Under the pieces are notes generated by a model. It had not been told where the DNA came from, did not search any database, and worked only from the letters and a program-made list of their open reading frames with translations. A stretch of DNA of 37,505 bases from a virus. The number at the start of each line of letters is the position of its first letter. Within the stretch, counting starts at the first letter, position 1. Of this stretch, positions 1 through 37,505 are shown piece by piece. The position numbers and the translations under genes are program-made. The stretch lies in IMG/VR virus record IMGVR_UViG_3300015202_000027, positions 1 to 37,505 of that record; one strand, written 5' to 3'.

Positions 1-2970
1 GTTGCCGTGAACAATCAAATCATCAAGATGGCGAGGCAGTATAAATTGCCTCTTCTCTTGACGGTTGATTCGCACTTCGTGAAGCCTAATCAAAAACGCC
101 TTCAAGACGTGCTGCTGTCGAATTCCGACGGGGGATGGACATTTAGTGAGTCCTACCACATGCCTGATCTGGCGGAAGCGGCCGAGTCCTGGGCCAATAA
201 CCATGGCTGGGATGTCGAGCAGCAGAAAATCTTCCAGGAAGCGGTCGAGAACAACGATATCCTCGTCGGGATGGCCAAGGGTCTCACGATTTCTACGCCA
301 TACCGCCAGCCCGAGCCCAACTACCCTCAAGACTTGATTGAGTTCGCCAAGGATCATCCTTCAGAAGCTCGGAAGGCTCTACTTGTCCGGGCGATTAAAA
401 AGCACGGCCGTATGAATTGGAACGACCCTGCTTACGTTGAGCGCCTGCAAAAGGAACTCGATGTCATTTGTGACAACGGGATCGTGGACTTTTCGGACTA
501 CTTCATCTTTCTCGAGGACGTCTACGCCTGGGCTGCCGCCCATTCCATCTTCTCGGCTCCAGGTCGAGGATCCGGGGCGGGATCTCTTCTGGCCTACTGT
601 CTGAAAATCACCCACTTGGACCCGATCAAATGGCGATTGCCGTTTGAGCGATTTTTGTCCATGGCACGGTTGAAGCGAGGCAAGTTCCCCGACATCGATT
701 GCGACTTTGGGTCCAGGGACGCTTTGATCGCCTATCTTCGCGAAAGGTTTGGCGACAAGATGGCTCAGGCGTCAACTCTAGGCACCCTGAAATTGAAGAG
801 TGCCATCCGCGACGCCTGTCGGGCGATTCTTGGAATGAACGGTCATGACGCTATCGTCGAGGCGGTCTGCAAGACGATTCCAAACGAGCCACAGGGCGTG
901 AACTCGAAGGATTTCCTCCTGGGCTACAAGGACCAAGACGGCAACCTTCATGAGGGGCATTTACACGAAAACGAGTCATTGGATCAATTCTTCAAGGCCT
1001 ATCCTCCAGTCTATGAAGCGGTCCTTCAATTGTTGGGGATTCCAAGGTCTGTCGGTCGCCATGCCTCGGCATTTCTAATCTCAAACGCTCCCATTTCTGA
1101 TTCGGTACCGACTTGCGTGATCTCAGGCTACCTTTGCACGCAGTACCAGGCGTCCGCGTCGAACAACATGGTGGAGAAAGCGGGCCTCATCAAGTTCGAC
1201 TTTCTTGGCGTCAACACCCTGAAAGACATCGAGAACTGTATTCGTCTTGTTCAGGCCAAGCATGGCTATAAGGTTTGGAGCGAAGAACTCATTCTTGATG
1301 GCGAGAAGTTCAAGATTCAGCAAGGTGACCTCGCGATCGACCAACTTCCAGATCGCTCGGGTAAGCTGATGAACATCTACGACCTTCCAGAGGACCAGGG
1401 GGTGTTTGCCGATCTGTCCGCCGGCAAGACGATAACTGTCTTTCAGATGACCTCGGCTCTTATGACCGGCCAGACCCGCATGATTCAGCCAACGGCCCTT
1501 CGGCATTGCAGTGACATCGTCGCTCTCGTGCGCCCAGGACCACTGCTCGCAGACACCGGTGTATTGATCCCGGATCATTCGCGCTTCCATACGGGCACCG
1601 GTCGAAAAACCTATACGATGACGGAACTCTACATCGACGCGAAAGCGGGAGTGGTGACTCCAACCTACGCGCACGAAGGAATGCGCGCGATCCTGGAAGA
1701 AACCTATGGTTGCGCTGCCTACCAGGAGCAGCTCCAACAAATGTTCGTGGATTTGGCGGGCTACTCACTCGAAGAGGCCGACTACCTGAGAGAGACGTTG
1801 GCCAAGAAGAAACGGCAAGACATGGAAAAGGCCATTCCAGACCTCAGGAGGCGATTGGCCGAAAAGGGCTGGAGCGAGCAACAGGCCGAGATTTTTGTGG
1901 GTCTATGCGTCTCCAGCTCCGCTTACTCCTTCAATAAAGCCCACTCCGCCGCTTATGCCGTGGTGGCATACCAATGTGCATACCTCAAGCATCACTATCC
2001 GGTGGAGTGGTGGACGGCCGTTCTTCAGAACGCCAAAGTCGAGGATATCCGTGAAAAGGGGTACGCCCAGGTTCTTCAGTCTCAGCAGTTGCTCGAACTG
2101 CCTTCGATTAATGGACCCACTGACACATTCATTCCATCCGAGGGCATGGTTAAAGCTCCGCTCTACCTCATCGACCGCGTGGGCGACACTGCTTGCGCTG
2201 AGATCGAGCGGGCGAGAAGGGCGGGCGGCAACTTCGAAAGCTTTCAGGACTTCTTTGAGCGAGTGGAAGCAAGGAAGGTGAACGAAGGGGTTATCACCAA
2301 CCTCATTCTTTGCGAGACCTTCCGGGACATCGAAATCCTCCGCTCTCCCCAGGAGATCCTCGAAGAGTACTATTACCTGAAAAAGGTGAGTTCACTGAAG
2401 CTTGGGGAAGGCAAAAAAGGGCAAGACCTGAGGGAGGCAGTCGAGGTGTATCGCCAAAAGGAGATAAAGGCAGGGAAGAGATTACCTGTGCCCGACATCT
2501 TTCACGATCTACTCCAGAACGAGATCGCCCGCGCCAAGGCCCTTCCCATCTATCGACTGAACGTACACGAGGACTTTCAGGCCCTCCTGAGACGAAAGGC
2601 CGAGATTACCTACAATGAGGACGGGAAGGCCTTTTATCGTCGAGGGGCGGGAGAACTCATCAGGGTCTACAAGACTGTGGCTGAGGTCCGAGCCGAAAGA
2701 CCCTACGGTTTGGGCTGCTTCATTGGGCTGATCTCCTCGACGTCCACGTTCCAGTACACGGACAAGCGCTCCGGTAACAAGGTGACTGCACTCAAGCTCC
2801 AGCTCCAAAACGATGGGGAGTCCTTCGAGGCGGTTGTGTGGCCGACCATGTACGAGGAAATGGGCCCACCGCCTGAAGATAAGATTGTCCGAGCCGTCGG
2901 AAAGATTAAGGAATCCGCGCGCGAGCCGGGCAAGTTCGAGATGAGCGTCGAGGGCATCTCCTTCCTCTAG
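1..2970 (+). CDS. dnaE: DNA polymerase III alpha subunit (DnaE-type), 5' end outside window
   Basis: Replicative DNA polymerase of the bacterial C family. The reading frame is open from base 1, so the GTG at base 7 is probably internal and the start and most of the PHP domain lie upstream. The first residues (TVDSHF, then DVLLSN) match the end of a PHP domain. The palm follows with PGRGSGAGS near residue 187 of this fragment, the PDIDCDF block with catalytic Asp near 231 and 233, and a third Asp near 400 in KFDFLG. YQEQ, the KKKRQDM block and FNKAHSAAY are typical DnaE fingers motifs, and an OB-fold region lies near the C-terminus (FQYTDKRSG onward). A class A motif begins four bases after the stop. 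It is unusual beside T4-like recombination genes, since most such phages use a family A or B polymerase. Family assignment is secure. Confidence 0.95.
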   Translation, partial: VAVNNQIIKMARQYKLPLLLTVDSHFVKPNQKRLQDVLLSNSDGGWTFSESYHMPDLAEAAESWANNHGWDVEQQKIFQEAVENNDILVGMAKGLTISTPYRQPEPNYPQDLIEFAKDHPSEARKALLVRAIKKHGRMNWNDPAYVERLQKELDVICDNGIVDFSDYFIFLEDVYAWAAAHSIFSAPGRGSGAGSLLAYCLKITHLDPIKWRLPFERFLSMARLKRGKFPDIDCDFGSRDALIAYLRERFGDKMAQASTLGTLKLKSAIRDACRAILGMNGHDAIVEAVCKTIPNEPQGVNSKDFLLGYKDQDGNLHEGHLHENESLDQFFKAYPPVYEAVLQLLGIPRSVGRHASAFLISNAPISDSVPTCVISGYLCTQYQASASNNMVEKAGLIKFDFLGVNTLKDIENCIRLVQAKHGYKVWSEELILDGEKFKIQQGDLAIDQLPDRSGKLMNIYDLPEDQGVFADLSAGKTITVFQMTSALMTGQTRMIQPTALRHCSDIVALVRPGPLLADTGVLIPDHSRFHTGTGRKTYTMTELYIDAKAGVVTPTYAHEGMRAILEETYGCAAYQEQLQQMFVDLAGYSLEEADYLRETLAKKKRQDMEKAIPDLRRRLAEKGWSEQQAEIFVGLCVSSSAYSFNKAHSAAYAVVAYQCAYLKHHYPVEWWTAVLQNAKVEDIREKGYAQVLQSQQLLELPSINGPTDTFIPSEGMVKAPLYLIDRVGDTACAEIERARRAGGNFESFQDFFERVEARKVNEGVITNLILCETFRDIEILRSPQEILEEYYYLKKVSSLKLGEGKKGQDLREAVEVYRQKEIKAGKRLPVPDIFHDLLQNEIARAKALPIYRLNVHEDFQALLRRKAEITYNEDGKAFYRRGAGELIRVYKTVAEVRAERPYGLGCFIGLISSTSTFQYTDKRSGNKVTALKLQLQNDGESFEAVVWPTMYEEMGPPPEDKIVRAVGKIKESAREPGKFEMSVEGISFL

Positions 2971-2973
2971 CGC

Positions 2974-2987
2974 GATCGGTACAGCAA
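2974..2987 (+). promoter_or_regulatory. Class A motif (putative phage promoter) upstream of the SSB operon
   Basis: GATCGGTACAGCAA, a full match to the recurring motif. It is placed just after the dnaE stop and 99 bases before the next start codon. The gene start at 3086 has its own Shine-Dalgarno sequence (AGGAG), so the motif is not acting as the ribosome binding site here. Confidence 0.7.
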
Positions 2988-2993
2988 GTTTGT

Positions 2994-3062
2994 AGGGCGG
3001 TGTCGATTGAGGGCAGGAACTCCTTCCCCCAAAAGCCTTTCCAGCACTCTCGATGCCGCCCT
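2994..3062 (+). promoter_or_regulatory. Long stem in the 5' leader of the SSB operon
   Basis: Bases 2994-3006 (AGGGCGGTGTCGA) can pair with 3050-3062 (TCGATGCCGCCCT) in a continuous 13-pair stem containing two G-U pairs, with a 43-base loop. It begins shortly after the class A motif and ends 23 bases before the start codon, leaving the Shine-Dalgarno sequence free. It could stabilise the mRNA or be a regulated leader. Function is inferred only. Confidence 0.5.
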
Positions 3063-3085
3063 CACACATACTCAGGAGAACGAAG

Positions 3086-3580
3086 ATGCAGAAGAAAGTG
3101 ATCATCAATCCAACGAAGGCCGAGGAGGGGACCTACACCCTGCTGGTGCCGGCAGATATTAAACGAGCGCTATTCACTCGTTGTCTCGGTGTCCGCGACG
3201 GGCGCTTGAAGGTTCCATTTTTAATCACCGACACGCACTTGGGTCGCCTCATCTCCAATATCGAATACCGCGTAAAGTCGGTTTCGCGCTGGACGAACAA
3301 AGAAGTGAACAGCTTGGACGAGGCCTGCGAATACCTCGCCAAGGTGGCCGATGAAATCTACGCCGGCGAATTCTGGGACATGAAAGTTCTCAAGGCTGAA
3401 GTTATGTACGGAAAGGACAAAGTGTACGGCTTGGTTTGCCCGGTCGCGGGAAAGGTACAGCAGATTAGACAGACTCTGGAAAGCGTTGCCACCATCGAAG
3501 TGAACGAGTTCAAAGGGGTCAAGAAGGACAACAAATCGCCTGAACAGGCAAAGACGAAAACCGAAAAGGACCCACAATGA
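3086..3580 (+). CDS. Hypothetical protein, first gene of the SSB operon
   Basis: 164 residues, not recognised. I chose the ATG at 3086 because AGGAG lies eight bases upstream; an upstream ATG at 3053 lacks such a site and lies inside the leader stem. The protein is soluble and mixed in charge, with a lysine-rich tail (QAKTKTEKDPQ) that looks disordered. No signal peptide or membrane segment is seen. Its stop overlaps the start of the gp32-like gene (ATGA), so the two are probably translationally coupled, and a role in DNA replication or recombination is a reasonable guess from position only. A GGTACAGCA core occurs inside the gene at 3454. Confidence 0.8.
   Translation: MQKKVIINPTKAEEGTYTLLVPADIKRALFTRCLGVRDGRLKVPFLITDTHLGRLISNIEYRVKSVSRWTNKEVNSLDEACEYLAKVADEIYAGEFWDMKVLKAEVMYGKDKVYGLVCPVAGKVQQIRQTLESVATIEVNEFKGVKKDNKSPEQAKTKTEKDPQ
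3451..3462 (+). promoter_or_regulatory. Weaker class A motif inside the 3086 gene
   Basis: AAAGGTACAGCA contains the full core but lacks the usual ATC ahead of it, and lies about 115 bases before the gp32-like gene. It could be an internal promoter or a chance match within codons for GKVQQ. Confidence 0.3.
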
Positions 3581-4539
3581 GCAATGAAATCGCCCTCAGT
3601 TTTGACCTCGAAGCACTTCTGAACAAAGGTAAGCGCAACCGCAAATACAAGTTCGAATACTTGAAGGACGGCTTGGCCTCTTACCGCATTCTCCCATCGT
3701 TCGATTCGGCTAATCGCCGCTTTGAGCACGGGTACGCGCTCCACTGGTTGACGGGTGAAAACGGCAAACCTGTGAAGGCCCTTTGCACCTACTACACTGA
3801 AAAGTTCTGCCCGGTCTGTCAGGCCCACAAAGCTACCAAAGAGGCTTACGAAGGAGCTGTGAAGGCTGCGCCGCAGGCTGAAAACACCAAGCGTTTGGCC
3901 GCTGCCATGATGAAGCTCAGTGTCGCGCGCTCCACCTTCTACAACGCAGTCAACGCCTCGGGTGAGCCGGTCATCCTTGAGCTGAACAGCACTGTGTCCA
4001 AAGCTCTGGAAGTGCTGATCATTGAGGCCTACCAGAAGAAGAATTTCGATGCGACCGCATTGAAGGGTGGTGTTTGGTTTGACTTCACGAAGAGTGGCAA
4101 GGGCCGTGATTCGGTTCGTGTCGATTACAAGCGCATTTCTCGCCTGGTGGAAGGTGAAATGGTGGACGTTCTTGATCGCACCGGTCTCTCAGAGGAGTTG
4201 ACCAACCGCTTGCCGACCGCTGTTGCCAACCTCCATGACCCGAAGACCATGTGGATCCGAGAGTACACCGCTCTGGAGCTGGGGGACTACCTGAAGGGTA
4301 AGCCTCTTCCAGACACCAATGGTCGTCAAACGGCTGCTGCTCCGACTTCGGAAGAGGATAGCGAAGAGTCTCATGCAGCGGCTCTTCAAGCGATTACCAA
4401 CACAGTCGCAACCCCTCCTAACGCTCAAGCTGCGCCTGCGGCAGTTCAAGCGACTGCGCCGGCGCCTCAGGCAAGTCAGTTCAAGGACTTCGCAGCTGAA
4501 GCAGAACGTCTCCAGAGACTTTCGAACCCACAGGGCTGA
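3577..4539 (+). CDS. gp32-like single-stranded DNA-binding protein
   Basis: 320 residues. It probably coats single-stranded DNA at the replication fork and during recombination, as T4 gp32 does. The N-terminal part has the gp32-like pattern of a short lead-in, a segment of aromatic and basic residues (KFEYLKDGLASYRILPSF) and then a cysteine pair in EKFCPVCQAH near residue 79, which fits the zinc-binding region of such proteins. The middle part is beta-rich and charged. The C-terminal 75 residues are low complexity, rich in Ala, Pro and Gln with a Glu/Asp patch (EEDSEES), comparable to the flexible acidic tail used for partner binding. It overlaps the previous gene by four bases and is followed closely by a possible UvsY-like gene. 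Overall similarity to gp32 is weak at the sequence level. Confidence 0.7.
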   Translation: MSNEIALSFDLEALLNKGKRNRKYKFEYLKDGLASYRILPSFDSANRRFEHGYALHWLTGENGKPVKALCTYYTEKFCPVCQAHKATKEAYEGAVKAAPQAENTKRLAAAMMKLSVARSTFYNAVNASGEPVILELNSTVSKALEVLIIEAYQKKNFDATALKGGVWFDFTKSGKGRDSVRVDYKRISRLVEGEMVDVLDRTGLSEELTNRLPTAVANLHDPKTMWIREYTALELGDYLKGKPLPDTNGRQTAAAPTSEEDSEESHAAALQAITNTVATPPNAQAAPAAVQATAPAPQASQFKDFAAEAERLQRLSNPQG

Positions 4540-4542
4540 GCG

Positions 4543-5088
4543 ATGAACGAGGACTTGAAGAAATTCATTGGGCTGGGTTCCGACGACGAGACCCAGCCCG
4601 TCCTCTACCAGGAGCCCAAAGCAGGCCTCCCGGTCCCGATGGACATGACGGACATCTACAAGTGGGAATCGATGGTGGATCAACTCACCAACATCAACTC
4701 CATCAACGGACCCTACTACATGAGGGAATTCCTGAAGGCGAAAGAGGTTTGCAGCTCCTACTACTGCAAGCTCATCTTCGATCTCGAGCAGGCAAGGAAT
4801 CGGACCAAGACCGAATACGCGTTGTCCTACCTCGAGCGCTCCCAGGAATACATCAAGTTCAAGGGGCTGAAGGATACGGATGAAACCAAGAAGCAATACG
4901 TCCAAATCGACCGCGCCTACCAAGCCGCCAAAGATCATGAGGACATGCTGAAGGCCTTGGCCACCCTTCTTGGCAACAAGGTGGACAAATTTCAGACCGC
5001 TCACGACGACGCTAAGAAGATCTTCGACTCTTCAAGGGATCCGCGAGGCTCCTTGCCTGCGGTGCCGACGTCAAGGGATGCCACATGA
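4543..5088 (+). CDS. Possible UvsY-like recombination mediator
   Basis: 181 residues. It starts three bases after the gp32-like gene and lies upstream of the RecA-like gene, where a mediator that loads recombinase onto SSB-coated DNA would be expected. The protein is mostly predicted helix, with many Lys, Asp and Tyr residues. A central arrangement of a Tyr/Arg-rich helix, then LKDTDETKK, then a long helix (KALATLLGNKVDKF) resembles the general plan of UvsY, but the tail is longer than in T4. No catalytic motif is visible. The assignment rests mainly on context and helix pattern, so it should be read as a hypothesis. Confidence 0.4.
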   Translation: MNEDLKKFIGLGSDDETQPVLYQEPKAGLPVPMDMTDIYKWESMVDQLTNINSINGPYYMREFLKAKEVCSSYYCKLIFDLEQARNRTKTEYALSYLERSQEYIKFKGLKDTDETKKQYVQIDRAYQAAKDHEDMLKALATLLGNKVDKFQTAHDDAKKIFDSSRDPRGSLPAVPTSRDAT

Positions 5089-5450
5089 AATGGCCTTTTG
5101 GCGGCGGATCACCGTCCGAAGATGAGTCAAAGTTGCCCGTCGAAACCCCGTTGAAAGAGCTTTTCGACCTCGCCAAGAACGATCCGACACTCCTTAGGCA
5201 TTTAAGGGCCTGGGAGACCAAGTGGGTCGTTCAGTATGCGGTTGAAGACGATGTGTCGAAGATCCTGACAAAGACCGAGGACCTGGACGAGGTGACCGAC
5301 ATCCTTCTCAAGCGGGAGGATGTCGCTCTCAAGTTCTTGGGGACGAAGGTGGCTGACGACTGCTGCATGTCCGACGTGATTAAGAGCGAAAAGACTAAAA
5401 CATCAAGGCACCGCTACTCGGTCCTTGCGATTCGAAAGAGGCCGATATGA
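5085..5450 (+). CDS. Hypothetical protein
   Basis: 121 residues, not recognised. Its ATG overlaps the previous stop as ATGA and its own stop overlaps the next start the same way, so it belongs to the 3086-5650 operon. The N-terminus (MKWPFGGGSPSEDES) looks flexible. The rest is acidic and helical (EDLDEVTDILLKREDV), ending in a short basic tail (RHRYSVLAIRKRPI). A small replication-associated protein is plausible from position, but nothing in the sequence names it. Confidence 0.75.
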   Translation: MKWPFGGGSPSEDESKLPVETPLKELFDLAKNDPTLLRHLRAWETKWVVQYAVEDDVSKILTKTEDLDEVTDILLKREDVALKFLGTKVADDCCMSDVIKSEKTKTSRHRYSVLAIRKRPI

Positions 5451-5650
5451 ACGATATTTTGAAAATGCAGATGATTGTCCGAGTTTTGAATGATGAAGGC
5501 AAAGTCGCGCCCGAGCAAAAGTCTGTCCGAGACATCATTCTCGATCCGGAAGGAGTCCACGCTGACGACGTGTTGAACGCACTTCGATTCTTCTGCGCCA
5601 AGATCATTGGGGATTACGAAGCGGACATCGCGACCAATCCACAGACCTAA
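5447..5650 (+). CDS. Small hypothetical protein
   Basis: 67 residues, last gene of the SSB operon, coupled to the preceding gene by an ATGA overlap. It has an acidic, partly helical composition with the segment SVRDIILDPEGVHADDVLNAL. No family recognised. It is followed within six bases by a class A motif that starts the next transcription unit. Confidence 0.7.
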   Translation: MNDILKMQMIVRVLNDEGKVAPEQKSVRDIILDPEGVHADDVLNALRFFCAKIIGDYEADIATNPQT

Positions 5651-5655
5651 GGCCG

Positions 5656-5668
5656 GATCGGTACAGCA
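5656..5668 (+). promoter_or_regulatory. Class A motif upstream of the recombinase gene
   Basis: GATCGGTACAGCA, perfect over 13 bases, in the gap between 5650 and the recombinase start at 5753. The core ends 84 bases before the start codon, leaving room for a structured leader. Confidence 0.7.
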
Positions 5669-5678
5669 CAGGTGGACG

Positions 5679-5751
5679 TTTCAATGCTTCCGAGAGGCAG
5701 GGAATTTCCAGAACAAGACACTGAAAGATTGAACACTTCGAGGCAATGAAA
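5679..5751 (+). promoter_or_regulatory. Leader stem that would cover the recombinase ribosome binding site
   Basis: Bases 5679-5690 (TTTCAATGCTTC) can pair with 5740-5751 (GAGGCAATGAAA), with ten Watson-Crick pairs, one G-U pair and one A-A mismatch. The 3' arm contains the only purine-rich Shine-Dalgarno-like stretch (GAGG) and ends one base before the ATG at 5753. Such a stem could hold translation off until it melts or is bound. Confidence 0.45.
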
Positions 5752-5752
5752 G

Positions 5753-6886
5753 ATGGCAAATAAATGGCTCACGCAATTTCTGAAGGACGACAAGAATACC
5801 CTTGCTGCGACCACTAAGCCCAAGCAAGTTGTATACCTCCAGAGCCCTAGCTACAACTGGGCTATGCCCCTCAAGATGGGCGAGACTACTTGCCTCTACG
5901 GTCCAGAAGGATCCGGCAAGAGCCTCATCTCAATGTTGGCCATCGGAGCCCTCCATCAGGCTGATCCTACTGCGATCGCAGTGCTTATTTCTACCGAGTA
6001 CCGTGCGCCAGATCCAGATCGTCTACGTGTTCTGGGTGTGGATCCAGAGCGACTTTTGATCCGTCAGGCTTCCGCTTTCAACGACGTCTTCGATTGGATC
6101 TTGTCAAAGGATGAGAAGTTCACGAACGAAGATGGAACGAAAGGAGGACCAGGCCTTTCCTACCAGCTTGAGCAGGGGATGCCAATGCGTGCTCTTGTGA
6201 TCGATTCCGTCAAAGGTATTCAGGGCCCTCGAGAACTCGCCGCCGACTCCACCTCCAAAGAGATCATGGGTGATTTGTCGAAGTTCCTGAATCCAGCTCT
6301 TCGCGGCATCCTTCCCGTCATCCGGAAGCACGACATGATGACCATCCTCGTTCAGCAGGTGAATGAGAACATGGACCAGGACGAGGTGAAATACCAGAAC
6401 CTCAAATACAAGATCCCATCCGGCATGGCCCTCAAGCACTTCTGCGAAGTCATGAACCAGATCGAGCGCGTTACCTCTAAGGACTCCAAGATTTTTGACG
6501 AGACGATGCAATCCATCCGCGAGATTCCTGTCCAGATGGGCCACACCATTCGGGTCAAAAACACCAAGAACAACACGGGAAAGCCATTCCGCGAAGCTGA
6601 GTTCCGCCTCCACTACGAAGACGGTGTCGTTCAGCTGGGCCGTGAAATCGCTGAGCTGGCCGCAAATCTTGGAGTCATCAGTCACCCTATAAACCCTGAG
6701 ACCGGCAAGGAGATCTCTGCCCAGTGGATCTTCAAGGCCACTCTCGCCGCCGTCAAAGTGGACCGCAAATGGATTGGCTTCGCCACCGTCGTTGAAGACT
6801 GTGAAAAGGACCCAGCCTTGAGACGCCAGCTGATGTCCGCTGTCGAGCAGATGGATAAGTCCACCGACACGGAAGGGCAGGCCTAA
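5753..6886 (+). CDS. RecA/UvsX-like strand-exchange recombinase
   Basis: 377 residues. An ATPase that forms filaments on single-stranded DNA and drives homologous pairing, important for recombination-dependent replication and repair. Walker A is GPEGSGKS at residues 50-57 and Walker B is ALVID near 147-151, followed by SVKGI. The ILVQQVNEN segment fits the RecA/UvsX region that follows Walker B. Length is close to T4 UvsX (about 390). The C-terminal part is charged and helical. The gene has its own class A motif and a structured leader, and is followed directly by the nuclease gene at 6887, a T4-like grouping of recombinase and Mre11-like partner. Confidence 0.9.
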   Translation: MANKWLTQFLKDDKNTLAATTKPKQVVYLQSPSYNWAMPLKMGETTCLYGPEGSGKSLISMLAIGALHQADPTAIAVLISTEYRAPDPDRLRVLGVDPERLLIRQASAFNDVFDWILSKDEKFTNEDGTKGGPGLSYQLEQGMPMRALVIDSVKGIQGPRELAADSTSKEIMGDLSKFLNPALRGILPVIRKHDMMTILVQQVNENMDQDEVKYQNLKYKIPSGMALKHFCEVMNQIERVTSKDSKIFDETMQSIREIPVQMGHTIRVKNTKNNTGKPFREAEFRLHYEDGVVQLGREIAELAANLGVISHPINPETGKEISAQWIFKATLAAVKVDRKWIGFATVVEDCEKDPALRRQLMSAVEQMDKSTDTEGQA

Positions 6887-7924
6887 GTGAGCAAGAAGTC
6901 CCGGGCACTCATCATTGGCGATGCCCATCTCAAAATCTCGAACATCGACGTGGCTCGGGACTTCATCTCTCAGTCTTTGGACCTGATACGTGCTGGCAAA
7001 TACGACAAGGTCATCCTGCTCGGAGACCAGTACGACTCATTCGCCATCATTCGCTCTGAGATCCAGAGTCTCTGGACTTCATTCTTCACCTCGGCCATTC
7101 AATACACTAACGTCATTGCATTGGTTGGGAACCATGACCTTTCAGGCGTTGACGGCGGGACGAACCCCATGGAGCCTTTCAAGGCCTATCCAAGGGTGAA
7201 AATTGTCGATGAGCCGCAGCAGACGGACGGTATCTACTACGCCCCTTTCATGCGCGACAACGCTGCATTCGAAGCGTATTGCCGGTCCATTCCGGCCGGT
7301 TCGGTTCTGATCTGCCACCAGTCCTTCAATGGCGCCCAATTTGAAAACGGATTCTATGACCCACATGGAGCGGATCCAGCCTGCGTGGCGCACTTGAGTG
7401 CAGTGATTTCAGGCCACGTTCATAAACGTCAGCATTTCTTGAACATTTGGTATCCAGGCACTCCTTTCCAACATTCTTTCGGGGACGCGGGCGAAAAGAA
7501 GCTCATCCATGAAGTGACGTTGGAGCCGACCGGCTATTCCGCTGTGGCGCCCTTGAGCCTCAATCTTCCCACTTACAACACCCTTGAAGCGGGCTCTCTC
7601 GCCGCGCTCGAGCAGGACGTGGGTCAGCTGGTGGCGCAGGCTTCCCAAGCTCAGCTTGCTGCCATGAACTTGAAGGTGATTGCTCGGGGCACACCCTCAG
7701 AAATCACGGCCTTTTGGTCCTCTCCGGCAGTGAAACACCTCAAGCAGGACGCTCGCCGAGTCGTCGATGGCCTCACATCCGCCCGCCCGACTGAGAAATT
7801 GCCGGGAATGACGGCTAAAACCCATAAAGAGAAACTCTATGAATTTATCGAATACAAAGGCAAGAGCTGGAGAACAAATTGGACACGAGTCGCTCATCGC
7901 GCAGAAGAGCTTCTCGCCCAGTGA
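6887..7924 (+). CDS. sbcD: SbcD/Mre11-like nuclease subunit (T4 gp47-like)
   Basis: 345 residues, GTG start directly after the recombinase stop. It is a calcineurin-type metallophosphoesterase with all family motifs: GDAH at residues 11-14, GDQYD at 46-50, GNHD at 81-84, a single His in ICHQ at 144, and GHVH at 176-179. With the Rad50/SbcC-like ATPase at 28215 it should form the complex that trims DNA ends. The C-terminal 120 residues are helical and variable, and would bind the partner. The partner gene lies 20 kb away under a separate class A motif, whereas in many genomes the pair is adjacent. Confidence 0.9.
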   Translation: MSKKSRALIIGDAHLKISNIDVARDFISQSLDLIRAGKYDKVILLGDQYDSFAIIRSEIQSLWTSFFTSAIQYTNVIALVGNHDLSGVDGGTNPMEPFKAYPRVKIVDEPQQTDGIYYAPFMRDNAAFEAYCRSIPAGSVLICHQSFNGAQFENGFYDPHGADPACVAHLSAVISGHVHKRQHFLNIWYPGTPFQHSFGDAGEKKLIHEVTLEPTGYSAVAPLSLNLPTYNTLEAGSLAALEQDVGQLVAQASQAQLAAMNLKVIARGTPSEITAFWSSPAVKHLKQDARRVVDGLTSARPTEKLPGMTAKTHKEKLYEFIEYKGKSWRTNWTRVAHRAEELLAQ

Positions 7925-8291
7925 CCTTTTCCACGGGGAGAGATGGCTCCTCGAGAACGGACTCATCAGCGAGTCCAGTGCCGACACCCTGATGGGTTAC
8001 GGCTACATGCAAATGGGCGTCTTGAACGTTGATCTCAAGATCGACTTGGACACTTTCAATGCCGGCAAGGGCGCTCGGGTCGACTACACTCTCGACATCG
8101 GTCGGCGTAAAGGCCTGTTCTATCGCTGGGCCCTCAAAGCCGCTTCCGGCCGGGGCATCTGGTCCAAGCTAAAGGCCGTCTTTTGGATCAAGCTTGGAGC
8201 GCCTATTCCCGGATACCTGGAGCGAAGTGTTAAGGCCCTTGCCTCCGAATTCCTCCCAGACATCTTCGAGATCACTGTCAAAGTGAAATAA
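7839..8291 (+). CDS. Hypothetical protein
   Basis: 150 residues, not recognised. The ATG at 7839 lies inside the end of the SbcD-like gene in another frame, giving an 86-base overlap. A later start is possible (for example the ATG near 7990), so the true N-terminus is uncertain. The part downstream of the overlap looks protein-like, with a helical stretch, a basic patch (RRKGLFYRWALKAASGRG) and a hydrophobic segment (LKAVFWIKLGAPI). A class A motif starts four bases after its stop. Confidence 0.6.
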   Translation: MNLSNTKARAGEQIGHESLIAQKSFSPSDLFHGERWLLENGLISESSADTLMGYGYMQMGVLNVDLKIDLDTFNAGKGARVDYTLDIGRRKGLFYRWALKAASGRGIWSKLKAVFWIKLGAPIPGYLERSVKALASEFLPDIFEITVKVK

Positions 8292-8295
8292 CTAG

Positions 8296-8309
8296 GATCG
8301 GTACAGCAA
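8296..8309 (+). promoter_or_regulatory. Class A motif six bases before the DinG-like gene
   Basis: GATCGGTACAGCAA, with the core ending six bases before the ATG at 8315. The intervening bases (ATTGAG) hold no properly spaced Shine-Dalgarno sequence. The stretch from 8298 to 8325 is nearly identical (26 of 28 bases) to 27179-27206. Confidence 0.75.
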
Positions 8310-8314
8310 TTGAG

Positions 8315-9949
8315 ATGGAACTCGATTGCAATTTGAAAGCGGTATTCACTCCTCAAGATTTGATTGATCAGTTTCCTTTCGGTGAGCTGAGAGGTCACCA
8401 GAAATGGGTCCTCGAAGAGGCTTCTAAGGCCCTCTCAGACCCAACCAAGAAGTTCATTGTCATTCAAGCTCCCACCGGATCCGGGAAGTCGCCGCTTGCG
8501 GTGGCCCAAGGTCGCGCCTTGGGCAGGAGCTATCTATTGACGATGAACAAGTTCCTCCAGGATCAGTACACTCGCGACTTCGGTCACTTCATGGCCGATC
8601 TCAAAGGGAGAACCAACTACTTTTGCAGTAAGCGCCCCCAAGCCGCAAAGGGTAAGAAGGACGTGGAGCCCGAGTGCTGCCCAGCTGATGCCAGTGCCAG
8701 GAAGCGTCGCGGCTGCAACGCCCCTGAGTACAAAGACAAATGCGAATATTTTCAAGCCATTCACAATGCGGTTGAATCCAAGTTCACGCTCATGAACTTC
8801 TCAGCCGGCCTCTGCTTCATGAATTACACGGACAAGTTCGGACCTAGACCGGTTTTGATCATCGATGAGGCCCATGCCCTCGAAGATCAACTGACGAGCT
8901 TCATCGAATTCTCGGTCACTGCAGAGAGTTTGCTCGAAGCGGGCCTCCTGAGAAATTTTGATCAAATCCCAAACTTTGATGCTCCTCAGGATTACGTGCC
9001 TTGGCTTCGGGTGATCATGAAGGAGTCTGAGGATTTTCTGAATGGCGTGAAACCCTATCCCCGTGACCTCGATGAACTCAAGAACCTCGTTGGTAAGATC
9101 TCAACTCTCATCTCTGTGATCGAGGATGACCCAACGAACTTCGTCCTTCAGAAAGATTTCACGAGTATCGGGAAGCTGCAGTCAATCAAGATCAACCCAA
9201 TCATTGTAAGCGAATTCGCTCATGATTACCTGTTCAAATTCGGTCAAAAAGTGATTTTGATGTCTGCTACGATCGTCGATTTCAAAGCTTTCGCAAAGAC
9301 CTTGGGGATCAAGGAAAGCGAGGCGGCATTCATCGATGTACCTTCGACCTTCCCTAAAGAGAATCGTCCCATCCACATCCTGACGACGAAGAAGCTGTCT
9401 CAGGCCAACCTCAACTCCTCACTTCCCTCTATCATCAAGGACATCCAGGACATCCTGGATAAGCATGAGAACGACAAGGGCATCATTCACGTCTCAAGCT
9501 ACGCCTTGGCCCAGAGCATCTATGATGGCCTGTCACGCGCCCATAGGACCAGGGTCAACTTCCCGAAGAACTCCGGGGAGCAGGCGGATGTCGCTACTCT
9601 CCAAAGGATCGAGAAGCGGCCCACCGTGATTTTGTCGCCTTCCATGACCGAGGGTGTGGATTTGAAAGACGACATGTCGAGGTTCCAGATCATTGTCAAA
9701 ATGCCATTCGCAAGCCTGGGGGACGCCCTCATCAAGGCGCGGATGCAGCGAGACTCCCGCAGCTACGGGCTGAAGACAGCAATTCGCCTCATTCAGGCCT
9801 ATGGTCGCTCGATCCGGTCGGAGACCGACTATGCCGAGACCTACGTGATCGATGGGAAGATTCTGGACCTCCTCAGCGACTTCAAAACCGTGCTCCCAAA
9901 GTGGTTCCTTGAAGCGATCGCCGTGAAGGGCATCAGGATGGAACAGTGA
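8315..9949 (+). CDS. DinG/XPD-like superfamily 2 DNA helicase
   Basis: 544 residues. An ATP-driven helicase of the Rad3/XPD/DinG group that normally unwinds 5' to 3'. Walker A is APTGSGKS at residues 52-59 and the DEAH box is at 184-187. Between them, cysteines at 104, 121/122, 134 and 143, after the DinG-like KGRTNYFC segment, fit the four-cysteine iron-sulfur cluster of this group. The late motif QAYGRSIRS, with IRSETDYA, is the expected motif VI. It fits a replication or repair role. It is the first gene after a class A motif with almost no leader, and is followed by a small gene in overlap (GTGA). Confidence 0.9.
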   Translation: MELDCNLKAVFTPQDLIDQFPFGELRGHQKWVLEEASKALSDPTKKFIVIQAPTGSGKSPLAVAQGRALGRSYLLTMNKFLQDQYTRDFGHFMADLKGRTNYFCSKRPQAAKGKKDVEPECCPADASARKRRGCNAPEYKDKCEYFQAIHNAVESKFTLMNFSAGLCFMNYTDKFGPRPVLIIDEAHALEDQLTSFIEFSVTAESLLEAGLLRNFDQIPNFDAPQDYVPWLRVIMKESEDFLNGVKPYPRDLDELKNLVGKISTLISVIEDDPTNFVLQKDFTSIGKLQSIKINPIIVSEFAHDYLFKFGQKVILMSATIVDFKAFAKTLGIKESEAAFIDVPSTFPKENRPIHILTTKKLSQANLNSSLPSIIKDIQDILDKHENDKGIIHVSSYALAQSIYDGLSRAHRTRVNFPKNSGEQADVATLQRIEKRPTVILSPSMTEGVDLKDDMSRFQIIVKMPFASLGDALIKARMQRDSRSYGLKTAIRLIQAYGRSIRSETDYAETYVIDGKILDLLSDFKTVLPKWFLEAIAVKGIRMEQ

Positions 9950-10221
9950 GTAGTCCAGGACCGAATCTCGATAGCGATACGGCGCTTGCGAACTGCATTC
10001 GGACCCTTAAATGGGCGATCGAAACGTGCCATCAAGTCAAAACGGAGTCCGCTCACTTGTTTCCAAAGGCCAAGGAGTCTTACGAAACAGCCTGTTCCCT
10101 GATGGCCTTCGTCTTCGAGCGAAAGCTGAAAGAAGTTCAGGACCTTCACGGAAACCCAGACCGGGTTGCCTTCGAAGAAGCCATTGCTGAACTCGCGAAA
10201 GCGGTCGGCCTCAACGACTAG
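9946..10221 (+). CDS. Small hypothetical protein
   Basis: 91 residues, GTG start overlapping the helicase stop (GTGA). It is mostly helical and slightly acidic (ETACSLMAFVFERKLKEV, then EEAIAELAKAVGL). No family recognised. It is probably cotranslated with the helicase, and a class A motif begins within five bases of its stop. Confidence 0.7.
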   Translation: MSSPGPNLDSDTALANCIRTLKWAIETCHQVKTESAHLFPKAKESYETACSLMAFVFERKLKEVQDLHGNPDRVAFEEAIAELAKAVGLND

Positions 10222-10225
10222 CTCG

Positions 10226-10239
10226 AATCGGTACAGCAA
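10226..10239 (+). promoter_or_regulatory. Class A motif six bases before the 10245 gene
   Basis: AATCGGTACAGCAA, core ending six bases before the ATG at 10245. The spacer ACTGTG shows no Shine-Dalgarno sequence. The same ACTGTG follows the motif at 15851. Confidence 0.75.
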
Positions 10240-10244
10240 CTGTG

Positions 10245-10481
10245 ATGGCAAAAGAGAAGAAGAACCCGAATCAGAACTTGGAAGTGAAAATCAGGGTGTC
10301 CGACATATTCGGGACAGACGACGCCGACACGCTCTTCTTGACGAAGAACGATCAAACTCCGAGAGGGGTTGTGATTCTCGAGCTATTTTCGACGGATAAG
10401 GGACGCCTAGCCACCGTTGTGAACGTCAAAGACCTCGAACGTGCTCTCCGCCTGATGAACGGCTTTGATTACGGCTCATGA
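10245..10481 (+). CDS. Small hypothetical protein
   Basis: 78 residues, basic N-terminus (MAKEKKNPNQ) followed by a compact beta-like stretch (VVILELFSTDKGRLATVV). No family recognised. A GTG three bases upstream is in frame, but the ATG matches the usual 5-7 base spacing from the class A core. It is a single-gene unit, since the class B motif of virion block 1 begins five bases after its stop. Confidence 0.7.
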   Translation: MAKEKKNPNQNLEVKIRVSDIFGTDDADTLFLTKNDQTPRGVVILELFSTDKGRLATVVNVKDLERALRLMNGFDYGS

Positions 10482-10485
10482 GACC

Positions 10486-10507
10486 TCTACGCAGCCAGGT
10501 TTACAAT
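10486..10507 (+). promoter_or_regulatory. Class B motif (putative virion-gene promoter) of block 1
   Basis: TCTACGCA, then 11 bases, then AAT. The same arrangement with the same spacing occurs at 20454 and 31131, ahead of the other two virion blocks. The TTTACAAT at its end resembles a -10 element. The following gene at 10543 has a 35-base leader with a GAGGA ribosome binding site. Confidence 0.6.
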
Positions 10508-10542
10508 TTCCCTAAGCATTCTTGCGTATTGAGGAACTAACG

Positions 10543-11460
10543 ATGTCGCTTCTTAATGTAAATTTGGGGATTTTGGCCTACGCCGACCCTATCTCCTCCA
10601 ACCAGCCGAACGTACGTCTGGCCGACTTGAAGTGGAGCTTGCTTGGAATGCCTACGGACAATTTCCGGAACATTCCCATCTCCCTTTCCCCTGGAGAAAC
10701 ACTCACCGTGGCCTCAAACGCCCGCGCGATCTCTTTCGACGGCAATACATCCTTCCAAGTCACCAAAGTGGGTAGCGACCGGATGCGAATTACGGCCCCG
10801 CTCGGTGCTCGCGTTCCAAGATTGAGCGGAGACTCTGCCACAACGTGGTCCATCCAGAAGCTCGGGAACGTTGTACGTCTCAGTGCCACTGGATCCAATG
10901 CTCCTACCTTTTCTGATGTCCAAATCGGGGACCTTGTCCGTACGACCGGCTTCTCAGCTTTCAATGCAGGTGAATTCACCATCCTGTCAAAAGGCGTTGG
11001 ACACGTCGATTACGTGAACGCCTATGCCGTAGACCAGGCTGGCGTCACTAATAGCCCTGTCCAAATTTACTCAAGCGGACCTGTCCAAAAGGGCGACATT
11101 CTCGACCTTAGCTCCATGCAGTTTGCCTTTCCGAACCAAGGTTCATTCCCAGTTGTCGATCTCACTGATTCCTACATTGAAGTGGTCAACCCAAACGCGT
11201 TTGACCAGACGGTCACTGGAGTTACGACCGGTCTGGCGATTTACCCATACGCCTACAAGTGGCTCGGTATTGTCGTCGATCGGCGTGTCCAGGTTGGTCT
11301 GAACGGAACTGCTCCAGGCGCCATTGAAGTAGAGCCGGCGGTCGAAGGCGATCTGAATAAGAGCCCAGGCCTCTTCCTGAAAAGGGGAAAGGTGTTTGAA
11401 GTAACGATCCGAAACGTTGGGTTGCAGCAGGCTCACGGCTTCCTGCTTCTCGCGGAGTGA
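10543..11460 (+). CDS. Putative virion structural protein
   Basis: 305 residues, not recognised by family. I chose the ATG at 10543 because GAGGA lies seven bases upstream; a TTG at 10522 is an in-frame alternative. The composition is rich in small and beta-forming residues (Ser, Thr, Gly, Val, Asn) with few charges, as in beta-sandwich decoration, spike or fibre proteins. It has no signal peptide and no transmembrane segment. It is the first gene of the class B unit that continues to the portal and head morphogenesis genes, which supports a virion role, but which part of the particle is unknown. Confidence 0.65.
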   Translation: MSLLNVNLGILAYADPISSNQPNVRLADLKWSLLGMPTDNFRNIPISLSPGETLTVASNARAISFDGNTSFQVTKVGSDRMRITAPLGARVPRLSGDSATTWSIQKLGNVVRLSATGSNAPTFSDVQIGDLVRTTGFSAFNAGEFTILSKGVGHVDYVNAYAVDQAGVTNSPVQIYSSGPVQKGDILDLSSMQFAFPNQGSFPVVDLTDSYIEVVNPNAFDQTVTGVTTGLAIYPYAYKWLGIVVDRRVQVGLNGTAPGAIEVEPAVEGDLNKSPGLFLKRGKVFEVTIRNVGLQQAHGFLLLAE

Positions 11461-11462
11461 AT

Positions 11463-11660
11463 ATGTTGACGGAAGTTGAACTGAACAGAATCACCCTCAA
11501 TGAGGGCGAAACGCTAGTTTTTACGATCACAGACTGGCAACTGAGTCACGCAACTATCGTTCGTATTACGAAGGATCTCTCCAGAAGGTTTGGAGATCGC
11601 GCCATCCTCGCCTACCTGCCAAAGGGCAGCCTCAAGATTGAGAAGGTCATCGAGGATTAG
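11463..11660 (+). CDS. Small hypothetical protein in virion block 1
   Basis: 65 residues. The ATG at 11463 has GGAG five bases upstream; a GTG at 11457 is in frame but overlaps that site. The segment ETLVFTITDWQLSHATIVRI looks beta-rich. Its start lies two bases after the previous stop, suggesting coupling. No family recognised. Confidence 0.65.
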   Translation: MLTEVELNRITLNEGETLVFTITDWQLSHATIVRITKDLSRRFGDRAILAYLPKGSLKIEKVIED

Positions 11661-11662
11661 TC

Positions 11663-12223
11663 GTGAAGAAGCGTCCACCTTATAACGAGAATGCAGCGAT
11701 TCGCGGAGCCATTCGGCGCTGCTTCTCTCGCTCACCCATCGTCAGGGAAGTGCTCTTTCGTAACCGCCGGGAAGTTCCCAAGTACAACAAGGATGGATCA
11801 AGAGCAAAGAAAGACGCCGTTCAGTACCTGTGCAACGTCTGCAAGGCATGGACTAAATCTACTGGAGTTGCGGTCGACCACATCATTCCTGTCATCGACA
11901 TCGAAGTTGGATTTCAGGGCTGGGACACGTTTGTGAAGCGCCTCGGATTCAATCAGGCCTCAAACCTCCAGGTCATCTGCGATCCCTGTCACCAGATTAA
12001 GACCAACGGTGAAAGATTCCTCAGGAATCTAGGCCAGGACTGGGAGCTTCTTGCCGTCTTAGAGCAAGAGGCGATGTCCAATAAGGGCCTTAATCTCGAG
12101 AGCACAAAGAAGCGCCTCACGAAGTTCTCCAACAAGAAGCTCGCGCGCTATCCCGCCGACTTCGTAGCGCGGATTGAAGCAATTAGACGAATCCTGCCCA
12201 AGGGCCGGAAACAGGCGGCATAA
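11663..12223 (+). CDS. HNH endonuclease
   Basis: 186 residues, GTG start two bases after the previous stop. The central part has the HNH fold signature: a CNVC pair, then DHIIPV, then Asn-Leu-Gln in NLQVICDPCHQIKT with a second CxxC. The N- and C-terminal parts are very basic, which suits DNA binding. HNH proteins next to portal and terminase genes often assist DNA packaging or cos cleavage in phages; others are free-standing homing nucleases. Its tight fit in the operon, three bases before the portal gene, favours a packaging role. Confidence 0.8.
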   Translation: MKKRPPYNENAAIRGAIRRCFSRSPIVREVLFRNRREVPKYNKDGSRAKKDAVQYLCNVCKAWTKSTGVAVDHIIPVIDIEVGFQGWDTFVKRLGFNQASNLQVICDPCHQIKTNGERFLRNLGQDWELLAVLEQEAMSNKGLNLESTKKRLTKFSNKKLARYPADFVARIEAIRRILPKGRKQAA

Positions 12224-12226
12224 TTT

Positions 12227-14173
12227 ATGGCAAACATTTTCCAAAAGCTCACTCAGTACGTAGAAGCCCGCCTTGATGCGAGTATGGAGGACCTGAATAA
12301 AGCCGAGAGATCCGACGGACTGGTCGGTCGAAAAGGTTTGATTTTCGATCCCTTTAGCCATGAGTTCCAGAATGCCGGCCTCTTCAAGCAAAGGGTTTCC
12401 TATCTCCAGCCTCAAATCCTGAAGCAGGTCTCCCGCCGCGACGCGGTCGTAGCCGCCGCCTTGGACGCCCGCGCTTCTCAAATCGCCTCAGCCTGTAAGC
12501 GTCCTTCCTCCCGGTTCGATTGGGGCTTCAAGCTTGTCCCCAAGGATAACTCGATTACTTCGGACCAAGAGGAAATTAGGAAACTTGAAGAGTTCATCCT
12601 CAACTGTGGACAGAAAGAGGATCGCCCGATCGAGGACAAACTCACCTTTGAACAGTGGGGATATATGTTCTGCCGTGACATCATGGTGTACGGCCATGCC
12701 GCCATCGAGAAGGTCCTTCGCAAGGACGGACAACTTCACTCGTTCTTGCCCTTGCCGGCTGAGTCCATCTTCTACGCAAACAAGAAGGTCGACAAAAAGA
12801 TTATTGAGAACATGAAGAATGCCTGGCAGGCCGCGATCGACGGAAAGGTCGAAGTGGATAGGATAGCCAAAGGCGAGTACGAATACGTCCAGGTCATCAA
12901 CTCTAAGGTGATCGAAGGTTTCACGAAGGATGAACTCATCTTCGCCCGTTTCAATCTCGAGACCGACATCGACTTGAACGGCTATTGCTACGGACCTCTT
13001 GAGCGGGCCATGTCCGCCATCATTTCGCACATGCAGATCGAAAATCACCAGAGACAGTTCTTTGTCCATGGTGTCGCGTCCAAAGGCCTTTTGGTCCTTC
13101 AGGGCGCCGTTGCTCCAAACACGCTGAAGACTCTCCAGGCCCAGTGGAACAACCAAATCACAGGCCCGCTGAACGCTTGGAGAACTCCGATTCTAGCCGG
13201 TATTGACGGCGTCCAGTGGGTGCCCCTCACGGCATCCAACCGCGACATGGAGTACGCGGCTTGGCAGGACTACATTCTTCGCGTCCTCTGCGCCGCCATG
13301 TCCATCACTCCTGAGGAAATCGGGTTCGACTACTTGTCCAAGGGGACTGAATCGAAAACGATGTCTGAGTCCAATAATGAGTGGAAGCTGGAGCACGCCA
13401 AACGCCGTGGCATTCGACCCATCTTGGCCCGCATCGAAGCTATCATCAATGAAGACGTCATGCCCGCTTACGATAAGAAGCTGGCCGACAAGTACCATTT
13501 CACGTTCGTAGGACTCGATGCCGAATCCGAGATGGAAGAGACTCAGCGCCTCCAGGCAGAGACCTCTCTTCATACGACCCTGAACGAAGCCAGGAAGCAA
13601 ACCGAACGCGAGGACCTGCCTTACGGCGGTGACATGATCTTGAACCCGGTCCTGCTCCAGACCTTGGCCCTCAATATGCCCAAGGGCCTCTTCATGGAGA
13701 AGTTCATTGGCATCGCGGGCGCCAGTGAGCGCCCCGATCTCCAGTACATTCCAGACCCTCTGTGGTTCACCTGGGCCCAAATGCAGCAACAGATGATGCA
13801 GGCCCAGGCAGGCGCAGCGCCGGGTCCAGACGGCGGGGGAGCCCCTCAGCAACAAGGACAGCCTTCTCCTGATGGAAGTCAGCCAGGGCAGCCTCAGGAG
13901 CAAGACCCAGAAGAGCAGCAACAAGCCATGGAACAACAGCAGCAGGCGATCGAGCAGTACATGGCAGCCAATCCAGAACTTTTTAAATCCCTCAAGAACA
14001 ACTTGAGTAGGGCTGACGAGCTGTCCAAGAGCGAACGAGTCGCCAAGAGAGTCAACGTCTCGAAGATCGAAGCGAGCCGCGAAGCGCTTGTCAAAGACTT
14101 CCGCCGGGCCAGCGAAGACCTCGTGAAGGAAATTATGGGAATCGTCGCCACTGACCTGAAGGGCAAGAAGTAA
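12227..14173 (+). CDS. Portal protein
   Basis: 648 residues. The portal forms the dodecameric ring at one capsid vertex through which DNA enters and leaves. The order of features fits phage portals: a helical N-terminus, a wing region with FEQWGYMFCRDIMVYGHAAI, the FLPLPAESIFY stretch, a stem and clip region, and a crown-like C-terminus. The segment GFDYLSKGTESKTMSESN is typical of the portal family near the clip. The last 120 residues include a Gln/Pro/Gly-rich low-complexity stretch (13790-13960) and a charged helical tail. The head morphogenesis gene starts in overlap with its stop. Its weak ribosome binding site (TAATTTATGG) suggests coupling to the HNH gene. Confidence 0.88.
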   Translation: MANIFQKLTQYVEARLDASMEDLNKAERSDGLVGRKGLIFDPFSHEFQNAGLFKQRVSYLQPQILKQVSRRDAVVAAALDARASQIASACKRPSSRFDWGFKLVPKDNSITSDQEEIRKLEEFILNCGQKEDRPIEDKLTFEQWGYMFCRDIMVYGHAAIEKVLRKDGQLHSFLPLPAESIFYANKKVDKKIIENMKNAWQAAIDGKVEVDRIAKGEYEYVQVINSKVIEGFTKDELIFARFNLETDIDLNGYCYGPLERAMSAIISHMQIENHQRQFFVHGVASKGLLVLQGAVAPNTLKTLQAQWNNQITGPLNAWRTPILAGIDGVQWVPLTASNRDMEYAAWQDYILRVLCAAMSITPEEIGFDYLSKGTESKTMSESNNEWKLEHAKRRGIRPILARIEAIINEDVMPAYDKKLADKYHFTFVGLDAESEMEETQRLQAETSLHTTLNEARKQTEREDLPYGGDMILNPVLLQTLALNMPKGLFMEKFIGIAGASERPDLQYIPDPLWFTWAQMQQQMMQAQAGAAPGPDGGGAPQQQGQPSPDGSQPGQPQEQDPEEQQQAMEQQQQAIEQYMAANPELFKSLKNNLSRADELSKSERVAKRVNVSKIEASREALVKDFRRASEDLVKEIMGIVATDLKGKK

Positions 14174-15015
14174 TGGCTGTTCTATCCAAGAAAGCCCAAG
14201 TCAAGATCGACAAGGCAGTTGAGAGCTACAAAGCCTACCTCCGGTATAAGGCCGTGGGACCTCAGGCTCTCACTCGCGACCAGCTCATGGATCTCATTCG
14301 TTCAGGGAAGCTGGGAAAGGAGACCGCTGTTAAAGCTCCTATCAACGAGGCCTATCTTCATACCCACGCCCAGATGGTCGATAACCTGCCAGCGCCCCGC
14401 CAAGTACGAGATGGGGCCCTCGACTACCTCGAGAGGATGATGGACCGGTACACCTCTAAGCTCGGGGATCAACTGAAGAGCGAGGTTTTGTCAGTAGTGG
14501 AAGGCACCATTATGCCAATCGCGGATCGTCGCGAAGGCGCTGCCGTTTATGAAGCACTTCAGGACCCCAAGATTTGGTCAAAGAACCTCCGCACCCTCCT
14601 GAAGGACCGTGTCGAGAACTGGGAATTCAGGTACCGCACCATCGTGAATACCGAGTTGAACCGGGCTTCAAACTGGGGCGCAATGGACGCCATTCTCCAC
14701 AATAATCCAACCCAGGAGCCTCACGAACTCGTAGTATTCAAGCAGGGCAATAAGCCAGGAGCGGGAGCTTGTCCAGAGTGCGCCAAGTTCTGGTACTTGG
14801 AAGACGGCATGACTCCTCGGGTCTACAAGATGAGTGAGCTACTCGCCAACGGTTCCAACATCGGGAAGAAGAAGGCCGATTGGAAGCCAACAATCGATTC
14901 CACGCACCCGAACGAGAGCCACATCCTATCCGAACTAAAGCCAGGTTTTGGCTTTCAAAATGGCGGAATAGAATGGATCAGCGAATCTCATGACGAGTTC
15001 AAGAAGCAGCGCTGA
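14173..15015 (+). CDS. Head morphogenesis protein (SPP1 gp7/Mu F-like)
   Basis: 280 residues, start overlapping the portal stop by one base (TAATG). Minor head proteins of this group bind the portal and enter the procapsid. The central part holds the family pattern: an Asn-Thr-Glu-Leu-Asn segment (IVNTELNRASNWGAMDA), then a CPEC pair near residue 197, then DSTHPNESH near 243. The C-terminal stretch LKPGFGFQNGG is also typical. The N-terminal 130 residues are helical. It ends three bases before the end of the convergent minus-strand lipoprotein gene, and I see no terminator between them. Confidence 0.8.
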   Translation: MAVLSKKAQVKIDKAVESYKAYLRYKAVGPQALTRDQLMDLIRSGKLGKETAVKAPINEAYLHTHAQMVDNLPAPRQVRDGALDYLERMMDRYTSKLGDQLKSEVLSVVEGTIMPIADRREGAAVYEALQDPKIWSKNLRTLLKDRVENWEFRYRTIVNTELNRASNWGAMDAILHNNPTQEPHELVVFKQGNKPGAGACPECAKFWYLEDGMTPRVYKMSELLANGSNIGKKKADWKPTIDSTHPNESHILSELKPGFGFQNGGIEWISESHDEFKKQR

Positions 15016-15018
15016 GCC

Positions 15019-15498
15019 TTACCAAGCCGACCTTGAGTCGTTCAAGTCTTTCACAAGGGCTCGAAATGCCTCAGGAGTATTCTGTTTCCTATCGTACTCG
15101 AAGTACATGATCGAGCTGGGGCTTTCGGAGTGCTCTAAACCGAAGCAATGTCCGATCTCATGTATGAAGAGATGCCTAAGGTCTTCGGCATTGTAGAATC
15201 CATGGGAAGGCTTCATGACGTCGCTGATGACGATGGTGCAGTCTTCATCAAGACCACCTTGAGACTCACCGAGGGTTCCCGCTTCCAGAGGTCCGAATAG
15301 AACCTTGATTCGGAAGTCTGCCACGTCGGCATGGATGATCCTCCCACCTGCTAAAGCTTCGATTTCAGCCGTCGTTGCCTCAAGGATTTCCCGACTCGGG
15401 CCTGATAGGTCGCTCGAAAGGGAAGCCTTGCGCGGATGAGGTCCGCATCCAGTAAGGCAGAGAGCCAGCATTGATCCAATCAAGATAGGTTGGATCAT
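15019..15498 (-). CDS. Metzincin-like zinc metalloprotease lipoprotein
   Basis: 159 residues. The first 17 residues form a lipoprotein signal peptide (MIQPILIGSM, then LCLTGC), with Cys 18 as the acylation site, so the mature protein should be membrane-anchored and face the periplasm or outside. The active site is HEIGHCFGLEH near residues 113-123, the HExxHxxGxxH zinc motif, followed by SIMYF as a Met-turn. This is the matrixin/metzincin pattern in a shortened domain. The ATG at 15498 overlaps the stop of the upstream minus-strand gene (TAATG); a GTG four codons earlier is possible. A proteolytic lipoprotein is rare in phages. It may cleave envelope proteins during lysis or act on superinfecting phage receptors, but its target is unknown. 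Confidence 0.8.
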   Translation of the reverse strand: MIQPILIGSMLALCLTGCGPHPRKASLSSDLSGPSREILEATTAEIEALAGGRIIHADVADFRIKVLFGPLEAGTLGESQGGLDEDCTIVISDVMKPSHGFYNAEDLRHLFIHEIGHCFGLEHSESPSSIMYFEYDRKQNTPEAFRALVKDLNDSRSAW

Positions 15499-15818
15499 TA
15501 GAAGTTCCACCCGAGTGACAAAGATCCCGTGTCAGGAGTGACACGGAGTGTGGTGACGTCCGCGATCGGCAATACTCTTGTGCGCAGTTTCACCTCTCGA
15601 CTGCGTACAATGCCTGCAGCACCCAAGGCAGAGTCAATGAAGGCCTTATTAGACCGACGTTCAGCCTCGAGTTGAACAAGTTGTCCAACCTTCTGAACCT
15701 TGGAGTCGAGCTGGTACCCATAGAGACTCGCTTCAAATGCCTTTTGACAGGCATTTTGGGGCGACCCCGGCTGGGACATGATCGATGCACAGAGCAATGC
15801 ATAGAGGGAGGCGCTCAT
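15498..15818 (-). CDS. Small exported protein, partner of the lipoprotease
   Basis: 106 residues. The ATG at 15818 lies six bases after a minus-strand class A core, matching the usual spacing, although the frame is open further upstream. The N-terminus (MSASLYALLCASIMSQPGSPQNA) is a likely signal peptide, though it has no strong positive charge. The middle is helical and charged (QLVQLEAERRSNKAF), and the C-terminus has alternating beta-like residues ending in GWNF. A final Phe is the classic last residue of outer-membrane proteins, but the chain is too short for a full barrel. It is cotranscribed with, and overlaps, the metzincin lipoprotein. A two-part spanin-like role was considered but there is no support. 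Confidence 0.6.
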   Translation of the reverse strand: MSASLYALLCASIMSQPGSPQNACQKAFEASLYGYQLDSKVQKVGQLVQLEAERRSNKAFIDSALGAAGIVRSREVKLRTRVLPIADVTTLRVTPDTGSLSLGWNF

Positions 15819-15824
15819 CCCTAC

Positions 15825-15836
15825 TGCTGTACCGAA
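15825..15836 (-). promoter_or_regulatory. Class A motif on the minus strand
   Basis: Read on the minus strand it is TTCGGTACAGCA, with the core ending six bases before the ATG at 15818. It shows that the motif follows gene direction and not a fixed genome strand. It lies 14 bases from a plus-strand copy, giving a divergent pair. Confidence 0.75.
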
Positions 15837-15850
15837 GCGGCCCGAAAAGG

Positions 15851-15864
15851 AATCGGTACAGCAA
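15851..15864 (+). promoter_or_regulatory. Class A motif seven bases before the zinc-ribbon gene
   Basis: AATCGGTACAGCAA, core ending seven bases before the ATG at 15871. No Shine-Dalgarno sequence lies between. Divergent partner of the copy at 15825. Confidence 0.75.
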
Positions 15865-15870
15865 CTGTGA

Positions 15871-16086
15871 ATGGTAACGCGACTGAAGGTCAAAAAGACT
15901 GGCGACGGAGAAATTGGGGTCAGCTGTCCTGCGTGTGAAGGGGTGGTGATCCCCATTCACTCGCCCGAGCTGCAGTTCTGGGACTGTCCAGATTGTGGAC
16001 AGCCATTCGATCCATTGAGCCTAAAGGCCTACCGAAATGCAGTAGACGAGCAGGCAAGACGTGATGAATTTGGAGATCGAGAATGA
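15871..16086 (+). CDS. Small zinc-ribbon protein
   Basis: 71 residues with two CxxC pairs (SCPACEG and DCPDCGQ) spaced about 20 residues apart, a typical zinc ribbon. The remainder is polar and charged. Zinc ribbons of this size in phages bind nucleic acid or other proteins, and this one could be a regulator, but nothing shows a target. Its stop overlaps the start of the ClpP-like gene (ATGA), so the two are coupled. Confidence 0.75.
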   Translation: MVTRLKVKKTGDGEIGVSCPACEGVVIPIHSPELQFWDCPDCGQPFDPLSLKAYRNAVDEQARRDEFGDRE

Positions 16087-16664
16087 GAATCATTAGAGAG
16101 TCGATCGACAGATTCTTCGATTACGACTTCCACCTCGAGACACGCACCATTTTCATTTCCGACATGGAAGATGGCACTGGGGTAGGCCCGCTGATGGCCG
16201 AAAAAGTCATCAAAAGCATTCACATTTTGCAGTCGGCAGATGCCGAAAAGCAAATCAACATCATCATGAATTCCCAAGGCGGCGAATGGTATTCGGGCAT
16301 GGCGATTTATGACTGCATCAGTGCCTGCCCCTGTCCGGTGAAGATCGAAGTCTATGGGAGTTGCATGTCGATGGCTACGGTCATCCTGCAAGCCGCTGAC
16401 GAGCGCATCCTTCATCCCAACGTAATTTTCATGATCCACGATGGGAAAGATTACTTCGAAGGAGATGCAAAGAACTTCGAAGCTTGGGGTCAGAATTCTC
16501 AGCATTTGCGCCAGCGCATGTATGAAATCTACGCCAAGGCCTCTGAGCGAGAGCCCAAGTTTTGGGCCAAGAAGTGCGGAACTGATTTCATTATCACGGC
16601 CAAAGAAGCCGTCGAACTCGGTCTCGCTGACAAGGTGGCCGGACAAGAAGAGGAAGACAAATGA
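16083..16664 (+). CDS. ClpP-like serine protease
   Basis: 193 residues, close to the usual ClpP length. The catalytic triad fits ClpP: Ser 96 in YGSCMSMA, His 119 in FMIHDG and Asp 168 in GTDFIIT. NSQGGEWYSGMAIYDCI also matches the ClpP oligomer-forming region. A phage ClpP could form a proteolytic chamber with a host or phage unfoldase, or act as a capsid protease. Since a separate prohead protease is present at 20484 and this gene is in a class A unit, takeover or protein turnover is the more likely role. The start overlaps the zinc-ribbon gene. Confidence 0.85.
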   Translation: MRIIRESIDRFFDYDFHLETRTIFISDMEDGTGVGPLMAEKVIKSIHILQSADAEKQINIIMNSQGGEWYSGMAIYDCISACPCPVKIEVYGSCMSMATVILQAADERILHPNVIFMIHDGKDYFEGDAKNFEAWGQNSQHLRQRMYEIYAKASEREPKFWAKKCGTDFIITAKEAVELGLADKVAGQEEEDK

Positions 16665-17128
16665 ACCGCGACTACAAGATCGAAAAGATTAACGCCTATA
16701 AAAAGCTGATTGAAACGAAGCGCCTGCCCAAGGCTCCGGAAGGGGAGAAGGGTGTTCCACGAGTTGAAGACGAGATTCTGGACGAGTTCTCGACTTGGGC
16801 CAATCTCCAGCTCGCGAAGCTCTTGGGTGAGGAAACCAAGCCCAGTCAAACCATGCTGACGGAAGAGGAGCGAGTGATCCTGAAGGGATTCGCCCAGAAG
16901 CTTATTCAAAAATCGCTGCAGCCAGAAGCTTCCACGCCTACTCAAGTCGCTCGTGCAGCTCCTCAGCCCAATAAAACCCGTCCGGCAGCAAGCGGTACAG
17001 CAATTCAGAGGGAAGAAGAGGAACGGGATCCAGCGATCCCACTCGGAAACCGCCTCAGAAAGCCGAAGTCCGGAACCACCGTTCTGGACGCCCTGGACGA
17101 CCTTGATCGCCAAGGACCAGAGTTTTGA
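16661..17128 (+). CDS. Hypothetical protein
   Basis: 155 residues, not recognised. The N-terminal half is helical and charged. The C-terminal half (from about residue 85) is rich in Ala, Pro, Gln and charged residues and looks disordered, ending in TTVLDALDDLDRQGPEF. It overlaps the ClpP-like gene (ATGA). A class A motif lies inside it at 16992 and could start transcription of the FKBP-like gene. An adaptor for the neighbouring ClpP-like protease is possible, but this is only a guess from position. Confidence 0.7.
   Translation: MNRDYKIEKINAYKKLIETKRLPKAPEGEKGVPRVEDEILDEFSTWANLQLAKLLGEETKPSQTMLTEEERVILKGFAQKLIQKSLQPEASTPTQVARAAPQPNKTRPAASGTAIQREEEERDPAIPLGNRLRKPKSGTTVLDALDDLDRQGPEF
16992..17003 (+). 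promoter_or_regulatory. Class A motif inside the 16661 gene
   Basis: GCGGTACAGCAA, lying about 150 bases before the FKBP-like gene. It differs from the consensus at the ATC ahead of the core. It is within a codon run (SGTAIQ), so a chance origin is possible. Confidence 0.45.
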
Positions 17129-17155
17129 AACTAGTTACGAGGAGCAGTGAACAGC

Positions 17156-17806
17156 ATGAGTAAGAATCCATGGGCCCAGCAGGCAAGCGGTAAAGACAAA
17201 CTGAGGCAGAAGGTGAGCGCAGTGGCTCAACAGAACGCCCAATCCATCCAGGCTCTCGCCCAGGTCCAGCAGATGGTGTACGGCCTCAGCTACAAACTTT
17301 TCGATCTCGAGCAAAAGCTTACCCAGGCAGAGAATGTCGCAAAAGTGGCCGATTACCGTTCCCAAGCCCTGTCTAACGTCCTCGCCAAGGCTTCTATTGG
17401 ATTCACCGACGACACCATCTCGAACGAGATCATCTCTCTTCAAGAGAAGGACTTCGATACCAACTCGGCGGCTGATGATGTTCGGCGTGGTCTAGAAAAT
17501 GCTGATACCGAAACAGCAGCGAATGATCTCCATGCCATCACCACCATCTCGGTGTTCAAAGACGGCGTTGAGCTGAAGGATGAGCGAATCGTGCGTTCCA
17601 AGGTTGAGATCGGGAAGGCCGAACTCTTCAATGGCGACCTAGATGCTGCCTTGGTGGGGCTGAAAGTGGGCGATTCCAAGGACTTCCCTCTTGTCATTGG
17701 GAACCGCATCGATACGGCGCGAGTCACCCTTCTTGGACTGCGTAGAGCGCCCGCCATCGCAGCCGTTGAGATGACCGAAGCTCATACGGAGATCTCCAAT
17801 GCCTAA
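17156..17806 (+). CDS. FKBP-like domain protein
   Basis: 216 residues. The C-terminal part (about residues 120-195) matches the FKBP pattern: FKDGVELKDERIV, then NGDLDAALVGLKVGDSKDF, the usual flap and glycine-rich turn that shapes the prolyl isomerase pocket. Whether the active-site aromatic residues remain is unclear. The N-terminal 75 residues are long helices with Gln-rich heptad-like spacing (AQQNAQSIQALAQVQQMV), suggesting a coiled coil. The ATG at 17156 has AGGAG eleven bases upstream; a GTG at 17147 is closer but only two bases from it. It overlaps the next gene by eight bases. A chaperone for virion or nuclease folding is possible. Confidence 0.6.
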   Translation: MSKNPWAQQASGKDKLRQKVSAVAQQNAQSIQALAQVQQMVYGLSYKLFDLEQKLTQAENVAKVADYRSQALSNVLAKASIGFTDDTISNEIISLQEKDFDTNSAADDVRRGLENADTETAANDLHAITTISVFKDGVELKDERIVRSKVEIGKAELFNGDLDAALVGLKVGDSKDFPLVIGNRIDTARVTLLGLRRAPAIAAVEMTEAHTEISNA

Positions 17807-18764
17807 ATCCTCCAAAGCTTCCGCGAAGAAGGCGAAGGCTAGCTCCGCAAAGGAGGCTGGAGGATCATCTGAGGGCGCCCAAAGGGTCCTGGATGCCTAT
17901 CTGGCTCTCGTCCAGAAGAAGGGCATGCTACCAACTCGGTCAGAAATGATCGCGAGTGGAGTGTCCAGGGACCGCATTCGTGAACACTTCGGGAATATCT
18001 CGATGCTCCATACGGCGGCTCGAGAGAAATCTCCCGAAGTGTTCGATGAACTCATCAACGAGGATTCGTTCACCGAAGAGCTTCATGAGTCGCTGGTTGC
18101 GGACGTGAAGAGGTATAAGCGATTCGTCATCACTACGGCCGTTACGGGTTGTCTTGTCCATGAAGGCTTCCTGAAGAGTATCCAACACTACTGCCGGAAA
18201 AACGGGGCGAAGCTGCTGGTTCTGCCAGCTTCTGACCCAGGCTCACTCCAGGGGTTCAACCTCGATAAGTCGCTCGGTAAAGAAGCAATCGTATTCGCCG
18301 ACCTCCAGCTGAACTCGAACATCTTCCTGGCAGCTATTAAGTTGTCGGCCAAGCACATAGACCCTTCTACGGGGCTCGACCGAATTGGGCAACGTCATGG
18401 CACTTTCATCTACGCCTCTCCCAAGCAGCGTCTGAAGTTTATGCCCGTGAGTAACACAAAGCATCCCCACGCTGAAATGACGACTGGGGCAGTGACCCTC
18501 CCTAACTACACTCCAAAGCGTTACATGAGCGACCGAACTGCCTATATTGCCAACCACGACCATGTGATGGGGGCATTGATCGTGGAGGTGGTCGACAACG
18601 ATCGTTACCACTTCCGTCAAATCCAAGCCGACTCAGACGGCGGATTCGTGGACCTGGGAGACTTCTATCAGGGAGACACCCTCTCGAAGATGTACGCCGA
18701 GGGCTTTATGCTCGGCGACTGGCACTCTGGTGAGACCGATCCCACTGCAGCCAAAGCGTGGTGA
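17799..18764 (+). CDS. T5 A1-like metallophosphoesterase, N-terminal part
   Basis: 321 residues. With the next ORF it makes one protein similar in plan and length to T5 A1, which is needed for host DNA breakdown in T5 infection. The N-terminal 30 residues are Lys/Ala/Ser-rich. A helical section follows (TRSEMIASGVSRDRIREHFGNI), a small DNA-binding-like domain, then the alpha/beta core. The frame ends in GDWHSGETDP at residues 306-315, the first metal-binding motif (GDxH), and then hits TGA at 18762. All later motifs are in the +1 frame. It overlaps the FKBP-like gene by eight bases. Confidence 0.75.
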   Translation: MPKSSKASAKKAKASSAKEAGGSSEGAQRVLDAYLALVQKKGMLPTRSEMIASGVSRDRIREHFGNISMLHTAAREKSPEVFDELINEDSFTEELHESLVADVKRYKRFVITTAVTGCLVHEGFLKSIQHYCRKNGAKLLVLPASDPGSLQGFNLDKSLGKEAIVFADLQLNSNIFLAAIKLSAKHIDPSTGLDRIGQRHGTFIYASPKQRLKFMPVSNTKHPHAEMTTGAVTLPNYTPKRYMSDRTAYIANHDHVMGALIVEVVDNDRYHFRQIQADSDGGFVDLGDFYQGDTLSKMYAEGFMLGDWHSGETDPTAAKAW

Positions 18765-19509
18765 ATTGGCTAGACCAAAACGCTTGTTCATCCACGACGG
18801 GTTTAATGGGCTGTCGATCAATCATCATGAGCGGCACAGGCAAATCCGCCGAGCGACACTTTCTTCCCATGGACTCCTCAATCTCGAACGAGAGTTGAAA
18901 CAGTACGCTATGGATCAAGATGATTTGGCGAGTTGGCCGCACGTCGAAGAGCTGATCAACGTGAAATCCAACCATGACGTCTTCTTGGACAATTGGCTCC
19001 AGGAAGGCCATTGGACGGATGACGCCGAGAACTACAATCTGGCTGTTAAGCTCGCTTGCGCCATGACGGATGGCGTGAATCCCCTCGAGTATGCCGCTCG
19101 TAAGCTTGGGATGAAAAATAAGAAATCCAGGTGGCTCAGCCTGGACGAGGACTTCTTCATCGCTGGTATCCAGCACGGGGCCCATGGTCACAAAGGTCCA
19201 AAGGGGGCTAGGGGCAACATTAAGGGGATGGAAAAGGCCTATGGTCGCTCCAATACCGGTCACTCACACGGTCCTGAGATCCTGAGGCAGGCCTTCCAGG
19301 GTGGAACCTCAAGCTTCCTGAAGCTTGACTACAATACCGGCCCCTCGGACTGGGTCCACTCCTCGATCCTCACTTACCCGAATGGCCAACGTCAAATCAT
19401 CAATTCATTCGATGGAGAATGGCGAATGATCGACGACAAGAAGGTCGGCAGCAAACCTAGACTTAAGTTCGCTATTAAGAAGGGCAAACGCCCCTCGCGG
19501 AGAAAGTAA
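18730..19509 (+). CDS. T5 A1-like metallophosphoesterase, C-terminal part in +1 frame
   Basis: 259 residues as an independent ORF from a GTG at 18730, or about 249 if entered by a +1 shift at 18762. It carries the remaining metallophosphoesterase motifs of the A1 family: HDGF near 22-25, SNHD at 80-83, GAHGHKG at 150-156 and GHSH at 177-180, with RLFIHDGFNG and INHH also typical. No GDxH motif is present, so it needs the first ORF to make an active site. Three origins are possible: a programmed +1 frameshift, two separate chains that assemble, or an inactivating or sequencing error. The ORFs overlap by 35 bases. Confidence 0.75.
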   Translation: MRPIPLQPKRGELARPKRLFIHDGFNGLSINHHERHRQIRRATLSSHGLLNLERELKQYAMDQDDLASWPHVEELINVKSNHDVFLDNWLQEGHWTDDAENYNLAVKLACAMTDGVNPLEYAARKLGMKNKKSRWLSLDEDFFIAGIQHGAHGHKGPKGARGNIKGMEKAYGRSNTGHSHGPEILRQAFQGGTSSFLKLDYNTGPSDWVHSSILTYPNGQRQIINSFDGEWRMIDDKKVGSKPRLKFAIKKGKRPSRRK

Positions 19510-19524
19510 TTGCCCATTATCTAA

Positions 19525-19599
19525 TGACTCCTGACCCATACCTGAATTGTTTTCCCCGCTTAGGGGAAGCCTACCCACTTCTCGGTAAAATAGGAGTCA
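19525..19599 (+). promoter_or_regulatory. Leader that may hide the ribosome binding site of the 19602 gene
   Basis: TGACTCCT at 19525-19532 is an exact complement of AGGAGTCA at 19592-19599, which contains the Shine-Dalgarno sequence of the gene starting at 19602. Between them a second hairpin, TTCCCC-GCTTA-GGGGAA at 19552-19568, would bring the arms together. Structure is visible, function is inferred. Confidence 0.45.
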
Positions 19600-19601
19600 A
19601 G

Positions 19602-19925
19602 ATGAGTCGTGATCGGAACGCACTGACGGAATTGAAGCGCGAGAATCGGAGACTTCGAAAGGAACTCCATAAGTTCACGAATGCTCAAGAAGATGCTGAA
19701 GAGAGCGCTCAGACAGATGAGACGACGGAAGAGCCAAAGACACGCAAAGAGAAGGTGGCGGCTCCAGATGGAAAACGGACCAGAAAACCCCAAAAGGCAG
19801 AATCGGACGGGCCAGGATGCCCGACATGCCCAAAATGCAATGACGCAGGAACGGAGATCATCCTACTAGGCCAATTCAGATACTACTTTTGTATCGAACG
19901 CTGTGGGTATCGCCGCAAGATCTAA
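19602..19925 (+). CDS. Small zinc-finger-like protein with charged N-terminus
   Basis: 107 residues. The ATG at 19602 has AGGAG five bases upstream; the frame is open to 19524 but without a binding site. The N-terminal half is a charged helix with coiled-coil character (LKRENRRLRKELHKF), followed by a disordered Lys/Glu/Thr stretch. The last 40 residues hold CPTCPKC and a CIERC segment, a likely zinc-binding ribbon ending in GYRRKI. A DNA- or RNA-binding role would fit. The start of the next gene overlaps the stop (TAATG). Confidence 0.6.
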   Translation: MSRDRNALTELKRENRRLRKELHKFTNAQEDAEESAQTDETTEEPKTRKEKVAAPDGKRTRKPQKAESDGPGCPTCPKCNDAGTEIILLGQFRYYFCIERCGYRRKI

Positions 19926-20260
19926 TGACGACACGAATTCGCCCTACCCCACAGGAAATTGAGGCGGCGGTCACGGCCATGAGCCAGTTTACGACCGAAG
20001 AAATACAAGAAGAAATCATAGGGTTAGAGGACAACCTCCGCGTCTTATCGGCTGACGGTACAGCAATGATAAGCCTTCGCGAATTCCGAAGGATACGCCA
20101 CGGGTATCAACTCCTGGTGCAAGTCATGAGGATACGTGATGGACGACAGATGCATGAGGAAACTGAAGTGCGTACCGAGCAAGCCTTGTCCGGAAGGGCG
20201 CAAAGCCGTCGACGCCGCCAGGCGCGGCGAGGTAGCCGGCTGTTCCTGGTTTGTAGCTGA
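19925..20260 (+). CDS. Small hypothetical protein
   Basis: 111 residues from the ATG at 19925, overlapping the previous stop by one base. The first 75 residues look like a normal helical acidic-to-basic protein (EEIQEEIIGLEDNLRVL, then LREFRRIRHGYQLLVQV). The last 40 are Arg-rich (RAQSRRRRQARRG) and overlap the 20139 gene in another frame, so this tail may be only an out-of-frame extension. A class A motif lies inside at 20054. Confidence 0.5.
   Translation: MTTRIRPTPQEIEAAVTAMSQFTTEEIQEEIIGLEDNLRVLSADGTAMISLREFRRIRHGYQLLVQVMRIRDGRQMHEETEVRTEQALSGRAQSRRRRQARRGSRLFLVCS
20054..20065 (+). promoter_or_regulatory. Class A motif inside the 19925 gene
   Basis: GACGGTACAGCA, with an in-frame ATG directly after the core at 20066 and the next gene about 75 bases further on. 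Either an internal start of the 19925 frame or a promoter for the 20139 gene. Confidence 0.5.
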
Positions 20261-20423
20261 CGCCGAATCCAACTACTGCGTCTGGAAGTACCTCTCAGAC
20301 GGTGGTCAGCCCACAGACCCCGCAAAGATTTCCCGACTTTGCATGGTGGACGACTCGGAAGTGAAAAAGATCCTCCAGGGCTTCAAGAAGAAGATGGATG
20401 AGGATGGGGTTCCGACAGAATAG
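20139..20423 (+). CDS. Small cysteine-containing hypothetical protein
   Basis: 94 residues from the ATG at 20139; ATG 20154 is an alternative start. Cysteines in MDDRCMRKLKC, SKPC, AGCSW, NYCVW and RLCM suggest a metal site, although no standard finger spacing is apparent. The C-terminal half is a helix-turn-helix-like pair (KISRLCMVDDSEVKKIL). It is the last gene before virion block 2, so a switch role is conceivable, but no family is recognised. Confidence 0.65.
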   Translation: MDDRCMRKLKCVPSKPCPEGRKAVDAARRGEVAGCSWFVADAESNYCVWKYLSDGGQPTDPAKISRLCMVDDSEVKKILQGFKKKMDEDGVPTE

Positions 20424-20428
20424 TTGCG

Positions 20429-20477
20429 TTCAATGGATCCTATTGAAAATCAGTCTACGCAGGTCATGTTTCAATAG
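20429..20477 (+). promoter_or_regulatory. Inverted repeats around the block 2 class B motif
   Basis: TTCAAT-GGATCCT-ATTGAA (20429-20447) is a perfect inverted repeat. CTATTGAAA (20440-20448) is also exactly complementary to TTTCAATAG (20469-20477), and the TCTACGCA of the class B motif lies between these arms. Three half-sites around a promoter-like element look like an operator. Confidence 0.45.
20454..20475 (+). promoter_or_regulatory. Class B motif of virion block 2
   Basis: TCTACGCA, 11 bases, AAT. The AAT ends eight bases before the ATG at 20484, with no Shine-Dalgarno sequence between. If the AAT is part of a -10 element, transcription would start at or beside the start codon and the mRNA would be leaderless. 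Confidence 0.6.
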
Positions 20478-20483
20478 TCTTTG

Positions 20484-21224
20484 ATGGATCTTAAAAAGGG
20501 AACGGTCATTGAGTGTGTCGCATCGACGTCGGACAACGACGTAGTCGGCGAATCCCTCGATGTGAACGGCGCAGACATCTCTCCTCTCCTCGAGGGGCGC
20601 GGGTTCTGCAATGTCGATCATCGGAATGACTTCGCCCATTTGGTCGGGAAAGTTCAGGACGCAAAGATCATCAAGTCTCTTGGTGATTGCAGCACTCCTT
20701 CTCAGATCAAATTTTGGGACGAACTGAAAAAGCCATTCATTTGGACCAAGGCTGAGATCTACGACGGCCACGGTCACAAAGAGGCCGATTCTATCGCCTC
20801 AATTTACAAGTTTTATCAAGCGAAGGGCGAAGCTCCTCCGATTAAAGTGTCAGTTGAGGGCAAAACCCTTGAGCGCGACGGAAATTCTTTGAAGCGGACC
20901 CTGATCAAGGGAATCGCCCTCACAGTTGCTCCTTGCAATCGGAAGACTCGCACTGAAGTGGTCGCTATCACCAAGTCGAATGGTGGCAACCCAAACACTC
21001 TAGTGAAAAGCGAAGATTCTGCCTTCGTACCAATGTTTATCGAGATGAAGGACGAACCCGTCCAGAAATTATACCAACTCGCGGTCACCGCCCGCGAGTT
21101 GCTGCGCGACGTGAGAATGCAATTCACGAAGTCAGAACAGAAGGTCGAGCTGCGAAGCCCGGCACTTCTCGAGCGGGCGAAACAGATGAAAGCGTCTCTT
21201 ATTAAGAAGACGCGTAAAAACTAG
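20484..21224 (+). CDS. Prohead protease
   Basis: 246 residues. Prohead proteases cleave scaffold and capsid proteins during head maturation. Family-like features include the beta-rich N-terminus (VASTSDNDVVGESLDVNG), the VDHRND segment with the candidate active-site His, and VSVEGKTLERDG followed by IALTVAPCN, which fits the conserved serine and ALT-P stretch of the phage prohead protease families (U35/S78-like). The last 60 residues are helical and basic. The ATG at 20484 is chosen over the TTG at 20481 because it gives a standard start. The following genes have strong AGGAGG sites, while this one, right at a class B motif, has none. Confidence 0.75.
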   Translation: MDLKKGTVIECVASTSDNDVVGESLDVNGADISPLLEGRGFCNVDHRNDFAHLVGKVQDAKIIKSLGDCSTPSQIKFWDELKKPFIWTKAEIYDGHGHKEADSIASIYKFYQAKGEAPPIKVSVEGKTLERDGNSLKRTLIKGIALTVAPCNRKTRTEVVAITKSNGGNPNTLVKSEDSAFVPMFIEMKDEPVQKLYQLAVTARELLRDVRMQFTKSEQKVELRSPALLERAKQMKASLIKKTRKN

Positions 21225-21238
21225 GAGGATTACCCACC

Positions 21239-21655
21239 ATGGCTATGAAATCTAACCAATCGGAGCAAATGGCAAAGCGCCTGAAGTCTGAACTTCAGGC
21301 GCTCGCCCCCGAGCTGACCTGCACCATTCTTGACAGCGAAGTGACCGTGTTCGACGGCGCAACTGTCATTGCTTTGATCAAACTTGCCCGCCGGACCTTT
21401 GACGGCTTCAATATCGCTTACGAACTTTCCAGTGAAGTTGGTCAGGGTTTCCCTGAGCACGATTGCTGGTTCGCAGTGAAGAGCGACATCACTCGTTCCC
21501 GTTTCGCTCGCGTATCCAAGGCAGTCTTTGCCGTCGGATGCAGCGAAGTGAAATTGATCGAGACGTCCGCTTCTCCAGCTGAGTCCGACCTTGCGGATGC
21601 GAACGTTGTTGTTGTGATCCCGAACGATGGTCGTATCGGCAGCATCGGCGCCTAA
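21239..21655 (+). CDS. Hypothetical head-region protein
   Basis: 138 residues, not recognised. AGGAGG lies ten bases upstream. It has helical N-terminal residues, then a beta-like stretch (TCTILDSEVTVFDGATVIALI) and a compact alpha/beta body ending in NVVVVIPNDGRIGSIGA. It lies between prohead protease and scaffold genes and shares their promoter, which suggests a head-assembly or decoration role. No signal peptide or membrane segment. Confidence 0.65.
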   Translation: MAMKSNQSEQMAKRLKSELQALAPELTCTILDSEVTVFDGATVIALIKLARRTFDGFNIAYELSSEVGQGFPEHDCWFAVKSDITRSRFARVSKAVFAVGCSEVKLIETSASPAESDLADANVVVVIPNDGRIGSIGA

Positions 21656-21681
21656 TTCCAACTAATTAGGAGGACCGGCTA

Positions 21682-22446
21682 ATGAATACCCCAAAAGACA
21701 CCCAGACTCTCACCAAGGAAGAAGCCTTGAGAAAAGTCGCAGAGGTTCTTGAAGAAGCACTCGCTGAATACGAGAGCCTCGAAAAGATGGACCTTGAGCT
21801 TGCTGAAGATCCTTCTCGCCCATTCCCGAAAGCCGAAGACGAATCTGAAGAGTCCGAAGACGGCGAAGACGGCGAAGAGAATGAAGACGAAGAGTCCGAA
21901 GAAGAGAAAAAGAAAAAGAAGCTGCTCGCTGACAAAGACGGCGATGAGAACGAAGACGAAATGGAGCCAAAGGACGATGAAATGTCCGATGACGCCATGA
22001 AATCTGAGTACGCCGCTTTCCAAAAGAAAATGGAAGCGCGTGGTCTCCTGAAAAAGGAAGAACCAAAAACCAACGCTAAAATCGAAGACGTAAAGAAGTC
22101 TGAGATCAGCGTGGGTGAGAGCCTCGCTAAAGCTGAAGTCGAAACCCTCCGCAAGAGCATCGATGACCGCTTTGCTTCTTTCGAGAAGTCGATCAGCACC
22201 ATCCAGGAAGTAGTTACTAAAATTGCTGGTCAGCCTGCCTCGCCCCGTAAAGGCGTGTCTGGACTCCAGCCGCTTAAGAAAAGCGAAGAAGGTTCGGTTC
22301 AGTTTTCGAAATCGCAGATTTGCGACAAGTTGCTTGAACTGAAAAAATCCGGTGACCGCAGGGTGAATACGTCCCTGATCGCCAGGATCGAAACCAACTG
22401 TCTGCAGAAAGCAGACTTCGATCTCATCAACTCGATTCTGGCCTAA
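21682..22446 (+). CDS. Scaffold-like acidic protein
   Basis: 254 residues, with AGGAGG eight bases upstream of the ATG. It has a helical N-terminus followed by a very acidic region (about residues 48-100, many Glu and Asp with a run of lysines), then charged helices with coiled-coil character (VETLRKSIDDRFASFEKSI) and a C-terminal domain. Composition, position directly before the capsid gene and nearness to the protease are typical of internal scaffolds, which guide capsid assembly and are then cleaved or released. Scaffold sequences are poorly conserved, so the call rests on context. Confidence 0.65.
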   Translation: MNTPKDTQTLTKEEALRKVAEVLEEALAEYESLEKMDLELAEDPSRPFPKAEDESEESEDGEDGEENEDEESEEEKKKKKLLADKDGDENEDEMEPKDDEMSDDAMKSEYAAFQKKMEARGLLKKEEPKTNAKIEDVKKSEISVGESLAKAEVETLRKSIDDRFASFEKSISTIQEVVTKIAGQPASPRKGVSGLQPLKKSEEGSVQFSKSQICDKLLELKKSGDRRVNTSLIARIETNCLQKADFDLINSILA

Positions 22447-22476
22447 CCAGGGTCCGCTCACTAGGAGGAACACACA

Positions 22477-23964
22477 GTGTTTAACGATCTTTTTAACGTG
22501 CAACAAGGCAATATGGCTTCGGCAGCCCTCGACCAGTCCCAAGCCGAAGAACTTGCAAAGACGATGACTATCGGTCATGCCAATGGTCTCAATGCCCCAG
22601 GCAGTTTGACCGGTGGTGCTGCCCTTCAGATGGAATCGATGGATTCTACCCTGAAGAGCATGACCTACGATGCTACTCACCTCCAGCTCTGGCCTGCGAT
22701 CCCACAAGATCGCGCGTACAGCTTGGTTGAGCAGTACACCCGCACCAACAGCTACGGCGATGCCGGTAGCGTGTTCGTGCCTGAAGCTGGCTCCCCAGCC
22801 ATGAACGACAGCGATTACAATCGCGCAGCACAAAAGGTGGTCTTCATGGCTACCCGCCGTGGTGTGAGCTTGCCTTCGACCCTCGTTCGCATGAACTTCG
22901 GTGGCGACATCGAAGCTAAAGAAGCACAAGCCGGAACCCTCTGGATGCTCGAGCGTCTGGAACGTGCGATGTACAAGTCGCATGCTCAGTTCCTCTCGGC
23001 CGACGGCTTCGACAACGCACAAATGTCTGACGTCCCTGCAAAGATCCAGAACCTGGAACTTTCGGGTATGGAATTCCAGATCCGTGCTGGTCAGCAGGAA
23101 GAAGAGAACCAGATCCGTGCCTTCGAAGGTTACGGCGCGAACTCCAGCGTTGTTTCTGACTTGGCCGGCGACACCCTCAGCGAAGGTTCGATCGAAGACC
23201 TCGCCAACGTGTTGATCGAGAACTTGGCTCACCCAAGCGAACTCCACCTCCAGCCGAAGAACCTCTCGGACTTCATCAAGCAGTTCTACCCAAAGGAGCG
23301 CGTCAATACGATGGGCGTTCTGGACGGCCGAGCTGGTTACATCGTGAAGACCATGAGCACGACCGCAGGCGACATTGCCCTCAAGGCAAACGTCTTCTTG
23401 CGGCCTAAGCAGACCCCTAAGCCTCAGAACGATCGTGCTGGCGTCCCTGGCGCCCCTGCGAGCGTGGCTGTTGCCGCTGCTGTCGGAGCAAGTTCGAGCC
23501 TCCATGCTGCAGACATCTATCGCTACACCATCTCGTCTTGCAACGAGCAGGGTGAAGGCGCTGCTGTCACCACCTCGGCCGCCGCTACTGTGGCTGCTGA
23601 CGGAGATGCAGTGACCCTCGCGATCGCTTCCCCAGCTGGCGGAGCTTCTGTCACCCACTACGGGATCTACCGCACCGCTAAGTCGGGTTCGGGCGCTCCT
23701 CAGTTCCTGGGCTTCGTGAAGCGTTCGGGTGCAACCACTGCATTCCGCGATATGGGCAAGAAGGCTCCTGGCTCGGCAACTGCGTACATGCTCGACATGA
23801 ACGCAGACATCCTGTGCTGGAAGCAACTCGCTCCTCTGACCCGCGTGAACCTCGCTCAACTCAGCTTGGCTAAAGAGTTCATTCTCTGGCTGGCTGGTTG
23901 CTTGATCGTGTTCAAGCCTCGCGCTCTCGGCTTGTTCGAGAACATCGGGAAGGCTGCTTCGTAA
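22477..23964 (+). CDS. Major capsid protein with inserted Ig/FN3-like domain
   Basis: 495 residues, GTG start with AGGAGGA seven bases upstream, as expected for a strongly expressed gene. The first 300 residues and the last 60 look like an HK97-fold major capsid protein (LQLWPAIPQDRAYSLVEQYTR, ATRRGVSLPSTLVRMNFG). Between about residues 310 and 430 lies a beta-rich, low-charge Ala/Ser/Val/Thr segment with the rhythm of an Ig- or FN3-like domain (YRYTISSCNEQGEGA, VTHYGIYRTAKSG). It is probably a surface-exposed insertion. The gene is followed by a strong terminator, so virion block 2 ends here. Confidence 0.82.
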   Translation: MFNDLFNVQQGNMASAALDQSQAEELAKTMTIGHANGLNAPGSLTGGAALQMESMDSTLKSMTYDATHLQLWPAIPQDRAYSLVEQYTRTNSYGDAGSVFVPEAGSPAMNDSDYNRAAQKVVFMATRRGVSLPSTLVRMNFGGDIEAKEAQAGTLWMLERLERAMYKSHAQFLSADGFDNAQMSDVPAKIQNLELSGMEFQIRAGQQEEENQIRAFEGYGANSSVVSDLAGDTLSEGSIEDLANVLIENLAHPSELHLQPKNLSDFIKQFYPKERVNTMGVLDGRAGYIVKTMSTTAGDIALKANVFLRPKQTPKPQNDRAGVPGAPASVAVAAAVGASSSLHAADIYRYTISSCNEQGEGAAVTTSAAATVAADGDAVTLAIASPAGGASVTHYGIYRTAKSGSGAPQFLGFVKRSGATTAFRDMGKKAPGSATAYMLDMNADILCWKQLAPLTRVNLAQLSLAKEFILWLAGCLIVFKPRALGLFENIGKAAS

Positions 23965-23993
23965 TCTAGACCTCTAGTTCCATCAAATGAATT

Positions 23994-24025
23994 GGCCCCA
24001 CTGGGAAACCAGTGGGGCCTTTTTT
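23994..24025 (+). terminator. Intrinsic terminator of the capsid operon
   Basis: A perfect 11-base-pair stem (GGCCCCACTGG / CCAGTGGGGCC) with a GAAA tetraloop, followed by six T residues. It ends virion block 2. It is not a strong terminator on the minus strand because no T-run follows in that direction. Confidence 0.95.
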
Positions 24026-24127
24026 ATTTGATTTGGCGATTCACTATTTTGATTGAATAATAATAATCAAAAATTGATTGCAGTTATTTATGCACCGCGA
24101 TACACTTAACTGATGGTTACCTTCTCT
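24026..24127. other. AT-rich intergenic segment between capsid operon and dUTPase
   Basis: About 100 bases without a gene, with a richer A/T content than the surroundings. It holds TTTTGATT and AATCAAAA as perfect eight-base arms around a ten-base loop (24049-24074). It may be a minus-strand stop signal for the dUTPase transcript or a spacer. No clear function. Confidence 0.5.
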
Positions 24128-24562
24128 TTACTGGCCGGTGCTACCAAAACCACCGATACCTCTAGTGCTCTCCTCAAGGTAATCCACGACTTCGATGTCG
24201 GCTTGGACGATGGGACAGACGACACCCTGGGCGATTCGATCGCCCATTTTAATATTCACCCCCGGGCTCCTTGGATCGGAGTTCCACGCAATTACACACA
24301 CCTCTCCCCGGTAGTCCGCATCCACGGTGCCAGGGGAATTAGCTACGCGCAAAGAGGTCTTCAAAGAGAGCCCCGAACGAGGGCGAACTTGAATTTCATA
24401 CCCTGGCCCGACGTCGAAGGCCAAGCCGGTGCGTACCAGTTTTGTTTCACCCGGCTGAATGGTGACATCTTCCAGGGCGTGCAAATCGAAGCCACTCGCG
24501 CCAGGAGTTTCATATCTAGGGATAACTGCGTTTTCATGGAGTCGCTTGATCTTAAGCTTCAT
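24128..24562 (-). CDS. dut: dUTPase (deoxyuridine triphosphatase)
   Basis: 144 residues, the usual length for a trimeric dUTPase. It hydrolyses dUTP to dUMP, keeping uracil out of phage DNA and supplying dTMP synthesis. All five motifs are present: GASGFDL, RPRSGLS, GTVDADYRGE, GDRIAQ and RGIGGFGSTG at the C-terminus. The ATG at 24562 lies five bases after a minus-strand class A core. It is a single-gene unit lying between two plus-strand operons. The open frame on the opposite strand is a shadow. Confidence 0.95.
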   Translation of the reverse strand: MKLKIKRLHENAVIPRYETPGASGFDLHALEDVTIQPGETKLVRTGLAFDVGPGYEIQVRPRSGLSLKTSLRVANSPGTVDADYRGEVCVIAWNSDPRSPGVNIKMGDRIAQGVVCPIVQADIEVVDYLEESTRGIGGFGSTGQ

Positions 24563-24567
24563 GAAGA

Positions 24568-24579
24568 TGCTGTACCGAA
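24568..24579 (-). promoter_or_regulatory. Class A motif on the minus strand, before dut
   Basis: Read on the minus strand: TTCGGTACAGCA, core ending five bases before the dut ATG. No Shine-Dalgarno sequence in the spacer (TCTTC). The second minus-strand copy. Confidence 0.75.
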
Positions 24580-24593
24580 CAGAGGACACAGCC

Positions 24594-24938
24594 ATGCATA
24601 ACAGGGATGTCTGCAACCTATCTCGTATTTTTGAACGGCTTGAGTCTTTACCCGGCTCCGTGGCCGCCGTGAGTTCGGAGCTAAGTCGAGTTTTTCAGTG
24701 CTTCTGCGACGCCGTCAAAGACTTTGACAATGACCCTACATGCGACCGTTACGAGGCAATTAACTCTCAAATCTTGGCCATTATGGACCTTTCAGACGAT
24801 GTCTTTACATTAGACGGGGTGTCGCTTGCCGTCTTCGTGGCAATGGAGGTTCATAGGGCCAGCAAGGCGCTTCTTGAAGGAGACCTTCTCAAGTGCCACT
24901 CCCACATGAACAACGCCCTTTGCGTAGAAGCTGTCTAA
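24594..24938 (+). CDS. Hypothetical protein
   Basis: 114 residues. GAGGA lies a few bases upstream of the ATG. A mostly helical, acidic protein with several cysteines (DVCNL, VFQCFCDAV, TCDRY, LKCHS, LCVEA). No family recognised. It starts 32 bases from the divergent dUTPase start. No plus-strand class A motif is seen just upstream, so its promoter is not evident. Confidence 0.6.
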   Translation: MHNRDVCNLSRIFERLESLPGSVAAVSSELSRVFQCFCDAVKDFDNDPTCDRYEAINSQILAIMDLSDDVFTLDGVSLAVFVAMEVHRASKALLEGDLLKCHSHMNNALCVEAV

Positions 24939-24960
24939 TCGTTCTTTAGGGTTTTGACGG

Positions 24961-24974
24961 GATAGGTACAGCAA
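24961..24974 (+). promoter_or_regulatory. Class A motif upstream of the DnaB-like gene
   Basis: GATAGGTACAGCAA, one change from the consensus, with 23 bases to the ATG at 24997. A short leader hairpin follows. Confidence 0.7.
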
Positions 24975-24975
24975 C

Positions 24976-24994
24976 GGTGGGAGGCAAACCCACC
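24976..24994 (+). promoter_or_regulatory. Hairpin between class A motif and DnaB-like start
   Basis: GGTGGG-AGGCAAA-CCCACC, a perfect six-pair stem starting three bases after the class A core and ending two bases before the ATG. Its 5' side and loop include the GGGAGG Shine-Dalgarno-like bases, so it may weaken initiation. Confidence 0.4.
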
Positions 24995-24996
24995 AG

Positions 24997-26460
24997 ATGT
25001 CCAAGACCCAAAAATCGATGAAGTATCCGGATGATTTTCAGCGCGCAATCTTGCGCCTGATGATGACCGATCCGATCTTCTGTTCAAAGGCGTGTGATCA
25101 GCTCCAGTCTACCCACTTCAGCCGCGAGCTGAGTTGGTTCTTTGCCACCATCAAGTCCTATGGTGGAACTCCTCCGTCTCGTTCAGCTGTGTCCGCTGAC
25201 ATCTATAAGCATGACGATAAAAAGTGGGACGCCTTCGAAAAGGTTTTGGATCAGATCTGCAATGAACCCGTGGACGCCTTGGTGGTTAAGAAAATCCACC
25301 TTGAGATGACCCAGTTCATTCGGGCCAACATTTTCGTCGATTCCTGCCTGGAAGCAGCCAGTTTGTACAATGCGGACAAGCTCGACGAAGCCTACAAACT
25401 TGTCACGAAGCGCATGACCGATCTTAACCGGGTCAACTTCGGTTCAGACGGTAATACGCGCTTTGGGGACGTCCTGGAACTCGTGCAGCGTTCGGCCGCA
25501 GAGCACGCCAATGCCATCCCCACAGGCCTTCACGAGATCGACTTGGCCCTGGGCGGTGGATTGACACCTGGTACTTGGACCACATTCCTGGGTGCCTCGA
25601 ACGCCGGAAAATCAATGGTGATGCCCACCCTGGCCCATCAAGCTGCGCTGAAAGGCAAAAGGGTTTTCGTTACGATTCATGAGGACGAAGAGATCCCTAC
25701 TAAAATCAGGTACCTCTCAGCCTTCTCGGGCATTGAGTATACGCGGATTGCTTACGGCTTCGCGTTCCTGAGCGAAGCTGAAAAGCAGCAAGTGATCGAC
25801 GCCGACATTTTCCTTCAGAAGCACGTCGTGATGCGCTTCATGTACACGAACGAGTCAACCATCGAGAACGTTTTCGCCAAGTGTAAGGAGTTGATGACCG
25901 AATGGCCATACCATCTCTACCTGTGTGACTACGGTCAATGTCTCACCTCCCACGACTTCAAAAAGATGGATTCGGTGAGACATCTTCAAGAGCACGTCTA
26001 CCACATGATGAAGCAGCTCTGCCTTGAGCTGAACATTGCCGGTGCTGGCGGTGCCCAAGTCAATAGGGCTGGATCGTCCAAGAACGCATCCGGAGTCGAT
26101 TGGCTGAGGAAGGAGGACGTCGCGGAAGCGTGGGGAATCGTCACGAAGTCCACCAACGTCATCACGATGAACCGGTCTACTTCGGACGTTCTCAGTAATC
26201 GAATCGTCATGCTCCTGGATAAGTCTCGCCATGGTCGCTGCCCAGTCGCTGTTGACTGTGAATCCGACTACTCTCGGTCGACCGTCTATAAGTCCATCAA
26301 TCAGGAGGACAAGACTCATCTGATCGAGAAGGGTCCTTCTAATCGCGTGACTGGTCACGATGATGAAAAGAAGAAGAAAAAGATGGAACTCGTCAATCCT
26401 GCTGATGATGTCCGCGCCGACCCTCCAAAGGGAAATCGAGGATCGGTACAGCAAGGGTGA
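24997..26460 (+). CDS. DnaB-like replicative DNA helicase
   Basis: 487 residues. A hexameric helicase driving the replication fork. The N-terminal 170 residues are helical and charged, as in the primase-interacting domain. The RecA-like motor follows, with IPTGLHEIDLALGGGLTPG leading into Walker A GASNAGKS at 199-206, Walker B LYLCDYGQ near 311-318, and the later GGAQVNRAG loop typical of DnaB and T4 gp41. The C-terminus is charged and Lys-rich. It lies under its own class A motif, away from the polymerase, but all belong to the same motif class. A primase was not found in the window. Confidence 0.9.
   Translation: MSKTQKSMKYPDDFQRAILRLMMTDPIFCSKACDQLQSTHFSRELSWFFATIKSYGGTPPSRSAVSADIYKHDDKKWDAFEKVLDQICNEPVDALVVKKIHLEMTQFIRANIFVDSCLEAASLYNADKLDEAYKLVTKRMTDLNRVNFGSDGNTRFGDVLELVQRSAAEHANAIPTGLHEIDLALGGGLTPGTWTTFLGASNAGKSMVMPTLAHQAALKGKRVFVTIHEDEEIPTKIRYLSAFSGIEYTRIAYGFAFLSEAEKQQVIDADIFLQKHVVMRFMYTNESTIENVFAKCKELMTEWPYHLYLCDYGQCLTSHDFKKMDSVRHLQEHVYHMMKQLCLELNIAGAGGAQVNRAGSSKNASGVDWLRKEDVAEAWGIVTKSTNVITMNRSTSDVLSNRIVMLLDKSRHGRCPVAVDCESDYSRSTVYKSINQEDKTHLIEKGPSNRVTGHDDEKKKKKMELVNPADDVRADPPKGNRGSVQQG
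26441..26454 (+). promoter_or_regulatory. Class A motif at the end of the DnaB-like gene
   Basis: GATCGGTACAGCAA, overlapping the last codons of the helicase gene (RGSVQQG). The next ATG at 26463 is nine bases after the core; a GTG at 26457 is three bases after it. Confidence 0.7.
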
Positions 26461-26462
26461 GT

Positions 26463-26723
26463 ATGTTGAAACTTTTTCTATCTACCTTCTTCTTTGCCGT
26501 GGTCGGAAACGTGATTTGCGCTGGAATCGGACTTCTTCTTGAAGTTCCCCAGGAAGGCATCCATGCCATGTTTTTCATCACCGGATTCGTCCTCTACATG
26601 GGTTACTTCCATCCGCAGTTCGACAAGCTGGTGAGAGACAATAACGAACGCCTTCGGAAGGACCGCGAGAAAGCCCGGCGCGAAGCTGAGGTGCCTGAGG
26701 AGTTCAAAGATGGGCCACGCTAA
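26463..26723 (+). CDS. Small membrane protein
   Basis: 86 residues. Two hydrophobic segments of about 20 residues (LFLSTFFFAVVGNVICAGIG and AMFFITGFVLYMGYF) make a likely two-span inner-membrane protein, followed by a strongly charged C-terminal tail rich in Arg, Lys and Glu. Holins often look like this, but a superinfection-exclusion or takeover role is as likely and no lysis gene is nearby. A GTG at 26457 is an alternative start. It overlaps the CYTH gene by 14 bases. Confidence 0.7.
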   Translation: MLKLFLSTFFFAVVGNVICAGIGLLLEVPQEGIHAMFFITGFVLYMGYFHPQFDKLVRDNNERLRKDREKARREAEVPEEFKDGPR

Positions 26724-27249
26724 CCGAGAGATCGAGCGTAAGTTTGTAGTGACAGGTAAGAGCCTGATTGAGGTGTCAAACGCCGTCGCCAAGTCTCTTC
26801 GCAGAGAATTCCGAGAGCTTGTCACCGATGAATCGAGCGACATCTACTGGAAGGCTGGCCGTGGAGCGAAAGCCGACTTCATTCGCCTTCGGATGATGCC
26901 AGATGGAACAGGGCAGCTCACCGTCAAATGGACCGACCGTGGATCCACCACAAACCGAATCGAGATCGACGTGGTGGTGCCGGATCCCGTGCAGTGCCAG
27001 AAGTTTCTCACCCAGGTCCACGGAAAGCCCGAGGGCTCCATCTCCAAAGAGTATCACGTCTACTTGATCGACAAGATGGACACGAACGTCTCCGTCTATC
27101 AAGTCGATGGCGACAAACGAGTGTTTCTAGAAGTGGAAGCGAGGACTCTCGAACGGGTCAGTCGCCTCTGCAAGCAAGTCGGTACAGCAATTAAGATGGA
27201 ACGCGAGAAGCGCTCCCTCTATCAAATCTTCGTCAAAGGGCAGGTGTAA
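26710..27249 (+). CDS. CYTH-domain protein (triphosphate tunnel enzyme family)
   Basis: 179 residues, the usual size of a CYTH domain. The N-terminal EIERKF is the ExExK signature that binds metal and triphosphate, and IRLR with TVKW and FLEVEA fit the later tunnel strands. Members act as thiamine triphosphatases, polyphosphatases, RNA triphosphatases or class IV adenylate cyclases. Here it could act on a nucleotide or polyphosphate during infection, but the substrate cannot be read from sequence. GGAG lies seven bases before the ATG. The class A motif at 27178 lies inside its last codons. Confidence 0.75.
   Translation: MGHANREIERKFVVTGKSLIEVSNAVAKSLRREFRELVTDESSDIYWKAGRGAKADFIRLRMMPDGTGQLTVKWTDRGSTTNRIEIDVVVPDPVQCQKFLTQVHGKPEGSISKEYHVYLIDKMDTNVSVYQVDGDKRVFLEVEARTLERVSRLCKQVGTAIKMEREKRSLYQIFVKGQV
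27178..27190 (+). promoter_or_regulatory. Class A motif inside the end of the CYTH gene
   Basis: GTCGGTACAGCAA. From 27179 to 27206 the sequence is 26 of 28 bases identical to 8298-8325, including an ATG six bases after the core. That ATG is in the CYTH frame and would make only a 17-residue peptide. Possibly a promoter for the 27252 gene. Confidence 0.6.
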
Positions 27250-27251
27250 CT

Positions 27252-27518
27252 ATGTTCGACCGTAAAGTTAAGAAGACCATTCGTCACGTTGGGTATCAGA
27301 TCCTGGTTCAGCGTGAGCGCCCCGAGACTAACTCGAAGGGTAAGCACACCAAGGTTGCCAAGTTTCGCCAGGAGAGCGGCATCTTTGATACCCGGAGTTC
27401 TGCTGAGAAGTTTGCCACCCGGTACTTCTCTCACAACGCTTACCGGATTGTAGGGGTGCGACTTGATTTCACTCCCAATCACTATCCAAGCGGCCGTGAA
27501 GCGAAAGCTGAAACCTAA
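27252..27518 (+). CDS. Small basic hypothetical protein
   Basis: 88 residues, strongly basic in its first half (MFDRKVKKTIRHVG, then SKGKHTKVAKF). Its start lies two bases after the CYTH stop. No family recognised. The basic character suits nucleic acid binding. A class A motif 60 bases upstream, inside the CYTH gene, could give it its own transcript. Confidence 0.65.
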   Translation: MFDRKVKKTIRHVGYQILVQRERPETNSKGKHTKVAKFRQESGIFDTRSSAEKFATRYFSHNAYRIVGVRLDFTPNHYPSGREAKAET

Positions 27519-27526
27519 GAGTATCC

Positions 27527-28177
27527 ATGTCAGACGAGAAGGATTCAGCAGGGTCCACTGAATGGGCCGATGATCTCGGTTTAAGCGAGGCAGGCACTGC
27601 CCTAATCGATCAACTCGTTAAAATCGGATCTCTCTTCAACTATAGCGCCCCCGCACCGCAGCTCTACAATGATCCTTTCGTCATGGCGGCATTGCTAAAA
27701 ATGCAGTACGGAAACAGTCCAAGGACTCAGCAACATACTGCAAAGTTTAAAGATATTGCTTCGCACTTTGATCCCAAGGCTCATTCTGATCAAGAGTTGG
27801 TCGCCGGCGCTCGAGCGATCTTGGAACGGGAATGCGACGAATGGACTCCCATCACGAGGAGATTTGACCTCTTTGGAGTCGCCCTAAATGCTTTCCAGTT
27901 GAGGGCGCTGGCGTCAGGCCCGAAGCGTAAGGCTAATTACAAGCGCTTCAATTATGTCCTCATTCCTGGACCGGTCACGCCGGAGAACTGTGACTACAGC
28001 GTCTACGTGGACGCCAAGACCCTCGCGAAAAAGTACGGTGTTAGCTATTTGAAATGCCGGGTTTTGGACCGAGAGCAGCCCGGGTTGATGAAGGACTTCG
28101 AGGACACTCCGAACACCATCTATCTCACGCCCCGATCGGACGACAATTACGTTCTGCCGTGTCTCGACACCGACTGA
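27527..28177 (+). CDS. Hypothetical protein
   Basis: 216 residues, not recognised. An acidic N-terminus (MSDEKDSAGSTEWADDLG) is followed by a helical region and an alpha/beta C-terminal half. The start lies eight bases after the previous stop. The stop overlaps a small hairpin followed by a pyrimidine tract, and the class A motif of the Rad50/SbcC-like gene follows. No membrane or signal segment. Confidence 0.7.
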   Translation: MSDEKDSAGSTEWADDLGLSEAGTALIDQLVKIGSLFNYSAPAPQLYNDPFVMAALLKMQYGNSPRTQQHTAKFKDIASHFDPKAHSDQELVAGARAILERECDEWTPITRRFDLFGVALNAFQLRALASGPKRKANYKRFNYVLIPGPVTPENCDYSVYVDAKTLAKKYGVSYLKCRVLDREQPGLMKDFEDTPNTIYLTPRSDDNYVLPCLDTD

Positions 28178-28196
28178 CGCCGGGAGCGTCTCTTCT
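28176..28196 (+). terminator. Possible weak terminator
   Basis: GACGC-CGGGA-GCGTC, a five-pair stem starting in the stop codon of the 27527 gene, followed by TCTTCT. Short stem and imperfect T-run, so termination would be partial at best. Confidence 0.3.
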
Positions 28197-28197
28197 G

Positions 28198-28210
28198 ACA
28201 GGTACAGCAA
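28198..28210 (+). promoter_or_regulatory. Class A motif five bases before the SbcC-like gene
   Basis: ACAGGTACAGCAA, core ending five bases before the ATG at 28215. The spacer ACCGT contains no Shine-Dalgarno sequence. Confidence 0.75.
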
Positions 28211-28214
28211 CCGT

Positions 28215-30263
28215 ATGAGGATCCTCTCGGTTTCAGCCACAAACTTCAGATCCTACTCGAGTCTCAATATCGACTTCCCGACCTCGGGACTTGTACTGAT
28301 TGATGGCCAAAATATAGACACCGGTCGCTCGAACATGACGGGCAAAACTACGATGCTCGACGCCGTATTTTGGGCGCTTTATGGCTACCTTCCCAAGTGG
28401 GGAGGTCCAAAGGGCGGATCCGCCGATGCAGTCATCAAGCGCGGCACCAAGCACTGCGTGGTTTGCGTCTCCGTCGAGCATGGCGGAGACATCTATCAGA
28501 TCGTCCGCCGGAGGCCGACTTGCTTGTCCGTCGTCAAGAACCAGGGCGATATCCCCGGCAAGAAGAATGACCTCGATACCCGCATCCCTGAATTGATCGG
28601 AATGACGGCGGATCAATTTCTTCTGTCTGTCTACATCTCCCAGGACCGCACCACCTCCTTCTTCACCATGACCGACATCGAGCGCACCAAGCTCCTGTCT
28701 ACGATTGCTGGCCTGGAAAGTCTCAACAAAGCCCTCGATAAGGCCAAAGGTATTCGCGATGACGTTCAAATCAAAATCAAGGTCGAGCAAGGCGCCATCG
28801 GGGCAATCGAAGGGCACCTTGCCCGGTTCCCCTCCGAAAGGGCGTCCCTGCAAGCCGAAGCGGAGCCCATCGAGCGTCTCCTTGCTGCCTCACACGAGCG
28901 TCTTGCTTTGGCTACTCGAGAGGCGGCTGAACGTCACCGTGTCGCTGAAGGTGGTGCCGTCCAGCAAATTGCCAGCGTCGATGCGGACATCAAAGCGACC
29001 CTGGAGAGATTGAGCCAGGAGTTTACGGCCGCGTCCTATGAGAAGGGCATCAAAATCCAAGACCTCTTGCGCTCTCCCAAGCTCGACCCATCCTACAGTG
29101 TCGCTGTTGCTCAGGCCCAAGCCTCCCTCGAGGCCGCCCAAGAGCTGAATCTGCAGCGAGCCAAGCAAGGCGTCACCAACGCTCAGGCCAGGGCCGCCCT
29201 CTCCCAAATTGCTGAGAAGCTGAAGAGTGGGACTGGACTGGCGGGCTTTTGCGAGGAGTGCGACCAAGCGTTACCCGTCGAGGACCGTGAGGCCCAGATG
29301 CATAAGCTCCTCGACAAGGCGACCTATTGGGAGGGTTTACTCAAGCCCGAAGAGCCCCAAGCGCACCTCACACCTCTCAAAGAGGCCCTTTCGTCAGCCC
29401 AAATGGCCCTGGCCCAGATGAATGCACAGCTTGCGGCCAAGCCCGACCAACTCCGAGTTGAGGTGCGCGCTCTTGAGACTCGCCTGGTCCAGATCAAACG
29501 CGAGGCTGAACTGGAGGAAGCCAACTCCCGTTCCAAGAAGATCTCCATCCAGAGTGTGGCCGATGGGATCAATCGATCCGCCAACGACGGCATCATCGCC
29601 GTCCAGAGAGAACTCGATCTCCTCACTTCAAAGCGAGTCCAAGTTGAATCAGCCCTGAAGGGGATTACCCAGCGTGAGTGTCAGGTGGCAGGCGACCTCG
29701 AGCAAAACAAGGCCAAGCTTTCTGTCCTCCTTGTTCAGTTGGATGAGGCGCTCGATCTGATTGATCTCTTTGGACCCAAAGGCTTTCGAGCGGTATGTTT
29801 TGACGGCATCATCGAGCGTATCTCGGATAGGGCCGGAGAGCTTCTCTCCCTGATGACCGATAACGTCTACGCCACCCGAATCGAGCAGTGTGCTGAGAAT
29901 TCGAAAGGGGAGGACAAGGTGGTCCTTCGCCCTGTCATCACTAAAGGGGGCCTTGAGGTTCCTTTGGACGATCTCTCGGGTGGGGCCCGGAAGATGGCCA
30001 TGCTCGCTTACGATGTGGCCGTGTCTGAGTCGGTGGGGGATAGCTCGATTCTGTTCCTCGATGAAGCCTTGGACGGTTTAGACGCCCAAGGGAAGGGGGA
30101 AGCTATGCGACTCCTTGAGGAAGTGGCTCGTCACCGAGCCGTGCTCTTGATTGACCATACGAGCGAGATCCGGGCTGCTTGCCAGTCCGTTATCCAGGTG
30201 AAGTACAAAGACGGCACTTCGTTCATCGAAGGCCCTACCATCCCTGAGGAAGCGGCCCAATGA
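28215..30263 (+). CDS. sbcC: SbcC/Rad50-like ATPase (T4 gp46-like)
   Basis: 682 residues. An ABC-type ATPase that, with the Mre11/SbcD-like protein at 6887, binds and opens DNA ends for nuclease action. The N-terminus has the family pattern MRILSVSATNFRSY. Walker A is spread over residues 31-45 (GQNIDT...MTGKT), as in phage gp46 proteins where extra residues precede GKT. Long coiled-coil arms follow, joined at a zinc-hook CEEC at residues 346-349. The C-terminal lobe has the ABC signature LSGGARKMA and the Walker B region ILFLDEALDGLD. Its length is close to T4 gp46, shorter than bacterial SbcC. Confidence 0.92.
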   Translation: MRILSVSATNFRSYSSLNIDFPTSGLVLIDGQNIDTGRSNMTGKTTMLDAVFWALYGYLPKWGGPKGGSADAVIKRGTKHCVVCVSVEHGGDIYQIVRRRPTCLSVVKNQGDIPGKKNDLDTRIPELIGMTADQFLLSVYISQDRTTSFFTMTDIERTKLLSTIAGLESLNKALDKAKGIRDDVQIKIKVEQGAIGAIEGHLARFPSERASLQAEAEPIERLLAASHERLALATREAAERHRVAEGGAVQQIASVDADIKATLERLSQEFTAASYEKGIKIQDLLRSPKLDPSYSVAVAQAQASLEAAQELNLQRAKQGVTNAQARAALSQIAEKLKSGTGLAGFCEECDQALPVEDREAQMHKLLDKATYWEGLLKPEEPQAHLTPLKEALSSAQMALAQMNAQLAAKPDQLRVEVRALETRLVQIKREAELEEANSRSKKISIQSVADGINRSANDGIIAVQRELDLLTSKRVQVESALKGITQRECQVAGDLEQNKAKLSVLLVQLDEALDLIDLFGPKGFRAVCFDGIIERISDRAGELLSLMTDNVYATRIEQCAENSKGEDKVVLRPVITKGGLEVPLDDLSGGARKMAMLAYDVAVSESVGDSSILFLDEALDGLDAQGKGEAMRLLEEVARHRAVLLIDHTSEIRAACQSVIQVKYKDGTSFIEGPTIPEEAAQ

Positions 30264-30541
30264 TCTGGCGTGCGGTAGATAATAGGGGCCGACTGGTCAC
30301 GGTTCCTATGAGTCAAATGAGCCGACTCATGGAAAATGGACTGGTCAGGACAATGGACCCTGGCGCAGTGATTTACCTGGGAGACGTCTACGTTTACGGC
30401 CTCACCACCGAAGAACAGCTCGAAAACGCTCTGAAATCAAATGATTTGCAATTGATTAAAGCCCTCCAAAAGGAACACTTCGATAAGGACTCCTTGGAAG
30501 AAGCTTTGGCCGAGATGAAGCGCTTTGTGGAGTCCGAATGA
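30260..30541 (+). CDS. Small hypothetical protein
   Basis: 93 residues, start overlapping the SbcC-like stop by four bases (ATGA). Beta-like first half, then an acidic helix pair (EEALAEMKRFVESE). No family recognised. It is coupled at both ends, with an ATGA overlap into the next gene as well. Confidence 0.7.
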   Translation: MIWRAVDNRGRLVTVPMSQMSRLMENGLVRTMDPGAVIYLGDVYVYGLTTEEQLENALKSNDLQLIKALQKEHFDKDSLEEALAEMKRFVESE

Positions 30542-30822
30542 CTGACTTGAAAGAAGACGCTCTCGATACCGCAATCCGAGCCGCCCTGAAAGAGGCCTAC
30601 GACAGCTACGCTTCAACAGGAAATGCGCCCATCGGGCATTTGGTGGTTGGGAGGTGCCTTTTGGACGGAACCCGCTGGCAAACGCTCCCTGCTAATAGAT
30701 ATATGACTGCGTTCGGCTTGATCCCGATCGCTTTGGAAGAGGGGAGTGAAGTGGCATTCATCCCTAAGGTGTCTGATCGAGCGGCAACCGTTGCCACCCA
30801 GAGCGAGGAAATGTCCAAATGA
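30538..30822 (+). CDS. Small hypothetical protein, paralogue of its neighbour (copy 1)
   Basis: 94 residues. It resembles the following 30819 product over a central block: NRYMTAFG and EGSEVAFIP here against NQYMTSYG and EGSDISFSP there, with a similar helical N-terminus. This suggests a tandem duplication that has since diverged. No family is recognised. Coupled to both neighbours by ATGA overlaps. Confidence 0.7.
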   Translation: MTDLKEDALDTAIRAALKEAYDSYASTGNAPIGHLVVGRCLLDGTRWQTLPANRYMTAFGLIPIALEEGSEVAFIPKVSDRAATVATQSEEMSK

Positions 30823-31130
30823 ACTTCACTCAGCTCTACGAGAAGATTGAGGCAATGGCCGTTGAATCCCTCATGCAAGGGATCAATCCCAAATGCTTTA
30901 CAGTTTATGTAGGGAAGGAGACGATTGATCCTTCGTACGCAGACGACATCGTCTTGTGGCCCAATCAATATATGACCTCTTATGGGGTCGTCTTCCTGAA
31001 GTGGGTAGAGGGTAGCGACATTTCGTTTAGTCCTCCGGGCTACGCTTCGAAAGCCACCGAAGTATCCCAAGTGAAGAGCGAGATGAAGGAAGCTCTGGAC
31101 GCTATGAGAGCTTTCATCGGCGAAGGGTAG
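30819..31130 (+). CDS. Small hypothetical protein, paralogue of its neighbour (copy 2)
   Basis: 103 residues. It shares the NxYMT(A/S)xG and EGS(E/D) segments with the 30538 product, in the same order and spacing, and has a longer C-terminal helix (VSQVKSEMKEALDAM). No family recognised. It is the last gene of the SbcC unit, with the class B motif of virion block 3 starting at the base after its stop. Confidence 0.7.
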   Translation: MNFTQLYEKIEAMAVESLMQGINPKCFTVYVGKETIDPSYADDIVLWPNQYMTSYGVVFLKWVEGSDISFSPPGYASKATEVSQVKSEMKEALDAMRAFIGEG

Positions 31131-31152
31131 TCTACGCAAAGTAGTTCAGAAT
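31131..31152 (+). promoter_or_regulatory. Class B motif of virion block 3
   Basis: TCTACGCA, 11 bases, AAT, directly after the stop of the 30819 gene. The first gene starts 77 bases after the AAT, behind nested inverted repeats. Confidence 0.6.
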
Positions 31153-31153
31153 C

Positions 31154-31225
31154 ATGTTGTCACGGTCAGCATGACCCGGTTCGACCATTCAGTCCCGGTC
31201 AACATGCTGATTCATCGGACAACAT
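31154..31225 (+). repeat. Nested inverted repeats ahead of the terminase operon
   Basis: An outer pair, ATGTTGTC at 31154-31161 with GACAACAT at 31218-31225, and an inner pair, TCAGCATG at 31166-31173 with CATGCTGA at 31203-31210, are both exact. GGTCA-GCA-TGACC at 31164-31176 is also palindromic. The set could form a cruciform or leader stem ending three bases before the ATG at 31229, or be an operator beside the class B motif. Confidence 0.55.
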
Positions 31226-31228
31226 ACT

Positions 31229-31459
31229 ATGGCCGGCAAACAGAAGTTCCCCCACATCGAAATCGTCGCGATCTGGATCTCCAACCAAGATAACGGCGTC
31301 AAGATCGGCAAAAAGCGATTCGCCGACGTCCTCGGAGTCTCTGAGCGCACCGTGCGCCGTGCCCTGAAGCAAGCCGAGATAGCGGGCCTAGTCCCTCCCG
31401 GCACCATCAAAGACACGCCTGTTCAACTCAAGGGCAAGGGGTACAATTCCAATGACTAA
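31229..31459 (+). CDS. Small helix-turn-helix protein
   Basis: 76 residues. The segment GKKRFADVLGVSERTVRRALKQ is a clear helix-turn-helix, with the basic recognition helix at its end. As first gene of the terminase operon it may be a DNA-recognition part of the small terminase or a regulator of this operon. Its stop overlaps the next start. A regulator that binds the nearby inverted repeats is an attractive but unproven idea. Confidence 0.65.
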   Translation: MAGKQKFPHIEIVAIWISNQDNGVKIGKKRFADVLGVSERTVRRALKQAEIAGLVPPGTIKDTPVQLKGKGYNSND

Positions 31460-32057
31460 TCTTCCCGTCGGAGTCCACTCGGGTCTCACGCCCGATCAGA
31501 TCGCGCTCGCCCACAACTATGTAGGGCATTTGAACATCCACTACCTCTCCCGGGCCAGGCAGCTCTTCATGGGTGGATTGACCTGCGAGGAGATCGTAGG
31601 CAAGTACCCGGAGTACACGCTCCCGATGCTCTATCGGGCATGCCTCGAATACGACTGGACCCAGGCTAGACTCGTCGAGGCCCAGCGGTTGGCAACCATT
31701 GCCATTTCGTCGGCAGGGATAGGTCAGCCCAAAGCACTCATCTTCATGAACCGCATGATCGAGGCCGTGTACGCACGGTACGAGAAGAAGCTGCTCGATT
31801 TCATCACTGATCCCGACAACGCCCCTTACCCGCAAGTTTCCAAGGCCGATTTCGACCAGATCGGGCGATCGCTCGAGTACGCACGAGAGATGCTCGGAAT
31901 GAACGCCAAGGCTGCGCAAGGCGGCGGCAATTCGGGTGGGAACCTCATCCACATCACGATGAAGGGCGCCCCAGCTGAAAGCATCGATATTTCGACTGCC
32001 AAGGTCGAGGACATCGTGTCCCGCCTAGAAGGGAAGTACGGCAAGGACGTGAAGTAG
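31452..32057 (+). CDS. Possible small terminase subunit
   Basis: 201 residues. It lies directly before the large terminase gene and starts inside the HTH gene. The N-terminal part is helical (GLTPDQIALAHNYVG, then LTCEEIVGKYPEYTLPMLYRACLEY) and could be a DNA-binding helix-turn-helix, the middle is a long helix, and the C-terminal 50 residues are Gly/Ser/Ala-rich then charged. This plan fits small terminases, which recognise packaging sites, but no specific family is recognised. Confidence 0.5.
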   Translation: MTNLPVGVHSGLTPDQIALAHNYVGHLNIHYLSRARQLFMGGLTCEEIVGKYPEYTLPMLYRACLEYDWTQARLVEAQRLATIAISSAGIGQPKALIFMNRMIEAVYARYEKKLLDFITDPDNAPYPQVSKADFDQIGRSLEYAREMLGMNAKAAQGGGNSGGNLIHITMKGAPAESIDISTAKVEDIVSRLEGKYGKDVK

Positions 32058-32058
32058 T

Positions 32059-35000
32059 ATGGCTGACCAAGCCCACACGGATGTCGAACTCCTTGAGGAG
32101 TTGATGGCTCCTCTCACTTCAAAGCGTCACCTCCAACTCTGGCTGAAGGGGCACCTTGGCTTCACGCTGCCTGATCAATCGGTCACGAAGTTTGCCAACT
32201 CCAATCCCCTCGATTTCGTGTGGATGGTGTACCGGGCCATCATGGACGGAAAGCCCTTAAGAATCATGGCGTTGAGCGGCCGAGACAGCGGGAAGACTGT
32301 CGCGCTCTCGGTCATCGATCTCTTGGCCATGCTCCACGACCAGCGCTCAGCCCTTCACTCCGCCATGACGAGTGCCCAGGCCACACGCGCCAGGGACTAC
32401 CTCCAGAGCTACCTGCTGAAGAACCCGATCCTGAGATCCTCGATCGTGACGGAGAACCAGAAGCTGATTGAGCTTCGGGTGGGCGGCGAGAAGGTGGGAC
32501 TGGAATTGATCTCGCTCACGCCTAAGGCCGTCCAAGGCGCCCACTACAGTCTGGTCTCCACCGACGAGCTGGCCTCGTCCATGGACCCCCAGCAGATCAA
32601 GGCCTATCGAGATTTGTCCGGGGTGGCCGGATCGCACAAGCTGAGTGGGAAGCCCGCCGTCATCGTGAAGATCACCTCACGCCAGTCGGGTGCATCCTTG
32701 GCTGAGCAAGAGCTGAAGAATGCCCACAAGACGGGCATTGTTGTGGTCAATTGGACCACGATCGATTGCATGAAGGCGTGCCCGCCCGAGAGATCGGGAA
32801 CGGTCGTGTCCCCGATGAACATCAACGTCATCAAAGGCCTGGCCTTCAACGACGAAGAGTTCGTCCGCATGAAGGACAAGGACGGCTTTGACCGTACCGA
32901 GGATACCCGCGACGGATGCCTGAAGTGCCCACTCCTTCACTACTGCCAGGGTAGGGCCCGCTTCCAAACGAGCGAGAGTGCCCTTCTGAGAGAGATCGAC
33001 GACGTCATCACCAAGGTGAACGACGCCAACTCCCACGAATGGGTGTTGTCGCAGCTCCTCTCGCAACAGGCCTCAAGCGATGGCCTCGTCTACCCTGAGT
33101 TCAACCCCACCATCCACATTCCAGGTTGGGACGTGATGTGGGAGAAGCTGACCGGTGAGCCTCCTCTCAATCCCGTCAACCGCGAGATGTTCATTCGGGA
33201 GCTGAAGCGCCGGGGTGCTACGTTCATTGCCGGTGTCGATTGGGGCTATACGGCACCTGCCACTTGCGTCGTTTTGGCGATCGACGACCGCGACAACATC
33301 TTTGTGGTCGAAGCGACCGGCCGAGTGAGATACGACGATCCGGAATGGGTGGAAGTGATCAAGACCCAGATCCATCCCAAGTATGACGTTCAAATGTACT
33401 TGCCCGACGCCGAGAATCCATCGGGGATCAGCCTCTTGAGGAAGGCCGATCTACCCGTAGCCGAGATCGATAAGGGCCCAGGCTCAGTGAAAGCGGGCGT
33501 GAACATCGTGAAGGGACTCCTCAAGATCCCAGGCACGAATAACCGGGCCCGGATCTACTTCGCGCCCGACATCAAGCCCACGGCCACCGACATCCCAGGG
33601 ATCCTGGAAGAGTTTGGCCTCTATGCCAAAGAGATCGATGCCGCTGGCCAAGTGCAAGACGACAAGTACCGGAAGGGCAACGACCACTACTGTGTAGCCC
33701 CACATACGATGATCACGACGAAGTCAGGCGCTAAGCCTATTTCTCAGATCGTCGTGGGCGATGAGGTCTTGACTCACTCGGGCCGTTATAAATCGGTTAC
33801 GCGCGTAATGGTCAATCCTCATCAGGGGCCGATCAAACGCCTAGGCGTCACCGGACGCGAAGACCTTCTGATCACGGGTAACCACCCGATCTTGACCTGC
33901 TCGAGTCGCAGGAGTTTCGAGGATGGCAACACCGGACAAATGATGGTGAATCAGGACTTTACCTGGACTAAACCCGAGGACATTCAGCTTCAGGCGCGAA
34001 AGACGGCGCCCCGGACGTTGGTGCAGACGGTACGCACGCTTGAGACCGATTCGGTCGTAATTGACATGAAAGAGCTACTTCCGGATTACCTGGAAGAAGG
34101 GAATCTCTTGGTGGCTGGCTGTACTGGGCGAGACGGCGTAGTTAGGGTCAATCCCAAGGCGCGCCCCATTGAGCGTTATCAGCGGGTGGATGAAGATCTG
34201 GCGTTCACCATCGGGTACTTTGCCGCTGAGGGTTCAAAGTCGGGTAACCCATCCAAGAACAAGTACGGGGTCAACTTTACCGGGCATAATCGTGAAAAGA
34301 CGGTCGAAGATCTAATCAAGAACGTGGCAGCGCGCTTTGGAGCAAAAGCTTCGTTTCGTAGCGTCGTGGGCAATGCGCGTCACGTGCGATTCAATAGCAA
34401 GGCCTTGTACAAGCTTATGGAAGGTTGCTCGAGCCGTACCGAGAAACGCTTCCCCGATTATGCAACCCAGCTTGAGCGGCCAGAGATGCTCACGATGGTA
34501 GCCGGCTATATGTTTGGAGACGCACACTTTTCCAGTCATGGCATCAAAGCTGGCACTATCTCAAGAGAGCTTGCCTACCAATTGTTCACGATGCTCGTCA
34601 CGCTGGGCTACCGGCCCAACATCAAGCGGGCACATCGGGCTGGACGCTGGGGAGTAAAGAACGATCAATGGATCGTTTCTCTCTGCAGGGACCAGGGTCA
34701 GGCGCTTCTGATCGAGATCTGCAAGGAGCCTAGGTTGAATGAGATCTTTAAGGAGAAGCTCGTCAACCTCGGGTACTCAAAAATCAAGGCCGGCTGCTCA
34801 TTCAAAAACGGGACCTTCGTTTCAAGCATCGTTCGCAAGGTTTCCGAGGAGGCCTACGATGGTTTGGTCTACAACCTCGAGGTTGAGGGTGAGCACTCCT
34901 ACGTTGCAAATGGGATCGTAGTCCATAATTGCGATGCTCTCCGGTACGCGCTCTATTGGTATTACGGCAAAGCCGTGTTCCAGGCCGTGTTCGCCAATAG

Positions 35001-35220
35001 TGCCTACACCCAGAAATCGCATGCGCCCGATAAGATTTCACCGAAGACCACCGAACTTGCCGAGATGGCCGGCGTGAACGTCCAAGACAACCGCTCAGAC
35101 TTCCCTCAGCTCTTCATGAAGCAGGAGGAGTACGACGAGAACGGGAACCCCGTGAAGCCCGACGACGATACTGACCCGACCGGAACCGGCGGGGGCGGGC
35201 TCCAAGTCGCGTGGACGTGA
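32059..35220 (+). CDS. Terminase large subunit with intein
   Basis: 1053 residues, of which 640 are terminase. It packages DNA by ATP hydrolysis and cuts it with a C-terminal nuclease. Walker A is SGRDSGKT at residues 73-80 and Walker B is LVSTDE near 165-170. The RNase H-like nuclease has Asp 394 in AGVDWGYT, Asp 450 in LPDAENPSG and Asp 959 in CDALRYALY. An intein occupies residues 545-957 and separates YRKGNDHY from CDALRY, so it disrupts the last catalytic Asp region until removed. Five cysteines between residues 237 and 296 (CMKAC and CLKCPLLHYC) may bind zinc. The gene starts one base after the preceding stop. Confidence 0.9.
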   Translation: MADQAHTDVELLEELMAPLTSKRHLQLWLKGHLGFTLPDQSVTKFANSNPLDFVWMVYRAIMDGKPLRIMALSGRDSGKTVALSVIDLLAMLHDQRSALHSAMTSAQATRARDYLQSYLLKNPILRSSIVTENQKLIELRVGGEKVGLELISLTPKAVQGAHYSLVSTDELASSMDPQQIKAYRDLSGVAGSHKLSGKPAVIVKITSRQSGASLAEQELKNAHKTGIVVVNWTTIDCMKACPPERSGTVVSPMNINVIKGLAFNDEEFVRMKDKDGFDRTEDTRDGCLKCPLLHYCQGRARFQTSESALLREIDDVITKVNDANSHEWVLSQLLSQQASSDGLVYPEFNPTIHIPGWDVMWEKLTGEPPLNPVNREMFIRELKRRGATFIAGVDWGYTAPATCVVLAIDDRDNIFVVEATGRVRYDDPEWVEVIKTQIHPKYDVQMYLPDAENPSGISLLRKADLPVAEIDKGPGSVKAGVNIVKGLLKIPGTNNRARIYFAPDIKPTATDIPGILEEFGLYAKEIDAAGQVQDDKYRKGNDHYCVAPHTMITTKSGAKPISQIVVGDEVLTHSGRYKSVTRVMVNPHQGPIKRLGVTGREDLLITGNHPILTCSSRRSFEDGNTGQMMVNQDFTWTKPEDIQLQARKTAPRTLVQTVRTLETDSVVIDMKELLPDYLEEGNLLVAGCTGRDGVVRVNPKARPIERYQRVDEDLAFTIGYFAAEGSKSGNPSKNKYGVNFTGHNREKTVEDLIKNVAARFGAKASFRSVVGNARHVRFNSKALYKLMEGCSSRTEKRFPDYATQLERPEMLTMVAGYMFGDAHFSSHGIKAGTISRELAYQLFTMLVTLGYRPNIKRAHRAGRWGVKNDQWIVSLCRDQGQALLIEICKEPRLNEIFKEKLVNLGYSKIKAGCSFKNGTFVSSIVRKVSEEAYDGLVYNLEVEGEHSYVANGIVVHNCDALRYALYWYYGKAVFQAVFANSAYTQKSHAPDKISPKTTELAEMAGVNVQDNRSDFPQLFMKQEEYDENGNPVKPDDDTDPTGTGGGGLQVAWT
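33691..34929 (+). mobile_element. Intein with LAGLIDADG homing endonuclease in the large terminase
   Basis: 413 residues, in frame with the terminase. It starts at Cys (CVAPHTMITT), the A-block pattern, and ends in EGEHSYVANGIVVHN, with His-Asn before the +1 Cys of the host protein: a complete set for self-splicing. The B-block is GNHPI. Two LAGLIDADG-like segments, IGYFAAEGS near intein residue 173 and VAGYMFGDAH near 270, indicate a homing endonuclease about 100 residues apart as usual. The insertion site is at the nuclease active site of the terminase, a typical highly conserved home for inteins. Confidence 0.9.
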
Positions 35221-35317
35221 AAAATCAAGGGGTTACGATGTCGTCATTGAACGCCCTCTCAAAACCCTGATCGGCACCTTGGCCAGTCAGAGTCTTGAGA
35301 GGATGCTCAAAAGCGAC

Positions 35318-35536
35318 TTAACCGCTGCGGCGCTTGATCTGTCTTCTGCGGAACTGCTTGCGACCTCCTCTGGTCTTGGCCAAATTAACGGTCGGTCTGA
35401 CGTGGAGACTCGGCGCAGACTTCATCTCGTCCTGGATCTGACGAATCAGCTTATAGAGGGAGTAGACGTCCTTTGCGAACTGGACAGCCTGGTGGAAGTG
35501 CTGGAAGGCTTGGAGGGCGGTTGCGAACTCGGTCAT
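35318..35536 (-). CDS. Possible small minus-strand gene
   Basis: 72 residues. The composition (helical MTEFATALQAFQHFHQAV, then a very basic C-terminus QFRRRQIKRRSG) looks more protein-like than the overlapping plus-strand frame. The ATG at 35536 has a weak purine-rich site upstream (AGAAAGAAGATG). No class A motif is seen just upstream on this strand. It is the best candidate gene in the 35221-35785 gap, but may not be real. Confidence 0.35.
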   Translation of the reverse strand: MTEFATALQAFQHFHQAVQFAKDVYSLYKLIRQIQDEMKSAPSLHVRPTVNLAKTRGGRKQFRRRQIKRRSG

Positions 35537-35767
35537 ATCATCTTCTTTCTGGTTGAAGACCCCGCACCTTGCGGAGCATCGAGCGGGGATACTCTGAAAT
35601 CTAAAGGACCTATATCAGGACTCTGAATCGGACAGCATTTGACCCGATTCAGTTCTATACTGTTGGTGTAAAAACACTGTGTTTACGCGGTCATAGCCAG
35701 GCTAATTCAGCCTTCCACCTTACTTATAAGCGGAAATCCAATTAACATTGCCCACTCAGGTTTTCCC

Positions 35768-35781
35768 AATCAGTACAGCAA
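35768..35781 (+). promoter_or_regulatory. Class A motif with one core change, before the 35786 gene
   Basis: AATCAGTACAGCAA, with one base changed in the core (AGTACAGCA), and the GTG start five bases after it. Confidence 0.65.
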
Positions 35782-35785
35782 TAGC

Positions 35786-36097
35786 GTGAAGATCGTCCAC
35801 GATAGCTCAGAGCAGAAGCAGATGATCGCCATGGAGTGGTTCCCACTTCCCGTGATGAAGCACCGCGAGCACCGGTTTCTTTACCGCTTCACTTACCCAA
35901 TCACCACGATCTGGATGGAAGGATTGATCACTGGACCAGGCTATGGTGATCCCGAGCACCTGGGCGGTTCCATGGACAATCGGCTTGAGCGGTTTGCGTG
36001 CGAGAACTGGGACAGGCTCTGTGTGGAGTGGGATGTGCCCGACCTAAAACCTGCTCTCATGGCGTCCGTTCTCGAGTGCAAGATGGTGCGGAAGTAG
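35786..36097 (+). CDS. Small hypothetical protein
   Basis: 103 residues, GTG start five bases after a class A core, with no Shine-Dalgarno sequence. Aromatic-rich (AMEWFPLPVMKHREHRFLYRF, FACENWDRLCVEW). No family recognised. Followed 30 bases later by another class A motif, so it is probably a single-gene unit. Confidence 0.65.
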   Translation: MKIVHDSSEQKQMIAMEWFPLPVMKHREHRFLYRFTYPITTIWMEGLITGPGYGDPEHLGGSMDNRLERFACENWDRLCVEWDVPDLKPALMASVLECKMVRK

Positions 36098-36127
36098 GAG
36101 CTGGACGACCCGGTCTCCATGGAATCG

Positions 36128-36140
36128 AACCGGTACAGCA
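36128..36140 (+). promoter_or_regulatory. Class A motif five bases before a small interrupted gene
   Basis: AACCGGTACAGCA, core ending five bases before an ATG at 36146. The frame stops after 12 codons. Confidence 0.65.
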
Positions 36141-36145
36141 CTGTC

Positions 36146-36273
36146 ATGACAAACACCGACACCGCTCCCTCTTCCAGTTGCTGACCCATTTCGTTGATGT
36201 GAATGGGGTCCTCGACGTCATCAATGCGAGTGACAACAATCCACCCGAAGACTCGATTGTCATCAAGGACTGA
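36146..36273 (+). pseudogene. Small gene, apparently frameshifted
   Basis: The ATG at 36146 is placed as expected after a class A core but gives only MTNTDTAPSSSC before a stop. The next frame contains a protein-like stretch (SLFQLLTHFVDVNG, ending in PPEDSIVIKD) to a stop at 36273. Joining the two would give about 43 residues. Either a frameshift mutation, a sequencing error, a programmed shift or two very short peptides. Confidence 0.4.
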
Positions 36274-36286
36274 GTGCGGGCTCACA

Positions 36287-36604
36287 ATGACTTGCCCAAA
36301 CGGAACGAAGCATAAGTTCAAGGCTGGCGACGTGGTGGTCTGCACTCGCGCTGAGTTTCAAAACGAGACCGTCGGGATGACCTACGTCGTTCGGGAAGGG
36401 TGCTACTGCTCCAACGACAAGAAGTCGATCTCTCATCCCTGGTTTGAGATCGAAAACGACGACAATGGCGGACCCAACTCCTACCACGAATATGCGTTTG
36501 AACTGGCCTACGACGCCACCCCTTTGGACGAAGTGAAACGCCAAGTGTTCGAGGCTTACGGCTTCAAGGATGAGGCCGATCTTGCTGCGTTTTTAGAGTC
36601 CTAA
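36287..36604 (+). CDS. Small hypothetical protein
   Basis: 105 residues. The ATG at 36287 is chosen because the sequence becomes protein-like from there; the frame is open further upstream (to 36203), which reads like a shadow of the interrupted gene. A beta-rich N-terminal part with FKAGDVVVCTR suggests a small SH3-like or KOW-like barrel, then an acidic helical C-terminus. No clear Shine-Dalgarno sequence is seen. No family recognised. Confidence 0.6.
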   Translation: MTCPNGTKHKFKAGDVVVCTRAEFQNETVGMTYVVREGCYCSNDKKSISHPWFEIENDDNGGPNSYHEYAFELAYDATPLDEVKRQVFEAYGFKDEADLAAFLES

Positions 36605-36620
36605 CCGGTGTGTCGAAAGT

Positions 36621-36633
36621 GACAGGTACAGCA
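36621..36633 (+). promoter_or_regulatory. Class A motif upstream of the PA14-like lipoprotein gene
   Basis: GACAGGTACAGCA, 56 bases before the ATG at 36690. Here the gene has a leader and an AGGAG ribosome binding site eight bases before the ATG. Confidence 0.65.
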
Positions 36634-36689
36634 CCAGTGCAGGGCGAAACGAACCCGCCAAACAAGTTTCAAAACCAGGAGTAATCCCA

Positions 36690-37259
36690 ATGTTTAAGAA
36701 CCTCTCGACTCTAGGCCTGATCGCCCTCAGCGTTTCTGCTTGCGGATCCAAGGAAGTTGTCTTCAATCAGCCCTCGGCATCAGACGCTCCCGCAGCATCG
36801 ATCCCAGCCCTGGTCCAGAAGGCTGTCACCTGCCAAGTGTACGACCTGGGCTACTACCCAAGCGCCCTGCCTGACTTCGACAACCTCACTCCCGCTGTGA
36901 CCGTGGGACTCGACAAGTTCTCGCTCGGCATCGCAACCGACGTCGCTCCCTTCCCGGCTTTGATCGGCACTGCGGCCGAGAACTACAAGACTCGTGTAGC
37001 CTACCGCTGCACCGGCACCTTGAAGGTGACCCAGGCCGGCCTCCACATCATCAAGACCGTGAGCGATGACGGTGTGCGGGTCACGATCGGTGGATTGAAG
37101 GTGATCGAGAACAACACTTCTCACGGCGCTACTGCAAACTCAGTCACCCTGAGCCTTTCTGCCGGCAACTACAGCATGGTGGTTGAGTACTTCGAAGGCG
37201 ACGGCCCAAAAGAGCTTCTCGTCACCGACCAGCCTGCTCCAACCGCTCTCAACATCTAA
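36690..37259 (+). CDS. PA14-like domain lipoprotein
   Basis: 189 residues. The first 17 form a lipoprotein signal peptide with lipobox SVSAC (Cys 18 acylated), so it should be anchored in the host envelope or carried on the outside. The mature part has a beta-rich fold with GLHIIKTVSDDGVRVTIGG and SAGNYSMVVEYFEG, the PA14 domain pattern of sugar- or surface-binding proteins. A phage-encoded surface lipoprotein may block superinfection or change adhesion. It has its own class A motif and a likely terminator after it. Confidence 0.75.
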   Translation: MFKNLSTLGLIALSVSACGSKEVVFNQPSASDAPAASIPALVQKAVTCQVYDLGYYPSALPDFDNLTPAVTVGLDKFSLGIATDVAPFPALIGTAAENYKTRVAYRCTGTLKVTQAGLHIIKTVSDDGVRVTIGGLKVIENNTSHGATANSVTLSLSAGNYSMVVEYFEGDGPKELLVTDQPAPTALNI

Positions 37260-37283
37260 AAGTCCCCCGTCCCATGCAAGTGA

Positions 37284-37316
37284 GGGTCGGCTCCCAAAAG
37301 GGGTCGGCCCTTTCTT
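37284..37316 (+). terminator. Probable terminator of the lipoprotein gene
   Basis: An 11-pair stem (GGGTCGGCTCC with GGGGTCGGCCC, three of the pairs G-U) around a short A-rich loop, followed by TTTCTT. It starts 25 bases after the stop codon. Confidence 0.55.
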
Positions 37317-37340
37317 GCGTCTGGGCGTGCGGGCGAATGA

Positions 37341-37354
37341 GATCGGTACAGCAA
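37341..37354 (+). promoter_or_regulatory. Class A motif before the last, partial gene
   Basis: GATCGGTACAGCAA, core ending seven bases before the ATG at 37361. AAGGAG is present in the spacer but too close to the ATG to be well spaced. Confidence 0.7.
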
Positions 37355-37360
37355 AGGAGT

Positions 37361-37505
37361 ATGTACGTCATCCTTTGCGCCGGATACTGGGTCCTCTACA
37401 CGTCTCTCCCCATGGCACAGTTCGCCCACGACAGCAGTACGGCCACCGTCAATGCCTACGGCTGCAGTGACCCGCAAGAGGTTACCCCTCAGCAGGTCGA
37501 GTACT
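37361..37505 (+). CDS. Hypothetical protein, 3' end outside window
   Basis: The first 48 residues are visible. The N-terminus (MYVILCAGYWVLYTSLPMAQFA) is hydrophobic and could be a signal peptide with cleavage near MAQFA, so this is likely another exported protein; there is no lipobox in what is seen. Its position after a class A motif and the lipoprotein gene fits an envelope-directed group. No family can be assigned from this short stretch. Confidence 0.6.
   Translation, partial: MYVILCAGYWVLYTSLPMAQFAHDSSTATVNAYGCSDPQEVTPQQVEY

What the first reader, a model, noticed from the sequence alone, without database searches (positions are those of the whole stretch)
2974..37354. A recurring directional motif (GATCGGTACAGCAA) marks gene starts across the window
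I count 17 GGTACAGCA cores in 37.5 kb on both strands, plus one with a single change (35768). A nine-base word would be expected about 0.3 times by chance in this length. Thirteen of the 18 sites lie between genes or at a gene end, and at ten a start codon follows 5-9 bases after the core. Both minus-strand copies (15825, 24568) point into minus-strand genes. This is the behaviour of a promoter specific to the phage, perhaps for a phage RNA polymerase or sigma factor encoded elsewhere. No -35 or -10 pair of the sigma70 kind is evident.
Basis: partly seen in the sequence, partly recalled or inferred. Interest (0 to 1): 0.88.

Follow-up and report, generated by a model that had tools for sequence, protein, structure and literature searches.

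The report
Phage-specific single-box promoter, partly leaderless
A short DNA word repeated 18 times in this phage fragment is most likely the phage's own promoter box: relatives carry an ordinary bacterial -10 box with the same layout, but this phage has a changed version that an ordinary host sigma factor should read poorly, and it often starts messages at the first codon.

Summary
In detail: 17 exact GGTACAGCA plus one AGTACAGCA (0.09 expected), 16 on the + strand and 2 on the -, each followed by a gene on the same strand. If that is +1, the invariant octamer GTACAGCA lies at -13 to -6, where a bacterial -10 box or the T4 late box sits; there is no -35 conservation. At 10 of 18 sites the start codon lies 0-4 nt after this +1, predicting leaderless mRNAs; the rest have 18-148 nt leaders. 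Related phages from IMG/VR carry GTATAATA in the same layout (one directly before a phage tmRNA), and the closest (61.7 kb) has intermediates CGGTAYAAYA, two of them before genes that carry the box here. The window lacks GTATAATA and has one TATAAT. Best reading: a single-box promoter class that diverged from a -10 box and lost its key T(-7), so probably read by host RNA polymerase with a phage-specific specificity factor. That factor was not found; the window is a fragment, and searches for gp55, T7-type and multisubunit polymerases gave nothing. No expression data exist.

The parts
2974..2992 (+). promoter box GATCGGTACAGCAA, predicted +1 at 2992 (G); 94-nt leader to gene 3086 (operon with SSB 3577)
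   Evidence: PWM 26.0 bits
3450..3468 (+). box inside ORF 3086-3580 (frame GTA CAG CA), predicted +1 3468; 109 nt to SSB start 3577
5656..5674 (+). box, predicted +1 5674; 79 nt to UvsX/RecA-like gene 5753. Nearest relative G007 has AATCGGTACAATAG before its recA
8296..8314 (+). box, predicted +1 8314; ATG of helicase gene at 8315 (1-nt leader)
10226..10244 (+). box, predicted +1 10244; ATG 10245 (1-nt leader)
15819..15837 (-). divergent box, predicted +1 15819; ATG 15818 of a minus-strand 106-aa signal-peptide-like gene (15498-15818)
15851..15869 (+). divergent partner box, predicted +1 15869; ATG 15871 (2-nt leader)
16990..17008 (+). box inside ORF 16661-17128 (frame GGT ACA GCA), predicted +1 17008; 139-148 nt to gene 17147/17156
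20053..20071 (+). box in ORF 19925-20152, predicted +1 20071; 68 nt to conserved gene 20139. G007 has CGGTATAACA before the ortholog
24562..24580 (-). box, predicted +1 24562 = A of the ATG of dUTPase (24128-24562): leaderless
24961..24979 (+). box, predicted +1 24979; 18 nt with GGGAGG to DnaB-like helicase ATG 24997; lies downstream of the terminator at 23994-24019
26441..26459 (+). box overlapping the 3' end of dnaB (frame GTA CAG CAA), predicted +1 26459; ATG 26463 (4-nt leader)
27177..27195 (+). box inside the CYTH-domain gene, predicted +1 27195; 57 nt to gene 27252
28197..28215 (+). box, predicted +1 28215 = A of the SbcC-like gene ATG: leaderless
35768..35786 (+). box with one change (AGTACAGCA), predicted +1 35786 = G of the GTG start: leaderless
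36128..36146 (+). box, predicted +1 36146 = A of an ATG opening only 12 codons; next gene 36287
36621..36639 (+). box, predicted +1 36639; 51 nt (AGGAG) to PA14-domain gene 36690
37341..37359 (+). box, predicted +1 37359; ATG 37361 (2-nt leader), gene runs off the window
23994..24019 (.). strong bidirectional terminator-like hairpin after the major capsid gene; the box at 24961 is the next one downstream on the + strand

Best explanation
The motif is this phage's own promoter class: a near-invariant single box, GTACAGCA with the preferred context GATCG...A, at -13 to -6 from a purine +1, with no -35 element. It descends from an ordinary -10 box (GTATAATA) that related phages use in the same layout. 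The change of T(-7) to C, plus C(-10) and G(-8), fixed at all 18 sites, implies a changed reader: most likely host multisubunit RNA polymerase with a phage-encoded or phage-modified sigma-like factor, comparable to T4 gp55. At 10 sites the start codon is 0-4 nt from +1, so those genes would make leaderless or nearly leaderless mRNAs; the others have leaders of 18-148 nt. The genes served include replication and recombination genes (SSB, RecA/UvsX-like, helicases, SbcC, dUTPase) and small genes. Shown: motif, statistics, register, comparison. Inferred: +1, promoter activity, direction of evolution, the factor.
For: Excess: 17 against 0.09; bimodal PWM. Fixed +1 purine 18/18 and no conservation at -35. 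Leaders of 0-4 nt at 10/18, P about 5e-11 against a uniform 0-150 nt spread. Both minus-strand copies and the divergent pair 15819-15869 point into their own genes. Relatives: 30 distinct intergenic GTATAATA with A/G at +1 in 25/30 and an RTG exactly at +1 in 9/30; in G001, 10 of 11 are intergenic with 13% noncoding DNA, and one has its +1 at L145:10435, 2 nt before the tmRNA 5' end at 10433. G009: TANNNT at -12..-7 before 12 of 123 starts against 1.45 at other spacings. Nearest relative G007: CGGTA[CT]A[AG][CT]A 3 times, all intergenic and at most 20 nt before genes, 0.28 expected; two precede orthologs of window genes that carry the box (recA, 20139). The window has no GTATAATA, one TATAAT, and fewer sigma70-like promoters than shuffles. 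T4 late box: 8 bp at -13..-6, no -35, tightly conserved; Aeh1 shows a drifted box with a diverged gp55 (PMC2988020, PMC1524935).
Against: No transcript data. No sigma, gp55 or RNA polymerase gene in the window or in 10 related records (some weak sub-threshold hits), though the window is a fragment. GTACAGCA and GTATAATA share only 5 of 8 positions, so the kinship rests on register and the few G007 intermediates. No relative carrying GTACAGCA boxes was found. Five boxes lie wholly or partly inside genes, though each is followed by a gene start within about 150 nt. Some leader lengths depend on start-codon choice.
Confidence: 0.78

Rival explanations
1. The boxes are promoters of a single-subunit, T7-type phage RNA polymerase encoded outside the window.
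For: Compact, near-invariant motif of about 19 bp, a purine +1, and purine-rich +2 to +6 resemble T7-type promoters (own knowledge).
Against: No PF00940 in window or relatives, with T7 as positive control; the same register as GTATAATA in relatives and the G007 intermediates point to -10 recognition.
Confidence: 0.1
2. The boxes are asymmetric binding sites of a phage repressor that stops transcription (stoperators), as in Cluster A mycobacteriophages.
For: Stoperators are short, asymmetric, spread over the genome and mostly in one orientation relative to transcription (PMC6550527).
Against: Does not explain the fixed purine 13 nt downstream (18/18), start codons clustering at that base, or the related -10 boxes in the same layout in relatives.
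Confidence: 0.05
3. The motif acts in RNA as a translation-start signal or translational operator, like the start-associated sequences of Cluster K mycobacteriophages.
For: At about half the sites it lies immediately upstream of a start codon, and many of these starts lack a Shine-Dalgarno sequence.
Against: Eight sites are 18-148 nt from the start and several of those leaders have their own purine-rich SD-like sequence; the motif does not resemble SD, whereas GGGATAGGAGCCC (SAS) contains AGGAG.
Confidence: 0.04
4. The host's own sigma factor, unusual in specificity, reads these boxes and no phage factor is involved.
For: The host is unknown; other phages of this group have GTATAATA or TANNNT boxes that a normal sigma would read.
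Against: T(-7) of the -10 element is one of its two most critical bases (own knowledge) and is absent at all 18 sites; 18/18 invariance is tighter than usual for host sigma promoters.
Confidence: 0.15

Closest known systems
T4 late promoters (gp55/gp33/gp45)
   Same: one 8-bp box at -13..-6, no -35 element, tightly conserved multiple copies on both strands, box sequence drifting between related phages (Aeh1 CTAAATA)
   Different: box sequence (GTACAGCA against TATAAATA), no gp55 homolog found, boxes serve replication genes and often leaderless starts
-10 (TANNNT) boxes of leaderless genes, e.g. Deinococcus-Thermus (PMC12340547)
   Same: box a few nt upstream of the ORF, giving leaderless mRNA; related phages here have exactly this
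   Different: T(-7) replaced by C at every site; invariant octamer
SPO1 middle promoters (gp28 sigma; own knowledge)
   Same: large phage with a related major capsid, and a phage-specific promoter class that includes replication genes
   Different: SPO1 promoters have -35 and -10 boxes of other sequence; no gp28 homolog identified here
T7-type phage promoters
   Same: compact, near-invariant, purine start
   Different: no single-subunit RNA polymerase found; -10 register shared with GTATAATA of relatives
Cluster K SAS and Cluster A stoperators
   Same: repeated, asymmetric, directional, near gene starts
   Different: no SD-like core; fixed +1 purine; kinship with -10 boxes

Membership tests
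T4-type late promoter | single box at -13..-6 relative to the start | tested here: inconclusive
   octamer at -13..-6 of a purine fixed in 18/18; the start itself is inferred
T4-type late promoter | no conserved -35 element | tested here: met
   no conserved column around -35
T4-type late promoter | box TATAAATA | tested here: not met
   GTACAGCA at all 18 sites
T4-type late promoter | gp55 homolog present | tested here: inconclusive
   phrog_234 absent from window and 10 relatives, T4 control positive; window is a fragment
T4-type late promoter | dependence on gp33 and the sliding clamp | not testable with these tools
   needs biochemistry
sigma70 / TANNNT -10 promoter | T-12, A-11 and T-7 | tested here: not met
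   T-12 and A-11 18/18, but C-7 18/18
sigma70 / TANNNT -10 promoter | -10 box adjacent to leaderless starts in the same phage group | tested here: met
   relatives: RTG at +1 in 9/30 GTATAATA sites; G009 12/123 TANNNT
T7-type phage promoter | single-subunit RNA polymerase encoded by the phage | tested here: inconclusive
   none in window or relatives, T7 control positive; window incomplete
multisubunit phage RNA polymerase (phiKZ/AR9 type) | beta-subunit homolog | tested here: inconclusive
   PF00562 absent from window and relatives; window incomplete
stoperator | asymmetric sites in one orientation relative to transcription | tested here: met
   all 18 point with the downstream gene
stoperator | cognate immunity repressor | not tested
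   no repressor recognised in the proteins scanned, but no dedicated search was made
start-associated sequence (SAS) | SD-containing core directly before start codons | tested here: not met
   no SD-like core; 8 of 18 sites lie 18-148 nt from the start (SAS as in PMC3203893)

The most novel reading that the evidence does not exclude
The phage encodes a sigma-like specificity factor of an undescribed family that reads a T(-7)-less single box and drives leaderless replication genes. The phage group would then show, in syntenic promoters, how a host -10 box (GTATAATA) was converted stepwise (CGGTAYAAYA) into a private promoter (CGGTACAGCA).
Probability: 0.35. Interest if true: 0.72.

Novelty: new variant of a known kind. 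Interest (0 to 1): 0.55.

Why it matters
If right, this is a clear natural series, within one phage group, of promoter boxes moving from one the host can read to a phage-private sequence while start position and gene context stay the same. That makes the evolution of promoter specificity, and the identity of the phage factor that follows it, directly testable. It also shows a large phage using leaderless mRNAs for replication genes, and gives a marker for finding the rest of this genome in metagenomes.

Tried and rejected
Megablast of the first 25 kb against phage records: no match. Exact motif scans of IMG/VR gave mostly single chance matches; of the loci none held more than 3 cores. Portal query: no relatives found. 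Capsid profile against bacterial genomes: none, so the host stays unknown. A RecA profile scan added two contigs without the box; the TAAGGGTAT repeat in L187 lies mostly inside genes and is not promoter-like. De novo EM in the relatives was swamped by start codons, so register-based counts were used instead. Sigma70-pair scan of the window: no excess. Weak PF04545 and TIGR02937 hits are below cut-off; the window one falls in a small terminase-small-subunit-like HTH protein. GTACAGCA in G009 (7 copies) shows no clear start association. sigma54 and ECF promoters were rejected on spacing and the lack of an upstream box.

Full report
Observation. GGTACAGCA occurs 17 times in 37.5 kb, 15 on + and 2 on -, against 0.09 in dinucleotide shuffles; an 18th copy, AGTACAGCA, lies in the site at 35768. 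It is the top over-represented 8/9-mer of the window, and a PWM separates 18 sites (16.9-28.1 bits) from everything else (at most 11.0). 13 of 18 are outside gene models.

Anatomy. The 18 sites align to GATCGGTACAGCAAnnnnR. GTACAGCA is invariant; A-17 and C-15 are 14/18; +1 is a purine in 18/18 (G 14, A 4), also at the sites with no start codon nearby. There is no conserved column around -35. With this +1, the predicted leaders are 0, 0, 0, 0, 1, 1, 1, 2, 2 and 4 nt at ten sites and 18 to 148 nt at eight; ten or more within 0-4 nt has P about 5e-11 under a uniform 0-150 nt spread (which entered 3 nt for the last site where the sequence gives 2; the count is unaffected). Sites within coding sequence use two reading frames (GTA CAG CA; GGT ACA GCA), so selection is not on protein.

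Surroundings. The window is an IMG/VR record of a phage with an SPO1-type major capsid, DNA polymerase, UvsX/RecA-like recombinase, DnaB-like helicase, SbcC/SbcD, dUTPase and an intein-bearing terminase. Boxes precede the SSB operon, recA, helicase, dnaB, sbcC, dUTPase and several small genes. A strong terminator-like hairpin follows the capsid gene (23994-24019), and the next + strand box (24961) then leads dnaB. A divergent pair (15819-15869) opens genes on both strands.

Relatives. Profile and protein searches gave ten related records; most share gene order with the window. None has a set of GTACAGCA boxes. Instead G001, G002, G004, G005, G007 and G008 carry GTATAATA, mostly intergenic. Over 30 distinct intergenic sites, the base at the same +1 is A/G in 25, and an RTG codon lies exactly at +1 in 9. 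In G001 one box puts its +1 2 nt before a tmRNA, an independent sign that these are promoters. G001 also has a divergent pair (5268/5314). G009 shows TANNNT at -12..-7 before 12 of 123 starts, 1.45 at other spacings, often with an upstream TG. So single -10 boxes close to start codons are common in this group.

Intermediates. The nearest relative, G007 (TerL 73%, capsid 60%, RecA 61%), has CGGTATAATA, CGGTACAATA and CGGTATAACA, all intergenic and at most 20 nt before genes, 0.28 expected. Two precede orthologs of window genes that carry the window box (recA, 20139). At recA, G007 has AATCGGTACAATAG where the window has GATCGGTACAGCAC, with dissimilar flanks. Thus GTATAATA, CGGTAYAAYA and CGGTACAGCA form a plausible series; its direction is inferred.

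Mechanism. T(-7) and A(-11) are the key bases of a -10 element (own knowledge); the window box keeps T-12, A-11 and A-9 but has C-7 throughout. An invariant octamer at -13..-6 without a -35 is the layout of T4 late promoters, read by gp55 on host polymerase; Aeh1 shows that such boxes drift together with gp55 (PMC2988020, PMC1524935). I therefore favour host polymerase with a phage-specific sigma-like factor. No such factor was found: phrog_234, PF04542, PF04545, TIGR02937, PF00940 and PF00562 gave nothing above cut-off in the window or relatives; T4 and T7 controls were positive for gp55 and PF00940. The window is a fragment (relatives reach 157 kb), so this is not proof of absence. Window operons without the box may use sigma70-like boxes (TTTACAAT near 10500; GTAAAATA at 19585), which would make two promoter classes.

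Rivals. A T7-type polymerase, stoperators, translational signals and an unusual host sigma are weighed in the Rival explanations section. The +1 purine, the clustering of start codons at it and the relatives' boxes in the same register favour a -10-type promoter over the first three; the unusual-host-sigma reading is not excluded.

Verdict. A new variant of a known kind (phage-specific single-box promoters). Promoter function is likely but unproven; the factor that reads the box is unknown.

Noticed in passing
window 32059-35220: Terminase large subunit gene of 1053 aa contains an intein with splicing and LAGLIDADG domains.
   Followed up: partly
window 31452-35220 against relatives G001, G002, G005, G007: The terminase genes sit about 20 kb away from their position in relatives (between gene 7839 and gene 10543), a rearrangement of an otherwise conserved gene order.
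   Followed up: partly
L145:10024-10433 (G001): Phage-encoded tmRNA (RF00023) plus several tRNAs in a relative; its promoter box puts +1 2 nt before the tmRNA 5' end.
   Followed up: yes
window 15019-15498 (-) and 36690-37259: A probable lipoprotein with HEIGHCFGLEH (metzincin-like zinc motif) and a PA14-domain protein with a lipoprotein-like N terminus.
   Followed up: no
window 26710-27249: CYTH-domain protein (triphosphate tunnel family) in the replication region, with orthologs in G007 and G009.
   Followed up: no
window 10490-10510 and 19585: Possible ordinary -10 boxes (TTTACAAT; GTAAAATA) at the head of box-free genes, suggesting a second promoter class.
   Followed up: partly
L148-L154 (G004): G004 is full of dispersed 10-12 bp words (ATACCCATCCAG, GGTCCCCAGAAA, 7-10 copies each) unrelated to the box.
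   Followed up: no
window 36146-36184: One box leads exactly to an ATG that opens only 12 codons: either a tiny gene or a frameshifted one.
   Followed up: no
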